From NCBI RefSeq assembly GCF_003269425.1, contig NZ_CP030104.1, positions 2,816,001 to 2,880,000 of the forward strand: DNA of 64,000 nucleotides, written 5' to 3'. The translations under genes and the position numbers were made by a program. The notes below the pieces were generated by a model that worked only from the letters and a program-made list of their open reading frames with translations, was not told where the DNA came from and searched no databases. Origin of the DNA: Flagellimonas maritima (GTDB lineage: Bacteria; Bacteroidota; Bacteroidia; Flavobacteriales; Flavobacteriaceae). This document shows positions 1 through 64,000 of the stretch, piece by piece; position 1 is the stretch's first letter; each line of letters starts with the position of its first letter.

Positions 1-1989
1 GATGCGCATAAAGGGTTGGCGTATCAATTTATGGATGGCAAATAAAAGAGTTCCAAAAAAAGCGATGGCTATATATCGAATCCAAACATTAAAAATGCCG
101 ATTTTATAGTACTCTGCAGAAGTTTGGTTTAAATAACTTTCCCTCAACTCGCTCAAAGTATATAGACCGTTGGTCAAAAAAATAAAGCCCACCAGAATAC
201 TGAAACTCAAAACCACAATTCCCAAGACCCTATTCTGTATTTTTTTAATATTTGCGAATGCCAAAAGACTTAGGAACAAGAGTGAATAATTTATGAGCCA
301 TATTCCTCCAAAGTCCTTTATATCATAATTGTATTGTGAATAATTATAACTATCGTCCCCTTGTACCTCAAATTTCGTATTCTCGAATATTTGTTCAAAG
401 TAATAATCTATTTCCAGAAAAATGGCAAAGTACAAAGTTATCAGCACCAGTGCAGGAGCACAAACTGACATAATCCTTGACAATATTGTTTTATTTTCCA
501 AAGGATATTTACCATTTACCCAATTCACGAAACTATAGGACAATATACATATGATAGATGTAAGCAACGTAACATTAATGAACGGAGTAATTTTTTTGTC
601 ATAGTAAAACCAATTTCCCTGATAACTCAATGCCCAGTCATGAATAAGACTTACAAAGCTCAAAAAAATCAAGGGATATGATAAATATTCATAAACTGCC
701 ACCTTTTTGGTACGGCCTATCCAAAACAATAATGAAGCTTCAAACGCCCAGAGAAGCGTCACCCAATTACCATCCAATTGTACAGGAATGGCTATGGTGA
801 TAAAAGTAAGCACAAGTCCAGATATTAAATAAAATAAATTTTTATCAGCGAGTTTTCTTTTAAAAATCAATACGCTTACTACAAAATGTATGATGGCATT
901 GCCGAGTGTGAACAAACCCACAAGCTCTTCCCCTGTTTGGGTCTGCGATAGTAGCCCATAGCCAATTCCATAATAAATAAAGGAATTGAGCAAAAGCATG
1001 ATAATATCCGATATTTTGAACTTTTCGGATTTGATCAGTTTGTAGGCAAGAAAAGTTACATAAAAGATGATAAAGAATACAGTGGCCGTAACAAAGGCCA
1101 ACGCAAACTGTGTATCATTTTCATAGGAAAAAGAAATCCAAGAGATAAAAATAAGCCAAGAGAATCCAAATGCCGCATAGTATAAAAGCTTCCAATACTT
1201 TTTAAATGCGATAATTCCGATACCAATATTGATAATCGCCATATAGGTAAACAAAACTTCTGCGTTCCCAGAACCATCACTTAGTAAAAAAGGTATTGCA
1301 TACGCCCCCACCAAACCTATGTGTGCAATCACTTGTTTATTGTAATTGAGAGCTGCAACCACGCCAAAAGCCGTAAATAAAAGCATTAGGACAAACGCCA
1401 TGGTTTGTGGAAAAAGCCCATAAAAACTATATGCGGCAAAAGTTATAAAGTAAAGTATGGCCAAAGCACCACTTAACAATACAGCACTATAGTTTTCGTA
1501 CTTCGATTTTAATTTTATACTAAAACCCACTAATCCCAAACCGACCAGATAACCTAAAATAATTCTTGTAAGCGGGCTTATCAAGTTATTTTCAATAGAG
1601 TATTTAGCTCCAATTGCCACACCAATTACAGTTATAAGAATACCTATTTTGTTGATCAGGTTCTCACCAATAAATTTTTCCCAATTAGACTTTCCTTTGG
1701 GAGCTTTTATTTTGTTCGGCGAAGATTTCTGGGGAATAGGTTTTTTTGTAACACTATTTGTATTTTCTTCTACAATAGGTTTTGATTCCTCCTTTACGGG
1801 CTGTTGTAATGGTTGTACAGTTTTTTCCGCTACACTGACATCATTCTCGGTTACACCTGAAGCTTGCGTATTACTAAGGTTCTGAATCTCTTTCCGCAAT
1901 TCATTTATCTCAATATTAAAATCTTGATGCTTCTTGTAGAGCAATTCCAATTTTTCCAATAGAAGGTTAAGCAGTTCTTGGTTGGCCAT
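1..1989 (-). CDS. DUF2339-type multi-spanning membrane protein, 3' end cut by the window
   Basis: An open frame runs on the minus strand from an ATG at 1989 to the window edge with no stop, giving 663 codons. The first roughly 45 residues (starting MANQELLNLLLEKLELLYKK) look like a coiled coil. A Lys/Pro/Ser-rich linker follows, then a motif region NWEKFIGENLINKIGILITV and a long series of hydrophobic segments. This layout (coiled coil, linker, then 15 or more predicted membrane spans) is that of DUF2339 proteins, whose function is unknown. The missing end lies to the left of the window. No partner gene is visible. The family call is from layout and recall, not from a search. Confidence 0.8.
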   Translation of the reverse strand, partial: MANQELLNLLLEKLELLYKKHQDFNIEINELRKEIQNLSNTQASGVTENDVSVAEKTVQPLQQPVKEESKPIVEENTNSVTKKPIPQKSSPNKIKAPKGKSNWEKFIGENLINKIGILITVIGVAIGAKYSIENNLISPLTRIILGYLVGLGLVGFSIKLKSKYENYSAVLLSGALAILYFITFAAYSFYGLFPQTMAFVLMLLFTAFGVVAALNYNKQVIAHIGLVGAYAIPFLLSDGSGNAEVLFTYMAIINIGIGIIAFKKYWKLLYYAAFGFSWLIFISWISFSYENDTQFALAFVTATVFFIIFYVTFLAYKLIKSEKFKISDIIMLLLNSFIYYGIGYGLLSQTQTGEELVGLFTLGNAIIHFVVSVLIFKRKLADKNLFYLISGLVLTFITIAIPVQLDGNWVTLLWAFEASLLFWIGRTKKVAVYEYLSYPLIFLSFVSLIHDWALSYQGNWFYYDKKITPFINVTLLTSIICILSYSFVNWVNGKYPLENKTILSRIMSVCAPALVLITLYFAIFLEIDYYFEQIFENTKFEVQGDDSYNYSQYNYDIKDFGGIWLINYSLLFLSLLAFANIKKIQNRVLGIVVLSFSILVGFIFLTNGLYTLSELRESYLNQTSAEYYKIGIFNVWIRYIAIAFFGTLLFAIHKLIRQPFMRI

Positions 1990-2119
1990 GTTCGGAATTT
2001 TGAATTGGTAAATTACCGTTATCGATCTATGAATAAACGGTAATACCCCATTTATGTTGGAAAGACAACGGGGTTTTTACAATCTGAATACCCCAAATAT
2101 AGGGTATTTGACATTTAAA

Positions 2120-3259
2120 CTACCTTTTTCGATTTAGTTCCAAGCTATGGATTTCTCTTCCCAATTGAGCTAAAAATGGGATTCCAATTTCTTCGTATTC
2201 ATAAACATTATCATTGAAGATACCATCTTTATTGACCAGTATTGTAGCAGTTATCATGAAATCAATATTATTTTTTTCATCTTTTATATAGGCGCAATCC
2301 GTAAGAGTGCCGTAAGCATAACCTACCTTGTTGTATATTTTTATATGCTTTGGAATTGTGTCCTTAGAATCACCGAACATAAAAAACTTAACAAAACTAT
2401 CATAATATTCTTCGGTATCATAATCCAACTTGCCAGGAAGGGTATGCATAGACTTCAATAACAATTCGTGTTGTGCATCACTAATATTAAAACGTTCTTC
2501 TTTTGGAAAATTCGAAGGGAAAATAACACGTTTAAGCAAACTATGTTGGGCTTGGATAGGGTAATGGTTTTTTAAAGAAAAATCAAAGGCTCCTTGTTGA
2601 AGGGAGTCGTCCGCATAAAATCCTGTCCCCTTTTTTAATTTGTTGATCTGCAATGGTTTTGGAGCTGTATTTATAATCGACTGACTTGTCGTCATAGTGG
2701 AGTCGTTCAAATAGGTAATCAACGGCTTGGTCGTCACATTGTCCGCATTGGGCGTGGATAGTCGATGTGCTATTCTTATAGGTTCAATCCCTTTTGACCT
2801 AATTCGCCGATTCAAATCATCCTGTCCTAAAAATTCTATCAATCGATTATTCGCCGCATTATCGGATACTGCAAAAATCTCGGAAATTGCTTTTGCAAAA
2901 GTAGTTTCTGTTGAATCACCTTCAATATAGAATTTGGTGTTCACTGACAGGGAATCTATCTCATTTATTTTTTCCAGAGCAGCAACAGCTGCAGGGAATT
3001 TTACGGTACTGGCAGGATAAAAGTAATTTTCCTTATCAACTTGAAAATCAAAATCATTGAAAAACACACTGTCGTTCCTCCTGTCTATTTGAGTATATCT
3101 TATTTGTACCTCATATTGTTCCAAGCTGTCCATAACTCTTTTTATAGCAGTATGATCGGACGCCAATGCCTTTTCCAAAGGATTTTGATCATGGCCTTCT
3201 GTGCACGAAATACTAAAAAAGGTCAATGTAAGAAAGTAGATACTAATCTGTTTTTTCAT
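2120..3259 (-). CDS. Class A beta-lactamase-like serine hydrolase, predicted lipoprotein
   Basis: This 379-residue protein starts with a signal sequence ending in a lipobox-like SISC at residues 16-19, so it is probably a lipoprotein. It carries the class A beta-lactamase/PBP-fold marks: S84-T-V-K87 (SxxK, active-site serine), S132-D-N134 (SDN loop) and a KVG in the KTG position late in the chain. Known class A enzymes are nearer 290 residues, so this is longer, with an added N-terminal part and insertions. It belongs to the beta-lactamase2 group, many of whose members are not resistance enzymes. Whether it cleaves beta-lactams or another amide cannot be told. It follows the SRPBCC and small-protein genes on the same strand. 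Confidence 0.8.
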   Translation of the reverse strand: MKKQISIYFLTLTFFSISCTEGHDQNPLEKALASDHTAIKRVMDSLEQYEVQIRYTQIDRRNDSVFFNDFDFQVDKENYFYPASTVKFPAAVAALEKINEIDSLSVNTKFYIEGDSTETTFAKAISEIFAVSDNAANNRLIEFLGQDDLNRRIRSKGIEPIRIAHRLSTPNADNVTTKPLITYLNDSTMTTSQSIINTAPKPLQINKLKKGTGFYADDSLQQGAFDFSLKNHYPIQAQHSLLKRVIFPSNFPKEERFNISDAQHELLLKSMHTLPGKLDYDTEEYYDSFVKFFMFGDSKDTIPKHIKIYNKVGYAYGTLTDCAYIKDEKNNIDFMITATILVNKDGIFNDNVYEYEEIGIPFLAQLGREIHSLELNRKR

Positions 3260-3286
3260 GTAGTGGTTTTTGGTGGTTTCTATTAT

Positions 3287-3532
3287 TTATTCAGGACTTA
3301 GATAAATCTCGCCTCTATGGGGCCTCAAAACATCACGAACAGTTTTCATTTCTGGTTCCGATACAACAAGGTAAGCAACACTATGCATCTCGCTAAAATG
3401 CTCAAAACCCGTAATATCAAGCTCTAGTTCTTCTTTTTTGATGAATTCTTTTAAATGTTTTTCATGGTGTTCCGCAGTATTTGCTGCAGCAGTGCCACGA
3501 AAATCCCATATCAATTTTATTTTTCTGTCCAA
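3287..3532 (-). CDS. Small conserved-looking protein of unknown function
   Basis: This 81-residue soluble protein has no signal peptide or membrane segment. The chosen start is a TTG, 15 nt after the stop of the SRPBCC gene; the frame is closed just upstream by that region's TAA and there is no in-frame ATG near the start. The composition (alternating hydrophobic strands, a His/Glu-rich helix around AEHHEKHLKEF) looks like a real folded alpha/beta protein. Tight spacing suggests co-expression with the SRPBCC gene before it. I do not recognise a family. Confidence 0.6.
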   Translation of the reverse strand: MDRKIKLIWDFRGTAAANTAEHHEKHLKEFIKKEELELDITGFEHFSEMHSVAYLVVSEPEMKTVRDVLRPHRGEIYLSPE

Positions 3533-3547
3533 TGCCTTTTCTATTGG

Positions 3548-4000
3548 TTAAGTATGCAATACAGATGTACCGTCCTCTGCGAATGCCTTAAAATCTTTCA
3601 TGTATTTAAGCGATTGTTTTTTAAAGGCTCCGGGCATTAAAAATCCCATTAACTTCATTCCAAAACCTGAAAACTTAAACTCACTTTCAGATATCCATCT
3701 GGTCGAAGTTCCCTCTTCCTTAAAATAGTTTTTTTGAATGTTCTGTACGCCTTTGGTATCGTAAATAGTATGCAATTCAGATGGGAGATTTTTTTTGATG
3801 ATGGTTTCCACCATTTCAAATTCACGTTTTCCCATTTTATATCTTAAACCCATTCGCGAACCCTCTTCATTTGCCGGTTCTGAAAGGAACTCATAGTCCA
3901 CAAGTCCACTTTGCCAATGTTTCATGTTTTCAGGATTGTCCAATTTTTCAATAAACTTCTCACGGGGCAAATTGACAACTATTTCGGTTATGTACCTCAT
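3548..4000 (-). CDS. SRPBCC-fold (START-like/polyketide cyclase-like) protein
   Basis: This is a 150-residue cytosolic protein. The N-terminus (RYITEIVVNLPREKFIEKLD) followed by NPENMKHWQSGL is the usual opening of SRPBCC proteins, where a strand is followed by the first helices and a Trp/Pro pocket; later strands and a long C-terminal helix complete the fold. Proteins of this fold bind hydrophobic ligands; the ligand here is not knowable from sequence. It is the first gene of a short minus-strand group with the small unknown gene and perhaps the beta-lactamase-like gene. Confidence 0.75.
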   Translation of the reverse strand: MRYITEIVVNLPREKFIEKLDNPENMKHWQSGLVDYEFLSEPANEEGSRMGLRYKMGKREFEMVETIIKKNLPSELHTIYDTKGVQNIQKNYFKEEGTSTRWISESEFKFSGFGMKLMGFLMPGAFKKQSLKYMKDFKAFAEDGTSVLHT

Positions 4001-4081
4001 TTTGACAGGTTTTTTACTAATGTAATAAATTAAATGTTTTGAGCTACCTACTAAAAATCTGTTAATGGAAAGAAAACCTTC

Positions 4082-4111
4082 TTGCTAGGGTTTCAGTATT
4101 TGTTACTTTTG
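4082..4111 (+). promoter_or_regulatory. Bacteroidota-type promoter abutting the start codon
   Basis: TTG at 4082-4084 and TACTTTTG at 4104-4111 are separated by 19 nt, a full match to the Bacteroidota consensus TTG, 17-23 nt, TAnnTTTG. The ATG of the next gene is at 4116, so transcription would begin at or very near the start codon. Confidence 0.55.
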
Positions 4112-4115
4112 CGGA

Positions 4116-4997
4116 ATGTTTTTTCTTCAAAAAAGTAAAAAATCTTCCTTTCTTGTTATTGGACTTTTTGTTCTTTCCTCTTGCAATTCCCTTTTTAAGG
4201 AAAAGGAAGTTAAGGAACCTCTGGCAAGAGTAGGGGATTCATATCTGTACGAAGACGACATTGCGTCCTTGATCAGTAATGATATGGCAGCACAAGACAG
4301 TGCATTGTTTGTAAGCAACTACATTAACAATTGGGCATCAAAACAGTTATTGTTGTCCAAATCCAAAATAAATCTTTCAGAGGAAAAACTCAAAGAGTTT
4401 GATCGTTTGGTGAATGACTATAAAGCTGATTTGTATACAAGAGCCTATATCGAAGCACTGGTATTGAAAGAACAGGATACCGCTTTGACCACTTCCCAAT
4501 TAAAAGAATATTATGAGAAGGAGATGGAAAATTTTAGGCTTAACGAAAAATTGGTACAATTGCGATTCATAGGATTGCCTTCCCAATTTTTAGATAAAGA
4601 TGCAGTTATCGATAAAATGAAGAATTGGAAAGATGCCGATAAACGCTACTTGGATTCAATTGCGGTCCAATTCAAGAAAATCCATTTTAATGATTCAATA
4701 TGGGTAAGTGCATCAAGGATTATGGAAGAAATACCATTGATTACGTTTATAAATGAGGAGAAGTACCTAAAAAAATCACAATTTTTTGAATTACAGGATT
4801 CTACAGAGGTATATTTGGGGAGAGTAAAGGATGTATTGGAAATAGGCGATACAGCTCCCTTTGAATATATTGCCCCAGATATAAGACAGTTAATTCTAAA
4901 TAGGCGTAAGCTCAATTATATACGTAAATTAGAAACTGAGATTCTTGATGAAGCCATAAAAAAGAATGAATTTGAAGTCTATGAAAAAAATGAATAG
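4116..4997 (+). CDS. PpiC/SurA-like periplasmic chaperone lipoprotein
   Basis: This 293-residue protein has a signal sequence ending in lipobox LSSC (about residues 20-23) and so is probably anchored in a membrane facing the periplasm. The region VGDSYLYEDDIASLI resembles the opening of SurA-type chaperones, and a long helical N-domain follows. I do not see a clear parvulin catalytic core, so it may be a chaperone without isomerase activity. It overlaps the next gene, a SurA-like two-domain isomerase, by 17 nt, which points to joint work on outer-membrane protein folding. The start is the only reasonable ATG before the signal peptide. Confidence 0.75.
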   Translation: MFFLQKSKKSSFLVIGLFVLSSCNSLFKEKEVKEPLARVGDSYLYEDDIASLISNDMAAQDSALFVSNYINNWASKQLLLSKSKINLSEEKLKEFDRLVNDYKADLYTRAYIEALVLKEQDTALTTSQLKEYYEKEMENFRLNEKLVQLRFIGLPSQFLDKDAVIDKMKNWKDADKRYLDSIAVQFKKIHFNDSIWVSASRIMEEIPLITFINEEKYLKKSQFFELQDSTEVYLGRVKDVLEIGDTAPFEYIAPDIRQLILNRRKLNYIRKLETEILDEAIKKNEFEVYEKNE

Positions 4998-6387
4998 AAA
5001 TCTATTGTCCATCATGTTTTTCGCCATAATTGGCACTTTACATGCACAAGATACGGATCAAGCGGTGCTTACAAAAACAGATAGTACCAGCAATACCAAA
5101 AGAGTTAAATTGGACGGTATAGCAGCTGTTATTGGCGACTATGTTATCTTGGATTCCGATATTGAGAAAACGCTTATAGATTTAAAAAGTCAAGGAGCTT
5201 CCACACAGGACATTACCAAGTGCAGCCTCTTGGGGAAATTGATGGAAGACCGTTTATACGCCCACCAAGCTGTTCAGGACAGTCTGCTGGTATCGGACGA
5301 TCAAGTGAATGCGCAAAGTGATGCGCAGATACAACAGCTTGTATCACAAGTAGGTTCTATGCAAAAAGTATTGAAGTTCTATAAAAAACCTGACGTTGAA
5401 AGTTTTAGGACCGAACTCTTCGAAATAAACAAGCTTCGTATGCTCTCCGAAAAGATGCAGGGAAAAATAGTCGAAGAAATAGAAGTGACTCCAGAAGAAG
5501 TACGCCAATTTTTTAATAAAATACCAGAAGATGAAAGACCAGTTTTTGGTTCCGAATTGGAGATTGCCCAAATTGTTAAACAACCGGAAGCACCTGAAGA
5601 AGAAAAACAAAAGGTAATCGATAGATTGAAGCAAATTAAACAAGATGTGGAAGAGAATGATGCCAGCTTCAACGTAAAGGCCATTCTTTACTCCCAAGAC
5701 CCAGGCTCCAAATCCAAGGGGGGATTCTATAGTATGACTAGGGAAACGCCATTTGTGAAAGAATTTAAAGATGTCGCTTTTAGTTTGCAAGAGGGTGAAA
5801 TTTCCGAGCCTTTTGAAACTGATTTTGGATACCATATCATCTACATTGAAAAAATTAGGGGACAGGAATTGGATTTACGCCATATTTTAATAATTCCTGA
5901 AATTCCTAAAAGCACTATGGAAAAAGCCGTAGCGGAATTGGATACGATTCGCCAACAAATTTTGGACGGCAAGTATGATTTTGCAGACGCAGCCCTTAAC
6001 TTCTCCGATGAGAAAGAAACTAAATTTGATGGTGGCTTGTTGCGCAATCCTATTAATTTTGATTCCCGTTTTGAATTGACCAAAATGGACCCCGCCTTGT
6101 ATAACCAAGTTCGCAATCTAAAGGACGAGGAGATATCAAGACCAATTAAAGAAGAAAATCAAAGAGGAGGCCCGCCAAAATTCAAAATCATGAAAATTTC
6201 AAATCGTTTTGATGAACACAAGGCTGATTTTGCAAAAGATTATTTAAAGATTCAGGAACTGGCACTTAGGGAAAAACAATTCGAGGCAATAAAGGAATGG
6301 ATGAACGAACATATCGAAGATACCTATATTCATGTAAATGATCAAAACAAGGATTGTAATTTTGCTAACAATTGGGTAAAGGAGTAA
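4981..6387 (+). CDS. SurA-like peptidyl-prolyl isomerase with two parvulin domains
   Basis: This 468-residue protein begins with a Sec signal peptide ending near LHAQ. A SurA N-domain (DGIAAVIGDYVILDSDIEKT) opens the mature chain. The first parvulin domain spans about residues 180-290, with KSKGGFYSM and FETDFGYHIIYIEK as its marks. A second domain opens at LDLRHILIIPE and contains FDGGLLRNP. The family assists folding of outer-membrane proteins in the periplasm. I placed the start at the ATG at 4981 rather than an in-frame ATG at 4966, because it gives a clean signal peptide. The overlap with the gene before and a 4-nt gap to moxR indicate one operon. Confidence 0.88.
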   Translation: MKKMNRNLLSIMFFAIIGTLHAQDTDQAVLTKTDSTSNTKRVKLDGIAAVIGDYVILDSDIEKTLIDLKSQGASTQDITKCSLLGKLMEDRLYAHQAVQDSLLVSDDQVNAQSDAQIQQLVSQVGSMQKVLKFYKKPDVESFRTELFEINKLRMLSEKMQGKIVEEIEVTPEEVRQFFNKIPEDERPVFGSELEIAQIVKQPEAPEEEKQKVIDRLKQIKQDVEENDASFNVKAILYSQDPGSKSKGGFYSMTRETPFVKEFKDVAFSLQEGEISEPFETDFGYHIIYIEKIRGQELDLRHILIIPEIPKSTMEKAVAELDTIRQQILDGKYDFADAALNFSDEKETKFDGGLLRNPINFDSRFELTKMDPALYNQVRNLKDEEISRPIKEENQRGGPPKFKIMKISNRFDEHKADFAKDYLKIQELALREKQFEAIKEWMNEHIEDTYIHVNDQNKDCNFANNWVKE

Positions 6388-6391
6388 GTGC

Positions 6392-7345
6392 ATGTCAGAC
6401 GTTGTTGCAGTAGAAAATCTCGTAAAAAAGCATCAAGCTTTAAGAGATGAGATTGGTAAAATCATTGTGGGCCAGGAAAAGGTAATCGAACAGATTTTAC
6501 TTTCCATTTATACTGGAGGGCATTCCCTTCTAATTGGTGTTCCAGGTCTCGCAAAAACCTTAATGGTAAACACCATAGCCCAAACGTTGGGCCTTGATTT
6601 TAAAAGAATCCAGTTTACACCGGATCTAATGCCAAGCGATATTCTTGGAAGCGAGGTTCTTGATCAAAACAGAAATTTTAAATTCATAAAGGGGCCTGTT
6701 TTCGGTAATATCATTCTTGCCGATGAAATCAACAGGACTCCCCCAAAAACTCAAGCGGCACTTTTGGAGGCTATGCAAGAGCGGGCGGTCACTATTGCAG
6801 GGCAACAATACAAATTGGATATGCCATATTTTGTTCTAGCAACACAAAACCCAATAGAACAAGAAGGGACTTATCCATTGCCAGAAGCACAGTTGGATCG
6901 TTTTATGTTTGCCATAGAATTAAAATATCCTTCAATAGCAGAGGAGATTAAAGTTGTAAAATCCACTACTACGGACGATACTATAAAGATAAATACGCTC
7001 TTCAACGCAGATGAAATCATTGCGGTACAACATCTGGTCCGTAGAATACCCGTTCCGGACAATGTTGTTGATTATGCCGTAAGATTGGTGAACAGTACAC
7101 GACCGCGTATCAATGATGCGTCTGATTTTATCAATAATTATGTTGATTGGGGAGCAGGACCAAGAGCTTCACAAAATTTGGTATTGGGCGCTAAGGCCAA
7201 TGCAGCTATAAACGGAAAGTTTTCCCCGGATATAGAAGATGTCAAAGCAGTATCCATGGGAATACTCAGGCATCGGGTTTTAAAAAACTACAAAGCAGAG
7301 GCCGAAGGTATTTCTGAAGAAGATATTATATCAAAATTACTCTAA
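6392..7345 (+). CDS. MoxR-family AAA+ ATPase
   Basis: This is a 317-residue cytosolic ATPase. Walker A-type GVPGLAKT, Walker B ILADEINRTPPKTQAALLEAMQER and the sensor region FVLATQNPIEQEGTYPLPEAQLDRF are all present and intact, as in MoxR proteins. Family members act as chaperones that insert cofactors into or activate partner proteins, often VWA-domain proteins. The usual partners (DUF58, VWA) are absent next door; instead it lies 4 nt behind the SurA-like gene, suggesting a link to envelope assembly in this lineage. The target is unknown. Confidence 0.92.
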   Translation: MSDVVAVENLVKKHQALRDEIGKIIVGQEKVIEQILLSIYTGGHSLLIGVPGLAKTLMVNTIAQTLGLDFKRIQFTPDLMPSDILGSEVLDQNRNFKFIKGPVFGNIILADEINRTPPKTQAALLEAMQERAVTIAGQQYKLDMPYFVLATQNPIEQEGTYPLPEAQLDRFMFAIELKYPSIAEEIKVVKSTTTDDTIKINTLFNADEIIAVQHLVRRIPVPDNVVDYAVRLVNSTRPRINDASDFINNYVDWGAGPRASQNLVLGAKANAAINGKFSPDIEDVKAVSMGILRHRVLKNYKAEAEGISEEDIISKLL

Positions 7346-7446
7346 AAACCCAATTTTACATACTTATTTAATACGATTCTAATTTCTAAATCGTAGGTAT
7401 TTCACTAAATTTACCAAATTACAAAATCTTAAAATCCAATTGTAAT

Positions 7447-9717
7447 ATGGCATTTGACATAGACATGATTAAAGAGGTTTACTCCTTGATAGGTGAACGT
7501 ATTGAAAAAGCCCGTGAACTGGTAGGAAGACCTTTAACACTTGCAGAAAAAATATTGTATTCCCATTTATGGGAAGGAACACCCACCAAACAATTTACAA
7601 GAGGTAAGGATTATGTAGATTTTGCCCCGGATAGGGTAGCCTGTCAAGATGCTACGGCGCAAATGGCATTGCTGCAATTTATGCATGCCGGTAAACCTAA
7701 AGTTGCCGTACCAACAACGGTACATTGCGATCATTTAATACAAGCTAAGGTCGATGCGAAAACAGATTTAAAAAGGGCAAACGAGACCAGTAATGAAGTG
7801 TTTGATTTTTTGGAGTCCGTTTCAAATAAGTACGGGATCGGTTTTTGGAAACCAGGCGCAGGGATTATTCACCAAGTAGTACTTGAAAACTATGCATTCC
7901 CTGGTGGAATGATGATAGGAACGGATTCCCATACTGTAAACGCAGGTGGATTGGGAATGGTTGCAATCGGAGTTGGAGGTGCAGATGCGGTCGATGTAAT
8001 GGCAGGCATGGCATGGGAACTTAAATTCCCTAAATTGATTGGGGTTAAATTAACGGGATCATTATCCGGCTGGACCGCTCCCAAGGACGTAATTTTAAAA
8101 GTAGCCGATATTCTTACCGTAAAAGGGGGTACAGGTGCTATAATCGAATATTTTGGAGAAGGTGCAACATCGATGTCTTGTACAGGAAAAGGCACCATTT
8201 GTAATATGGGTGCAGAAGTTGGTGCCACTACATCAACTTTTGGGTATGACGAATCCATGGACCGTTATTTGAGGGCTACAAATAGGGCAGATGTCGCCGA
8301 TGCCGCTTTAGAGGTAAAAGAACACTTAACTGCGGATTCAGACGTTTATAAAAATCCAGAACAATATTTTGACCAAGTCATAGAAATTGATTTAAATACG
8401 TTGGAACCCCATTTAAATGGACCGTTCACGCCAGATTTGGCAACTCCTATATCCAAGATGGGCGAAGCTGCAAAAGAAAATGATTGGCCATTAAATGTTG
8501 AGGTTGGTTTAATTGGTTCTTGTACCAATTCTTCCTACGAAGATATATCAAGAGCCGCTTCTCTGGCAAAACAGGTTTCGGATAAAAACTTGAAAATGAA
8601 GTCCGAATTTACCATAACTCCAGGTTCAGAACAGGTACGCTATACTATAGAACGTGACGGATTCATCGATACCTTCAACAACGTTGGTGCAACCGTATTC
8701 GCAAATGCCTGCGGACCTTGTATAGGTATGTGGGACCGTTATGGTGACAAAGCTGCCAATGGCCCCCGGAATACCATTGTACATTCCTTTAATAGAAACT
8801 TTGCAAAACGTGCGGATGGAAACCCAAATACCCTTGCCTTTGTAGGCTCGCCGGAATTGGTAACTGCAATAGCAATTTCGGGTAGATTGGACTTTAATCC
8901 AATAACTGATAAGCTCATCAATGAGGACGGTGAAGAGATTCTTTTAGATGAGCCAAGAGGTTATGAACTGCCACCCGAGGGCTTTGCTGTGGAAGATGCA
9001 GGTTATGTTGCTCCCATGGAAGATGGCAGCGGTGTAAAGGTCATCGTTTCCTCAAGTTCAGAAAGACTTCAATTACTTGAACCTTTTGTGCCCATTAAGC
9101 CTGAAGAATTGCAAAATGTAAAATTGTTAATTAAGGCGTATGGCAAATGTACCACCGATCATATATCTATGGCGGGTCCTTGGTTACGTTACAGGGGACA
9201 CTTGGACAATATTGCAAATAATACATTGATTGGCGCTGTAAACGCATACAATAAAAAAACCAATTTTGTAAAAAATCAATTAACGGGAGAGTACGTAGCG
9301 GTACCGGACGCGCAACGTGAATATAAAAAGGAAGGTATAAAGACCATCGTAGTAGGGGACCATAATTACGGAGAAGGATCTTCTAGAGAGCATGCCGCCA
9401 TGCAGCCCCGCCATTTGGGAGTTGCTGCAGTTTTGGTGAAATCTTTCGCCAGAATTCATGAGACAAACCTTAAAAAGCAGGGAATGCTGGGACTGACCTT
9501 TGCAGATGAAACAGATTATGACCTCATTCAAGAGGACGATACATTCAATTTTGTTGATATTGCCGATTTCGCACCAGATAAACCTTTGACGATTGAAGTT
9601 GTCCATAAAGATGGTAGTAAGGATACGATTATTGCAAACCATACTTATAATGCAGCTCAAATCAATTGGTTTAAAGAAGGTTCGGCTTTGAATGTTATCA
9701 AAAAAGAGAATGCGTAA
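7447..9717 (+). CDS. acn: Aconitate hydratase (mitochondrial-type aconitase)
   Basis: This 756-residue enzyme interconverts citrate and isocitrate in the TCA cycle using a [4Fe-4S] cluster. The cluster ligands are visible in [11 protein letters not shown] and in [11 protein letters not shown]. Substrate and swivel-domain motifs include [13 protein letters not shown] and [19 protein letters not shown]. The length and the opening (short N-terminus, then [13 protein letters not shown]) fit the mitochondrial-type branch rather than AcnA or AcnB. It has its own upstream gap of about 100 nt and a strong terminator behind it, so it is probably transcribed alone. Confidence 0.96.
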
Positions 9718-9741
9718 GAACGTTCTGATATAATTTTAAAA

Positions 9742-9770
9742 ACTCCTGATATCATTGTCAGGAGTTTTTT
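9742..9770 (+). terminator. Intrinsic terminator after aconitase
   Basis: A perfect 8-bp stem (ACTCCTGA and TCAGGAGT) with an 8-nt loop is followed by five further T residues, 25 nt after the aconitase stop codon. Confidence 0.85.
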
Positions 9771-9791
9771 AGTTTGACCAAATCCATTAGT

Positions 9792-10352
9792 ATGAAAATA
9801 AATAAAAAGACCATTTTCAATATTGCAGTGATGCTTTTTATTCTTTCTTTCTTTGTAACACCGATGGGTCATTACGGTAAAATACTGTTGAACAAGCTAT
9901 TTTCATTTTCTCCTCCAGTTATAGAAGAAGCGAATAGGGAAAAAATTGCAGATTATGACTGGAAGCTAAAAGATGCAGATTGGAACTTTTTTAATTTTGA
10001 AAAATCTAAGGGCAATGTAATCTTCATCAACTTTTGGGCCTCTTGGCGATTACCAAGTGAAGCCGAGTTGGCCAGTATCCAAAAAATGTACGACAGGTAT
10101 AAAGGAAAAATCGATTTTTATATCATCACAAATGAAAACAGGCCTCCTGTAGAAGAATTTATGAGCAAGCACGAATTTACCTTTCCTGTCACTTATTTAA
10201 TTATTGGTGAGAAATCACCTATCAAAGCAAGTGAGGTGCCTTCTTCATACGTAATCGATAAATCCGGTAATGTAGTTATATACAAGGAAAAAATCGCCGA
10301 CTGGGATACAAATAAGGTCTATGAGCTGTTGGACGGTTTAATAGCAGAATGA
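9792..10352 (+). CDS. TlpA/thioredoxin-like protein lacking the redox cysteines
   Basis: This 186-residue protein has one N-terminal membrane anchor (about residues 10-27) and a TlpA-like thioredoxin domain. Where active family members have WCxxC, it reads NFWASWRLPSEAEL, so both cysteines are replaced (by Arg and Ser). The fold-defining parts remain, including the cis-Pro region SEVPSSYVIDKSGN. It is a clear paralogue of the next gene, which keeps both cysteines, and lies 4 nt before it. I used the ATG at 9792; an in-frame TTG at 9774 sits too close to the terminator. It cannot be a dithiol oxidoreductase and may act as a scaffold or partner. Confidence 0.85.
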   Translation: MKINKKTIFNIAVMLFILSFFVTPMGHYGKILLNKLFSFSPPVIEEANREKIADYDWKLKDADWNFFNFEKSKGNVIFINFWASWRLPSEAELASIQKMYDRYKGKIDFYIITNENRPPVEEFMSKHEFTFPVTYLIIGEKSPIKASEVPSSYVIDKSGNVVIYKEKIADWDTNKVYELLDGLIAE

Positions 10353-10356
10353 AATT

Positions 10357-10917
10357 ATGAAACTTTCAAAAAGCCAGATTGGAAATATCAGTATGATTTT
10401 GATAATTTCATTGGTTTTATTTACACCTGTTGGTTTTCATATTAAAGTTTTTGTCAATAAGATTTTTGCAAGTGACGCAGCGGTAGTACCACCCAATGAA
10501 CAGCAAACACTTGTGCAATATCAATGGAAATTAGTTGACCTAGAAGGTAATGAATTTGATTTTCAATCGAACAAGGATAAAGTTGTACTCTTGAATTTTT
10601 GGGCAACTTGGTGTCCGCCATGTATTGCAGAACTTCCAAGTTTGGTCGAATTATATCGCGATTATAAGGAAAAGATAACCTTTGCTTTTATTGCAGTCGA
10701 CGAAAAGGACAAGGTGGCTGCATTTTTAGAAAAGAAAGAATATCAGCTTCCAGTATATTTTGAAGCTTCTGAGACACCTGCGCAACTTGAGTCTAAAAGT
10801 ATTCCCATTACTTTCATTATCAATAAAAACGGCAAAATTGTAGTAGCTGAAAAAGGTGTGGCAGATTGGAATTCCATAAATACAAGAAATTTATTGGACA
10901 AACTTTTGAGCGAATAG
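10357..10917 (+). CDS. TlpA-family thiol-disulfide oxidoreductase
   Basis: This 186-residue protein has an N-terminal membrane anchor and a periplasm-facing thioredoxin-like domain with the intact motif NFWATWCPPCIAELPS. The cis-proline loop reads SIPITFIINKNGK. Such proteins reduce or resolve disulfides in the envelope, for example in cytochrome maturation. It is the second of a tandem pair with the cysteine-less copy and is followed after 2 nt by the crtA-like gene, so the three are probably one transcript. Its link to carotenoid hydroxylation is only suggested by position. Confidence 0.9.
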   Translation: MKLSKSQIGNISMILIISLVLFTPVGFHIKVFVNKIFASDAAVVPPNEQQTLVQYQWKLVDLEGNEFDFQSNKDKVVLLNFWATWCPPCIAELPSLVELYRDYKEKITFAFIAVDEKDKVAAFLEKKEYQLPVYFEASETPAQLESKSIPITFIINKNGKIVVAEKGVADWNSINTRNLLDKLLSE

Positions 10918-10919
10918 AA

Positions 10920-11633
10920 ATGTCACAAATTACTACGATTACGCTTTTTAAATATACTTCCCTCAAAAATAAACTTTGGGCTTTTTTAATGATGCAATTT
11001 GCGCATTCCAGCCTTAAAAGAGTTAAGGGCCTTCAATTTTACAAGCTTTGGGGAAGTGGAAAAGAAGGATTCAATCCCTTGCCGGATTGGAGCACTTATG
11101 CTCTATTACAGGTTTGGGATAACGAGAAAGAGGCAAACTACTTTTTCAATACATCATCGCTTATGGAACGTTATGGTAAACACACCCATGAACAATGGTG
11201 TTTATACTTAAAGAACAATATAAGTAGAGGTGAATGGTCAGGAACAAATCCATTTAAAAAAAGCAATAATATAGATGGGGACAATCCTTTTGTTGTGGCA
11301 ATTACCAGAGCTACCATAAAGACCAAACTATTATATAAATTTTGGAAATATGTTCCTATTTCCCAAAAAGAACTGAGAAACAATAGTGGACTTATTTACA
11401 CAAAAGGATTTGGTGAAGTACCCATTAAGCAGATGGCAACCTTTAGTGTTTGGAAAGATAAAAGCTCCTTGGATAGTTTTGCCTATCAAAGCAAGCCACA
11501 TGCCAAGGCAATTGGTCATACCCGAACATTAAAATGGTATAAAGAAGAATTATTTTCTAGGTTTCAGCCCTATCGATCATTGGGAAGTTGGGATGGAAAG
11601 AATCCTTTGCCGAGTCTAGGCGATAGGAAATAG
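10920..11633 (+). CDS. CrtA-family carotenoid 2-hydroxylase (spheroidene monooxygenase relative)
   Basis: This 237-residue protein matches the CrtA layout: two similar halves, each built around a short Trp-containing segment (YALLQVWDNEKEANYFF and QMATFSVWKDKSSLDSFAY), with conserved HAKAIGHTRTLKWYKEELFSRF near the end. In purple bacteria CrtA is a 2-ketolase; a flavobacterial relative is known as a carotenoid 2-hydroxylase that completes myxol. The convergent neighbours cruF, crtD and crtZ make that the likely role here. The start is the ATG at 10920, 2 nt behind the TlpA gene; the frame extends further up but overlaps that gene. Its last 18 nt overlap the end of cruF on the other strand. 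Confidence 0.78.
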   Translation: MSQITTITLFKYTSLKNKLWAFLMMQFAHSSLKRVKGLQFYKLWGSGKEGFNPLPDWSTYALLQVWDNEKEANYFFNTSSLMERYGKHTHEQWCLYLKNNISRGEWSGTNPFKKSNNIDGDNPFVVAITRATIKTKLLYKFWKYVPISQKELRNNSGLIYTKGFGEVPIKQMATFSVWKDKSSLDSFAYQSKPHAKAIGHTRTLKWYKEELFSRFQPYRSLGSWDGKNPLPSLGDRK

Positions 11634-12257
11634 ATAAAAGAACACAAAGAAAATCAGTTGTGCAAAATAGAGGTGATATGAAAGTATAATGTTTCCCTTT
11701 ATTTTTAATTTCCATATAATAAAGTGCATAAAAAAGCCTATTACAAACCATGTAATGTAGTTTTTAATGGGAACTTGTCCCTCAAAATACCAAAAATCAA
11801 AGTTAGGTGCATTCTGTTCCATTAGAAAATCCAAAAAAACCATGAGCAGCGCAGAAATAACCAATTTAATTGCTATTGGTAATTTTAATGGCTGTGTCAT
11901 AGTAGCTGTAACAAATGCGAGCAATGCCCAAAAACATCCAATCAGTATAGGTACACCGTCCCATTTTGGACCAAAGTTTTTTCCATATTCATAATTACCA
12001 AAAAGTAAACTATAGTTTACCCCAAGCCATTCTGAAAACATTCCAAGAAAAAAGAAGAAAGCAAAGACAAACATCTTTTTTGTTGTATTTATAGGATACA
12101 ATAAAACGAACAACAGTAGACATATAACTAAGTTTAGTGGAGTTTTGGTCAAGAACCAATCTTGACTTCCCAAGGCGATACCTATAATCCCTGAAATATG
12201 AAATAGCCAAATCACCCCTATGGCTATCCAAATTTTGTATTTGACGAAAAACTCCAT
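11616..12257 (-). CDS. cruF: CruF-type carotenoid 1,2-hydratase (DUF422 membrane protein)
   Basis: This 213-residue integral membrane protein has about seven hydrophobic segments. It carries the family blocks FFLGMFSEWLGVNYSLLFGNYEYG, followed by GVPILIGCFWALL, and a C-terminal MDFLMEQ-like helix with acidic residues (here VFLDFLMEQNAPNFDFWYFEG). CruF hydrates the psi end of a monocyclic carotene to give the 1'-hydroxyl needed for saproxanthin and myxol. It is the last gene of the crt operon, 2 nt behind crtD. Related DUF422 proteins include bisanhydrobacterioruberin hydratases, which carry out the same chemistry on other carotenoids. Confidence 0.85.
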   Translation of the reverse strand: MEFFVKYKIWIAIGVIWLFHISGIIGIALGSQDWFLTKTPLNLVICLLLFVLLYPINTTKKMFVFAFFFFLGMFSEWLGVNYSLLFGNYEYGKNFGPKWDGVPILIGCFWALLAFVTATMTQPLKLPIAIKLVISALLMVFLDFLMEQNAPNFDFWYFEGQVPIKNYITWFVIGFFMHFIIWKLKIKGNIILSYHLYFAQLIFFVFFYLFPIA

Positions 12258-12259
12258 AT

Positions 12260-14175
<1,916 letters not shown>

Positions 14176-15015
14176 TTAAAAAAGCTGTAATTTATAATTT
14201 ACATAAGACTGTGCCAAAAGTCCGAATTTTTGATAGTTTGGAACACGAATACGTGTATTTTTTATTTCCAAGGGGGGAGTGCTTTGTAGTTTTTGCAATA
14301 GTTTGTTATAATATCTATAAGCTGTATAAACACCAAACTTTGCTTGTTCGGGCAGCTTTACAATTCCTGAATAACCCATGGCAAAATCAGCTTTTATTTC
14401 ATCAACTATTCTTTTTTTGGAAACCTCATCAAGTTCCTTCAAATTGGTATCTGGAAAATAAGTGCGCTCCAATTCTTCGTAATCTGCTTTTAGGTCCCTA
14501 AGAAAATTCACTTTTTGGAAAGCTGAACCCAAAGCCATTGCAGATTCTTTTAGCTCTTCATACTTTTTTTTGTTGCCATTAACAAAAACGCAAAGGCACA
14601 TTAAGCCAACCACGTCCGCAGAACCGTAAATATATTCTTGGTATTCGGCATAGGTGCTATATCTTTTTTTTGATAGGTCCATCCGCATACTTTTCATAAA
14701 AGACTCGACCAAATGGTGAGGGAAATCATATTTATGATAGGTGCTCTGAAAAGAATTCAGAATTGGGTTAAGGCTTATTTTGTTGGATATAGCATCTTCC
14801 ATCGCTTTTTCAAAATCCTCAAAAAGCTCTCTTTTATTGTAATCGTGAAAGGTGTCCACTATTTCATCGGCAAAACGAACAAAGCCATAAATATTATAAA
14901 TATCAGACCTAATCGATGAGGATAGCATCTTGGTGGCCAGGGCAAATGAAGTGCTATAAGATTCTGTAACGATCTTACTGCAGTGATAGGATACATTATC
15001 AAAAAGTGTTTTCAC
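14176..15015 (-). CDS. crtB: Phytoene synthase
   Basis: This 279-residue protein belongs to the squalene/phytoene synthase family and condenses two geranylgeranyl diphosphates to phytoene. The two aspartate-rich magnesium-binding motifs are visible as VRFADEIVDTFHDYNK and FLRDLKADYEE. The opening (CSKIVTESYSTSFALATKML) is the usual first active-site helix. It lies 4 nt behind crtI and abuts crtZ, so it is part of the same operon. Squalene synthase is unlikely given the neighbours. Confidence 0.94.
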   Translation of the reverse strand: MKTLFDNVSYHCSKIVTESYSTSFALATKMLSSSIRSDIYNIYGFVRFADEIVDTFHDYNKRELFEDFEKAMEDAISNKISLNPILNSFQSTYHKYDFPHHLVESFMKSMRMDLSKKRYSTYAEYQEYIYGSADVVGLMCLCVFVNGNKKKYEELKESAMALGSAFQKVNFLRDLKADYEELERTYFPDTNLKELDEVSKKRIVDEIKADFAMGYSGIVKLPEQAKFGVYTAYRYYNKLLQKLQSTPPLEIKNTRIRVPNYQKFGLLAQSYVNYKLQLF

Positions 15016-15019
15016 CTTG

Positions 15020-16474
15020 TCAATTTTTTTTAATTATCAAATCAGAGACCAGTTTCCCAGAAATCAACGATGGTGGTACACCTGGGCCCGGTACGGTAAG
15101 TTGACCTGTAAAGTATAGATTTTTAACTTTTCCACTTTTTAGACTAGGTCTTAAAAAAGCAGTTTGCTTTAGTGTATTGGCCATACCGTAAGCATTTCCC
15201 TTATAAGAATTGTATTGCTCAATAAAATCGTTCACGCAAAAGCTTTCTTTAAATATAATGGATTTTTTAGCATTTTGCTTTGTGTGTTTATCAAATCTAT
15301 CTATAATTATGTCAAAATATTGAGCTCTCAATTGTGGGGTATCTTCCAATCCTGGAGCTATGGGTATAAGAAAAAATCCGGTTTCACAACCGTCTGGCGC
15401 CATAGAAGCATCTGTTACTGAAGGAAAATTTACATAAAACAGCGGATTGCTTGGCCATTGTGGGTCATCGTATATTTCTTGGGCGTGTTTCTCAAAATCT
15501 GTATCAAAAAATAGATTATGATGTTCAATGTTGTTTAATTTTTTATCAAAACCGACATAAAACAGTAGGGAAGAAGGAGCGTATGTTTTTTTGCTCCAAT
15601 AGCTTTCGGAATATTGCCTATATTCTTTCTTTAGCAATGTTTCTGAATGGTGGTAATCAGCACCGCTGATTACGTAATCCGCTTCAATATTTTCACCCTT
15701 GCTCGATATTCCCTTAACTTTTCCATTAGAAACATTTATTACATCTACAGGACTATTTGTATGGATTTTTACACCTAGTTCTTCCGCTAAGTTCTTCATC
15801 GCTTTTATGATCTCGTACATACCGCCACGAGGATGCCATGTACCTAGACCAAAGTCCGCAAAATTCATGAAGCTATAGAAGGAAGGGGTCTTACTTGGTT
15901 TTGCACCTAAAAAGAGTACAGGAAATTCCAATGTTGAGATAAGCTTTGGATTTTTGAACCGCTTGCGAACCTCAGAGCTTATTGTTTTAAAAAATTGGTC
16001 TACTCTAAGTACAGTTTCTTTGGTAACCAGTTCAAAGGGTGACAGTCCAGGGCGTAGAACAACTTTATTTATTGCAATATCATAATTTTCTTGAGCCTTG
16101 GCTATAAATTTTTTTAAATGTGCTCCGCTACCAGCTTCGATTCGTTCAAATTCTTGACATATCTTATCCATACAGTCCCCAATGGTTATCACATCATCGC
16201 CAAAGAAGATTTTATAGGCAGGGCTAAGTTTGTCAAGCTGATAATAATCAGAAGTTTTTTTGTCAAAATCAGCAAAAAATTTATCAAAAATATCGGGCAT
16301 CCAATACCAACTAGGACCTATATCAAAAGTGAACCCATCTTTTACCAGTTGTCTTGCCCTCCCACCAACAGTATCGTTTTTTTCAAATAGCTCTACATCA
16401 AACCCAGCCTTAGCCATATAGCAAGAAGCAGAAAGGGATGAAAATCCCGAACCAATGATCACAACTTTTTTCAT
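15020..16474 (-). CDS. crtI: Phytoene desaturase
   Basis: This 484-residue FAD enzyme converts phytoene to lycopene by repeated desaturation. The dinucleotide-binding start is VVIIGSGFSSLSASCYMAKAG, here with FSS in place of the more common IGG, followed by FEKNDTVGGRARQL. The C-terminal block NLYFTGQLTVPGPGVPPSL is the bacterial phytoene dehydrogenase signature. It is the first biosynthetic gene, 14 nt behind the CarH-like regulator gene. Compared with the crtD paralogue downstream, this copy keeps the features expected of CrtI. Confidence 0.93.
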   Translation of the reverse strand: MKKVVIIGSGFSSLSASCYMAKAGFDVELFEKNDTVGGRARQLVKDGFTFDIGPSWYWMPDIFDKFFADFDKKTSDYYQLDKLSPAYKIFFGDDVITIGDCMDKICQEFERIEAGSGAHLKKFIAKAQENYDIAINKVVLRPGLSPFELVTKETVLRVDQFFKTISSEVRKRFKNPKLISTLEFPVLFLGAKPSKTPSFYSFMNFADFGLGTWHPRGGMYEIIKAMKNLAEELGVKIHTNSPVDVINVSNGKVKGISSKGENIEADYVISGADYHHSETLLKKEYRQYSESYWSKKTYAPSSLLFYVGFDKKLNNIEHHNLFFDTDFEKHAQEIYDDPQWPSNPLFYVNFPSVTDASMAPDGCETGFFLIPIAPGLEDTPQLRAQYFDIIIDRFDKHTKQNAKKSIIFKESFCVNDFIEQYNSYKGNAYGMANTLKQTAFLRPSLKSGKVKNLYFTGQLTVPGPGVPPSLISGKLVSDLIIKKN

Positions 16475-16488
16475 TCTAAATAGAATAC

Positions 16489-17391
16489 TTATGAGAACGA
16501 ACTAATTAAATGTTCGATGGAATTAAATGTTTTAATACTATTTGGCAATTCTTCTTTTTCAATATATTGTATTTGATGACCTAAAACGTAGAGTTTTGAA
16601 TTACCGGAGGAATTCAATGTTTTGGAAAATTTATCAAAATACGATGTCAATTCATCTTTTGTTGGTGAAACGGTAAAATAGGAAACAAAATGAATGTTAT
16701 TATAATATTTGAGTAAATCGACCAAACTATCTATTGGCATAGTTTGACCAAGGTAAATGGATTTATATCCTCGTAATGTAATTTCATAATTTAGATAAAG
16801 TAATCCAATTTCATGGATTTCATTTTCTGGCAAGAAAAGTGCAAAAACCTTATCCTTTTGGGTAGGTTCTACCATCTGCAACTTTTCTGTGTTGATATAT
16901 ATTTTTTGTTTGATCAAATGGGTGATGAAATGCTCGTGAGAAGGACTTATGGTATCGGTTTGCCATAGAAGACCCAGTTCGTTCAATAGTGGAATGAAAA
17001 CGTCATTAAAAATATCCCTAAAGGAACGTTCTGATAAAAGGCTATTATACGTATTCAAAAATAGCGTCTGGTCAAAATTGATCATCGCTAGTTTAAACGC
17101 ATTTATCGCATGGCTTTTTTCACTATTGTTGGAGACAATTTCCCTGACTATTACGGGTATATGCGGCTCATCTAGCTTGGCAATTTTAGAAATTTTGTAG
17201 CCATTGTTGTATAGCAATGTAATGTTCAATAGCTTTTGTAGGCTACTCAAACTGTATGATCTAATGTTGGTACTTGTCCTTTCCGGCTGAAAAAGATTAT
17301 ACCTTTTTTCCCATATCCTAATAGTATGTGCCTTAATTCCAGACAGGTTTTCCATATCACGGATACTGAAAGATTTTTTTACATTGTTCAT
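16489..17391 (-). CDS. CarH-like MerR regulator with cobalamin-binding photoreceptor domain
   Basis: This 300-residue protein has a MerR helix-turn-helix (about residues 8-70: SIRDMENLSGIKAHTIRIWEKRY), a helical-bundle domain and a B12-binding domain. Two marks of adenosylcobalamin photoreceptors are present: a Wx9EH motif (W143, E153, H154) and ExHxxG (E191, H193, G196), where the His would be the lower cobalt ligand. Known CarH tetramers repress carotenoid genes in the dark and let go in light. The position as first gene of the crt operon fits. After W143 comes Gln; in Thermus CarH, as I recall, a His there captures the cobalt after light. I chose the ATG at 17391 because an in-frame ATG at 17415 falls inside a -7 box. 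Confidence 0.85.
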   Translation of the reverse strand: MNNVKKSFSIRDMENLSGIKAHTIRIWEKRYNLFQPERTSTNIRSYSLSSLQKLLNITLLYNNGYKISKIAKLDEPHIPVIVREIVSNNSEKSHAINAFKLAMINFDQTLFLNTYNSLLSERSFRDIFNDVFIPLLNELGLLWQTDTISPSHEHFITHLIKQKIYINTEKLQMVEPTQKDKVFALFLPENEIHEIGLLYLNYEITLRGYKSIYLGQTMPIDSLVDLLKYYNNIHFVSYFTVSPTKDELTSYFDKFSKTLNSSGNSKLYVLGHQIQYIEKEELPNSIKTFNSIEHLISSFS

Positions 17392-17412
17392 CTTTTGATT
17401 GTAAACGTTAAA

Positions 17413-17420
17413 CAAATTTA
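17413..17420 (-). promoter_or_regulatory. -7 box of the crt operon promoter
   Basis: Read on the minus strand the site is TAAATTTG, a full match to TAnnTTTG. It lies 22 nt before the chosen regulator start codon. A TTGG about 14 nt further up is a poor -33 match in spacing, as expected of a controlled promoter. A CarH-type operator would be sought around here. Confidence 0.45.
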
Positions 17421-17536
17421 CAATTTAATTGATGCCAACCTAATATGTTATGATAAAATTTGGAGTGGTTTTAAGAAATTGCACACATTTCTAAGAAATC
17501 TGTGAATTTTTTAAAGCTAAAGAGCGGTATATACAA

Positions 17537-17563
17537 AAAAACCGCAAAATCGATGCGGTTTTT
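17537..17563 (-). terminator. Intrinsic terminator after tRNA-Leu, possibly two-way
   Basis: ACCGCA and TGCGGT form a stem flanked by A and T runs on both sides, so it can act on either strand. It sits directly behind the tRNA 3' end and would stop tRNA transcription before the crt promoter. Confidence 0.75.
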
Positions 17564-17564
17564 G

Positions 17565-17648
17565 TGCCCACGACTGGAGTCGAACCAGCACGTCCTTACG
17601 AACACTACCCCCTCAAGGTAGCGTGTCTACCAATTCCACCACGTGGGC
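17565..17648 (-). tRNA. tRNA-Leu (anticodon GAG)
   Basis: On the minus strand the acceptor stem is GCCCACG with CGTGGGC and discriminator A. The anticodon arm CTACC-TTGAGGG-GGTAG gives anticodon GAG. The long variable arm and the TTCGACTCC T-loop are those of a class II leucine tRNA, and the length is 84 nt. CCA is not encoded. A TATTTTTG box at 17666-17673 on the same strand is a fit -7 element for its promoter. Confidence 0.95.
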
Positions 17649-18013
17649 CAAATGTAAATGGGCAGCAAAAATAATCAAAATACCGTTAAACCATAATGAT
17701 TGGATTTAAAAAGCATATAATTTACATGTCATCAAAGTAGATACTCCATATTTGAGTTTTTAGAACTGTGAATAACACTGGAAATAGGGTGATTTTAATG
17801 ACCGATTTTAACTATTTTATAATTTCATGCTAATTATTTGGATGATACAATCTAATCTACCTTTTAAGCATATGGGAATAGATAACCAACCTTTAAAATA
17901 AAATAGATTATTTTCGGAATTCATAATTGTTATAATTTCAATAATGACAATCGAGATATGGGAAAAGAGGGAGGAGAAGAGCCAGAAAAAATTAAAATTA
18001 CAGTCACCGTAGT
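17649..18013 (+). other. AT-rich intergenic stretch between tRNA-Leu and the restriction-modification module
   Basis: No sizeable gene is seen here. It holds the -7 box of tRNA-Leu near 17666, a candidate plus-strand promoter at 17837-17865, and a 19-codon reading frame from 17958. I found no repeats of the tRNA end that would mark an attachment site. Confidence 0.6.
17837..17865 (+). promoter_or_regulatory. Candidate promoter for the restriction-modification genes
   Basis: TTTG at 17837-17840 and TACCTTTT at 17858-17865 are separated by 17 nt; the -7 box matches the consensus in all but the last base. It faces the two R-M genes about 150 nt away. Confidence 0.35.
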
Positions 18014-18017
18014 TTGA
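17958..18017 (+). CDS. Very short reading frame of unknown standing before the R-M genes
   Basis: An ATG at 17958 opens a frame of 19 codons (MGKEGGEEPEKIKITVTVV) that ends in TGA, overlapping the putative start of the next gene by 4 nt in another frame. It may be a leader peptide whose translation couples to the next gene, the stump of a broken gene, or chance. The ending resembles the first strand of a ubiquitin-like fold, but it is too short to call. Confidence 0.25.
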   Translation: MGKEGGEEPEKIKITVTVV

Positions 18018-18703
18018 TTAAGGATATAAAGTTTTTCGAAGAGCAAGTATACATGCTCAAAACCTCCAAGATTACTTCAGCGGAAATTGAGAAAAAGCTT
18101 GAAGGAATCGAGTATTCCGGAGGTCATAAAGCAATTGACAAAAAAGTTGAGAACTCAAATATTCCCTATTTCTCCATAGCTTTCTTTTATTTTGTATTCC
18201 AGAATGATACAATACCCAATGAAGAAGAATTATTACGGACCTATATTAAAATCAACAACATTGAAGAAAATTTGGATTTTTTGATTATTGCCAGCAAGAA
18301 ATACAGCGTTGATGGGGTCAAAAACAGAATGCTCAGGTCTTACCCTTCTTTGATAAGGGATTTTCATTTTTTTAAATTATGTCAGGAAAGTCGAAGATTT
18401 GATTCTGTAAAATATTCCACAAGAAAAGATATATTCGAGGGTATAGATTTATTGATCGTATACAAAGGGTTGGAATTTTGTATTGCAATTTATACACAAA
18501 CTAAAAGAGCATTGAAATTCAAAAAAAAGAAGAATGAAAAAAGGCATGATTATGTTGCATGTGATATGCAAATTGCGTTGCCCATAAATTTGTCCGGAAC
18601 CAACAAAAAAATTAAAAAGATTTCTAATTTTATACTTCTTTCCAGTGGCTATATTTTGGAACTGGAAGAAAAAATGAACTCTTATGCAATCAGCAATCAG
18701 TAA
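18014..18703 (+). CDS. Unrecognised protein, candidate type II restriction endonuclease
   Basis: This frame codes for 229 residues if it starts at the TTG at 18014; the first ATG is at 18053 and would give 216. No ATG exists upstream in frame. It overlaps the cytosine methyltransferase gene by 20 nt, the usual setting for a cognate endonuclease. A possible PD-(D/E)xK-like core is FEGIDLLIVYKG then LEFCIAIYTQT, with basic residues after it, but the expected ExK is not clear. I do not recognise the family. The protein is basic and AT-rich in coding, as often for transferred restriction genes. A function other than DNA cutting is possible. Confidence 0.6.
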   Translation: MIKDIKFFEEQVYMLKTSKITSAEIEKKLEGIEYSGGHKAIDKKVENSNIPYFSIAFFYFVFQNDTIPNEEELLRTYIKINNIEENLDFLIIASKKYSVDGVKNRMLRSYPSLIRDFHFFKLCQESRRFDSVKYSTRKDIFEGIDLLIVYKGLEFCIAIYTQTKRALKFKKKKNEKRHDYVACDMQIALPINLSGTNKKIKKISNFILLSSGYILELEEKMNSYAISNQ

Positions 18704-19745
18704 GGGAATCAATACCAAAGACACACTTTTAAAGGTTCCTTTCCCTGTTGTGAAAAATCCTAACTTCAAGTTTATTGACCTTTTTGCAGGAATAGGCGGG
18801 TTTAGAATGGCACTTCAAAATTTAGGTGGTGAATGTGTTTTTTCTTCGGAATGGGACAAATACGCCCAACAGACCTATAAAGAAAATTTTGGAGAAAATC
18901 CTCATGGGGATATCAAGGAAATAGACGAAAAAGATATTCCGGACCATGATGTTCTTTGTGCGGGATTTCCGTGTCAAGCCTTTTCTATTGCTGGTAGAAA
19001 GGGAGGTTTTGAAGATACCAGAGGAACTTTATTTTTTGATGTTGCAAGAATATTGAAAGAAAAAAGACCAAAAGCCTTCTTTTTGGAAAATGTAAAGGGA
19101 TTAAGGATGCATGACAAGGGTAAGACCTTGGCCACAATTATTAGAACCTTGCGAGAAGACCTTGATTATTATGTGCCTGACCCCCAAATAATGAATGCAA
19201 AGCACTTTGGGGTGCCTCAAAATAGAGAACGAATATTCATCGTTGGTTTTAGAAATGATTTGAATATTGATAAGTTCGAATATCCCAAACCCTTGGGATT
19301 GCAAACAGCTTTTGAGGATATTAAAGAAGAGAAAGAGGTTTCTGTTAAGTATTACCTATCAACCCAATATTTACAAACACTGAGAAATCATAAAAAAAGA
19401 CATGAGAGCAAAGGAAATGGTTTTGGCTACATGATAATTTCTGATGATTCCATTGCGAATGCTATCGTGGTGGGTGGAATGGGACGGGAGCGTAATTTGG
19501 TCTATGATGATAGACTTACAACTTTTGAGCCTATTACAAAAATTAAAGGCGAGGTCAACAGAGAAGGAATACGAAAAATGACGCCAAGGGAATGGGCACG
19601 TCTTCAAGGTTTTTCGGACAAGTTTAAAATAGTTGTTTCAGATGTGCAGGCCTATAAACAATTTGGGAATTCTGTCGCAGTGCCTGCCATTCAAGAAACA
19701 GCAAAAAAGATTATGGAAGTATTGTTAAAACACAAAACTCTATAA
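18684..19745 (+). CDS. DNA (cytosine-5-)-methyltransferase of a type II R-M system
   Basis: This 353-residue enzyme has the C5-methyltransferase motifs in order: I (FIDLFAGIGGFRMAL), IV with the catalytic Cys (AGFPCQAFSIAG), VI (FFLENVKGL), VIII (QNRERIFIVGF), then a target-recognition region of about 90 residues and motifs IX-X (REWARLQGFSD, QFGNSVAVPAI). It transfers methyl groups from SAM to cytosine at a short DNA site that cannot be read from the sequence. It overlaps the candidate endonuclease gene upstream. The frame ends 12 nt before the convergent head-GIN gene. Confidence 0.95.
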   Translation: MQSAISKGINTKDTLLKVPFPVVKNPNFKFIDLFAGIGGFRMALQNLGGECVFSSEWDKYAQQTYKENFGENPHGDIKEIDEKDIPDHDVLCAGFPCQAFSIAGRKGGFEDTRGTLFFDVARILKEKRPKAFFLENVKGLRMHDKGKTLATIIRTLREDLDYYVPDPQIMNAKHFGVPQNRERIFIVGFRNDLNIDKFEYPKPLGLQTAFEDIKEEKEVSVKYYLSTQYLQTLRNHKKRHESKGNGFGYMIISDDSIANAIVVGGMGRERNLVYDDRLTTFEPITKIKGEVNREGIRKMTPREWARLQGFSDKFKIVVSDVQAYKQFGNSVAVPAIQETAKKIMEVLLKHKTL

Positions 19746-19757
19746 AGTGACACTTAG

Positions 19758-20483
19758 TTAATCACGCTTACTTATTCTGGCGTCTCCGCTTAGTTGCAAA
19801 CGAACTATCTCCGCATTGCCTTTATAATTCAATTCACTGTCTCCTGAGGCATTCATGTCTATAGTATTTGTTACGGATAGATATGCCTCACTGTCTCCAT
19901 TGAGTTTAATATCAAGATCATCTACAATAAGGTCATAATCTTCTAAAAAGCTGTCGCCACTAAGGGTCGCATCTAATGAAGTAACAGTTCCAAATAGATT
20001 TACGCTTGAGTCACCTCTTGCATTCAAAGATAATCTGTCCAGGGCTATTTCCCCAAGAAATTGACTGTCACCAAATAGGTTGAATTCGGCATTCTCGGCA
20101 ATCAGAGCATTTTCTAACGTCACTGAGGAATCACCGAATATTTCAAATCTTGAAATGTTGTTGGTGCTGATATATATTTTTAAAGTTACGTTGCCACTAA
20201 TTGTCAGGTTGTCTTGCAGACGTATTTTTAACACATTACCTGATTTAGATACAACTATTTTATCTTGTAGGTTTGAATTAGCCTCGATGTTGATAGCCTC
20301 TTCAGTATCGGAAAATGTTACAAAAGCGTCAAAATCTCCATGTATCTCAAGAGCACTATAATTACTGAACGAATATGCAGTGGTTGTAACTGAATTTGAT
20401 GCCCTTATTGATTCATTTTCACAAGATATGAGCAATGTCAAAATTGCCACTAAAAAAATGTTGAATATAATTTTTGATTTCAT
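19758..20483 (-). CDS. Head-GIN (DUF2807) lipoprotein with GDS repeats
   Basis: This 241-residue protein has a signal peptide with lipobox LLISC near residues 17-21. The mature part is a putative-autotransporter-adhesin-like head-GIN domain (DUF2807). Its second half shows a run of about seven G-D-S/A turns spaced near 17-22 residues (FGDSSV, FGDSQF, RGDSSV, SGDSFL, NGDSEA, SGDSEL, SGDARI), as expected for a right-handed beta-helix. The start is the ATG at 20483, giving a proper signal peptide; the frame is open further up but without sense. It lies downstream of the sigma-factor operon and shares the theme of envelope proteins. Function unknown. Confidence 0.85.
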   Translation of the reverse strand: MKSKIIFNIFLVAILTLLISCENESIRASNSVTTTAYSFSNYSALEIHGDFDAFVTFSDTEEAINIEANSNLQDKIVVSKSGNVLKIRLQDNLTISGNVTLKIYISTNNISRFEIFGDSSVTLENALIAENAEFNLFGDSQFLGEIALDRLSLNARGDSSVNLFGTVTSLDATLSGDSFLEDYDLIVDDLDIKLNGDSEAYLSVTNTIDMNASGDSELNYKGNAEIVRLQLSGDARISKRD

Positions 20484-20718
20484 TTTGATTGATGTTGAGA
20501 CTTTTCGATTAGATACTTTCACAATAGTTTTTAAAACACATCCCGCTGTGGTTATTTGTATCAATTATTTGAAGTTGGTGATAGAGATCCACCTAAAACG
20601 TTCAGCATGAGTGGCTTTTGATCCCTCCAGCATATATACCTTATCACTTTTTGTAAATACCCGCAAAGTATTAATATGACGCTTTCTATCTATTTGTTTC
20701 ATTTATCCAAGGTTTTTT

Positions 20719-21381
20719 TTATAAGGTTTTTTTATAACGATTTCTGCCCATATTGAATATGCCCAGTTTAATTCCAATTTCCCCGGTAAAACCGTTTATT
20801 CTATCAATAGGGCTATCTGCTAATTCGATTTTACTCGAAAAACGGTATTTTATTCCAGCCTCTAGCTGTACAAAGCGTGAAATATTGAAAAGTGCATTTA
20901 CTCCGGGCTCCAAAACAAAAATTGGATCGATATCATCATTTTCCAAATCAAAATCATCACTATTTCTGCCAATATTTCGCTCAATATATCCTACGGCGCC
21001 ACCACCAATTAATAAGGGAAAAGAAAGACTTACCCTGGATTTTCCGAATAAAATAGGTTCAAGGTGAAAACCCGCATAGCTTGCAAGAAGATCATCTCTG
21101 GTATTGCTGCGCGGGTTGAAAATGTCTTGTTCCGAATAAAGGCCTTTTAACAGTAGACCCACCTCAAATTGTTGGTTGGCCACATAGGCAATCTTAAAAC
21201 TGCCTACATAAGTATCTTGGCCGTCAATTTCACCGTAGCCCATGGTCAAACCAATGTAAACGCCATGAACCACATTTCTTCTATCATTGAACGTAATGTA
21301 CTCACCGTCGTCATTTTGAGCTCGGGCCATAAACACGGTAAACAATAAAAGCAGGGCAAAAATGATTTTTTGATTGTTCAT
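20719..21381 (-). CDS. Outer-membrane beta-barrel protein, predicted ECF sigma target
   Basis: This 220-residue protein has a Sec signal peptide (ending near ARAQ) and alternating hydrophobic strands with aromatic ends, such as GVYIGLTMGYGEIDG and RFVQLEAGIKYRFSS, which suit a small outer-membrane barrel. No enzyme motif is seen. A promoter of the local ECF form lies 30 nt before its ATG, so it is probably part of the regulon of the sigma factor encoded upstream. Its role could be structural or in stress sensing. Confidence 0.78.
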   Translation of the reverse strand: MNNQKIIFALLLLFTVFMARAQNDDGEYITFNDRRNVVHGVYIGLTMGYGEIDGQDTYVGSFKIAYVANQQFEVGLLLKGLYSEQDIFNPRSNTRDDLLASYAGFHLEPILFGKSRVSLSFPLLIGGGAVGYIERNIGRNSDDFDLENDDIDPIFVLEPGVNALFNISRFVQLEAGIKYRFSSKIELADSPIDRINGFTGEIGIKLGIFNMGRNRYKKTL

Positions 21382-21410
21382 TATTTATTGGATATTTTGA
21401 TTGATGTTAT

Positions 21411-21439
21411 AAGGACAACTAAAATTTGTAAAGGTTGCA
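21411..21439 (-). promoter_or_regulatory. ECF-type promoter of the beta-barrel gene
   Basis: On the minus strand TGCAACC (21433-21439) is followed after exactly 16 nt by GTCCTT (21411-21416). The same two boxes with the same spacing occur before the sigma-factor gene and before the TonB receptor gene. Confidence 0.75.
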
Positions 21440-21451
21440 CATAAATAAAAA

Positions 21452-22537
21452 TTATTCACGTAGCGTTACTATTCCTTTTACACCCGTAATTGTGATGGAA
21501 CCTTTTTTACCATTACCGTAAGTAGCTTCGATCTCCCGAAGCTTGCTACTTTTGTCCAACATATTTGAGTTAACATTTTCGAAGGATTTTGGTAAGCGTA
21601 CTACCCCTTGTTCCAATGTAGCACTGAACCGGTGGGAAAAACCTGCTACGTTCAAATTTATATCGGATGATTCTTGCTCAAGGACAATTTCTGCAGCGGA
21701 TTCAAGGATTTCAGCAATTCGGAAATCAGTGATTTTTAGATTCAAATCCACATTCCTGATCAACCGTTGCGCTTCTAACTTGCTGAATTTTAGACTGCCA
21801 TAAACTGTACCTACTTCCTCCAAGAAGATATCATCTTTATTTGAATAGATTTCCAATGAAGAAACGGCATTAAGTCTCATGTTGCTGCCATCAGTATTCA
21901 ATCTAAGGCTTTTGGAATCTATCATGTCCAATTCGCCGTTCTTTAGATATATACTGGCATAGTTTATATTACGGGCACGCAATTTGCCATATTTCATGGT
22001 AATATCTGCTTTGCCCAAATTATCGCTTACCCACAGGTCGCCATGTTCCAAAAGTAAATTTAAGGGACCGCTCCAATCTTCAATGACCACATCACCAAAT
22101 CGGTTTGTGACCTTAAGCTTTGCTTTGCTTGGCAAATAAACCTGATAATCAATTTGTACACGGCTACGGTCAAAGTCAATAGGATTGGCTTTATTGAAAA
22201 GATCGGCAAGCCATCCTGTATTCTTATTGGAAATTTCGGAGACAATACTCGCAAACCCAGAACTGGATTTTATTTTAGTATTGATACGACCTAACAAATC
22301 CTTTGCATTCTCTTTTTTTCTATGGTTTACTGTGATTTTAATACTAATGGAAACCTCATTCCTGTTCCAGCCATTTACATTGATATCGCCATATTTGTTC
22401 TCTAACCTCAGTTCCCCTGCATTGGTCAAGGGTAAGGTCTTTTCTATGGTCTTGGATATTTTCTCTTGCGCAGTGCCCATTTTAAAAAACAGAAGTACTA
22501 CTGCTATCCATAGAACTATCTTATAACGTGTATCCAT
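21452..22537 (-). CDS. Exported DUF4097-like beta-helix protein in the sigma operon
   Basis: This 361-residue protein has a Sec signal peptide (hydrophobic stretch WIAVVLLFFKMGTAQ). The mature part is a series of short strands with repeated GD(I/V/L)-type turns (NKYGDINVNGW, NRFGDVVIEDW, LEHGDLWVSDN, MKYGKLRARN), as in DUF4097/head-GIN-like solenoids. Function unknown. I used the ATG at 22537 (MDTRYK); two ATGs lie just above. The start overlaps the end of the anti-sigma gene by 17 nt, so it is translated from the same mRNA as the sigma and anti-sigma factors. Confidence 0.78.
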   Translation of the reverse strand: MDTRYKIVLWIAVVLLFFKMGTAQEKISKTIEKTLPLTNAGELRLENKYGDINVNGWNRNEVSISIKITVNHRKKENAKDLLGRINTKIKSSSGFASIVSEISNKNTGWLADLFNKANPIDFDRSRVQIDYQVYLPSKAKLKVTNRFGDVVIEDWSGPLNLLLEHGDLWVSDNLGKADITMKYGKLRARNINYASIYLKNGELDMIDSKSLRLNTDGSNMRLNAVSSLEIYSNKDDIFLEEVGTVYGSLKFSKLEAQRLIRNVDLNLKITDFRIAEILESAAEIVLEQESSDINLNVAGFSHRFSATLEQGVVRLPKSFENVNSNMLDKSSKLREIEATYGNGKKGSITITGVKGIVTLRE

Positions 22538-23060
22538 AATCATCATCTGGTAATTTTGAATCGTTTATCTGCTTCAATAAATTTTCAATAAGCTCGATCC
22601 GCTTTTTATAGTTGGCCACAATGGCCTCAAGCACCTGCTCATTGTCAAGGTTCTTTCGCATTTCTAAGCGAAGGGTTTCATATTCCAAATCGAGTTCTTC
22701 CATAAAGGACAGAAACTCTGATTTATCTTCTTCGGAAAGTTTAGGATGATTTTGCACCAATTGTACTTGATAGGAAACCAAATTTTGGTAGTGCATATCT
22801 ATGTCGACCAGTTCTTTTGGCATATATTGATTTTCAACTGTATTGCCGCTAAATATGGATAAACCAATAATACCGGTAATTCCCAGTAATAAAGCTATAC
22901 TCGCCGCGATTTGCAGTATTGGTGATTTCCAAAGAGGAATTATTTTTGGCTTCTCATTTTCAAGTTCTTTTGAGATAGTAACCCATAGTTTGGCGCGGTC
23001 TGCTTTATATTCATCAAATTGTGAAGCATTATCTCTAATATGTTTTTCAAAATTGTCCAT
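22521..23060 (-). CDS. Probable membrane anti-sigma factor
   Basis: This 179-residue protein has a cytosolic N-terminal helix region of about 45 residues (with YKADRAKLWVTISKELENE), one membrane span (about residues 50-72) and a long helical periplasmic part with heptad-like Glu/Leu/Lys. This layout and its position directly behind an ECF sigma gene, with a TAATG overlap, make an anti-sigma role likely. No zinc-binding ZAS motif (HxxxCxxC) is seen, so it belongs to the non-ZAS type common in Bacteroidota. What it senses is unknown. Confidence 0.75.
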   Translation of the reverse strand: MDNFEKHIRDNASQFDEYKADRAKLWVTISKELENEKPKIIPLWKSPILQIAASIALLLGITGIIGLSIFSGNTVENQYMPKELVDIDMHYQNLVSYQVQLVQNHPKLSEEDKSEFLSFMEELDLEYETLRLEMRKNLDNEQVLEAIVANYKKRIELIENLLKQINDSKLPDDDYGYTL

Positions 23061-23599
23061 TACAATTCGCTTATGATTTCCAATAATTTTTTCTTTGCTC
23101 TGTGATATTGTGATTTGGAGGTGCTAGTCGCAATACCCAATATTTCTGCAATCTCCGCATGATCATACCCTTCAATTAGGTATAGGTTGATAATCTGTTT
23201 GTATCCTTCAGGTAATTTTGCAATACCCAGTTTTACATTTCCAATATCAATTGCTTCAGTTTCAACTATAGTTTCCTCGGTCAAATGATACTCCTGGGTT
23301 TCTAAAGGCACTACGGGAATACGCTTGGCCTTTAGGTGATTGATGCTTTTATTTATGACGATACGTTTTAACCATGCCCCAAAACTGCTCTCATATTTAA
23401 AACCACCTAAGTTTTTGAAAGCGTCCACAAAACTGTCCTGTACAATATCTTCTGCATCTTCCTTATTCCCCAAAAACCGAAGTCCCACATTATACATAGC
23501 ATCCACATACAGCGCGTATAGCTCGTATTGCGAGTTGGTTTTACCAGTTTTGCACTGTTCTACCAAGTCCTTATGTGTAAAACGAATTTCGGTTTCCAA
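23060..23599 (-). CDS. ECF-family RNA polymerase sigma factor
   Basis: This 179-residue sigma-70-family protein has region 2 (GLRFLGNKEDAEDIVQDSF, then SSFGAWLKRIVINKSINHLK) and region 4 (LPEGYKQIINLYLIEGYDH, then AEIAEILGIATSTSKSQYHRAKKKL). The frame opens at a TTG at 23599, with an in-frame TAA only two codons above and no earlier ATG, so a TTG start is likely. A promoter of the form it probably reads lies 30 nt upstream, indicating self-activation. The anti-sigma gene follows with a one-base overlap. Confidence 0.93.
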   Translation of the reverse strand: METEIRFTHKDLVEQCKTGKTNSQYELYALYVDAMYNVGLRFLGNKEDAEDIVQDSFVDAFKNLGGFKYESSFGAWLKRIVINKSINHLKAKRIPVVPLETQEYHLTEETIVETEAIDIGNVKLGIAKLPEGYKQIINLYLIEGYDHAEIAEILGIATSTSKSQYHRAKKKLLEIISEL

Positions 23600-23628
23600 A
23601 GGTTATAGGTTGATGCCTTATCAGGGTT

Positions 23629-23657
23629 AAAGACAAATGCAAATGTAAAAGGTTGCA
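23629..23657 (-). promoter_or_regulatory. ECF-type promoter of the sigma/anti-sigma operon
   Basis: On the minus strand TGCAACC (23651-23657) is followed after exactly 16 nt by GTCTTT (23629-23634), 30 nt before the TTG start of the sigma gene. This points to autoregulation. Confidence 0.75.
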
Positions 23658-23701
23658 CATCAAGGAAAAAAAATTGAAAATGAATAAAATTTTGGATTTG
23701 G

Positions 23702-23730
23702 TGCAACCCTAAATTTTTTAAGCTGTCTAT
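23702..23730 (+). promoter_or_regulatory. ECF-type promoter of the TonB receptor gene
   Basis: TGCAACC (23702-23708) is followed after exactly 16 nt by GTCTAT (23725-23730), 36 nt before the ATG of the receptor. It is divergent from the sigma-gene promoter, 44 nt away. Confidence 0.75.
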
Positions 23731-23766
23731 AGCTGTGAAAATTTATACAACCGTAAACAATCAAAA

Positions 23767-26172
23767 ATGAACAGAAATCATCAAATCAGTCTTGTGACCA
23801 AATGTACCGTGTGGTCGCTGTGGCTTTATTTCCTAGGCTGTATAGTCGCCATGGGACAGACGGACAAAACTATTAGCGGTACCATAACCGATAAAAGCAA
23901 TGGCGAAACCCTTTTTGGAGCTTCTGTATTCTTGACAGGTACAAGTATTGGAGGAGTTACAAATGAATATGGGTTTTATTCCATTACTGCTCCAAAAGGA
24001 AAGTATATCCTCAATATATCGTATATGGGATATAATGACCGCAACATTGAAATAACACTCGATGCAGACCTCAAATATGACATTGAAATTTCAGAATTAT
24101 CCACAGAACTGGATGAAGTAGTGGTTACTGCGGATGAGCCGGAACGTGCTATTCTCCGAAAGCCCGAAATGAGCATAGTTAAAATGAACATCGCCACCAT
24201 AAAGCAAATGCCCGTAGTTTTGGGAGAGGTAGATATATTGAAGTCTCTACAAATGCTACCCGGTGTTACCAATAATGGTGAGGGTACCGGTGGTTTTCAT
24301 GTACGAGGTGGGGCACAGGACCAAAACTTGGTATTGCTTGACGAAGCTATTATTTACAACACTTCGCACATGTTTGGCTTCTTTTCAGTATTCAATGCAG
24401 ATGCAATTAAAGATGTGAAGTTGTACAAGGGTGGTATTCCAGCTCGTTTTGGGGGTCGAGTATCCTCAGTACTTGACATTCGGCAAAAAGACGGTAATAA
24501 CAAAAATTTTGCCGCCACTGGTGGTATTGGCATAATTTCGAGCCGATTAACTTTGGAAGGGCCTGTTTTTGGACAAAAGGGTTCTTTTTTGGTCGCAGGT
24601 AGACGTTCATATGCCGATCTATTATTGGCGGCAGGAGGGGAGGACAATAGGGTCACTTTCTATGATCTCAATCTAAAAACGAATTACAACATCAATCCAA
24701 ACAATAAACTATTCCTTTCGGGTTATTTTGGAAGAGATGCCTTTAAGCTTGGTAATAGTTTTGACAGCAGTTACGGAAACACTTCCGGAAACCTTCGTTG
24801 GAACCATATTTTTAATAATCGCTTGTTCTCTAACCTTTCTGTTATTGCCAGTCGCTACGATTATGATCTTGGATTTGACCAGGACGAATTTGAGTGGAAA
24901 TCCTCTATCACCAATTACAATCTTAAATATGACTTTAAGTACTATTTGAGCGATGCCTTTAAACTAGAATTTGGAACAAGTGCCATTTATTACGATTTTG
25001 ATCCTGGACAGGTACAACCTACCGCAGAGAGCTCTCCAGTAAATCCACTTAAATTGGACCGTAAAAAGGCTATTGAAAGTGGTTTGTATATCAATGCAGA
25101 ACATAAATTAAGTCCCAAATTGACCGCACAATATGGACTTCGCTACAGTGCTTTTACACGTTTAGGGGGGCAGGCATTGACCGAATATGCCAATAGCCAA
25201 CCTGTAGTCTATAACGCAACATTGGGAATCTATCAACGTGGTACCGAAATAGGGGAGATAAGCTTTGATGATGACGAGACCATTAAACGTTTTGGCAATT
25301 TGGAGCCTAGAGTGTCATTGGCGTATTCATTAAACGAGAATTCTTCATTAAAGGCGGGTTTCTCCAGAATTGCCCAGTACATACATCTTTTATCGAACAC
25401 GTCTTCTGTAACTCCGTTGGATGTTTGGACACCAAGTGGAGAGTTTATAGAACCACAGCTTTCTAATCAATATGCTATTGGATATTTTCGAAATTTTCTG
25501 GATAAAACTTATTCATTGGAAGTTGAAACGTATTATAAGAATGTGGATAATCGGATTGATTACATCGATGGATCCGATTTAATAGGGCAAAATACCATAG
25601 AAACAGAAATCCTGAACGGTGAAATGAGAGCTTATGGATTGGAAGTTTTACTCCGAAAAAATGAAGGTGATTTTACCGGGTGGATAGCTTACACACTATC
25701 TAAATCTGAACAGCGAACCCCTGGTGGCAATGCAGGCGGGCCCGGTATAAATAATGGAGATTGGTACAATACTTTTTTTGATAGAACACATGACATTTCC
25801 ATATCCGGTGCTTATCGCCTGAACGATAAATGGAGTTTTGGCACCAATCTGGTCTTTCAGACGGGGAGGCCGGTCACTTATCCCAATGGGCAGTATGAAT
25901 ATGAAGGACTTTCCATTGCAAGTTATGCTCCACGAAATTCAGACCGTTTGCCAACCTACCATCGGTTGGACCTTTCTATCAATTACAAGCCCAACAGAAA
26001 ACCCAACAATAGATTGAAAGGAGAATGGGTACTTGGTATTTACAATGTATACAACAGAAGAAACGCAGCTTCCATTTCCTTTGGTCAAAATGTAGAAACT
26101 GGGGCTAATGAAGCCACTAGAACTGCCATTTTTGGGATTGTGCCCTCTATAACCTATAATTTTAAATTTTAA
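23767..26172 (+). CDS. TonB-dependent outer-membrane receptor with carboxypeptidase-like N-domain
   Basis: This 801-residue receptor has a signal peptide, a carboxypeptidase-regulatory-like domain (about residues 35-120: TISGTITDKSNGETLFGASV), a plug domain with TonB-box-like ELDEVVVTAD and the block GGFHVRGGAQDQNLVLLDE, and a barrel ending in the aromatic PSITYNFKF. The substrate is unknown. The next gene codes for a DUF4249 lipoprotein 3 nt away, a standing pair in this phylum. An ECF-form promoter precedes it, so uptake by this receptor is probably switched by the adjacent sigma factor. Confidence 0.92.
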   Translation: MNRNHQISLVTKCTVWSLWLYFLGCIVAMGQTDKTISGTITDKSNGETLFGASVFLTGTSIGGVTNEYGFYSITAPKGKYILNISYMGYNDRNIEITLDADLKYDIEISELSTELDEVVVTADEPERAILRKPEMSIVKMNIATIKQMPVVLGEVDILKSLQMLPGVTNNGEGTGGFHVRGGAQDQNLVLLDEAIIYNTSHMFGFFSVFNADAIKDVKLYKGGIPARFGGRVSSVLDIRQKDGNNKNFAATGGIGIISSRLTLEGPVFGQKGSFLVAGRRSYADLLLAAGGEDNRVTFYDLNLKTNYNINPNNKLFLSGYFGRDAFKLGNSFDSSYGNTSGNLRWNHIFNNRLFSNLSVIASRYDYDLGFDQDEFEWKSSITNYNLKYDFKYYLSDAFKLEFGTSAIYYDFDPGQVQPTAESSPVNPLKLDRKKAIESGLYINAEHKLSPKLTAQYGLRYSAFTRLGGQALTEYANSQPVVYNATLGIYQRGTEIGEISFDDDETIKRFGNLEPRVSLAYSLNENSSLKAGFSRIAQYIHLLSNTSSVTPLDVWTPSGEFIEPQLSNQYAIGYFRNFLDKTYSLEVETYYKNVDNRIDYIDGSDLIGQNTIETEILNGEMRAYGLEVLLRKNEGDFTGWIAYTLSKSEQRTPGGNAGGPGINNGDWYNTFFDRTHDISISGAYRLNDKWSFGTNLVFQTGRPVTYPNGQYEYEGLSIASYAPRNSDRLPTYHRLDLSINYKPNRKPNNRLKGEWVLGIYNVYNRRNAASISFGQNVETGANEATRTAIFGIVPSITYNFKF

Positions 26173-26175
26173 AAT

Positions 26176-27021
26176 ATGAAAACGTATATACAACTATTGT
26201 TACTTTTTATAATTGCACAGCTCGTATCTTGTGAAGATGTAGTTGATGTAGAGGTACAGAATGGCCCCACCCGTTTGGTGGTCGAGGCATCAATAAATTG
26301 GGAAAAAGGAACGTCCGGTAACGTACAAACCATAAAATTAAGGTCTTCGACTCCTTTTTTTAATACTGCGAGTAATCCGGTTACCGGGGCAACAGTCGTC
26401 GTTATCAATAACGCGAATGATGAAACTTACAATTTTGTAGATCAAAATAATGGAGAGTACAGGACAACAACTTTTGAACCGGTATTGGGACAATCCTATT
26501 CATTACAAATCATCCATGATGGGGATGTTTATTCCGCGACAGAAACTATGACTTCGGTTGCTGATATTACCGAAGTGTTTCAAGATACTGAAGATGGTTT
26601 TGAGGATGATGTGCTAGAGGTTCATATAGCATTTACCGACCCCATTGAAATGGGTAATAATTATTTGTTTCGATTTCAAAGGGAAGGCGATTTACTGCCC
26701 GATCTTGAGGTGGCCGAAGATGAATTCGTGAATGGCAACGCAATTGATTGGTGGTACGAAATTGAGGAAGATGAGGATAACAATATATTACCTTTTGCAC
26801 CTGGCGATATTGTTGCTATAGAAATGTTCGGTATCTCTAAGGATTATTACAATTACATTAATATTCTGATAGAACAATTGGGCGGAGTAGGTCTTTTTGA
26901 GGCCACTCCAGTAGCTGTTAGGGGAAATTGCATCAATGAAACCAATCCGGAAAATTATCCCTTTGGGTATTTTCGGCTTACGGAGGTAGTGCGTACAAGC
27001 TACACTTTTGTAGAAGAATAG
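26176..27021 (+). CDS. DUF4249 lipoprotein, partner of the TonB receptor
   Basis: This 281-residue protein has a signal peptide with lipobox QLVSC (residues 15-19). The mature part opens with EDVVDVEVQNGPTRLVVEASI, the DUF4249 start, and contains Ig-like strands and several acidic stretches. Members of this family are coded next to TonB receptors without a SusD and may act as their surface lids. No further activity can be read. A hairpin at 27043-27075 follows. Confidence 0.85.
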   Translation: MKTYIQLLLLFIIAQLVSCEDVVDVEVQNGPTRLVVEASINWEKGTSGNVQTIKLRSSTPFFNTASNPVTGATVVVINNANDETYNFVDQNNGEYRTTTFEPVLGQSYSLQIIHDGDVYSATETMTSVADITEVFQDTEDGFEDDVLEVHIAFTDPIEMGNNYLFRFQREGDLLPDLEVAEDEFVNGNAIDWWYEIEEDEDNNILPFAPGDIVAIEMFGISKDYYNYINILIEQLGGVGLFEATPVAVRGNCINETNPENYPFGYFRLTEVVRTSYTFVEE

Positions 27022-27042
27022 TTTAGGTTGATTTTGAAGTCG

Positions 27043-27075
27043 GAAAGTGTCAGGTTTCTAGAGCCTGGCATTTTC
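27043..27075 (+). terminator. Terminator of the TonB receptor/DUF4249 operon
   Basis: A 12-bp stem with two G-T pairs (GAAAGTGTCAGG with CCTGGCATTTTC), loop of 9 nt, 22 nt after the DUF4249 stop codon; the T-run is short and partly within the stem. Confidence 0.6.
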
Positions 27076-27371
27076 TATTTCTGGAAAAATAGCTAAGAAC
27101 CACATATCAAAATAATTTATTCTTGCTAGCTCCGTTGTGTATTTTGTTATTTTAACTCAAAAAAAAAAATAGAGGATTCTAAAGTTAATATTGTATATGT
27201 AACTCTAAACTCGTTTCAGGATGCCATCTCCGTAAGCGATTTTTAAAATACTGTATTGGGGTTGAAACAAGTTAAACATGACAATATATAGAAACTCTAG
27301 TTTTCAAAATGCCCAATAGGCTTACTAGTTATGATTTAAATCAGGTCATCTTTGATCATTACTTTTAAAAT

Positions 27372-27414
27372 GAAAAAAAATCAGGAGACCAAACTCTATG
27401 TGTCTCCTGATTTT
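27372..27414 (-). terminator. Terminator of the susCD operon
   Basis: ATCAGGAGAC and GTCTCCTGAT form a perfect 10-bp stem. Read on the minus strand the stem is followed by eight T residues. It lies about 60 nt after the susD stop codon. Confidence 0.88.
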
Positions 27415-27474
27415 AATAAAACTAACTCAAATAAATCAATAAATACGTTTTCTGAATAAATATCCAGAACATAA

Positions 27475-28806
27475 TTATTCACTATCGTATCCTGGATTCT
27501 GTGCTAAATTGTCAGAAACCTGAAGTTCATCCCTTGGAATGGGCAGCACTCTTCTAAAGCTTTCAATACCAAGAACTTCCTCTGCTTGCCCAAGTCGTAC
27601 CAAGTCAAAGAAACGATGACCTTCAAAGTTCAATTCGGCACGTCTTTCATATTGTAGCGCATCCACATATTCGTCTGTATCTGCAAATGGTCCAGTATCG
27701 GGTAATCCCGCCCTATTTCTTACTACATTTAAATCTTCGGTACCCGCATTTGGGTCATTGGAATCAAATACAGCAGCCTCGGAGCGTATAAGATAGAGTT
27801 CTGGTAAACGAAATACCTTTGCATTGTCAGAATTAATGGGATCTGGGTATTTATTACTTTCGTTGACAGAACTGAAAGCAAAAATATTGGCTCTTTGGTC
27901 ATTCTCCTCAAAGCTTTCAAGCAAGTCCGGGTCCACATTATATTCGTTTCTAAACAAAGTAAATGTAAAAAGAGAGCTTTCATCCTGATCATTGAACTCA
28001 ACTTCAAAAATAGATTCTGTTGTCGCATCGGTAGTGGCATAAACATCACTTACATTCTCTACCAACTCGTAGGGGCCATCCGTAATAACTTCATTTGCAT
28101 CTGTGAATGCACCATCATAATCTTTCTGATACAACTTGACTCTTGCCCTAAGACTAAGGGCTGCGTAGTAGTTCATTCTGCCAGAATCGGTACCCCCGGC
28201 ACCTATATTTATGGCATTATCCAAATCGCTCAAAATCTGACCATATGTTTCCGCAACAGTACTTCTTGCCAAATCAGGGATTTCGTTGAAATCATTATTC
28301 GGAATAGGTTCCAATAATAGAGGAAGCCCGTATATGGAAGTAGTATCGTAATGTTCGCCAAATACCCGTAAAAGATCAAAATACGCAAGGGCCCTTATGG
28401 CGTAAGCTTCTGAAAGTACTGCATCGACATCTAAATTTGCATCGTCAATATCATTTACAGTGGTAATAATCAAATTTGCGCTATTGATTATAATATAAGC
28501 ATCCGGCCAAAAATTTCCTATCCATAAATTTGTTGTTGGAACTGCTTGATTATCAAATTCTAATTGTGAATCAAAAAATCCTTCCATAATAGCGTTATCC
28601 GCAATCAAATCAAAATTGAGAATATATTCTGCACCATAGTAATCTGCATCCTGCATTAATGAGTACGCTCCCAACAATGTTCCTTCCACTGAAGCTGCAT
28701 CGACCAATACACCATCAGAATCCAATGATTGTTGTGGTTCCGGTTCCAGAACATCACATGAAACCATCAGTATTATAGCTAAAAATAAACTTATTGTTTT
28801 TTTCAT
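27475..28806 (-). CDS. SusD/RagB-family surface lipoprotein
   Basis: This 443-residue protein has a lipoprotein signal with lipobox MVSC (residues 14-17). SusD marks include an N-terminal TPR-like helical part (YAIRALAYFDLLRVFGEHYD), the block RMNYYAALSLRARVKLYQKDYDGAFTDA, and the closing ELNFEGHRFFDLVRLGQ with LPIPRDELQVSDNLAQNPGY. SusD proteins bind ligand at the cell surface and close over their SusC. It lies 12 nt behind the susC gene. The ligand is unknown, but the neighbouring catabolic genes point to a nitrogen-rich compound or peptide rather than a glycan. Confidence 0.94.
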   Translation of the reverse strand: MKKTISLFLAIILMVSCDVLEPEPQQSLDSDGVLVDAASVEGTLLGAYSLMQDADYYGAEYILNFDLIADNAIMEGFFDSQLEFDNQAVPTTNLWIGNFWPDAYIIINSANLIITTVNDIDDANLDVDAVLSEAYAIRALAYFDLLRVFGEHYDTTSIYGLPLLLEPIPNNDFNEIPDLARSTVAETYGQILSDLDNAINIGAGGTDSGRMNYYAALSLRARVKLYQKDYDGAFTDANEVITDGPYELVENVSDVYATTDATTESIFEVEFNDQDESSLFTFTLFRNEYNVDPDLLESFEENDQRANIFAFSSVNESNKYPDPINSDNAKVFRLPELYLIRSEAAVFDSNDPNAGTEDLNVVRNRAGLPDTGPFADTDEYVDALQYERRAELNFEGHRFFDLVRLGQAEEVLGIESFRRVLPIPRDELQVSDNLAQNPGYDSE

Positions 28807-28818
28807 AATATTTTAAGA

Positions 28819-31800
28819 TTAAAGTCCTATGTTAAAACCTAAAGTGATGGTCCTGGCCTGTGGTAATGTACCAAAATCAGAACCTGCGAGTCTTGGATCT
28901 CTTGCACTCCTGCTAACTTCCGGGTCTAGCCCCGTGTAGTCTGTGAATGTCAACAAATTTTGTCCTTGAACAAATACCCGAAATTTTTGAAGCCCAAGTT
29001 TGGATACAACTTCCTGTGGAAGACGATAGCCTATGTTCAAGTTTTTCAGTCGAACAAATGAGCCGTCCTCCAACCAACGTGTTGAATATTGTTGCCAGTT
29101 GCCGCTCTCCAGTGATGCTCTTGGAATATCTGTAATGTCCCCTGGTTGTCTCCATCGATTTCTTGCTCCGGCATAATTATTTCCGTCAGGAAGCGGAAAC
29201 CCGGTACCGATTCTGCTCCAACCTAGATTTTCATAAATCGCTCTGCTATTATTGAAAATCTCATTTCCAATATTAAATTGGAACAGAAAACTAAAATCAA
29301 AACCTTTGTAGCTAAAGGTATTGTTCCAGCCACCAAAGAAATCGGGTTGTGCATTACCTACAATTTGACGGTCATCCGCATTTATGTTACCATCTTCATT
29401 AAGATCTATCCATAACATATTCCCAGTTTGTGGATCTACACCATTATGATCGATCAAAAAGAAAGTTCCAATTGGATTTCCTTCGGCCAAAATATGGGAA
29501 TCGGAAATTATTTGTCTGTCCACGGCCAATTTTTTAATCTCATTATCTATGAAAGAAATATTAAAAGAAGAGTCCCATTTGAAATCTCCCGTGAATATTG
29601 CTCCATTTACCGTCAATTCAAATCCACGGTTTTCTACTTCTCCAATATTGTCGATGACGCTTGAGAAACCTGATATGCCCGGTATGATTCTATCCAAAAG
29701 TAAATCGTCTGTTTTCTTTATAAAATAATCTGCAGTAAGCGACAATCTATTATTGAACAAACCTAAGTCGACACCAACATTGAACTGTGCAGTACTTTCC
29801 CAGCTTAAGTTTTGATTGCTCAATTGCGTAGGTATCAGAGTAGCTCTTTGTCTGTAATCGTCGATTCCGAACAATCCCCTTGCAGGAAAATTTAAAATAT
29901 CACCAGCACTGTTGGTAATACCGTCTTGGTTACCTGTAATCCCGTAACTGGCCCTAAATTTTAAATCAGAAATTGTTTTGGAATTCTTTAGAAAATCTTC
30001 TTGGCTTACACGCCATGCTACGGACCCAGAAGGAAAGAAACCAAAACGGTTTTGGTCACCAAATCTGGATGATCCATCTGCCCTTCCAGTTAAAGTAAGC
30101 AGGTATTTATTGGCCAAGCCATAGTTTGCTCTAAAATAATAAGAAGCAAGTCCCCACTCTGTACCTCTTGAATACGCATCGGTCACCTGTGCTGCGGTTT
30201 CGAGTTTGGTAAATTGATCACTTGGAAAACCTTGCGCATCTATCCTTGTAAAATTACGATCTGATGCTTGATAGGAAGCTCCCAGTATAGCATTTAAAGA
30301 ATGATTGTCCCCCAAATCCGGTGTATAGGTAAAATAATTTTCCGTTATCCAAGTAAAATCTTCGGTACTGGAGTAGCGTCCCAGACCATTGGCGTTTTGA
30401 TCTATTGATTCAAACGATATGGTAGGTGTAAAGGATTCATCTGTTAAACTAGTATAATCAATAGAAGTTGAGGTGCGAAACTTTAAACTTTTTGTAAGTT
30501 GAAGTTCTGCAAAAATAGTTCCCAAACCTCTGGTCGTACGTGTAAATCTACTATACTCATTAGCAACGAGTACAGGATTGTCCAACATCCACCAACCAAA
30601 ATAATCAAATGGACTGGCGTAGGTGCCGTCATCTTCCCTAACGGGCATTAAGGGGTCACCTGCCAATGTATTGATAACGACACCGTACAATGAATTATCA
30701 TTGATAGTACGATCTTGAATAGTTCTGGTCACAGCTACATTAGTTCCGATTTTTAACCAATCCTTCACTTGAGTATCCAAGTTTATTCTGCCGCTAATAC
30801 GTTCAAAACCAGTACCTAACTGTGTTCCTTCTTGATTAAAATAAGCCAAGGAAGTATAATATTGGGTTCTTTCGTTACCACCCGATACCGATACATCATG
30901 ACTTTGGATTGCAGCGGTTCTAAAAATCTCATCGTACCATTTCGTGTTTCTCAGCTCAGGATCGTTTGGATCGAACCCCCATAAATCTGAAACATAATTT
31001 TCAGGATAATCTGTTCCAAGGTCGATGTTGTCCTGTGCTGCGGCATCGTTCATAAGCTCTAGGTATTCTTGTGAGCTAAGCATATCTATAGTATTGGTAA
31101 CTGTTTGGAATCCATAATATGAATTGAATTCTACACGTGGTGCACCTGTACTACCTCTTTTGGTTGTAATCAAGACTACACCATTGGCACCTCTGGAACC
31201 ATAGATTGCAGTTGCAGAAGCATCCTTTAAAATTTCAATGGAAGCAATGTCCGTAGGATTTATATCAGCCATTGAATTAGTTCTTTGACCACCAGAAAAC
31301 AAATCTGATAAATCCTCGGATATCATAGGTATACCATCAATCACGTAAAGGGGCTCGCTACTTGCCGATAACGAAGTATTACCGCGAATTTGAATGGAAA
31401 TACCCGCGCCAGGTGTACCCGAAGGCGAGCTTATAAACGCACCGGCTGCCCTACCTTTTAGCGCATTATCTACACTGGCTACAGGCAAACGTGCAATTTC
31501 ATCACCACTTACACTGGCAACGGAACCTGTTAAATCGCTTTTCTTCTGGCTACCATATCCTACCACCACTACTTCTTCCAGTTGCGATGCATCCTCTTCC
31601 ATTTGTATGTTTATATTGGTATTAGATCCTACAGTTCTTTCAACGGTTTTTTGTCCTAAATAAGAGAATATCAACGTATTTGAAGAGGAGGCCTCTATCG
31701 TGTAATTACCATCAAAGTCTGTTTGTGTTCCTGTGTTTGTTCCCTTGACAAGAACATTGACACCTGGTAATGGCAGACCGTTTTGGTCTGTAACCGTCCC

Positions 31801-31881
31801 AGTAATTACTTGTCCGTAGACCATGGCAAACATACTTGCCATGAAAAAGGATAGTATAAAACTTAGTAGTTTTATTTTCAT
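28819..31881 (-). CDS. SusC/RagA-family TonB-linked outer-membrane transporter
   Basis: This 1020-residue transporter has a signal peptide, an N-terminal carboxypeptidase-like domain (ITGTVTDQNGLPLPGVNVLVKG), the TonB-box region LEEVVVVGYGSQKK, a plug with the SusC block LYVIDGIPM and ATAIYGSRGANGVVLITTK, and a large barrel that ends in RTITLGFNIGL. It takes oligomeric or bulky substrates over the outer membrane together with SusD. No glycoside hydrolase lies nearby; upstream on the same strand are gabT-like, aldehyde dehydrogenase and carbamoyl hydrolase genes, 150 nt away, so it may serve amine or peptide uptake. Confidence 0.95.
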   Translation of the reverse strand: MKIKLLSFILSFFMASMFAMVYGQVITGTVTDQNGLPLPGVNVLVKGTNTGTQTDFDGNYTIEASSSNTLIFSYLGQKTVERTVGSNTNINIQMEEDASQLEEVVVVGYGSQKKSDLTGSVASVSGDEIARLPVASVDNALKGRAAGAFISSPSGTPGAGISIQIRGNTSLSASSEPLYVIDGIPMISEDLSDLFSGGQRTNSMADINPTDIASIEILKDASATAIYGSRGANGVVLITTKRGSTGAPRVEFNSYYGFQTVTNTIDMLSSQEYLELMNDAAAQDNIDLGTDYPENYVSDLWGFDPNDPELRNTKWYDEIFRTAAIQSHDVSVSGGNERTQYYTSLAYFNQEGTQLGTGFERISGRINLDTQVKDWLKIGTNVAVTRTIQDRTINDNSLYGVVINTLAGDPLMPVREDDGTYASPFDYFGWWMLDNPVLVANEYSRFTRTTRGLGTIFAELQLTKSLKFRTSTSIDYTSLTDESFTPTISFESIDQNANGLGRYSSTEDFTWITENYFTYTPDLGDNHSLNAILGASYQASDRNFTRIDAQGFPSDQFTKLETAAQVTDAYSRGTEWGLASYYFRANYGLANKYLLTLTGRADGSSRFGDQNRFGFFPSGSVAWRVSQEDFLKNSKTISDLKFRASYGITGNQDGITNSAGDILNFPARGLFGIDDYRQRATLIPTQLSNQNLSWESTAQFNVGVDLGLFNNRLSLTADYFIKKTDDLLLDRIIPGISGFSSVIDNIGEVENRGFELTVNGAIFTGDFKWDSSFNISFIDNEIKKLAVDRQIISDSHILAEGNPIGTFFLIDHNGVDPQTGNMLWIDLNEDGNINADDRQIVGNAQPDFFGGWNNTFSYKGFDFSFLFQFNIGNEIFNNSRAIYENLGWSRIGTGFPLPDGNNYAGARNRWRQPGDITDIPRASLESGNWQQYSTRWLEDGSFVRLKNLNIGYRLPQEVVSKLGLQKFRVFVQGQNLLTFTDYTGLDPEVSRSARDPRLAGSDFGTLPQARTITLGFNIGL

Positions 31882-32032
31882 AATTATTTTGTATTATTAG
31901 TATTAATATTTAAACTGATTTGGGTCTTGTTTCAGTAATTTTAAACTCATGTTTTTTTAGATTTTGATTGAAATTATTTGCATTTAAAACTGAGTTACAT
32001 TGGTTTTCTTCATAGTGTTCTGATTTTAGTTA

Positions 32033-33313
32033 TTAATTTATTTTTATCTCATTAAGAATCTTTTCAAAGATGTTCTGTGCATCCTGTATCTGAACTTTAG
32101 TAACTACTAATGGGGGAATCCACCGAATCACATTTTTATAACTGCCACAGCTTAAAAGGAGCAGGCCATTGTCAACACAACGACGTACTATTTTTGAGAC
32201 TATCTCAGCATCCGGTGAACCATCTTTTTTTTCAAATTCAACCGCAACCATAAGACCAATACCTCGTACATCGCCTATACAACTAAATTTTTGCTGTATT
32301 TTTTTTAGTCCTGTAATCAATTCCATGCCTTGCATTACCGCATTGTCAAGCAACTTTTCTTCCATAATGGTTTTGATGGTTGCCAGCGCAGCAGCACCCG
32401 TAATTGCGCTGCCCCCTCCATAGGTTCCACCATGGGTACCTGGGGACCACTTTTCCATGATTTCTTTTGATGAAGCAATTGCTGAAATTGGAAGTCCGCT
32501 TCCCAAACCTTTTGCCATGACGATGATGTCTGGCTTTACATTTGCATGTTCAAAACAGAAAAACCTTCCTGTTCTGCCAAATCCACTCTGTACCTCATCG
32601 ATTATAAGTAATATGCCGTGAGCATCGCAAATCTCACGCAGATGATGAAGAAACCTGTGCGGAGCAGCAACATAGCCGCCTTCACCTAGTACCGGCTCAA
32701 TAATTATTGCGGCAGTTTCATCTGGCGAAGTTTGCCCATGTAAGAGCAGATCAAGCTGTTTGATGCAAAAATCTATAGTAATGTCTTCGTCCCAACCGTA
32801 ATAGTAGGCATAGGGAAAGGGGGAAACAAAAATCCCGGAAGGTAGGGGTTGGTATTTATATCGGTAAGCTGTTTTGGAAGTGGTCATGGCCATGGTCAAA
32901 TGCGTTCTGCCATGGAAACTTCCCTGAAATACGATAACGTTCTGCCTTCCTGTGGCCGCTTTGGCCAATTTTACAGCACTTTCAGTAGCTTCTGCACCGC
33001 TGTTTGAAAAAAAGAAGCGATTAATATGCTTTGGAGTTATTTCATTCAGTTTTTCAGCCAATTCAATGCTAGTAGTTGGGATTACACAGTTCATCTGGCC
33101 AAAAAGAAGTTTTTTAGACTGTTCCTGAATGGCCTTTACCACATTTGGATGACAATGGCCCGTGTTTACCACACCTATACCAGATGTAAAGTCCATGCAC
33201 TCTTTGCCTTCTTCATCATATAGATATACACCCTCGCCCCTAACTGCTTGAAAAGTGGATAGGTGTGTCCAAACAGGGGACAGCAATTCTGTTGAAAGCA
33301 TCTCGGCACTCAT
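32033..33313 (-). CDS. Class III aminotransferase, probable 4-aminobutyrate aminotransferase
   Basis: This 426-residue PLP enzyme has class III marks: SNSGAEATESAVKLAKAATGR, QGSFHGRTHLTMAMT, the aspartate block LLIIDEVQSGFGRTG and the PLP lysine in IIVMAKGLGSGLP. The GRTG and GGTYGG parts are typical of GabT-like and acetylornithine-like members. With a succinate-semialdehyde dehydrogenase coded in the same island, GABA transamination is the likely job. It is 25 nt behind the aldehyde dehydrogenase gene on the same strand. An ornithine or other omega-amine substrate remains possible. Confidence 0.85.
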   Translation of the reverse strand: MSAEMLSTELLSPVWTHLSTFQAVRGEGVYLYDEEGKECMDFTSGIGVVNTGHCHPNVVKAIQEQSKKLLFGQMNCVIPTTSIELAEKLNEITPKHINRFFFSNSGAEATESAVKLAKAATGRQNVIVFQGSFHGRTHLTMAMTTSKTAYRYKYQPLPSGIFVSPFPYAYYYGWDEDITIDFCIKQLDLLLHGQTSPDETAAIIIEPVLGEGGYVAAPHRFLHHLREICDAHGILLIIDEVQSGFGRTGRFFCFEHANVKPDIIVMAKGLGSGLPISAIASSKEIMEKWSPGTHGGTYGGGSAITGAAALATIKTIMEEKLLDNAVMQGMELITGLKKIQQKFSCIGDVRGIGLMVAVEFEKKDGSPDAEIVSKIVRRCVDNGLLLLSCGSYKNVIRWIPPLVVTKVQIQDAQNIFEKILNEIKIN

Positions 33314-33338
33314 TTTTTTCTAAATCAGTTTTTTTTAT

Positions 33339-34832
33339 TTATAATACAGTCCATACTGCTTTTTCCTTAGTATAAAGATCTATGGCACTTTTACCCATTT
33401 CTTTTCCGTTTCCACTTTGTTTAAAGCCTCCAAAAGGTACTGCAGCGTCAAAAAGGTCGTAGCCGTTTATCCAAACTGTACCTGCATCGATAGCATTTGC
33501 AAAACGATGGGCCTTTGATAGATCTTTGGTCCATACCGCTGCAGCCAAACCATATTTAGAGGTATTGGCCTTTTTAATGACTTCGTCAAAATCCTTGAAT
33601 TTGGAAACCACCACAACGGGACCAAAAATTTCTTCTCTCGCAATGGTTAAATCTTCGTTTTTGGTAATGAAAATGGTAGGTTCTAAAAAATACCCTTTTG
33701 CCAAATCCCCATCAAGGCGATTTCCACCATACACCAATTTGGCCCCTTCTGTCTCACCTAATTCTATATAGTCCAATACGGTATTCAATTGCTTTTCACT
33801 TATCATAGGTCCTAAGTCTGGATTGTTGAATCCATTGCTTATGGTCATTTTGCCAGCTTTTTCTTTAAAGGATTTTAGGACTTTTTCAAAAATGGATTCT
33901 TGTACATAAATCCTTGAACCGAGCGTACATTCTTGTCCAGTATTATAAAAACTGCTCCATTGTAAACTGTCCAAAACCATATCTAAATCAGCATCCTCGA
34001 AAATTACATTTGGAGATTTACCACCAAGTTCTAAGCTCACCTTTTTTAAATTGCTTTTGGCTGATGCTTCCATGATTTTCTTACCAACTAGAGTAGACCC
34101 TGTAAAGCTGATTTTATCTATATCCATGTGCTGTGACATTGCTTGCCCTGTGGGGATTCCAGGACCCGTGATAATGTTGACCACTCCTGGTGGAAAACCA
34201 GCCTCTAAAATCAATTTTCCCAAATAAAGTGCGGTAAGTGGTGTTTGTTCCGCGGGTTTAAGAATACAGCAATTTCCACAGGCCAAGGCTGGAGCAAGTT
34301 TCCATATCGCAATCATTAACGGGAAATTCCAAGGAACTATAAGGCCGACTACCCCTAAAGGTTCTTTTTTGGTGTAAACTAATTTATTGGAGTGTGTAGG
34401 AATTGTTGTCCCTTCTATTTTGGTGGCCCATCCAGCATAATATTTCAAATGGTTGATGGCACCTAGAACATCATATTTAGCTTTTTCCAGAGGTTTGCCA
34501 TTGTCCAATGTCTCCAATTCCATGAAAATTTTTATATCCCTTTCTATAAGGGTGGCTAGTTTCCAGAGTAAATCTGAACGCTCTGCTGGTTTTATCCCAT
34601 CCTTCCAAATAAGATCAAAAGCATTTCTGGCAATTACAACGGCATTGTCCACATCGTTTTCGTCCGCTATGGGAATTTTGGTCAACACGTTTCCATTTGC
34701 GGGATTCAATGTGTCAAAAGTTTTTTTTGCCTCACTTTCAATCCACTGGTTATTGACCAACATTTTTTTTGTTGAAGTCAAAAACGTAGTGGTTTTTTCA
34801 GTTAAAGCGATATGACTTGTTTTTACCTTCAT
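33339..34832 (-). CDS. NAD-dependent aldehyde dehydrogenase, candidate 4-aminobutanal dehydrogenase
   Basis: This 497-residue enzyme has the aldehyde dehydrogenase marks: NFPLMIAIWKLAPALACGN, SFTGSTLVGKKIM, the glutamate block LELGGKSPNVIFEDADLD and the catalytic cysteine in YNTGQECTLGSR. It resembles ALDH1/PuuC-like members more than SSADH. In this island it would oxidise 4-aminobutanal, formed by an aminotransferase from putrescine, to GABA. Its ATG overlaps the stop codon of the M20 hydrolase gene (ATGA), so they are translated together. Betaine aldehyde or another small aldehyde cannot be excluded. Confidence 0.86.
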   Translation of the reverse strand: MKVKTSHIALTEKTTTFLTSTKKMLVNNQWIESEAKKTFDTLNPANGNVLTKIPIADENDVDNAVVIARNAFDLIWKDGIKPAERSDLLWKLATLIERDIKIFMELETLDNGKPLEKAKYDVLGAINHLKYYAGWATKIEGTTIPTHSNKLVYTKKEPLGVVGLIVPWNFPLMIAIWKLAPALACGNCCILKPAEQTPLTALYLGKLILEAGFPPGVVNIITGPGIPTGQAMSQHMDIDKISFTGSTLVGKKIMEASAKSNLKKVSLELGGKSPNVIFEDADLDMVLDSLQWSSFYNTGQECTLGSRIYVQESIFEKVLKSFKEKAGKMTISNGFNNPDLGPMISEKQLNTVLDYIELGETEGAKLVYGGNRLDGDLAKGYFLEPTIFITKNEDLTIAREEIFGPVVVVSKFKDFDEVIKKANTSKYGLAAAVWTKDLSKAHRFANAIDAGTVWINGYDLFDAAVPFGGFKQSGNGKEMGKSAIDLYTKEKAVWTVL

Positions 34833-36094
34833 TTCGACTTGTTCAAAATTTCTTCGTTGTTCAAAACTTCGATACCGGCCATTTGTAAAACTGCATTCAA
34901 CAAAACATTTGTTCCATTAATCACATCTACTTTTTTTGCACTTTCCATTTCATTATGACTAAGTCCTTCTTTACAGGGGATGAAAATCATGCTTGTGGGA
35001 GCTACTTTAGAAACATAAACAGCGTCATGTCCTGCACCACTTACTATTTCCATAGTCGGTATCTTTAAATCATGAGCTGCATTCTTAACCGCATCTATGC
35101 ATTCTTTGGAGAATTTTACCGGGGGAGAATACCATATTTCCTTTAGGGTAGAAGTAACTCCAAGTTTTCCATCGTGACTTGTGATGATATGCTCTAAATC
35201 CTTGTCCAACATAGAAAGTACCGTTTCATCTGGATGCCTCAAATCGATAGCCATTGTTAAGGAACCGGGTACGGTATTGCGTACGCCGGGAATAGCATCA
35301 ATATAACCTACGGTCACTTTTGCATCGGGGCTATATATTTCGGCGAGTCTATAAATTTGCGGAAGTATCTCTGTCAATGCTTTTACGGGGTCCTTCCGGT
35401 ATTCCATGGGAGATGGTCCAGCATGGGTCTCTTTGCCATTGAGGACTAAATCGTACCAACGTATGCCTTGTACACCAGTAACGATTCCTACAGATTTATT
35501 TTTAGCTTCTAAAATAGGACCTTGTTCAATGTGCAGCTCAAAAGTGGCTTTGTAGGGTCTGTTCCCTACTTCCATGCTCCCTTTATACCCGATGCGTTCC
35601 AATTCTTCTCCAAGTGTTTTCCCTTCTTTATCCGTTCTTTCATAAGCATAGTCCAAGCTAAAATCCCCTGAAAAAACACCCGAAGCAATCATGGCAGGTG
35701 AGAATCTGGCACCCTCCTCATTTGTCCATGAAACAATTTCTACTGGGATCTCTGTAACAATGTTCAGGTCATTAAGGGTATCCATGATTTCCAATCCTGC
35801 AAGTACGCCAAGTACCCCATCAAATTTCCCTCCTGTTGGTTGGGAATCTAAATGGCTACCTATCATTATGGAGGGTTTGCTATTATCCTTGCCAGGTCGA
35901 GTTGCATATATATTTCCAATTTTATCAATGTCAATATTACAGCCTGTTTCCTTGGCCCATTTTATAAATAAATCCCTTCCTTGCTTATCTTCATCGGTCA
36001 AGGCCACGCGACATACCCCACCCTTGGCAGTGCCTCCAATTTTGGACATCTCCATCAATCTTTTCCATAATCTATCGCCGTTAACTTTAATCAT
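34829..36094 (-). CDS. M20-family N-carbamoyl amidohydrolase (Zn-dependent)
   Basis: This 421-residue enzyme belongs to the hydantoinase/carbamoylase branch of the M20 peptidases. The metal ligands are visible in MIGSHLDSQPTGGKFDGVLG (His, Asp) and SWTNEEGARF (Glu), with a dimer-domain segment FELHIEQGPIL and the last His in GLSHNE. Family substrates are N-carbamoyl-L-amino acids, beta-ureidopropionate and allantoate. Given an agmatine deiminase-family gene in the island, hydrolysis of N-carbamoylputrescine is my proposal. The start at 36094 (MIKVNGD) leaves 10 nt to the Lrp gene; the longer frame would overlap it. Confidence 0.88.
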   Translation of the reverse strand: MIKVNGDRLWKRLMEMSKIGGTAKGGVCRVALTDEDKQGRDLFIKWAKETGCNIDIDKIGNIYATRPGKDNSKPSIMIGSHLDSQPTGGKFDGVLGVLAGLEIMDTLNDLNIVTEIPVEIVSWTNEEGARFSPAMIASGVFSGDFSLDYAYERTDKEGKTLGEELERIGYKGSMEVGNRPYKATFELHIEQGPILEAKNKSVGIVTGVQGIRWYDLVLNGKETHAGPSPMEYRKDPVKALTEILPQIYRLAEIYSPDAKVTVGYIDAIPGVRNTVPGSLTMAIDLRHPDETVLSMLDKDLEHIITSHDGKLGVTSTLKEIWYSPPVKFSKECIDAVKNAAHDLKIPTMEIVSGAGHDAVYVSKVAPTSMIFIPCKEGLSHNEMESAKKVDVINGTNVLLNAVLQMAGIEVLNNEEILNKSK

Positions 36095-36104
36095 CTTGTT
36101 TTTT

Positions 36105-36608
36105 TTAGTCCATATCTTCTTGTAGGAGTATATTTTTTGTAGGTAGTTCCAAATCATGTTCGGCCCATTTGTAGACATTATAATAAATGGTTGAATTGGT
36201 ATTGCGGACTCCTTTAATATTGAAAATCTTCTTTTTCATAACTTCCAGTAAATGCCGATTGTCCCTACAAATTAGATTGATTTCAATATCCGAAGGTCCA
36301 GAGGTAAGTGCCAAAAAAGATATTTCTTTAACTTTCATGAGTTCTTGTGCCACATACTCTATCATACTGGAGGGGCTGACTTCAATTGTAACCCTATTAT
36401 ATGAGTTAAAACCTGTTTTTGTAGGATCTACCCAGCCCAGAATATGTAACATGCCCTCATCGACCAATTTATTGTATCTGTTCCTAACCGTAGAAACAGA
36501 AACGTTAAGTGCTGAGGCAACATCAGTAAAAGACATTCTGCCATCTTTTTTCAGAAGTTGTATAAGGCTTTGGTCAAAAGCATCAAGTTGAAAAAGGTTC
36601 TCGCTCAT
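36105..36608 (-). CDS. Lrp/AsnC-family transcription regulator
   Basis: This 167-residue regulator has an N-terminal winged helix-turn-helix (about residues 8-60: FDQSLIQLLKKDGRMSFTDV then ALNVSVSTVRNRYNKL) and a C-terminal RAM domain (about residues 70-145) that binds small ligands, commonly amino acids. It is the first gene of the minus-strand catabolic operon and divergent from the aminotransferase/agmatine deiminase operon. It probably controls both from the shared intergenic region, where inverted repeats are seen, in answer to a pathway compound. Confidence 0.93.
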   Translation of the reverse strand: MSENLFQLDAFDQSLIQLLKKDGRMSFTDVASALNVSVSTVRNRYNKLVDEGMLHILGWVDPTKTGFNSYNRVTIEVSPSSMIEYVAQELMKVKEISFLALTSGPSDIEINLICRDNRHLLEVMKKKIFNIKGVRNTNSTIYYNVYKWAEHDLELPTKNILLQEDMD

Positions 36609-36666
36609 TTCTAAAACGTTGATTAATGTAAAAATTATAATAAAAGTTCAATAATATGCATATTTT

Positions 36667-36747
36667 GCAAATAATAGTAATTAAATATCATTTTTTACAC
36701 ATTTAACCATAATTATTGCATTTTATTTGCTTTATTGCAGTGTGTAA
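36667..36747. promoter_or_regulatory. Nested inverted repeats in the divergent regulator region
   Basis: Between lrp and the aminotransferase gene, GCAAATAA (36667-36674) pairs with TTATTTGC (36723-36730) and TTACACA (36695-36701) pairs with TGTGTAA (36741-36747). AT-rich, spaced repeats of this kind are typical of Lrp-family operators, which wrap DNA around several dimers. Both operons start from this 180-nt region. Confidence 0.45.
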
Positions 36748-36786
36748 TTATTAAATGTGATAAATTAATAAACGGTATTCTTGATA

Positions 36787-38190
36787 ATGATTTTCACTAA
36801 AAACAATATATCCTCAGATTTAGAAAGAGCTTGGCAAAATGATAAAGACCATGTTATACATCCCTATGCCAATTATGAAAGATTTCATGAAGACGGTTCG
36901 GTAGTATATACGAAAGGAGACAGACATTTTATATATGATGACAAGGACAGGAAATACCTTGACGGTATAGCAGGGTTGTGGTGTGTTAACATTGGGCATG
37001 GTAATGTAGAGATGGCCGCGCATATAGGGGAGCAAGCTAAAAATTTGGCATATTTCAATACTTTTGAAGATGCAACGTCTCCTTCAGCTGCAAATCTAGC
37101 GGCAAAATTGGCATCATTATGTCCAGGGAGCCTTAATCATGTCTTCTTTGGAACTGGTGGCTCCATGGCAAATGATTCTGCCATAAAAATTGTCCATTAT
37201 TATTTTAATATGTTGGGGATGCCAAAGAAGAAAAAGATTCTTTCCAGGAATCTGGGCTATCATGGCAGTACTTATTTGGCACATGCCCTTACGGGTATAT
37301 CATCTACTCACATAGGGTTTGATTTGCCAAAGGATATGATAACTTACCTTTCTGCACCGTACCCATATCGGAGACCTGATGAAATGACCATCCAAGAGTT
37401 TTGTGATTCTCTTATAGAAGAAATGGAGCATAAAATTTTAGAACTTGGTCCAGAAACTATCGCCTGTTTTATTGCAGAGCCCATTATGGGTGCCGGTGGC
37501 GTCATAGTTCCACCTGATGGATACCTAATAAAAGCTTATGAACTTTGTAAAAAGTACAATATATTGGTTATTGCCGACGAAGTTGTTACCGCATTCGGCA
37601 GATTGGGCCATTTGGTAGCTTCGAAAGAAAAATTTGATGTGCAACCAGATATTATCGTTTTGGCAAAAGGATTGTCATCAGGTTACATTCCCTTGGGAGC
37701 TACGGTAATTTCTGAAACTATACATAAAGTAATCAGCAGACCAAAACCAGAAAATCCTTATTTCTCGCATGGATTTACTTATTCTGGGCACGCTTTGGCA
37801 TGCGCTACCGGATTAAAGAATATTGAAATTATGGAAAGAGAGGACTTTTGCGGACACGTGAGAACTGTTGGACCTTATTTTAAAAAGCAACTAAAGACAT
37901 TGGAAGACCTTCCTGTAGTTGGAGAGGTGCGCGGTAGCCATTTTATGCTGGCCTTGGAATATGTAAAGGATAAAAGAACCAAGGAATCATTTCCCGCAGA
38001 AATCAATATAGGAAAGAGAATTTACCATTCAGCTAAAAAAAGAGGATTGATTATAAGGCCCATAGGTCCTATCAATGTGCTTTCACCACCGCTCACCTAT
38101 GATAAGGACGCTATTGATGAAACAGTTGATATTATGAAAAAAAGCATCCTGGAAACCATGAACGACCTGAGTAAAGAAGGCCACTTATGA
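36787..38190 (+). CDS. Class III omega-aminotransferase, candidate putrescine-pyruvate type
   Basis: This 467-residue PLP enzyme is of the omega-amino acid:pyruvate/putrescine transaminase group. Marks: GGSMANDSAIKIVHYYFNML (the group-typical GS-ANDSAIK), LGYHGSTYLAHALTG, the aspartate block ILVIADEVVTAFGRLG and the PLP lysine in VLAKGLSSGYIPLGA. In Pseudomonas a relative (SpuC) turns putrescine into 4-aminobutanal. The start is the ATG at 36787; an in-frame TTG precedes it. Its stop overlaps the ATG of the agmatine deiminase-family gene (ATGA), so the two are translated together. Beta-alanine or taurine are other possible donors. Confidence 0.84.
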   Translation: MIFTKNNISSDLERAWQNDKDHVIHPYANYERFHEDGSVVYTKGDRHFIYDDKDRKYLDGIAGLWCVNIGHGNVEMAAHIGEQAKNLAYFNTFEDATSPSAANLAAKLASLCPGSLNHVFFGTGGSMANDSAIKIVHYYFNMLGMPKKKKILSRNLGYHGSTYLAHALTGISSTHIGFDLPKDMITYLSAPYPYRRPDEMTIQEFCDSLIEEMEHKILELGPETIACFIAEPIMGAGGVIVPPDGYLIKAYELCKKYNILVIADEVVTAFGRLGHLVASKEKFDVQPDIIVLAKGLSSGYIPLGATVISETIHKVISRPKPENPYFSHGFTYSGHALACATGLKNIEIMEREDFCGHVRTVGPYFKKQLKTLEDLPVVGEVRGSHFMLALEYVKDKRTKESFPAEINIGKRIYHSAKKRGLIIRPIGPINVLSPPLTYDKDAIDETVDIMKKSILETMNDLSKEGHL

Positions 38191-39560
38191 AAAAAGTGAC
38201 TATATATGGCAAGCGTAATGGTTTAAAAATAAAAAGCGTTGGAAGTAATGGCTTTCTTCGGTGCTCCACTGTATTACTACTATTAATTATTGTTGGTTGT
38301 AAAGAAAAAAGCAAAACTGCACTGAATCAAAAAGATGAAGTCATCGAGGTACTGCGTCAACCGGCAGAATACGATGAACAGGAGGCCGTATGGTTGCTCT
38401 GGTCTCCTGTGGACCATTTAAAAGGCCAATCCAATGTAAATGTGACCTTGAAGATTATTGATGCTTTGGTTCAAAAAGAGAGAATAATTGTTTCTGCCGC
38501 TACAGATTCCTTGCTTAAAATGGCTCAAAAAAGCATTCCTAAAGAATATTTGGACAAGGGATGGGTTGAACTTCTTAAAATACCCTCTGAAGAACTATGG
38601 GTAAGGGATATGGGACCAAACTTTGTAGTGCTGACAAATGGCAAAAAGGCCATCGTTGATTTTGGATTCAATGCATGGGGCTACACGGACAGTGATAATA
38701 TGGACGATTATACCATCCGTATGGAAAAGTTTGATGAAGCTGTGGCACATATAAAAAATCTCCCTCTGATTCAAACAAATTTAATTAGTGAGGGTGGTAA
38801 TAGGGAAGTAAATGGTGAAGGTGTGCTCATGGTTACGGAAGCGGTAGAAAGGGGCAGAAACCCAAATATGGACTTAAAAGAAATGGAAGCCGAATTTCAG
38901 CGTGTTCTCGGTATTGAAAAGGTAATCTGGTTAAAGGAAGGACTCAAGGAAGATGATCATACGTTTAGAGGAGTCGTAGCGTTGGAAAATGGCGAATTTG
39001 CCTATACAGCGGTAACTACCAATGGCCATATTGATGAGTTCGCCAGGTTTGTAAATGACTCTACCATTCTTTTGGCAAGTGTAAAAGCCAAAGATTTGGA
39101 AGATCCTGTAGCAGCAGAAAATCACAAACGGATGGAAGAAAATTACAATATCCTTACTAAAGCGACCGACCAAAATGGCAATCCCTTTAATATTATCCGT
39201 ATGCCACTGCCCAAACTTGTTTTGGGTAAAATGGGACCAGGGGATTTGGTCTATGATTTTATCAGTGAACTTGAATATGAAGATGGGTCAGTTTTTCCTG
39301 TAGGAGATGAGGTTACTGTTATTGCAGCAGCGAGCTATCTTAATTTTTTAATTACAGATGAGGTGGTCATCGGACAAAAATACTATTCCGATGGAATGGA
39401 CAAAGAGATTGAAGAAAGAGATAAAGAAGCAAAAAACATTTTACAACAAGTATTCCCAAATCGTACAATCGTTATGATCAATGCATTGGCCGTTAATTTT
39501 GGTGGTGGTGGAATTCATTGTATTACCATGAACGAACCTACGATTGATAACCGGAAATAA
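38187..39560 (+). CDS. Exported agmatine deiminase-family lipoprotein
   Basis: This 457-residue protein has a long basic N-terminus, a hydrophobic stretch and a lipobox LIIVGC (C at about residue 36), so it is likely a lipoprotein outside the cytosol. The rest is a peptidylarginine/agmatine deiminase domain (PAD-porph family): WVRDMGPNFVV, LISEGGNREVNGEGVLMVTE and the catalytic cysteine near C445 in GGGGIHCITMNEP. Typical agmatine deiminases are cytosolic and about 370 residues. It would turn agmatine, or arginine residues if it acts like the Porphyromonas enzyme, into a ureido compound plus ammonia. The split between those substrates is open. Confidence 0.88.
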   Translation: MKKVTIYGKRNGLKIKSVGSNGFLRCSTVLLLLIIVGCKEKSKTALNQKDEVIEVLRQPAEYDEQEAVWLLWSPVDHLKGQSNVNVTLKIIDALVQKERIIVSAATDSLLKMAQKSIPKEYLDKGWVELLKIPSEELWVRDMGPNFVVLTNGKKAIVDFGFNAWGYTDSDNMDDYTIRMEKFDEAVAHIKNLPLIQTNLISEGGNREVNGEGVLMVTEAVERGRNPNMDLKEMEAEFQRVLGIEKVIWLKEGLKEDDHTFRGVVALENGEFAYTAVTTNGHIDEFARFVNDSTILLASVKAKDLEDPVAAENHKRMEENYNILTKATDQNGNPFNIIRMPLPKLVLGKMGPGDLVYDFISELEYEDGSVFPVGDEVTVIAAASYLNFLITDEVVIGQKYYSDGMDKEIEERDKEAKNILQQVFPNRTIVMINALAVNFGGGGIHCITMNEPTIDNRK

Positions 39561-39569
39561 ACCCATTAT

Positions 39570-40880
39570 ATGCTCACAAGACATTTACTATTCGCTTTAT
39601 TTTTTGTTTTGCTTTTTTCGTCATGTGGGAATGATGGGAAAAAACCTGTTCCAGAATTCATTGCGCTCAATACGCAAGGGCTACAAAAAGAACTGGACTC
39701 AGTTTTTGTAAGAAACGAATTAATGGGAATGTCCGTTGCACTTATCGATGAAGGAAAAATATCATGGCAGTACACCCATGGTCTAGCAGATGAAGGGCGA
39801 AATATCCCAATAACGGAAAACACTATATATAGAGTAGCATCAATATCTAAATCGATAACGACATCAGCATTGCTGCAATTATGGGAAGCTGGAAAGATAG
39901 ACTTGGATGTCGATGTTAGCGAATATTTAGGTTGGAAATTGGTAAATCCCAAATATCCGGACATACCGATAACCTTAATGCAGCTTTTGAGCCATCAAAG
40001 TAGTATTAGGGATGGGGAAGGCTATGGAAGGTTTTCTAAAAACATGATAGTCAAAGAACTGAATATTAAAGAACTATTTTCAATAAGCGGTGAATATTTT
40101 ACCGATGACATTTTTGCAGCGCATGAGCCTGGGGAATATTTTTCCTATACCAATTGCACCTGGGGCATTATTGTTTCCGTAATCGAAAAAATCAGCGAAC
40201 AGCGTTTTGATGACTACTGCCGAGAACATATTTTCAAACCATTGGGAATGAAAGCTGATTTTAATGCTTCCAAGATTGATAAGATAGATTCCCTTGCTGT
40301 TTTATATCGCTACAACGACGATGCATGGGTTGCACAGGCAGACAATTACAAAGGCATTGTTCCCGAATCGCGTGCGTATGAAGGATATGAACTCGGGCAA
40401 AACGGATTGCTTTTTGGTCCTCAAGGAAGTTTAAGAAGCTCTGCAAATGATTTGGCAACATTCTCCCTCATGCTAATGAATGATGGTTACTACAACAAAA
40501 CTCAAATATTGAAAAAAGAGACAGTGTCCCTAATGTTGGAAAGTCACTGGATGTACAATGCCGACAATGGCAACACGTGGGAAAACTTCTTTTTATCCTA
40601 TGGACTAGGCATACACATTTTGAGCAATACCGAAGGCTCCGATATTATTTTTCCAAATTGGAAAATGGTGGGCCATCCGGGCATTGCTTATGGTCTATTG
40701 AGCGATATGTATTTTGATAAAGAACGTAGAAGTGGTATTGTCTTTATAACCAATGGGTCTAAAAAAAGCTTTGAATATGGACAGCATACCTCTTTCTATC
40801 AAGTAGAAGAAGATGTTTTTAAAGTGATTCATCCTTTTTTAAAGGAAATTGAAGATAAAAGACAATTAAAAGAGGAATAA
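39570..40880 (+). CDS. Serine hydrolase of the class C beta-lactamase/D-aminopeptidase family, lipoprotein
   Basis: This 436-residue protein has a lipoprotein signal with lipobox LFSSC (C at residue 20). Family marks are S-I-S-K (SxxK, in YRVASISKSITTS), Y-T-N (in YFSYTNCTWG) and H-P-G (in MVGHPGIAYG). Such enzymes hydrolyse amides or esters, often of D-amino acids or beta-lactams. It lies 9 nt behind the deiminase gene and 2 nt before the antiporter gene, within the catabolic operon, so it may release the island's substrate from a larger compound in the periplasm. Confidence 0.88.
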   Translation: MLTRHLLFALFFVLLFSSCGNDGKKPVPEFIALNTQGLQKELDSVFVRNELMGMSVALIDEGKISWQYTHGLADEGRNIPITENTIYRVASISKSITTSALLQLWEAGKIDLDVDVSEYLGWKLVNPKYPDIPITLMQLLSHQSSIRDGEGYGRFSKNMIVKELNIKELFSISGEYFTDDIFAAHEPGEYFSYTNCTWGIIVSVIEKISEQRFDDYCREHIFKPLGMKADFNASKIDKIDSLAVLYRYNDDAWVAQADNYKGIVPESRAYEGYELGQNGLLFGPQGSLRSSANDLATFSLMLMNDGYYNKTQILKKETVSLMLESHWMYNADNGNTWENFFLSYGLGIHILSNTEGSDIIFPNWKMVGHPGIAYGLLSDMYFDKERRSGIVFITNGSKKSFEYGQHTSFYQVEEDVFKVIHPFLKEIEDKRQLKEE

Positions 40881-40882
40881 AC

Positions 40883-42241
40883 ATGGAGCATTTGGGTCTT
40901 CTGAGTTTACTTCCAACACTTACGGTAATTGTTCTGGCCTTGCTGACCAGAAAGACGTTCGAGGCTTTGGTCGGCGGTTCTTTAGTTGGATTTCTCATTA
41001 TTTCCATCTCTAGTTTTTTTACGGATTTTACAAACTCCTTGCTTCAGGTAATGCAGGATGCTACCATAGGCTGGGTTATATTGGTTTGCGGTCTGTTCGG
41101 TTCACTGATTCACCTTTTGGCACAGTCAGGGGGAACAACTGCGTTCTCAAGTTATTTACTGAAATATGTAAAAAATAGAAAAGGAGCTCTTTTGGCTACA
41201 TGGCTATTGGGGCTTTGTATTTTTATAGACGACTATCTAAATGCACTTACTGTTGGAGCATCCATGAAGAAAGTTACCGATCGTTTTAAAGTTCCCAGGG
41301 AGATGCTGGCCTATGTAGTAGATTCTACTGCAGCACCAATTTGTGTATTGATACCTTTATCAACTTGGGCAATTTATATTTCCGGTCTTTTGGAAAGTGA
41401 AGGAGTAGTGGAGAAGGGACAAGGACTTGCAGGCTATTTTCAGGCCATTCCTTATATAACCTACGGTTGGGTGGCAGCTATTTTGGTGCCTTTGGTGGCA
41501 TTGAACCTAATTCCTGCCTTGGGAGCCATGAAGCGAGCAGAAAAAAGGGCGGAACAAGGTATCTTGATTCCGCCAAATTCGGATTCCATCAATTTAAAAA
41601 TGCCCGAAGGTATTTCTGATAAAGCCCCAAAACTATCCTTCTTCGTCTTTCCCATTATTGTATTGATTTCGGCAACGGTTTTTTTTGATATAGATGCTCT
41701 AAAGGGTGTTATCTCAGCTATAGTTTTTACTGTTATTTTCTATGCATTTCAAAAGATTATGTCATTTACACAGGCAATGCAAGGCATTTTTACTGGATTT
41801 AAGACAATGTTTTATGCACTTGCTATCGTGGTTATGTCTTTTGTGTTAAAAGATGTAAATGACCAACTGGGTCTTACAAAATTTATAATAGAATCGGTCT
41901 CACCACTTATCAATAAAGAATTTTTACCATTGATAGCATTCGTATCTTTAGCATTGGTGACTTTTGCGACCGGTTCATTTTGGGGCGTGTATGCTATTTC
42001 ACTGCCGATTATAGTTCCATTGGCACAAGGCATGGGTGTAGATATTTGGTTGGCCATAGGGGCCGTCATCAGTGCTGGAGCTTTTGGTTCACATGCTTGT
42101 TTTTATGGTGATGCCACTGTATTGTCCGCATCGGCTACCGGTTGTAATAATATGGCGCACGTAATGACACAATTGCCATATACTTTAATAGCGGGGGCAA
42201 TCACATGTGTTATCTATCTAATTTTAGGTCATATGATATAA
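40883..42241 (+). CDS. NhaC-family Na+/H+ antiporter-like transporter
   Basis: This 452-residue membrane protein has about 11-12 predicted spans. The motif LGLCIFIDDYLNALTVGASM (paired aspartates in a membrane helix), and later DSTAAPICVLIPLSTWAIY and GSFWGVYAISLPIIVPLA, are those of the NhaC/arsenite-antiporter superfamily branch. Members exchange cations, and some carry organic substrates or amino acids. Its place in the amine-catabolism operon suggests it takes up or exchanges the amine or product, driven by sodium, rather than general pH control. Confidence 0.88.
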   Translation: MEHLGLLSLLPTLTVIVLALLTRKTFEALVGGSLVGFLIISISSFFTDFTNSLLQVMQDATIGWVILVCGLFGSLIHLLAQSGGTTAFSSYLLKYVKNRKGALLATWLLGLCIFIDDYLNALTVGASMKKVTDRFKVPREMLAYVVDSTAAPICVLIPLSTWAIYISGLLESEGVVEKGQGLAGYFQAIPYITYGWVAAILVPLVALNLIPALGAMKRAEKRAEQGILIPPNSDSINLKMPEGISDKAPKLSFFVFPIIVLISATVFFDIDALKGVISAIVFTVIFYAFQKIMSFTQAMQGIFTGFKTMFYALAIVVMSFVLKDVNDQLGLTKFIIESVSPLINKEFLPLIAFVSLALVTFATGSFWGVYAISLPIIVPLAQGMGVDIWLAIGAVISAGAFGSHACFYGDATVLSASATGCNNMAHVMTQLPYTLIAGAITCVIYLILGHMI

Positions 42242-42260
42242 GGATTCTCAAAATAAATTA

Positions 42261-43715
42261 ATGGAGCAGCAAATGATGAACAAAGAATTACTTTTTAATA
42301 CTTCATACGTGGATGGCAAATGGTCGACCAATACATCAGAAACTTTTAAGGTGTATAATCCAGCTAACGGAGAAGTAATTGCCGAAATACGTGACGACGA
42401 TGCTTCAATTGTGGAACAAGCCATTACAGCTGCTGATAAGGCCTTTAAACAATGGAGCGGTAAAACGGCATCGGAACGTTCAAAGATATTGGAAAAATGG
42501 TATGATCTGATATGCGAAAACCAAGAGGATTTGGCTAAGATAATGACCTATGAATGTGGAAAACCGTTAACGGAGAGCAGGGGTGAAGTTTCTTATGGCG
42601 CTTCCTTCATCAAATGGTTTGCAGAAGAGGGAAAACGTACTTATGGCGATGTTATTCCGTCTACTTCCAATTCAAAGCGAATTGTAACCATCAAACAGCC
42701 AATAGGGGTGGTGGGAGCAATGACTCCTTGGAATTTTCCGTTGGCCATGATCACAAGAAAAGTAGCTCCAGCCTTGGCAACAGGATGCACGGTAGTTGTG
42801 AGACCAAGTGAAGAAACCCCATTGACGGCTTTGGCCATAGCTAAACTGTCTAAAGATGCAGGTTTCCCTAATGGCGTTTTCAATGTGGTGGTAGGTAAAG
42901 ATGCGCCCACCATGGGAAAGATACTTTGTGAGAGCAATCTTGTAAAGAAAATATCTTTTACGGGATCTACAAAGGTGGGACAGCTACTTATGTCACAAAG
43001 TGCCAAAACACTTAAAAAAATGAGTTTGGAACTTGGTGGAAACGCTCCTTTTATTGTTTTTGAAGATGCAGATCTGGACGCTGCCGTTCAAGGAGCCATG
43101 GTATCAAAATACAGAAATGCAGGACAAACCTGTGTTTGTGTCAATAGATTCCTGGTGCACGAAAACGTGTATGACGAGTTCGTTGAAAAATTTGTGGCAG
43201 AGGTATTAAAATTGAAAATAGGGAACGGTTGGGTAGAGAAGGTTGAAATAGGGCCGCTTATCCATAAAAAAGCATTGGAAAAAACTGAGGATTTTATTGT
43301 GGACGCAAAAAATAAAGGTGGTGAAATACTTTGTGGCGGAAACAAAATCGACCAATTTTTTTATGAGCCTACAGTAATTGGGGAAGCTAATACCAAAATG
43401 GATTTGACTCACGAAGAAATTTTTGGGCCAGTTGCAGCAATTTTCAAGTTTTCAACAGATGAGGAGGCATTACGCATGGCCAATGATACCAAATATGGAT
43501 TGGCGTCTTATTTTTATTCCCAGAATATATCTAGATGTTGGAAGGTTGCAGAAGCGCTGGAGTATGGTATGGTTGGTATAAACGAAGGGCTCATTTCTAC
43601 GGAAGTTGCACCATTTGGAGGAATCAAACATTCTGGAATGGGCCGCGAAGGCTCTAAATACGGTGTAGAAGATTACTTGGAAATCAAATATCTATGTTTT
43701 GGGAATATGGAGTAA
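42261..43715 (+). CDS. gabD: Succinate-semialdehyde dehydrogenase (GabD-type)
   Basis: This 484-residue aldehyde dehydrogenase has the SSADH-typical double cysteine in NAGQTCVCVNRFLVH, with the catalytic Cys first. Other marks are MTPWNFPLAMITRKVAPALATG, SFTGSTKVGQLLM, LELGGNAPFIVFEDADLDAA and the C-terminal EVAPFGGIKHSGMGREGSKYG. It oxidises succinate semialdehyde to succinate, the last step of GABA breakdown. It closes the plus-strand operon, 19 nt behind the antiporter gene. Together with the gabT-like gene on the other strand it completes the GABA shunt. Confidence 0.92.
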   Translation: MEQQMMNKELLFNTSYVDGKWSTNTSETFKVYNPANGEVIAEIRDDDASIVEQAITAADKAFKQWSGKTASERSKILEKWYDLICENQEDLAKIMTYECGKPLTESRGEVSYGASFIKWFAEEGKRTYGDVIPSTSNSKRIVTIKQPIGVVGAMTPWNFPLAMITRKVAPALATGCTVVVRPSEETPLTALAIAKLSKDAGFPNGVFNVVVGKDAPTMGKILCESNLVKKISFTGSTKVGQLLMSQSAKTLKKMSLELGGNAPFIVFEDADLDAAVQGAMVSKYRNAGQTCVCVNRFLVHENVYDEFVEKFVAEVLKLKIGNGWVEKVEIGPLIHKKALEKTEDFIVDAKNKGGEILCGGNKIDQFFYEPTVIGEANTKMDLTHEEIFGPVAAIFKFSTDEEALRMANDTKYGLASYFYSQNISRCWKVAEALEYGMVGINEGLISTEVAPFGGIKHSGMGREGSKYGVEDYLEIKYLCFGNME

Positions 43716-43891
43716 GGCAAACTTCTAAACTATCTATAAATATTCTTTAAGAAACTAAATATTATTATAATTATTATTATTCGATTACTAGCGCCTATTG
43801 CCAATTTAGTTCTAAGATAATCGGCCTTATCAATTTTGAAAGACTGCTATTCTTATGAGTATTTAGCAAAGAATTATTCACATCTTTACAA

Positions 43892-44503
43892 TCATTCTTT
43901 AGCTCTCATCTCAAAGCTCACCATTCCTCCATCTACCTCTATTTTATCTAGTTTGCCGTTGGTATAATGGTAAAAATTTTCATTTCCCTTTTCATTGACC
44001 ATCTTATAAAGCCCCTCTCGGATTTTAACGATTTCGTTAAAGTTCCCCAATTGCTCGGAAAAAATCTTGTCAACATTGTCAGGTTCATCAAAATAGAGCT
44101 TGATCGAGGAGATATCTATCAAATCCGTAACCTTGTTTCTTTTTCCGTCACTAAACTTCACAACGTAATCATCACCTTTTTGGTTTACCAATACCTGTTT
44201 TGGCTTCCTTTTGTTGATCTTGATATTAACCTTGGAAGATCTTAGCCTTCCAGCATTATAAGTTACCCTGTATTTATAGCGTACATTGATTTTCTTTATC
44301 AAAAGAATAGTGGTATTGATTCGAGTGCTGGATGTATAGACCATCTTGTTCTTTATCTGGAACCTTTCAGCTTTAAGAGTACCTATCCTATCGCCTTTAT
44401 AGATAATTTCAAAAAGAAGCGTCTCCTCTGGTATGGGTGATTTATTGGTTACTCCAAAAATCGGATTGGTAATTAACAATAGAATTATGGTTAATGTCTT
44501 CAT
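43892..44503 (-). CDS. Exported protein of unknown function (DUF6134/DUF3108-like)
   Basis: This 203-residue protein has a Sec signal peptide (MKTLTIILLLITNPIFGVTN) and no lipobox. The mature part is built of regular strands (LLFEIIYKGDRIGTLKAERF, VRYKYRVTYNAG), resembling the DUF3108/DUF6134 group of periplasmic beta proteins. Function unknown. I used the ATG at 44503 because it starts the signal peptide; the frame has an upstream ATG at 44527. It stands alone, convergent with the catabolic operon and separated from it by about 175 nt. Confidence 0.72.
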   Translation of the reverse strand: MKTLTIILLLITNPIFGVTNKSPIPEETLLFEIIYKGDRIGTLKAERFQIKNKMVYTSSTRINTTILLIKKINVRYKYRVTYNAGRLRSSKVNIKINKRKPKQVLVNQKGDDYVVKFSDGKRNKVTDLIDISSIKLYFDEPDNVDKIFSEQLGNFNEIVKIREGLYKMVNEKGNENFYHYTNGKLDKIEVDGGMVSFEMRAKE

Positions 44504-45004
44504 CGTGGATTTTGTTTCTGTTTGCATTAAATTTATGAAAATACTTCCATCATACTTAAGAGGATGTTCCGAACAGTTTTTTTATTTGCTCATATCTTAA
44601 AATCCGATTTATACCCAGACAATTCTTTACAATTATATATATTTAATGAAACTGGAATTTTCCAGATTATTTTAAGTGATTATGCTAAACGAGAACGCGA
44701 TAAAAGACCCCCTATCCAGATTTTCCATAAGTTTGTTTCCAATATGTTCGTTGGACATGGACAGACCACTCTTTAAAATTTTTGAAGTATATCCATATGG
44801 GTTGATGTCCAATTCATTTATAAAAAAGCTTAAAACTATTGCGCTATATTATAGCTAGCATTTTGCCATTTTCTCTTATTTAGTGCTTTTGTAAGTTTTT
44901 ATCTTAAGCTGATTAATCTGTACATAATTAGTAGTCACGGATTTATTGATAGGTCACCAAATATTATAACAGGACGAATGTTTAATTTGATATTAAGGAA
45001 AAAT
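44504..45004 (+). other. Intergenic stretch without a recognisable gene
   Basis: About 500 nt of AT-rich sequence. Short open frames here (up to 70 codons) have no credible start or composition. A short palindrome (CTGGAA-TT-TTCCAG near 44652) is the only structure noted. Promoter sites for the exported protein are presumably at the left end. Confidence 0.55.
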
Positions 45005-45042
45005 AAAAAATCCCATAGATTAAAAATCTATGGGATTTTTTT
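45005..45042 (-). terminator. Intrinsic terminator after tRNA-Lys
   Basis: AAAAATCCCATAGATT pairs with AATCTATGGGATTTTT around a short A-rich loop, with A and T runs on either side. It stands 20 nt behind the tRNA 3' end and could stop transcription from both sides. Confidence 0.85.
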
Positions 45043-45063
45043 AATTCAATGAGGCTTTAAAAG

Positions 45064-45136
45064 TGACCTGACTGGGGCTCGAACCCAGGACCCTCTCCTT
45101 AAAAGGGAGATGCTCTACCAACTGAGCTATCAGGTC
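45064..45136 (-). tRNA. tRNA-Lys (anticodon TTT)
   Basis: On the minus strand the 73-nt sequence begins GACCTGA and ends TCAGGTCA, forming the acceptor stem with discriminator A. The D-arm AGCTCAGTTGGTAGAGC and T-arm with GGTTCGAGCCC are regular. The anticodon loop CTTTTAA, closed by TCTCC and GGAGA, gives anticodon TTT. CCA is not encoded. Confidence 0.97.
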
Positions 45137-45171
45137 TAAATTGGGCTAATGAGACTTGCTCTAAGCGGCTG

Positions 45172-45201
45172 CAAATATAATATCAATAATTTATTTTGCA
45201 A
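45172..45201 (-). promoter_or_regulatory. Promoter of tRNA-Lys
   Basis: On the minus strand TTG (45199-45201), 19 nt, TATATTTG (45172-45179) is a full match to the Bacteroidota consensus, 36 nt before the tRNA 5' end. Confidence 0.75.
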
Positions 45202-45222
45202 GATGATTTAATGATAAATTTG
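45196..45222 (+). promoter_or_regulatory. Candidate promoter of the shikimate kinase gene
   Basis: TTG at 45196-45198 and TAAATTTG at 45215-45222 are separated by 16 nt. The -7 box is a full match and lies 32 nt before the ATG; the spacing is one short of the usual range. Confidence 0.5.
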
Positions 45223-45254
45223 TGTTTTTTTGAAATCATAATTAATTACCGTAA

Positions 45255-45770
45255 ATGAAAGTAGTTTTGATAGGCTATATGGCAAGTGGAAAGTCGTCAA
45301 TTGGCAAGATGTTGGCCAAGGACCTACATGTGGAATTCATTGATTTGGATGATTATATCGAAGCCGAACTCAATATGTCAATAACAGCTATTTTTTCAGA
45401 AAAGGGAGAAATTTATTTCAGAAAAAAAGAGTCCGAAATACTTACAAAGATTTTATCCAAAAAAAAATCCTTTATACTTTCTACTGGCGGTGGAACTCCT
45501 TGTTACGGAAATAACATGAAAACGATTCTAGAAAAATCCACACATTCAATTTATCTACAGCTTCCTGTTTCAGCATTGATAAAGCGAATCGAAAAGGAAA
45601 AGCAACAAAGACCTTTGGTAAAAAATATAAAGAATGAGGATTTGCCCGAATTTATAGGAAAGCATTTATTCGAGAGAAGACAGTTTTATTTTCAGGCATT
45701 ACACACCATTGATTGCGGCCACAAGGACATTGATCAGCTGATAGAGGAAATAAAGGAATTACTATTCTAA
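45255..45770 (+). CDS. aroK: Shikimate kinase
   Basis: This 171-residue kinase phosphorylates shikimate at the 3-hydroxyl in the path to aromatic amino acids. The P-loop is IGYMASGKSSIGKMLA (residues 6-21). The substrate-binding aspartate is in FIDLDDYIE, the arginine in YFRKKESEIL, and the GGG of the shikimate site in LSTGGGTPC. The lid contains QQRPLV. Length and motif order are usual for the family. Its last 9 nt overlap the convergent phosphoribosyltransferase gene. Confidence 0.96.
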   Translation: MKVVLIGYMASGKSSIGKMLAKDLHVEFIDLDDYIEAELNMSITAIFSEKGEIYFRKKESEILTKILSKKKSFILSTGGGTPCYGNNMKTILEKSTHSIYLQLPVSALIKRIEKEKQQRPLVKNIKNEDLPEFIGKHLFERRQFYFQALHTIDCGHKDIDQLIEEIKELLF

Positions 45771-46259
45771 ATACACACCATCCTGCTTGGACTTGAACTC
45801 GACCCTTATATGCTCATTTAGGGACGTTGATAGCGATACACCCTTATAATCTGCCTTAATAGGATATTTTTTATGGTTTCTATTGACCAGAACAGCTGTT
45901 CGTAGTTGTTTTAAGGGAGTCTTGAGAAAATGATGAACACCATAAATTAAGGTAGTTCCAGAATTGAGTACATCGTCTACCAAGACTATGGACTTATTTC
46001 TATATTCAGCTTCTTGTATTGAAGTATTGACGCCACTTTCTAGAGGATTTTTTTTATCCATCATCATTTTACAGAGTACTATGCTGGCTTCGGTAATTTC
46101 TTCAAGTATTTTGGATATCTTTTTTGCCAATTTTAGACCTCCACCATCTATTCCCGCAATAATAATTTCTTTCTCGTTTACATTGGCTTCATAAATCTGA
46201 TACGCGATGCGCTTTATGGTATGTTGTATTTGTTTGTGGGTCAATATTTGGTTCGCCAT
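45762..46259 (-). CDS. Type I phosphoribosyltransferase-domain protein (PyrR-like)
   Basis: This 165-residue protein has the PRPP-binding motif SIVLVDDVLNSGTTLIYG (around residues 90-107) and a PyrR/HPRT-like flexible-loop region (IVLCKMMMDKKNP). PyrR-like, uracil or hypoxanthine transferase activity, or a regulatory role, are all possible; the sequence does not decide. It is tail-to-tail with aroK and precedes the S4-domain gene's strand neighbour only loosely. The start ATG gives MANQILTHKQIQHTIKRIAY, the usual opening of PyrR-type proteins. Confidence 0.85.
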   Translation of the reverse strand: MANQILTHKQIQHTIKRIAYQIYEANVNEKEIIIAGIDGGGLKLAKKISKILEEITEASIVLCKMMMDKKNPLESGVNTSIQEAEYRNKSIVLVDDVLNSGTTLIYGVHHFLKTPLKQLRTAVLVNRNHKKYPIKADYKGVSLSTSLNEHIRVEFKSKQDGVYLE

Positions 46260-46293
46260 GATTTAAGTATTACGGACAAAGATAAGAAACCAA

Positions 46294-46665
46294 TTATTCG
46301 GACTCGTCCAGATAACCATCAATATCTCTTCTGTCCTTTTTTGTAGGTCGGCCCAACCCCTTTTTTCGGTAATGGTCTTTTGCAGATTTTAAAAGTTCGT
46401 TATGTACAAAAGCATCTTTAGGAGTGGTATCTTTCCTATAAATATCAACTAATTTGGCTCCAACTCGGCTTTCGGGAATATCCAATACGGTCAATTGGTA
46501 CTCGATTTGATTTTTTCTTAGGTTGATTTTATCCATGGGATACACCTCTCTGGAAGGTTTTACAATACTACCATTGATTTTTACCTGCCCTTTTTTAACA
46601 GCTGTACTGGCAACGTTTCTCGTTTTATAGTATCTAATACACCAAAGGTATTTATCAATGCGCAT
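46294..46665 (-). CDS. S4-domain RNA-binding protein (Hsp15/HslR-like)
   Basis: This 123-residue protein opens with a clear S4 domain (residues 1-55: MRIDKYLWCIRYYKTRNVAS, then VKKGQVKINGSIVKPSREV) and ends in a basic tail (KKGLGRPTKKDRRDIDGY). Hsp15 binds stalled 50S subunits that carry a nascent chain with tRNA and frees them. Length and layout agree with it. It lies 34 nt behind the phosphoribosyltransferase gene's start region on the same strand, upstream of it, so the two may share a transcript. Confidence 0.9.
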   Translation of the reverse strand: MRIDKYLWCIRYYKTRNVASTAVKKGQVKINGSIVKPSREVYPMDKINLRKNQIEYQLTVLDIPESRVGAKLVDIYRKDTTPKDAFVHNELLKSAKDHYRKKGLGRPTKKDRRDIDGYLDESE

Positions 46666-46743
46666 AAACTCTGCAAATCTTTGTTAATGGAATAAGCAAA
46701 AATAGCGGAAAATTGTATCTTGCGCAGCTAAATTATAAACTTG

Positions 46744-47709
46744 ATGAAGTACGGAGTTTTCGTTTGTTTGTTTTTCTTCATATTGATATTGGCATCATGT
46801 AACAATGATGATAATGGGCCAGCTATTGAGTCAGTACCGCCAAGATTGTTGACAGAAGTAGCTCCAGAAAATGATGAGGAGATACAAGAGTTCCTTAAAA
46901 CCCATTTTTATAATTATGAAGAATTTGCAACACCACCAGTAGATTTTGATTTTAAAATACAGATCGATACGATTGCTGGAGATAATGCGGATAAAAAATC
47001 TTTATGGGAGGATATTGAGATGAAAACTATAAACTTATCTTCATCTGACCTAGGTTTAGAAGATGAAGAGGAAAATGTTGAACACAAATACTATTATTTA
47101 ATTGCAAGAAGCGGAGAAAGTGGAAATAGCCCTACAATCGGTGACTCAACTTTGCTAAGGTATCAAGGTTCTTTGCTTGACGGTACATTATTTGACGAGA
47201 ACCCAAGCTTTACATGGCAAGAACTTCCATTTACAATAAGGGGATATGCCAATGGAATTTCTAATATAACTTCCGGCACACCCGAACAAATAATTCAAAA
47301 TGAGGATGGAACCATAAATATTTCTGACAGCGGAATAGGTCTTATTGTGATACCCTCCGGTCTTGCATACTATAATAATACTGGACCATCAGGTAGCATA
47401 CCGCAATATGCCCCACTCCTTTTCAAAATTGAAGTAGGTTTGTTTGTTGAGGATACGGATAATGATAACGATGGGATACCTACTATTTTGGAGGATGTAG
47501 ACGGAGATGGAAATTTCAATAATGACAATGCTGATAGCGAAGCTGAATTGGCAGCAGGTTTTTTCCTGCCCAATTTTAGAGATACTGATGATGATGGTGA
47601 TGGAACGCTTACCAGGGATGAAATAGTTATTGATGATGAAGGGAATGTTACTTTTCCTGATGCTGATAACGATGGAACGCCAGATTATCTGGACCCAGAT
47701 ACAAATTGA
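46744..47709 (+). CDS. FKBP-type peptidyl-prolyl isomerase lipoprotein with acidic calcium-type repeats
   Basis: This 321-residue protein has a lipoprotein signal (lipobox LILASC, C at residue 19). An FKBP-like domain lies at about residues 120-235: GDSTLLRYQGSLLDGTLFDE, then GTINISDSGIGLIVIPSGLAYYNN and ALLF-type end strands. The last 80 residues are rich in Asp/Asn with repeats such as DTDNDNDGIP, EDVDGDGNF, DTDDDGDGT and DADNDGTPDYLDPD, like thrombospondin type 3 or EF-hand-like calcium loops. It starts at the ATG at 46744; a TTG lies just before. It probably folds exported proteins and may bind Ca2+. Confidence 0.85.
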   Translation: MKYGVFVCLFFFILILASCNNDDNGPAIESVPPRLLTEVAPENDEEIQEFLKTHFYNYEEFATPPVDFDFKIQIDTIAGDNADKKSLWEDIEMKTINLSSSDLGLEDEEENVEHKYYYLIARSGESGNSPTIGDSTLLRYQGSLLDGTLFDENPSFTWQELPFTIRGYANGISNITSGTPEQIIQNEDGTINISDSGIGLIVIPSGLAYYNNTGPSGSIPQYAPLLFKIEVGLFVEDTDNDNDGIPTILEDVDGDGNFNNDNADSEAELAAGFFLPNFRDTDDDGDGTLTRDEIVIDDEGNVTFPDADNDGTPDYLDPDTN

Positions 47710-47713
47710 TTAT

Positions 47714-47747
47714 AACAAAAAAGCCCACTAAAAGCGGACTTTTTGTT
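47714..47747. terminator. Two-way terminator between the FKBP and beta-barrel genes
   Basis: AACAAAAAAGCCC and GGACTTTTTGTT pair with small mismatches and lie between two convergent genes, 5 nt and 13 nt from their stops; A and T runs flank both sides. Confidence 0.75.
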
Positions 47748-47759
47748 CAATTTTTTATG

Positions 47760-48374
47760 CTACAATTTTAAGGATACCGCAAAGATTATTTGTGACGGTC
47801 TAGAATCCACACGACCATCTTCTATATCCGCGAAATTATTGGAAATGAATTCGGCCTCGTTTTCCGAAAAACCTCGTTCGTAGCGCACATCCAATCCTAA
47901 TTTTCCAAGATTGACCCCTGCTCCTATATTGAGGCCCACGGTAAAATCATTTTCAACGTCCTCAATTTCTACACCTTCCAAATCATTGCTCAGTGTATAT
48001 TGAAAAGCAGGACCTGCGAAAATATGTAGGGGCCCTATAACTTTATACCCTAAAAGTACGGGAAGATCTAATTTAGATACGTCATAATCACTGGATTGTC
48101 CTTCAACATCATAGGTACTTTTAGTCCTTGTATAGACCAGCTCTGGCCTAAGATAAATCTTTGGAAAATCCAATTTTCCCCAAAAGCCAAAATGATAGCC
48201 CGCTTTTCCTTCGGCACCCTCAGTGATATTTTGACCAGCGTCTCCAATATCCCCTATTAGGTCTCCATTTTTGTTGTAACTGAGTCCGGCTTTAATACCG
48301 AACCCCGTGCCGCTCTGTGCAAATACAGCTGTGCCCATTAGGCACACCGCTGCAATTAGAAGTGTTTTTCTCAT
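47760..48374 (-). CDS. Outer-membrane beta-barrel (porin-like) protein
   Basis: This 204-residue protein has a Sec signal peptide ending at VFAQ and an eight-strand OmpA-like barrel layout: GFGIKAGLSYNKNG, YHFGFWGKLDFPKIYLRPEL, LDLPVLLGYKVIGPLHIFAGP, and a closing strand QIIFAVSLKL. It matches the PorT/OMP_b-brl_2 group in Bacteroidota. The role may be structural or in transport; no other domain is present. It stands alone between terminators and the transketolase genes. Confidence 0.85.
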   Translation of the reverse strand: MRKTLLIAAVCLMGTAVFAQSGTGFGIKAGLSYNKNGDLIGDIGDAGQNITEGAEGKAGYHFGFWGKLDFPKIYLRPELVYTRTKSTYDVEGQSSDYDVSKLDLPVLLGYKVIGPLHIFAGPAFQYTLSNDLEGVEIEDVENDFTVGLNIGAGVNLGKLGLDVRYERGFSENEAEFISNNFADIEDGRVDSRPSQIIFAVSLKL

Positions 48375-48425
48375 AAGTGTTTCGTTTTAATTGAGTGAAA
48401 ATGTATCAAAATTGATACTGAAAGA

Positions 48426-49379
48426 TCACTTTCTTTTCAATACTTTTAAAACGGCAGACTCAATGGCTTTATTGTTGAGGCCGTATTTATCCATGAGCTG
48501 GTCCGGGGTCCCACTTTCCCCAAAAGTATCTTGCGTTGCCACAAACTCCTGAGGTGTAGGATGATGGCTTGCCAATACTCTTGAAACACTTTCGCCAAGG
48601 CCGCCAAGAAAATTATGTTCTTCGGCAGTGACGACACATCCTGTCTTTTTGACGGAAGCTAGAATTGCCTCATCATCCAACGGTTTAATGGTGTGAATAT
48701 TGATTACCTCCGCAGATATGCCTTTTTCTTCTAAATTTTCAGCAGCAATAAGGGATTGCCAAACTAGATGCCCTGTTGCAATTATTGTTACATCGGTACC
48801 TTCATTGAGCAATAACGCCTTCCCTATTTCAAATTTTTGGTCAACTGGTGTGAAATTCGCGACTTTGGGTCTTCCAAAACGAAGATAAACTGGCCCATGG
48901 TGTTCTGCTATGGCCAAGGTAGCTGCTTTGGTCTGGTTAAAATCGCAAGGATTGATAACGGTCATACCAGGTAGCATTTTCATTAAACCGATATCTTCCA
49001 GTATTTGATGTGTAGCGCCGTCCTCTCCCAATGTAATCCCTGCGTGCGATGCACAGATTTTTACATTTTTATCGGAATAAGCTATGGATTGACGAATTTG
49101 GTCGTATACCCTTCCTGTAGAGAAATTGGCAAACGTACCTGTAAACGGAATTTTACCTCCAATGGTAAGACCCGCAGCTATACCCATCATATTAGCTTCG
49201 GCAATTCCTATCTGAAAGAAACGTTCTGGATTCTCATCAATAAAAGTTTGAATTTTTAACGATCCCACTAAATCTGCACAAAGTGAAACCACATTGGGAT
49301 TTGTTCTGCCCAATTCTGTCATTCCAGCTCCAAAACCGCTTCTTGTATCTTGTTTTCCTTGATCTGTATATTTTGTCAT
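48426..49379 (-). CDS. Transketolase, C-terminal subunit
   Basis: This 317-residue protein is the pyrimidine-binding plus C-terminal half of transketolase. Marks: RFFQIGIAEANMMGIAAGL (with the catalytic Glu), GEDGATHQILEDIGLMKMLPG, and the C-terminal domain from about residue 190. Together with the N-terminal half coded upstream it moves two-carbon units between sugar phosphates in the pentose-phosphate route. Split transketolases of this form are normal in Bacteroidota. The upstream half is 73 nt away on the same strand. Confidence 0.94.
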   Translation of the reverse strand: MTKYTDQGKQDTRSGFGAGMTELGRTNPNVVSLCADLVGSLKIQTFIDENPERFFQIGIAEANMMGIAAGLTIGGKIPFTGTFANFSTGRVYDQIRQSIAYSDKNVKICASHAGITLGEDGATHQILEDIGLMKMLPGMTVINPCDFNQTKAATLAIAEHHGPVYLRFGRPKVANFTPVDQKFEIGKALLLNEGTDVTIIATGHLVWQSLIAAENLEEKGISAEVINIHTIKPLDDEAILASVKKTGCVVTAEEHNFLGGLGESVSRVLASHHPTPQEFVATQDTFGESGTPDQLMDKYGLNNKAIESAVLKVLKRK

Positions 49380-49391
49380 TCCATTTTATTT

Positions 49392-49417
49392 TGTCATCCC
49401 CGCAAAGGCGGGAATCT
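49392..49417. repeat. REP-like palindromic motif between the transketolase genes
   Basis: The intergenic sequence TGTCATCCCCGCAAAGGCGG, continuing GAATCTA, forms a small hairpin (CCCGC with GCGGG). Closely similar GTCAT-CCCGC-GCGGGAATC elements are scattered in many bacterial genomes. Only one copy was seen in the window. Confidence 0.5.
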
Positions 49418-49452
49418 AATTCAAAGATTTCCTCTTCTTTACAGAGATTTAG

Positions 49453-50298
49453 CTAGTAGTCACCTAACGTCTCCGGGTTTTGACCCAATGCGTTTTCCAA
49501 TTGTTCGTCATTGGGGGCCTTACCGTGCCAAGCATGGGTATGCATCATAAAATCAACCCCATTCCCCATTACGGTTGTCATGACTATACAAATAGGTTTT
49601 CCCTTTCCTGTTCTGCTCTTGGCTTCTTTTAATCCAGCAATGACCTGTTCTAGATCATTTCCATCTTTTATTTCCAGAACATCCCATCCAAAGACCCTGA
49701 ACTTTTCAGAGACATCTCCTAAAGGAAGTACTTCTTCGGTAGCACCATCGATTTGCTGGCCGTTTCTATCCACGGTTGCAATCAAATTATCTACCTTGTT
49801 GCCACCTGCGTACATAATGGCTTCCCAATTTTGCCCTTCCTGTAATTCTCCATCACCATGCAGGCTGAACACGAGGTGGTCATCTCCATTTAACTTTTTG
49901 GCCAAAGCGGCACCTATTGCAACAGACATGCCTTGACCCAAAGATCCAGAAGCAATCCGAACGCCGGGCAAACCTTCGTGGGTTGTAGGATGTCCCTGTA
50001 AGCGCGAGTTAATCAATCTGAAGGTATTCAATTCCTCAACAGGAAAATATCCTTTTCTTGCCAAAACACTATAAAATACAGGTGAGATATGGCCGTTGGA
50101 GAGAAAGAAAAGGTCTTCTCCATTTCCATCCATATCAAAACCATCTTTCAATTCCATGATTTCATTGTATAGTGCGACAAAAAATTCTGTACATCCTAAA
50201 GATCCTCCGGGGTGTCCTGAATTTACATTATGCACCATTCTTAAAATGTCTCTTCGGACTTGGGTCACTAAATTCTGTAATTCTTGCGTATCTGGCAT
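49453..50298 (-). CDS. Transketolase, N-terminal subunit
   Basis: This 281-residue protein is the thiamine-diphosphate (PP) domain half of transketolase. The ThDP/metal motif is LVFSLHGDGELQEGQNWEAIMYAG (GDG then N), preceded by NSGHPGGSLGCTEFFVALYN and GSLGQGMSVAIGAAL. It pairs with the C-terminal subunit coded directly after it. The gene starts with a proper ATG at 50298. Confidence 0.94.
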   Translation of the reverse strand: MPDTQELQNLVTQVRRDILRMVHNVNSGHPGGSLGCTEFFVALYNEIMELKDGFDMDGNGEDLFFLSNGHISPVFYSVLARKGYFPVEELNTFRLINSRLQGHPTTHEGLPGVRIASGSLGQGMSVAIGAALAKKLNGDDHLVFSLHGDGELQEGQNWEAIMYAGGNKVDNLIATVDRNGQQIDGATEEVLPLGDVSEKFRVFGWDVLEIKDGNDLEQVIAGLKEAKSRTGKGKPICIVMTTVMGNGVDFMMHTHAWHGKAPNDEQLENALGQNPETLGDY

Positions 50299-50428
50299 TT
50301 TAATGATTTTGTTGTTTCAAAAATAACCGCATTGGTTGGGCTAAACAAGTATGAACGGATTAATTTATGAAACACTTTTTGTAAACAAACTTTATTTTTT
50401 TGTTAAGGCTTTGTGGAAATGAGTTGGC

Positions 50429-50436
50429 TATATTTG
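50429..50436 (+). promoter_or_regulatory. -7 box of the tgt operon
   Basis: TATATTTG, a full match to TAnnTTTG, lies 18 nt before the TTG start of tgt. A TTG with the right spacing further up is not seen; candidates lie 15 and 26 nt away. Confidence 0.5.
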
Positions 50437-50454
50437 CGGTTTTAATAATAACCA

Positions 50455-51585
50455 TTGAAGTTTACCCTAAAACAAACGGATACAAAAAGCAAGGCGAGAG
50501 CCGGAGAACTGTCTACGGACCACGGTACTATTAAGACTCCTATTTTTATGCCGGTGGGTACGGTAGCTTCCGTAAAGGGAGTCCATCAGCGTGAATTGAA
50601 AGATGATATCGACCCAGATATTATATTGGGCAACACTTATCATCTATATCTACGTCCAGGTGCTAAAATCCTGGAAAAGGCAGGAGGACTTCATAAATTT
50701 ATGGGTTGGGATAGAAATATCTTGACAGATAGTGGAGGGTATCAAGTATACTCATTGTCTGCCAATAGAAAAATTAATGAAGAAGGTGTAAATTTCAAAT
50801 CCCATATTGATGGGTCCAGTCATTTTTTTACTCCTGAAAATGTGATGGAAATACAACGCACTATTGGAGCTGATATTATAATGGCTTTTGATGAATGTAC
50901 ACCTTATCCATGCGAGTATAATTATGCAAAAAGGTCAATGCACATGACCCATAGATGGTTGGATAGGTGTATAACACATTTGGAAAAACTTCCCTATAAA
51001 TATGGTTATTCACAAAGCTTTTTTCCTATTGTCCAAGGATCTACTTATAAAGACCTAAGAGCGCAATCGGCAGAGTATATTGCTTCTGTTGGTGCAGAAG
51101 GCAACGCAATTGGAGGGTTGTCTGTAGGGGAACCTGCAGAGGAAATGTACGAGATGGCAGAAATAGTATGTGGTATTCTTCCAGAGGATAAGCCAAGGTA
51201 TCTCATGGGCGTAGGAACACCCATAAATATTTTGGAAAACATCGCTTTGGGGGTTGATATGTTCGATTGTGTGATGCCTACCCGCAATGCCCGTAATGGA
51301 ATGTTGTTTACCGCCCATGGCACCATCAACATTAAAAATAAAAAATGGGAAGACGATTTTTCGCCTATTGATGAAATGGGAATCACCTTTGTGGACACTG
51401 AATATTCCAAAGCATACCTGAGACACCTGTTTGCCGCGAATGAATACTTGGGCAAACAAATTGCAACAATACATAACCTTGGGTTTTACCTTTGGTTGGT
51501 GCGTAGTGCCAGAGAACGTATTTTAGCAGGGGATTTTCAGGAATGGAAAATCAAAATGGTAAAACAAATGGACAAAAGATTGTAA
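50455..51585 (+). CDS. tgt: Queuine/preQ1 tRNA-ribosyltransferase
   Basis: This 376-residue enzyme swaps guanine 34 for preQ1 in tRNAs with GUN anticodons. Marks: FMPVGTVASVKGV, LTDSGGYQVYSL (nucleophile region), IIMAFDECTPYP, GGLSVGE (substrate loop) and VMPTRNARNGMLFT (tRNA-binding loop). The chosen start is a TTG at 50455, which gives the family-typical MKFTL opening; no ATG is available. The zinc-ligand cysteines usual near the C-terminus (CxC...C...H) are not evident, and the chain is as long as the family. The next gene overlaps its stop (TAATG). Confidence 0.95.
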   Translation: MKFTLKQTDTKSKARAGELSTDHGTIKTPIFMPVGTVASVKGVHQRELKDDIDPDIILGNTYHLYLRPGAKILEKAGGLHKFMGWDRNILTDSGGYQVYSLSANRKINEEGVNFKSHIDGSSHFFTPENVMEIQRTIGADIIMAFDECTPYPCEYNYAKRSMHMTHRWLDRCITHLEKLPYKYGYSQSFFPIVQGSTYKDLRAQSAEYIASVGAEGNAIGGLSVGEPAEEMYEMAEIVCGILPEDKPRYLMGVGTPINILENIALGVDMFDCVMPTRNARNGMLFTAHGTINIKNKKWEDDFSPIDEMGITFVDTEYSKAYLRHLFAANEYLGKQIATIHNLGFYLWLVRSARERILAGDFQEWKIKMVKQMDKRL

Positions 51586-52667
51586 TGCTTACCATACTCG
51601 ACAGATATATTTTAAAACGTTACCTAGTAACCTTTTTAGGAATGTTGATGCTTTTCGTTCCGATAGGAATCATGGCGAATCTGGCCGAGAAAATTGGAAA
51701 AATTATTGATAATGAAGCTCCTTTGAGCGAAGTAATTGTTTTTTATAGCAACTTTACGTTGGTCATTGGTAATTTGCTCCTTCCTATATTTTTGTTTTTA
51801 TCCATTATTTTTTTTACGTCCAAACTGGCCAGTAATACAGAGATTGTAGCAATACTAAGTTCCGGTGTATCCTATACTCGTTTTTTACGACCTTATTTTA
51901 TAGGAGCAACACTGGTGGCAATCTTAATTTTTATGATGGGTATGTTCATAGTGCCACATGCGAGCATAGGATATAACGAGTTTGAATATAAATATTTTAA
52001 AAAGGGACGCCAAGATAGGGTCACCAGTAATATTTTTAATCAATTGAACGAAGATGATTATATCTATGTAAGTAGTTTTGACCCCAATAGAAAAATAGGA
52101 TATAATTTTACCTACGAGCACTTCGATTCCATAAAACAACTCGATTATAAAATATCGGCATCAAATATTAGATGGATTGATAAGGACAGTATATATAGAT
52201 TGACCAATTATGCCAAAAGAAAGTTGAGGAACGGTACTGAAATCATACAGACCAAAAGAAGGTTGGATACACTCTTCACCTTTAAAATTGAAGACCTTAC
52301 CCCTGTATCTTATGTGGCAGAGACCAAGAATTTATTTGAATTGAACGAATTTATAGAAGACCAAAAACGAAAAGGAGCTTCCAATATCAATGCCTACATT
52401 TTGGTCAAGTATAAAAGATGGGCTTTGCCCATTGCAGCTTTTGTACTTACAATAATTGCAGTGGCCGTATCTTCGGTTAAAAGGAGAGGGGGTATGGGCC
52501 TAAATTTGGCATTTGGAATAGGTGTGGCATTTATATACATATTTTTTGATAAAGTTTTTGGGACTTTAGCAGAACAATCAGGTTTTTCTCCGCTATTGGC
52601 CGTGTTGGTACCAAATCTTATTTTTGGTGCATTTGCCATCTATATGTTGCTTAAGGCCAAGCGATAG
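51585..52667 (+). CDS. LptF/LptG-family (YjgP/YjgQ) lipopolysaccharide-export permease
   Basis: This 360-residue membrane protein has three N-terminal spans (about residues 15-35, 60-85, 100-125), a periplasmic beta-jellyroll middle, and three C-terminal spans (after KYKRWALPIAAFVLTIIAVAV). The opening LTILDRYILKRYLVTFLGM is the family signature. LptF/G move lipopolysaccharide from the inner membrane to the Lpt bridge. The start ATG shares one base with the tgt stop codon; the earlier frame within tgt is not needed. Whether this is the F or G member is not clear. Confidence 0.92.
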   Translation: MLTILDRYILKRYLVTFLGMLMLFVPIGIMANLAEKIGKIIDNEAPLSEVIVFYSNFTLVIGNLLLPIFLFLSIIFFTSKLASNTEIVAILSSGVSYTRFLRPYFIGATLVAILIFMMGMFIVPHASIGYNEFEYKYFKKGRQDRVTSNIFNQLNEDDYIYVSSFDPNRKIGYNFTYEHFDSIKQLDYKISASNIRWIDKDSIYRLTNYAKRKLRNGTEIIQTKRRLDTLFTFKIEDLTPVSYVAETKNLFELNEFIEDQKRKGASNINAYILVKYKRWALPIAAFVLTIIAVAVSSVKRRGGMGLNLAFGIGVAFIYIFFDKVFGTLAEQSGFSPLLAVLVPNLIFGAFAIYMLLKAKR

Positions 52668-52719
52668 TTTTTACTGCCAAATTAATAAATCAAGTTTTTA
52701 GGAGTGTCCTTTAAAGTTT

Positions 52720-52727
52720 TATATTTG
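52720..52727 (+). promoter_or_regulatory. -7 box before accA
   Basis: TATATTTG at 52720-52727 is a full -7 match, 32 nt before the accA ATG. No good TTG at -33 is seen. Confidence 0.45.
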
Positions 52728-52759
52728 TCCACATTATAATTACCTCAAACAGACTTTTC

Positions 52760-53713
52760 ATGGAGTATCTAGATTTTGAACTTCCCATTAAAGAACTTGA
52801 AGACCAATTACAAAAATGTATGGTCATTGGAGAAGAAAGTGATGTTGATGTTACCGAAACATGTCAACAAATCGAAAAGAAACTAGGAGAAACCCGCAAG
52901 GATATCTACAAAAATTTAACGGCATGGCAGCGGGTGCAACTATCAAGGCACCCCAACAGACCGTATACCATGGACTATATTAACGCTATTTGCGGCGACA
53001 CATTTTTAGAACTTCACGGTGATAGAAATGTAAAGGACGATAAAGCAATGATTGGTGGTTTGGGCAAGATAGGCGACCAGAGCTACATGTTTGTAGGCCA
53101 GCAGAAAGGATATAATACAAAGACCCGTCAATATCGAAATTTTGGCATGGCAAACCCAGAGGGATACAGAAAAGCATTGCGGTTGATGAAATCCGCTGAA
53201 AAGTTTGGGATTCCAGTGGTTTGCTTTATAGATACCCCAGGAGCTTATCCTGGTATTGAAGCTGAGGAAAGGGGGCAAGGAGAAGCAATTGCCCGAAATA
53301 TTTTGGAAATGACCCGTCTTAAAGTCCCTATTATTGTTGTGATTATTGGAGAAGGTGCATCTGGAGGTGCATTGGGGATTGGAGTGGGAGATAAGGTGTT
53401 AATGTTGGAAAATACTTGGTATTCCGTAATTTCTCCAGAGTCCTGCTCTTCTATTTTATGGAGAAGTTGGGAGTATAAGGAACAAGCAGCAGAAGCCTTA
53501 AAACTTACCGCAACAGATATGAAAAAACAAAAGCTTGTGGACGAAATTGTCCGTGAGCCATTGGGCGGAGCACATACCAATAGGGATAAAACTTTCGAAA
53601 CCGTCAAGAATAAAATTTCCACCCATTTTGAAGAACTGCAAAAGTTATCACCAAAAGAACTGGTAAAAACTAGGATGGAAAAATATGCTGAGATGGGCGT
53701 CTTCAACGACTAA
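52760..53713 (+). CDS. accA: Acetyl-CoA carboxylase carboxyltransferase subunit alpha
   Basis: This 317-residue subunit forms half of the carboxyltransferase that makes malonyl-CoA in fatty-acid synthesis. Marks: the N-terminal helix [56 protein letters not shown], and the crotonase-fold active site [25 protein letters not shown] with [15 protein letters not shown]. Length is usual for the family. It stands alone on the plus strand between the lpt-family gene and dnaB. Confidence 0.97.
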
Positions 53714-53880
53714 CCACCATTTTTTGCAGCGAGCTTTTTTTTATTAGCTTTTTTCCTCAAATATTCTTATGTTATTAACAGATATTTTTAGTTATCAACA
53801 CTAATTTTGTTGAGTATCTGTTGACATCGTAGCATATAAATTTAAAGTTAAGTAAAGGTTAATTACCTACTTTCGCACCT

Positions 53881-55428
53881 ATGGACAAACCAAGCCCAAT
53901 CATCGGTCATAAAGTTGACAAGTCTACCCTCATTAATTTGGAAAGAGGTAAAATACCACCGCAAGCAGTTGATTTAGAAGAGGTTGTACTTGGTGCGATG
54001 ATGATAGATAAAAAGGGTGTAGACGAGGTAATAGATATCTTACATCCAGATGTTTTTTATAAAGATGCACACCGCTTTATCTACGAAGCAATCTTCAAAT
54101 TGTTCGAATCTTCCGAACCGGTGGATTTATTAACCGTTTCATCGCAGTTAAAGAAGGAAGGAAAATTAGAAGTTGTTGGAGGTGATTTTTACTTGATAAA
54201 ACTTACTCAAAAAGTAGCTTCTTCGGCCCATATCGAGTTTCATGCAAGAATCATTCTTCAAAAATATATCCAGCGAAGCCTTATTAAAATATCCAATGAA
54301 ATTATAGAGGATTCTTATAGCGATTCTACGGATGTTTTCGATTTATTGGATACCGCTGAAGCAAAACTTTATGAGGTTACCCAGGGGAATTTAAAACGTT
54401 CTGCGGAGACAGCACAAAATTTGGTAATACAAGCTAAAAAGAAAATCGAGGAGATTTCCAACAAGGAAGGTTTGAGCGGTATACCATCAGGCTTTGACAA
54501 ATTGGATAAGTTGACATCTGGCTGGCAGCCCAGTGATTTGGTCATAGTCGCTGCCAGACCGGGTATGGGAAAAACTGCGCTTACACTGTCCATGGCCCGT
54601 AATATAGCCGTTAACTCAGAGATTCCTGTCGCATTCTTTTCTCTGGAAATGTCTTCGGTACAGTTGATAACCCGTTTAATTTCTTCAGAAACTGGCCTTT
54701 CATCAGAAAAATTACGTACCGGAAGATTGGAAAAACACGAGTGGGAACAGCTGAACGTTAAAGTGAAAGCACTAGAGAAAGCTCCACTGTTTATTGACGA
54801 CACACCTTCGCTCTCAATTTTTGATTTAAGGGCAAAGGCTAGGCGATTGGCATCACAGCACAAAATAAAATTGATTGTCATTGATTATTTGCAATTAATG
54901 ACCGCAGGTGGAAGTCAAAAAGGGGGCAATCGTGAACAAGAGATATCTACAATTTCCAGAAACCTAAAGGCATTGGCCAAAGAGCTCAGTGTTCCCGTGA
55001 TTGCACTTTCCCAATTATCAAGGGCCGTAGAGACAAGAGGGGGGAGTAAACGACCTATTCTCTCTGACTTAAGGGAATCTGGAGCAATAGAACAAGATGC
55101 CGATATTGTATCTTTTATCTATAGGCCTGAATACTATAAAATTGATGAGTGGGATGATGAAGAGCGCACACCCACACAGGGTCAGGCGGAATTCATCGTA
55201 GCGAAACACCGTAACGGGGGATTGGATAATATTAGGTTAAAGTTTATTGGTGCACTGGGTAAATTTGATAACTTGGAGGATTTTGATTCCCCATTTGAGT
55301 TTCAATCAAAGATGAATGCAGATGAGGAAAATCCTTTTGCTACACCAAATCTCCCAAGTACGGATGAGGCATTTGGTAGCGCAATGAACAGTGATGAAGA
55401 CCCAGATGATAATGACGTACCTTTTTAA
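53881..55428 (+). CDS. dnaB: Replicative DNA helicase
   Basis: This 515-residue hexameric helicase unwinds DNA at the replication fork. The N-terminal domain opens at PPQAVDLEEVVLGAMMIDKKG. The RecA-like C-terminal domain begins near TSGWQPSDLVIVAARPGMGKTAL (Walker A GMGKT) and includes IDYLQLM (Walker B) and SQLSRAVETR. No intein is seen. The acidic C-terminal tail is longer than in E. coli. A TACTTTCG -7-like box lies at 53868-53875, just before the ATG. Its end overlaps the upstream frame of the next gene. Confidence 0.97.
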   Translation: MDKPSPIIGHKVDKSTLINLERGKIPPQAVDLEEVVLGAMMIDKKGVDEVIDILHPDVFYKDAHRFIYEAIFKLFESSEPVDLLTVSSQLKKEGKLEVVGGDFYLIKLTQKVASSAHIEFHARIILQKYIQRSLIKISNEIIEDSYSDSTDVFDLLDTAEAKLYEVTQGNLKRSAETAQNLVIQAKKKIEEISNKEGLSGIPSGFDKLDKLTSGWQPSDLVIVAARPGMGKTALTLSMARNIAVNSEIPVAFFSLEMSSVQLITRLISSETGLSSEKLRTGRLEKHEWEQLNVKVKALEKAPLFIDDTPSLSIFDLRAKARRLASQHKIKLIVIDYLQLMTAGGSQKGGNREQEISTISRNLKALAKELSVPVIALSQLSRAVETRGGSKRPILSDLRESGAIEQDADIVSFIYRPEYYKIDEWDDEERTPTQGQAEFIVAKHRNGGLDNIRLKFIGALGKFDNLEDFDSPFEFQSKMNADEENPFATPNLPSTDEAFGSAMNSDEDPDDNDVPF

Positions 55429-55441
55429 AACCTTACAATGG

Positions 55442-56719
55442 ATGCTACTTCGAGCAAGAGCGAAAAATTTCACCATAATATTTTTATTTCTCTTTCTATT
55501 TAAAGCATCAGCCTCTGTCATACTTATTCCAATGGACGCAGAGGGCCAAGAAAATCACCTAAAAGCTTACGGGATTACCTATTGGGTTCTTACCAAACAA
55601 CAGAAAGTACAATGGTTGCTGAACTATCGTGGAGGCTCTTTCTTGCTACCGGATGGCGAATCCATAAGAAAGGAATGTCAAATCCGCGGAGTATCTTTTG
55701 AGATACTCTCTGATGGGCAAGCAGAAAGTATTTTGGATGAGATCAGTAGCCCATCCCAAAACCAAGATGCAGTTATTTTGGAAAAAGCACCAAAAATAGC
55801 TGTGTATTCACCCAAAGGAAACCAACCTTGGGATGATGCGGTCACAATGGTGTTGACTTATGCTGAAATTCCATATGTAACCATTTATGATGAAGAGGTC
55901 CTGGATAACAAATTGGTCCTTTATGATTGGTTGCATTTGCATCACGAAGATTTTACGGGACAATACGGAAAATTCTATAGCGCTTATCGTGCAGCACCCT
56001 GGTACATTGAAAGTAAGGCCCAAGCTGAAAATTTGGCTCAAAAACTTGGATTCTCTAAAGTTTCTGAAGAAAAAAGGGCAGTAGCCCTAAATATCAGAAA
56101 TTACGTAATTGGGGGAGGGTTTATGTTTGCCATGTGTTCTGCAACGGACAGTTTTGATATTGCATTGGCAGCAGAAAATGTGGATATATGTGAGCCTATG
56201 TTTGATGGCGACCCGTCAGACGCCAACTATCAAGGTAAATTGGATTACAGCAAAACCTTTGCTTTTACCAATTTCATATTGGAACGAAACCCATTGCGCT
56301 ATGAATTTTCTTCCATTGACATGACCAATAAGAGAAGAAACGTACCAAAGGAGTCAGATTATTTCTCGTTGATGGAATTTTCTGCAAAATGGGACCCTGT
56401 CCCAACAATGTTGACCCAGAATCATACGACCTTGGTAAAAGGTTTTATGGGACAGACAACATCATTTACGCGAAATGAAGTTAAACCTACCGTAATGGTT
56501 TTGGGTGAGAATAAAATTAATGGTGAAGCCCGTTATATTCATGGAATTAAGGGAAAAGGCTTTTTCACCTTTTATGGTGGTCACGACCCAGAAGATTATC
56601 AACATAGGGTAGGTGACCCCAAAACTGAATTGGAATTACATCCAAACTCACCCGGTTACCGTTTAATATTGAATAACGTTCTTTTTCCAGCTGCTCGGAA
56701 AAAGAAACAGAAAACTTGA
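55442..56719 (+). CDS. Exported amidotransferase-like protein (often named asparagine synthetase B)
   Basis: This 425-residue protein opens with a basic stretch and a signal-like hydrophobic segment (FTIIFLFLFLFKASAS). The mature part has no AsnB motifs: there is no N-terminal Cys2 and no PP-loop SGGxDS. A glutamine amidotransferase/DJ-1-like core is suggested by VIGGGFMFAMCSATDSFDIA, where a Cys would be the nucleophile. I recall homologues directly behind dnaB in other flavobacteria, commonly named asparagine synthetase B. I prefer 'exported protein of amidotransferase-like fold'. The start is the ATG at 55442; earlier ATGs in frame overlap dnaB. Confidence 0.65.
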   Translation: MLLRARAKNFTIIFLFLFLFKASASVILIPMDAEGQENHLKAYGITYWVLTKQQKVQWLLNYRGGSFLLPDGESIRKECQIRGVSFEILSDGQAESILDEISSPSQNQDAVILEKAPKIAVYSPKGNQPWDDAVTMVLTYAEIPYVTIYDEEVLDNKLVLYDWLHLHHEDFTGQYGKFYSAYRAAPWYIESKAQAENLAQKLGFSKVSEEKRAVALNIRNYVIGGGFMFAMCSATDSFDIALAAENVDICEPMFDGDPSDANYQGKLDYSKTFAFTNFILERNPLRYEFSSIDMTNKRRNVPKESDYFSLMEFSAKWDPVPTMLTQNHTTLVKGFMGQTTSFTRNEVKPTVMVLGENKINGEARYIHGIKGKGFFTFYGGHDPEDYQHRVGDPKTELELHPNSPGYRLILNNVLFPAARKKKQKT

Positions 56720-56786
56720 TATAAGATTCTTACATTTCTCAGATGCGGTAAAGCAATCTTAAAAAAAACATGGAGAGTCCAGCTAA

Positions 56787-57188
56787 TTATCCCGCTTTAA
56801 CTGAAATGGATCTCTGTAAAAACGATTCCAAATGTTCTATACGTAAAGGTTTGGAAATGAAATTTTTCACATATCTTGAATATTCTTCGGATTTTTTCTT
56901 GTCCGCAGAATTTATAGATGAGGTTACCATTAAGACTTCGTAAGTAGTTGGGAAATTTTCAAGGTCCATAAACTCCAAAAACTCAAACCCTGTCATTTCT
57001 GGCATATTGATATCCAATAATATCAAGATTCTTTGACTTTTATCTTTTTTGAATCTAAGATCATCCAAGGCCAATTCAGGATTGGTAAAACTCTTTATTT
57101 TGTGCTCAAGTCCCAATTTCCTAAAATGAATAGTATTAATGGTGTTCACTAAATCTTCATCATCCACTAAATAAATTTCGCTGTACAT
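56787..57188 (-). CDS. Stand-alone receiver-domain response regulator (CheY-like)
   Basis: This 133-residue protein is one receiver domain with no output domain. Acidic pocket D9-D10, phosphoacceptor D59 (in ILLDINMPEMTG), T89/S90 and K113 (in FISKPLR) are all in place. It will be phosphorylated by a histidine kinase that is not encoded here, and passes the signal by protein contact. It lies alone on the minus strand, so the partner is unknown. Confidence 0.95.
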   Translation of the reverse strand: MYSEIYLVDDEDLVNTINTIHFRKLGLEHKIKSFTNPELALDDLRFKKDKSQRILILLDINMPEMTGFEFLEFMDLENFPTTYEVLMVTSSINSADKKKSEEYSRYVKNFISKPLRIEHLESFLQRSISVKAG

Positions 57189-57457
57189 AATACTTTAGTT
57201 TAATGTTTTGGTACATCAATATTAGCTTTTTGCAACATTGTACAATAAATTATGTTGTGAAATATTCTTTTTTGTATGTAAGAATTTATGTTAGGTCGAT
57301 TAAATAAAAATATAATCTCAAAAGAAAGAATAAATAATTGTTGTCCAGAATAGGAGAGTAAAATCAAAAAGCTGGTTTACACATGGAGGTCTTTTGATTA
57401 TTTTTTAGAAAAATCCAGAGTAAATTAATTGTGTAAACTATTGAAATTTCATTTGTA

Positions 57458-58252
57458 TCAAACAATTAATTTTTCCATGATTTTTTCAACACCAAATTCT
57501 TCATTACTCAAGGTTTCAAATTTTGCAGCTCTTTTCACATTGGGGTGTGCGTTGGCCATCGCAAAACTATAATTGGAGAGCTCTAGCATTTCCAAATCGT
57601 TATTGTAGTCTCCAAATACCATAATTTCATCAGAAGTGATTCCGTAAGTCCCCATTAATTTTTCTAAAGCAAAACCTTTATGCGCATTTATGTGGGACAC
57701 ATCGACCCAATTAGCACCGGACACTTTTACTTTTAAGGATTTTTCAAGATGTTTCACTTTTGGATAAATATATTCTTCTGAATTTTCAAAGTGATAAATC
57801 GCAATTTTTAAAATCTCATCTTTTACAATTGCTTGATTGTCCACTACTTTGAACGCAGTATAATATTCTTGGAGCATTTTAAGAAACTTACTTGAACTTC
57901 CAGTAACATATGCCGTATCCTTACTGCATAATACGGGATAGGCGCCAGGAACGTTGGAAAGTATTTGTAGAATATTATGTACGCTTTTTTTTTCTAGAGG
58001 AGTTGTTAATAGCACAGAATTGTTTTTCCTGATATATGCTCCATTCTCCGCTATAAAATAAATATCGTCTTTAATACTTGAAAGCTTGTCCAACATACTA
58101 TGATATTGCCTTCCACTTGCCGCAACAAACTGTATGTTTTTTTGTTTGAGTTCATTAAAAATCTCAAAGAAACGGTCACTTACTTCATGCTTTGAATTTA
58201 ATAGCGTACCGTCCATATCTGTGACGACCATTCTTATCTTTGATAAATCCAT
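57458..58252 (-). CDS. HAD-superfamily Cof-type sugar-phosphate phosphatase
   Basis: This 264-residue phosphatase has motif I VVTDMDGTLLNS, motif II VAASGRQYHSM, a cap domain of the C2B (Cof) type and motif III-IV ending VFGDYNNDLEMLELSNYSFAMANAHPNVK. Cof-type enzymes dephosphorylate small sugar phosphates or cofactors such as pyridoxal phosphate. It precedes the divergent YjbQ gene with only 71 nt between the two starts. The substrate cannot be told. Confidence 0.93.
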   Translation of the reverse strand: MDLSKIRMVVTDMDGTLLNSKHEVSDRFFEIFNELKQKNIQFVAASGRQYHSMLDKLSSIKDDIYFIAENGAYIRKNNSVLLTTPLEKKSVHNILQILSNVPGAYPVLCSKDTAYVTGSSSKFLKMLQEYYTAFKVVDNQAIVKDEILKIAIYHFENSEEYIYPKVKHLEKSLKVKVSGANWVDVSHINAHKGFALEKLMGTYGITSDEIMVFGDYNNDLEMLELSNYSFAMANAHPNVKRAAKFETLSNEEFGVEKIMEKLIV

Positions 58253-58269
58253 TCTCTAAATTAAAGCTG

Positions 58270-58277
58270 CAAAGGTA
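58270..58277 (-). promoter_or_regulatory. -7 box of the HAD phosphatase gene
   Basis: On the minus strand the site reads TACCTTTG, a full match to TAnnTTTG, 17 nt before the ATG of the phosphatase gene. No good -33 TTG is seen. Confidence 0.4.
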
Positions 58278-58323
58278 TGGGTTGATTTATTAACGATGTA
58301 AACTTTATATTAATTTCACAACT

Positions 58324-58746
58324 ATGAAGAGCTACCAATCCGAAATACATTTAAAGCCATATCCCAGGGGTTTCCATTTAATAACAGATACTATTATAGC
58401 TAGTTTAAATGAAATAAAGAATATTCAATCCGGAATATTGCATATATTCATAAAACATACTTCGGCAAGCATTACGATTAACGAGAATGCTGACCCAACC
58501 GTACGTACAGATTTTGAAAGCCATATGAATATAATGATACCTGAAAATGCGCCATATTATTTTCATGTGTATGAGGGTCCTGATGACATGCCGGCACATA
58601 TAAAAGCGTCATTGTTGGGTAGTTCGGTGCAAATTCCAATAACAAGAGGCAAATTGAATCTTGGTACTTGGCAGGGTATCTATCTTTGTGAGCATCGAGA
58701 CAATGCCAATGGAAGAAAACTTGTATTAACAAGCTTTGGAGCTTAA
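58324..58746 (+). CDS. YjbQ/UPF0047-family protein (secondary thiamine-phosphate synthase type)
   Basis: This 140-residue protein of the YjbQ family shows HTSASITINENADPTVRTDF and LGTWQGIYLCEHRD, the two conserved blocks. YjbQ can replace thiamine-phosphate synthase at low activity in vitro, and is conserved widely; its true role is unsettled. It is divergent from the HAD phosphatase gene and has its own terminator. Confidence 0.93.
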   Translation: MKSYQSEIHLKPYPRGFHLITDTIIASLNEIKNIQSGILHIFIKHTSASITINENADPTVRTDFESHMNIMIPENAPYYFHVYEGPDDMPAHIKASLLGSSVQIPITRGKLNLGTWQGIYLCEHRDNANGRKLVLTSFGA

Positions 58747-58764
58747 TATTAATGCACTAAAAGA

Positions 58765-58792
58765 AAAAAACCGCTCATTTAGGCGGTTTTTT
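58765..58792. terminator. Two-way terminator between yjbQ and rplT
   Basis: AAAAAACCGC pairs with GCGGTTTTTT around the 8-nt loop TCATTTAG. It serves yjbQ on the plus strand and the ribosomal-protein operon on the minus strand. Confidence 0.9.
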
Positions 58793-58815
58793 CAAGTGGG
58801 ATAGAATTTTGATTC

Positions 58816-59160
58816 TTATTTTATGCTATTCACTATTGCTTTGAAAGCATCAGGATGATTCATGGCCAAATCGGCAAGAACTTTTCTGTTCAGTTCTATA
58901 CCATTGGATTTTATCTTCCCCATGAATTGTGAATAAGACATTCCGTGCATTCTTGCCCCTGCATTGATACGGGTTATCCAAAGTGCGCGGAAATTGCGTT
59001 TTTTGTTTCTTCTGTCACGGTAGGCATAAAGCATTGCTTTTTCTACCGCATTTTTGGCTACTGTCCAGACATTTTTACGTCTTCCAAAATAACCTTTTGC
59101 TTGCTTCATCACTTTTTTTCTTCTAGCTCTAGAAGCAACTGAATTTACTGATCTTGGCAT
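58816..59160 (-). CDS. rplT: 50S ribosomal protein L20
   Basis: This 114-residue basic protein begins [20 protein letters not shown] and contains [44 protein letters not shown] and a C-terminal globular part ([16 protein letters not shown]), all standard for L20. It binds 23S rRNA early in 50S assembly. It is the last gene of thrS-infC-rpmI-rplT. The 90-nt gap to rpmI is a place where L20 could act on its own messenger. Confidence 0.97.
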
Positions 59161-59250
59161 AATGTTTAATTTTTTTTGTAGTAGGCGGTCGTTTTTGACA
59201 CTTTTAAAAGCCCGACTCCATGGTTAATAATAATTTACCGTAATGAACAA

Positions 59251-59448
59251 TTATTTCAAACGTAATTGTTCTTTAATATTGTTGACGTCTGCTTCATGTA
59301 CCAAAGTAGAATGAGTCAACTTAAGCTTACGCTTTTTTGATTTTTTAGTCAGAATATGACTTTTAAAAGCGTGCTTTCTTTTTATTTTACCAGTTCCCGT
59401 AAGCTTAAAACGCTTTTTGGCACTGGATTTTGTTTTCATTTTAGGCAT
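59251..59448 (-). CDS. rpmI: 50S ribosomal protein L35
   Basis: This 65-residue, very basic protein begins [20 protein letters not shown] and continues with [20 protein letters not shown], the L35 pattern. It is part of the large ribosomal subunit. It lies between infC (56 nt gap) and rplT, as in most bacteria. Confidence 0.97.
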
Positions 59449-59504
59449 TTTCTCCTCTTTAATATATTAAACCGAAAAATTTCGGTATCCCACTCATTGA
59501 TTTA

Positions 59505-60059
59505 TTACTTCTTCGTTTTAGGGGCAATGAACATCGTCATTCGTTTACCCTCCAATTTTGGCATCTGCTCAACTTTTCCAAGTTCTTCAAGTTCTTGGGC
59601 CAATTTTAATAAAAGTATTTCTCCCTGGTCTTTATAAACAATTGACCGTCCCTTAAAAAATACATATGCCTTGAGCTTGGCGCCATCTTTTAGGAATTTT
59701 TCGGCATGCCGCTTCTTAAATTCATAATCATGGTCATCAGTTTGCGGACCAAACCGTATTTCTTTTACAATTACTTTTGTGGCTTTGGCCTTCATTGCCT
59801 TGTCACGTTTCTTTTGCTCATAAAGAAACTTTTTGTAATCGATAACTTTACAGACCGGTGGATTTGCTTTTGGTGAAATCTCAACCAAATCCAATTCCAG
59901 TTCCTGTGCCTTTTCCAAAGCTTTTCTGATAGGATAAACACCTATCTCTACATTATCTCCCACCAATCTTACCTCAGGTGCAAGAATTTTTTCATTGATG
60001 TTATGGGGATTTTTGTTTTCTCGTCTTGGTTGGGGCCTAAATCTTCTTCGTATTGCTAT
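59505..60059 (-). CDS. infC: Translation initiation factor IF-3, with apparent AUA start codon
   Basis: This factor keeps subunits apart and proofreads start codons. The IF-3 N-domain ([20 protein letters not shown]) and C-domain ([20 protein letters not shown], then [15 protein letters not shown]) are complete. The family-typical beginning [19 protein letters not shown] is in frame, but no ATG, GTG or TTG precedes it: upstream the frame holds only GTC and then a TAA stop (60063-60065). The best start is ATA at 60057-60059, giving 184 residues. A rare start codon, like AUU in E. coli, lets IF-3 limit its own synthesis. The TTG at 59966 would cut off part of the N-domain. Confidence 0.9.
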
Positions 60060-60090
60060 GACTTATACTTTTTAATTAAACTAAATTTTG

Positions 60091-62031
60091 TTAAAACGAC
60101 TTTAAGGTACTATTTATTTCAGTGGATACCAAGTCGGAAAAATTATCAATACTTAAACTTCCCACATCTTCGCCTCCATGTCTTCTTACGGACACTGTTT
60201 TAGATGCTTCTTCTTGCTCACCGACAATGAGCATGAACGGAATTTTTTTTAGTTCCGCTTCACGGATTTTCTTACCAACAGTCTCGTTCCTATTATCAAT
60301 GAGCGCGCGAATTTCGTGATTTTCTAAAGAACTTAAAACTTTTTCTGCATATTTTTCATGTTTCTCGCTGACGGGCAACAATATAGCTTGCATTGGAATA
60401 AGCCATAATGGGAAGTTACCTCCAGTATGCTCAAGCAACAACGCCACAAAACGTTCCATACTTCCAAAAGGTGCCCTGTGTATCATAACGGGCCTGTGCA
60501 GTTCGTTGTCACTACCTTTATAAGTGAGGTCAAAACGCTCAGGGAGTGTATAATCAACTTGAATTGTACCCAATTGCCATTGTCTTCCCAAGGCATCTTT
60601 GATCATAAAGTCCAACTTTGGACCATAAAATGCTGCTTCGCCGCTTTCAATTACATAATCCATCCCCTTTTCTTCGGCCGCTTCTATGATTGCTTTTTCA
60701 GCATTGTCCCAATTTTCAACAGAACCTATATATTTTTCTGGCTTATTTAAATCTCTTACCGAAACTTGAGCGGTGAAATTTTCAAACCCTAAAGAGCCCA
60801 ATACATAAAGAGTTAGGTCTATAACATTTTTAAACTCTTCATTTATCTGGTCTGGTGTACAAAAAATATGCGCATCATCTTGTGTAAAACCCCTAACTCT
60901 TGTAAGACCATGCAATTCACCACTTTGTTCATATCTATAGACAGTACCAAATTCCGCATACCGTTTGGGCAAATCCTTATAACTAAAAGGGCTACTATTG
61001 TAAATTTCACAATGGTGCGGGCAGTTCATTGGCTTCAAAAGAAACTCCTCCTCATCTTTTGGTGTACGTATGGGCTGAAAACTATCTTCACCATATTTTG
61101 CATAATGTCCTGAAGTTACATAAAGCTCTTTTTGTCCAATATGTGGAGTAACGACCATTTCGTAACCTGCTTTTTTCTGGGCTTTCTTTAAAAATTGTTC
61201 TAAACGTTCTCTAAGTGCAGCACCATTTGGTAACCATAATGGAAGACCTTGTCCAACCTTTTTGGAAAAAGTGAACAATTCCAATTCCTTTCCCAGTTTT
61301 CTATGGTCTCTTTTTTTCGCCTCTTCTAATAATTCTAGATATTCAGTTAAATCTTTTTGTTTGGGAAAAGAAATCCCGTAAACTCTTGTTAGTTGTTTGT
61401 TGTTTTCATCACCCCTCCAATATGCACCTGCAACACTCAGTATTTTTATTGCCTTAATGATTCCCGTGTTCGGAATATGACCACCCCTACATAGATCGGT
61501 AAATGTGTCATGGTCACAAAAAGTGATAGTGCCATCCTCCAAGTTTTCAATGAGCTCAATCTTGTATTCATTATTTTGATTTTTATAAAAATTGAGAGCG
61601 TTTTTTTTAGAAACGCTTCTCATTTTATAATCATGCTTGCCCCTAGCAATTTCCAAAGCTTTCTTTTCTATTTCTGGAAAATCTTTTTCAGAAATGGAAT
61701 GCTCTCCAAAATCAACATCATAATAAAAACCATTTTCAATTGCTGGCCCTATGGTGAGTTTAATATTAGGGTATAACTCTTCTAGTGCTTGGGCAACAAC
61801 GTGGGAAGTGGAATGCCAAAAAGCTTTTTTCCCTTCTTCGTTTTGCCATGTATATAATATAAGTGTTCCATCTTCATTAAGAGGTGTGCTTGTTTCAACA
61901 ATGGTATCATTGAATTTTGCTGAAATAACATTTCTGGCCAACCCCTCACTAATACTTTTTGCAATTTCCATTGGGGTAGTATTTTCAGAAATTTTTTTTA
62001 TTGCGCCATCTGGCAATGTAATTTCAATCAT
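60091..62031 (-). CDS. thrS: Threonyl-tRNA synthetase
   Basis: This 646-residue class II enzyme charges tRNA-Thr. It has the TGS domain (residues 1-62), the editing domain with [16 protein letters not shown] (HxxxH), the catalytic core with [13 protein letters not shown] (zinc Cys and His), the class II motifs [22 protein letters not shown] and [12 protein letters not shown], and the anticodon-binding C-domain. The start ATG has a visible AAGGAG Shine-Dalgarno sequence (62036-62042), uncommon in this phylum. It leads the operon with infC, 31 nt away. Confidence 0.97.
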
Positions 62032-62058
62032 TTGTTCTCCTTATTTTGGATAGGGGAG

Positions 62059-62089
62059 CAAAGATACTATCTTGAGTTGATGCCTACAA
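62059..62089 (-). promoter_or_regulatory. Promoter of the thrS-infC-rpmI-rplT operon
   Basis: On the minus strand TTG (62087-62089), 20 nt, TATCTTTG (62059-62066) fully matches the Bacteroidota consensus, 27 nt before the thrS ATG. Confidence 0.75.
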
Positions 62090-62239
62090 TAGCTGACGCT
62101 TTCAAATAGCATAAGCCTTTATAATCAATTAATTGCCCATATGTATAACTGAATTTTTACATTTAAACTTTCATTTTTAATTATAATAAATTGATTTTTA
62201 GATAATTGCATTTTTTTTGATTTTTTTTTTGAATTTGTG

Positions 62240-62270
62240 TTGTGGTATCATTTAAACCTGTTTATATTTG
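62240..62270 (+). promoter_or_regulatory. Promoter of the rRNA operon
   Basis: TTG (62240-62242), 20 nt, TATATTTG (62263-62270) is a full consensus match, preceded by a run of T and A residues that may act as an UP-like element. It stands about 200 nt before the 16S rRNA. Confidence 0.8.
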
Positions 62271-62315
62271 CACCCGCTTAGCTGATAAGGTTGGGCGCTG
62301 TAAGAGGGTAGATAG

Positions 62316-62339
62316 GTCCCGTTTCGGGGCTGTTTTTTT
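62316..62339 (+). terminator. Terminator-like hairpin in the rRNA leader
   Basis: GTCCCG and CGGGGC form a 6-bp stem (one G-T pair) with loop TTT, followed 2 nt later by seven T residues. It lies about 40 nt into the rRNA leader, between the promoter and 16S. Confidence 0.5.
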
Positions 62340-62466
62340 CTTTTTCGGATTCAAGAAGTTCATTTGACATATTGTATAGACAGCGTAAAAGAGAACACAA
62401 GGAACCATTTTGATGCGGGGGACTCGGTCATTGTCCAAGGTAGTTGGATAGATATTTAACGATAGA

Positions 62467-63989
<1,523 letters not shown>

Positions 63990-64000
63990 AGAGAAGAGAC

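Follow-up and report, generated by a model that had tools for sequence, protein, structure and literature searches.

The window analyzed here, a 64,000 nucleotide stretch of the Flagellimonas maritima contig NZ_CP030104.1, carries a locus of two divergent gene blocks flanking an Lrp/AsnC gene. On balance, this locus probably serves the catabolism of agmatine, or of an agmatine-releasing compound, by way of an exported deiminase and with the ureido group kept until the carbon chain has been oxidized. The reactions are inferred from gene content, conservation, co-occurrence, family membership and residue conservation, all of which were observed directly. Every gene named in a first-pass annotation of this DNA was recovered from the ORF list and by profile searches, each in the family that had been given for it:

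27475..28806, minus strand: SusD-family lipoprotein (Pfam SusD_RagB and SusD-like_3 over cut-off; signal ends LMVSC)
28819..31881, minus strand: SusC/RagA TonB-linked outer-membrane transporter (TIGR04056, 960 bits, cut-off 368)
32033..33313, minus strand: class-III aminotransferase that most likely turns GABA into succinate semialdehyde (best match NF005993, 524 bits, cut-off 574)
33339..34832, minus strand: aldehyde dehydrogenase (ALDH), proposed 4-ureidobutanal dehydrogenase (Aldedh, 583 bits)
34829..36094, minus strand: M20 carbamoylase, proposed to convert 4-ureidobutyrate to GABA, CO2 and NH3 (NF006769, 596 bits, cut-off 452)
36105..36608, minus strand: Lrp/AsnC-family regulator (HTH_AsnC-type and AsnC_trans_reg over cut-off)
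36609..36786, no strand: divergent intergenic region with candidate operator TTGCATTTTATTTGCTTTATTGCA at 36716-36739 (alignment of four chosen loci)
36787..38190, plus strand: class-III omega-aminotransferase (NF005447/PRK07036), proposed N-carbamoylputrescine:pyruvate aminotransferase (NF005447, 656 bits, cut-off 618)
38187..39560, plus strand: predicted exported PAD_porph deiminase lipoprotein, proposed to convert agmatine to N-carbamoylputrescine and NH3 (Pfam, 250 bits, cut-off 25)
39570..40880, plus strand: predicted exported beta-lactamase-family (S12-like) serine hydrolase lipoprotein (Pfam Beta-lactamase, 164 bits)
40883..42241, plus strand: NhaC/ArcD-type antiporter that would import N-carbamoylputrescine or agmatine across the inner membrane (Pfam Na_H_antiporter, 104 bits)
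42261..43715, plus strand: GabD succinate-semialdehyde dehydrogenase (SSADH; TIGR01780, 676 bits, cut-off 646)

The ALDH and M20 genes overlap by 4 bases, and while the M20 ORF extends over 34829-36178, a start at 36094 clears the Lrp gene without overlap. Among the 25 listed of 69 families matched by the gabT-like aminotransferase none attains its cut-off, and the same is true of the 25 listed of 45 for the ALDH, which has below-cut-off matches to BADH, aminobutyraldehyde and PuuC models. The best matches of the gabT-like protein among solved structures are PuuE/GabT. The GabT and GabD assignments made previously fit. The solved relatives of the omega-aminotransferase include polyamine:pyruvate transaminase and putrescine aminotransferase; family models name this aminotransferase and the M20 subgroup just generically or as allantoate amidohydrolase.

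The proposed route runs from agmatine through N-carbamoylputrescine, 4-ureidobutanal, 4-ureidobutyrate, GABA and succinate semialdehyde to succinate. SusCD and the exported serine hydrolase would import and/or trim the parent compound, and the lipoprotein deiminase would release ammonia from agmatine outside the cytoplasm, an assignment suggested by its family, its catalytic residues and the AguB-like proteins next to its kin. N-carbamoylputrescine would then be imported by the NhaC-type transporter, and its free amine would be converted in the cytoplasm by the omega-aminotransferase to give 4-ureidobutanal, followed by oxidation to 4-ureidobutyrate by the ALDH, removal of the ureido group by the M20 carbamoylase, and conversion of the resulting GABA by GabT and then GabD; both blocks would be controlled by Lrp. 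The ureido group may act as a built-in protecting group for the amine, because of which 4-aminobutanal, a compound that would cyclize to 1-pyrroline, would never be formed. The first-pass annotation had already placed the deiminase first and GabT/GabD last, and this part of its order is retained, but its placing of decarbamoylation before oxidation is probably wrong.

The evidence for the changed order lies mainly in the M20 protein, which scores 422 bits against TIGR01879 (cut-off 204). H81, D92, E127 and H380, which we take to be metal ligands, are kept, as is the Asn273/Arg286 pair, presumably the binder of the substrate carboxylate. This pair occurs in all nine alignment rows, E. coli AllC among them, and the solved relatives of the M20 protein include 8c46, an N-carbamoyl-beta-alanine amidohydrolase that aligns across the same two residues. 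Judged by sequence, the protein previously called a carbamoyl hydrolase belongs with the M20 carbamoylases of beta-ureidopropionase/N-carbamoyl amino acid hydrolase type and is not AguB-like. N-carbamoylputrescine has no carboxylate. The M20 protein belongs to the N-carbamoyl-acid type, and decarbamoylation therefore most likely follows transamination and oxidation; the earlier view that the protein hydrolyzes N-carbamoylputrescine, giving free putrescine and 4-aminobutanal, finds no support.

AguB is a nitrilase-fold protein, as is human beta-ureidopropionase, which is unrelated to M20. AguB-like proteins (TIGR03381) were not found in the host genome (best 48 bits) or in G293, G413, G254 or G063 (best 48–74 bits with the host genome included), so that M20 is the one candidate found in these genomes for carbamoyl hydrolysis, and no AguB-like protein occurs in any of 17 type-I loci (see later). 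Loci L111, L112 and L114 encode the same deiminase family beside an AguB-like protein (313–320 bits), along with an NhaC-type transporter and gabD, while neither such an aminotransferase nor M20 occurs in the stretches read, L112 being truncated on one side. In G643 a full type-I locus coexists with an AguB-like protein on another contig (322 bits), and the idea of M20 as a simple AguB replacement was rejected, as both are present in this genome. All AguB-like proteins found in relatives (313–322 bits) are themselves below the TIGR03381 cut-off of 410. PMC4812014 attributes high activity to AguB-type enzymes on N-carbamoylputrescine only, the Arabidopsis one being inactive on N-carbamoyl-beta-alanine, and PMC10741476 indicates that human beta-ureidopropionase accommodates 4-ureidobutyrate. 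The original order, in which M20 cleaves N-carbamoylputrescine to putrescine and the aminotransferase and ALDH then produce GABA, is unlikely. It calls on an identical gene list, and would be in keeping with the polyamine and putrescine aminotransferases among the solved relatives, with the aminobutyraldehyde models matched (below cut-off) by the ALDH, and with the lack of an AguB-like protein in the host genome; however, the M20 subgroup is kin to N-carbamoyl-beta-alanine/N-carbamoyl amino acid hydrolases and keeps their Asn/Arg pair, the proteins beside the related deiminases of L111, L112 and L114 resemble AguB, already known to catalyze this step, and G643 carries both an AguB-like protein and M20.

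The deiminase is the sole PAD_porph match in the host genome at E≤0.001. Its residues D141, E202, H281, D283 and C445 (pentein-fold catalytic residues) align with those of solved agmatine deiminases and are invariant in A1. Scores against the AguA models TIGR03380 and NF010070 (188 of 382 and 201 of 483 bits) are under both cut-offs, which are likewise missed by all four related deiminases scanned. The position of Asp220 of a plant enzyme, which holds the amine of agmatine according to PMC6447857, is occupied by Thr277, next to an insertion of about 19 residues; the L111 and L114 deiminases also have the Thr substitution and an insertion of this size. Given the divergence from AguA and Thr277, the true substrate may differ from agmatine. 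Of the 11 solved sequences matched, five are named agmatine deiminase or iminohydrolase, five are putative or family-type peptidyl-arginine deiminases and one is hypothetical. An exported, PPAD-like peptidyl-arginine deiminase that modifies proteins and merely lies beside unrelated metabolic genes would fit the predicted export and the PAD_porph family name, but is highly improbable in view of the five agmatine-type names and of a core cluster that is kept across families.

The deiminase of the first-pass annotation is kin to deiminases adjoining AguB-like proteins (L111, L112, L114). In the deiminase tree (97 sequences, 12 fragments or duplicates removed), L110, L111 and L114 form group II, and L112 is outside the 97; the branch of L111 also holds L110, L105 and L106, which are without an AguB-like gene in the stretches read. 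Across 29 deiminase loci outside the type-I cluster, few families are common to at least four loci (40% identity, 60% length): besides the deiminase, four recur in a single set of four Arenibacter loci, and one more is common to three of this set and L053. A guanidino acid (e.g., 4-guanidinobutyrate) or other non-agmatine guanidino compound is an improbable substrate, although one that would accord with the divergence from AguA, with a Thr where the amine-binding Asp is expected, and with same-clade deiminases that lack widely conserved neighbors outside the cluster, so that substrate range is not pinned down. The exported deiminase would then yield a ureido acid for M20, GabT and GabD to finish, with the aminotransferase and ALDH taking a second product. 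The AguB-like neighbors of three deiminase relatives point instead to N-carbamoylputrescine as product, and the aminotransferase, accompanied by M20 in all five carrier genomes, would be left without a clear role.

The locus as a whole is a conserved unit, and its core (deiminase, class-III aminotransferase, NhaC-type transporter, M20 carbamoylase, aldehyde dehydrogenase and GABA aminotransferase) recurs across families, in Flavobacteriaceae, Saprospiraceae and other Bacteroidota MAGs. The 17 type-I loci, each counted once, are those of the window, L047, L054, L055, L066, L067, L069-L073, L097, L099, L102, L103, L113 and L158; they were drawn from the best 80 of 270 relatives, and are no census, several being short contigs. 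L101 and L104 duplicate the contigs of L054 and L055; L113 stems from a MAG that bears the label Thalassobius, which may be a binning error. The aminotransferase and transporter are each present in 16, M20, the serine hydrolase and Lrp each in 12, ALDH in 10, gabT in nine and SusC in seven, while gabD is seen in the window alone. M20 is missing in L073, L103 and L113, where the contig ends on that side, and in L069 and L097, which are not cut there. L069 retains the deiminase, serine hydrolase and transporter, with the aminotransferase, M20 and ALDH not nearby; L097 has no nearby M20 or ALDH, L072 has no ALDH, and L047 and L067 have no nearby gabT. Of 397 family genomes, five carry the aminotransferase (E≤1e-130) and six carry M20 (E≤1e-90), all five being shared (Fisher p 7e-11 by genome and 4e-8 by genus, not corrected for relatedness), and the sole M20 in 395 phylum genomes besides that of the window (E≤1e-100) sits in another full locus. 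Chance clustering was rejected on this co-occurrence and synteny. G063 lacks any PAD_porph match, yet the aminotransferase, M20, ALDH, gabT and gabD are all retained there, and the module can therefore be fed by something else.

The N-terminus of the deiminase (LLLLIIVGC-KEK) and that of the serine hydrolase (LLFSSC) resemble lipoprotein signals when judged by eye. The serine hydrolase also has SISK at 91 and YTN at 193; a KTG-type motif was not found in it with the pattern used. Both proteins look like lipoproteins, which would place deimination outside the cytoplasm. These signals were absent from the first-pass annotation. The NhaC-type transporter also belongs to the clusters of L111, L112 and L114. 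In the window, an adjacent SusC (TIGR04056) and SusD pair lies with catabolic genes, the arrangement by which SusCD utilization loci are recognized. The coupling to SusCD claimed earlier is borne out as a linkage, with a SusC (68–79% identity) at the corresponding end of the minus-strand block of L055, L067, L099 and L102 and SusD homologues beside the cluster in L067 (64%) and L099 (73% over 162 residues), but it is not universal (seven of 17), and no SusCD was seen in the stretches read of L047, L069, L071, L072 and L158.

Two exported hydrolytic lipoproteins and SusCD could also point to a larger agmatine- or arginine-bearing molecule (a peptide, N-acylagmatine or cyanopeptide), with the conjugate being deiminated and the amine freed by the serine hydrolase. 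A zinc carboxypeptidase (M14) gene between those of the L069 deiminase and serine hydrolase, and a class A beta-lactamase-like protein within the L071 cluster, are in line with this; however, the serine hydrolase is missing in the stretches read of L071, L072, L073 and L158, as is SusCD in five loci, and such a parent compound is quite unlikely. It concerns the first steps only, as it is compatible downstream with the ureido-retaining route.

An Lrp/AsnC regulator, as had been noted, is indeed present, its gene lying between the two blocks, and no Lrp gene was seen in the type-I loci L054, L055, L073, L097 and L103. The candidate operator TTGCATTTTATTTGCTTTATTGCA has a good match in three of the four chosen aligned loci and is not evident in the other four of eight loci compared; the pattern has one match in the window at ≤3 mismatches versus 0.03 expected, but was built from these loci and is not independent. 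Nothing in the way of inverted repeats was shared across the eight intergenic regions. With regard to ureohydrolases, G293 has an agmatinase (218 bits, cut-off 174) and the host genome a weaker match (110 bits), and because of these another agmatine route, via agmatinase, may exist, though without support from the locus. Pyrimidine catabolism was rejected, there being no dihydropyrimidinase in the island. Bromophenols bearing gamma-ureidobutyrate are reported from red algae, and a red-algal source is noted as a lead only.

Compared with known systems, the ureido-retaining route shares with the AguA/AguB pathway (e.g., Pseudomonas, plants) a deiminase of the same Pfam family and, as proposed, N-carbamoylputrescine as first product, but the deiminase looks exported and is below the AguA cut-offs, an AguB-like protein is absent, and removal of the ureido group would follow transamination and oxidation instead of preceding them. 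In the Puu pathway, one amine is likewise protected while the other is oxidized, in that case as gamma-glutamyl-putrescine, with a glutamyl group added at ATP cost, whereas the group proposed here is a residue of the guanidino moiety. The rhizobial arginine transamination network (CATCH-N) has the same succession of aminotransferase, dehydrogenase, removal of a nitrogen cap, and GabT and GabD steps; there, according to PMC7268258, agmatine is transaminated with pyruvate and the cap is guanidino (4-guanidinobutanoate, ureohydrolase) rather than ureido, and the terms 'ureido' and 'carbamoylputrescine' are absent from its main text. Reductive pyrimidine catabolism employs a homologous M20-type beta-ureidopropionase on a substrate one methylene shorter, but the island genes include neither dihydropyrimidinase nor dihydropyrimidine dehydrogenase; in L157, a 47% identical M20 adjoins an amidohydrolase-family gene. 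A search of open-access papers returned no ureido-retaining agmatine route, nor did a literature search, covering full texts in part, return 4-ureidobutanal or 4-ureidobutyrate as agmatine catabolites. We give even chances to agmatine/arginine catabolism having a third branch, in which the ureido group is retained, with an exported deiminase and, in some lineages, a SusCD that imports an amine-bearing compound and not a sugar. If true, agmatine catabolism would be extended by a route through two intermediates, 4-ureidobutanal and 4-ureidobutyrate, and the aminotransferase and M20 subgroup would gain functions. As in SusCD utilization loci (PULs), SusC and SusD adjoin exported hydrolases and catabolic genes, but no glycan-active enzyme was detected among the island genes scanned and the catabolic genes are for amine nitrogen. 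Were the proposed route right, the cargo of this SusCD pair might be a nitrogen compound.

The genome is a single contig of 3.77 Mb, of which the window covers bases 2,816,001-2,880,000. A gene for an Lrp/AsnC regulator is flanked there by two divergent gene blocks:

Minus strand (-): lrp; the M20 carbamoylase (M20, 34829-36094); aldh (aldehyde dehydrogenase), overlapping the M20 gene by 4 bases; a gabT-like gene; then susC and susD
Plus strand (+): a class-III aminotransferase (36787-38190); the PAD_porph deiminase (38187-39560), with a 4-base overlap; a serine hydrolase; an NhaC-type transporter; gabD

This locus, which the first-pass annotation was right to single out, is real and conserved. 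There are 17 distinct type-I loci (deiminase together with the core cluster). They comprise those from the named-genome scan, for which the best 80 of 270 were kept and gene order was read by tblastn, plus that of G643 (found via M20) and three from the family-genome scan. A separate pair encoding a TonB-dependent receptor and a DUF4249 protein (23767-27021) lies just beyond the island edge, outside the conserved cluster, and a DUF6134 protein (43892-44527), encoded 3' of gabD on the opposite strand, has no match among the related loci compared. A spaced TTGCA-type element, a candidate Lrp site, is found 5' of the aminotransferase in the window (36716-36739) and in the relatives L066 and L067; it is less clear in L047 and not evident in the compared regions of L070, L071, L072 and L158.

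Deiminase homologues occur in 19 of 397 family genomes at E<=1e-40, and in 10 of these, the window's genome (G000) included, at E<=1e-130; a close homologue is missing from all 23 congeners, a few of them with incomplete genomes, and their best match is 31% identical. The cluster is present in four of the ten (G000, G293, G413 and G254), and the deiminase stands alone in six. Two of the latter, G087 and G250, encode an AguB-like protein at another place (322 and 318 bits, respectively), adjoining a PAD_porph homologue that is more distant (24-27% identical), and the remaining four have no AguB-like protein above 67 bits. Type-I carriers include Gelidibacter algens, several Saprospiraceae MAGs, a Flammeovirgaceae MAG and uncultured Flavobacteriaceae. 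The SusCD pair lies between aminotransferase and deiminase in L070 and after the transporter in L097 (lower identity, 48/42% and 39/32%), so the linkage withstands rearrangement. The Gelidibacter algens aminotransferase is split across two overlapping frames (L067:8546-9947; frameshift or sequencing error). L071 lacks the usual serine hydrolase and has a class A beta-lactamase-like protein (5530-6429; 117 bits, cut-off 200) between ALDH and M20. At L069:9980-15563 the deiminase and the NhaC transporter stand together with a serine hydrolase and an M14 zinc carboxypeptidase, and no aminotransferase, M20 or ALDH is close by. Beyond the cluster there is a clade of deiminases that look exported (L048-L053 and most of L074-L096), many of them in Arenibacter, Flagellimonas and relatives, for which no widely conserved neighbours were found.

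A hit to the aminotransferase at E<=1e-130 was obtained in five of the 397 family genomes (G000, G063, G254, G293 and G413), and to M20 (E<=1e-90) in the same five plus G364, where M20 is 47% identical and adjoins an amidohydrolase-family gene on a 4.5-kb contig, presumably for pyrimidine catabolism. In 395 phylum genomes, M20 (E<=1e-100) was found besides the window's only in G643, inside a full type-I locus. G063 (L156:1218-14796, L160:2916-16400) has lrp-m20-aldh-gabT-gabD in a single run. Its aminotransferase is 6-7 kb off, in the company of genes for an acyl-CoA ligase, an acyl-CoA dehydrogenase, a short-chain dehydrogenase (SDR), MFS and decarboxylase-like proteins, and near an agmatinase-family gene (116 bits, cut-off 174). 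No PAD_porph match was found in G063, and the downstream module can therefore have another feed.

In profile searches the deiminase scores well below the AguA cut-offs. In a plant enzyme, Asp220 is reported to contact the terminal amine of agmatine (PMC6447857); placed relative to the GHID motif, this residue corresponds to Thr277 here, after an insertion of ~19 residues, and both features are also present in the L111 and L114 deiminases. In a tree of 85 rows, type-I and standalone deiminases group together (95/59, weak) and adjoin a branch holding L110, L111, L105 and L106, of which only L111 has an AguB-like gene within the stretches read; the L114 deiminase sits on a long branch whose position is unsure.

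The order of steps turns on when the ureido group leaves. The first-pass annotation had M20 hydrolyse N-carbamoylputrescine before transamination, an assignment that is probably mistaken, as M20 falls among enzymes acting on N-carbamoyl acids and retains Asn273/Arg286, a pair over which an N-carbamoyl-beta-alanine amidohydrolase also aligns. We take this Asn/Arg pair to hold the substrate carboxylate in this family, a group present in 4-ureidobutyrate and absent from N-carbamoylputrescine. For N-carbamoylputrescine the known enzyme is AguB. Deiminase relatives in L111, L112 and L114 have an AguB-like protein adjoining or near, a pairing that speaks for N-carbamoylputrescine as what the deiminase makes, and no aminotransferase or M20 of the type-I kind was found in the stretches read there. 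In the window's genome no AguB-like match exceeds 48 bits, and in G643 an AguB-like protein occurs alongside the type-I locus. Because of the AguB-like pairing elsewhere, its absence here, the kind of M20 with its Asn/Arg pair, and the coexistence in G643, the ureido group probably leaves last, after transamination and oxidation. Every cluster enzyme would then be used once, on its usual kind of substrate. The ordered, ureido-retaining route as a whole, from agmatine via N-carbamoylputrescine, 4-ureidobutanal and 4-ureidobutyrate to GABA and on to succinate, is slightly favoured.

Inspected by eye, both the deiminase and the serine hydrolase look like lipoproteins: the long N-terminus of the former ends in LLLLIIVGC-KEK, and the latter opens with a stretch that closes on LLFSSC-GND. 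The N-termini of the L054 and L055 deiminases are hydrophobic and lack the cysteine. Neither window protein exactly matches the surface signals K-(D/E)2 of Capnocytophaga and SDDFE of Flavobacterium (PMC5080379). No lipoprotein-like signal was seen by eye in the aminotransferase, M20, ALDH, GabT or GabD. With a predicted lipoprotein deiminase and signal-less downstream enzymes, a transporter would be needed between deimination and the remaining steps; the NhaC-type protein is the sole inner-membrane carrier within the cluster.

Among the matches listed from the open-access literature, which most subscription journals lie outside, no title linked agmatine catabolism to 4-ureidobutyrate or to a transamination of N-carbamoylputrescine, and none concerned a SusC/SusD system tied to polyamines; the one listed paper that contains both search terms deals with a different ureido compound. 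The locus would be agmatine catabolism in a new form, not a new category. Its nearest logic is that of a rhizobial network, in which the cap is a guanidino group (PMC7268258), whereas in the present locus it would be ureido.
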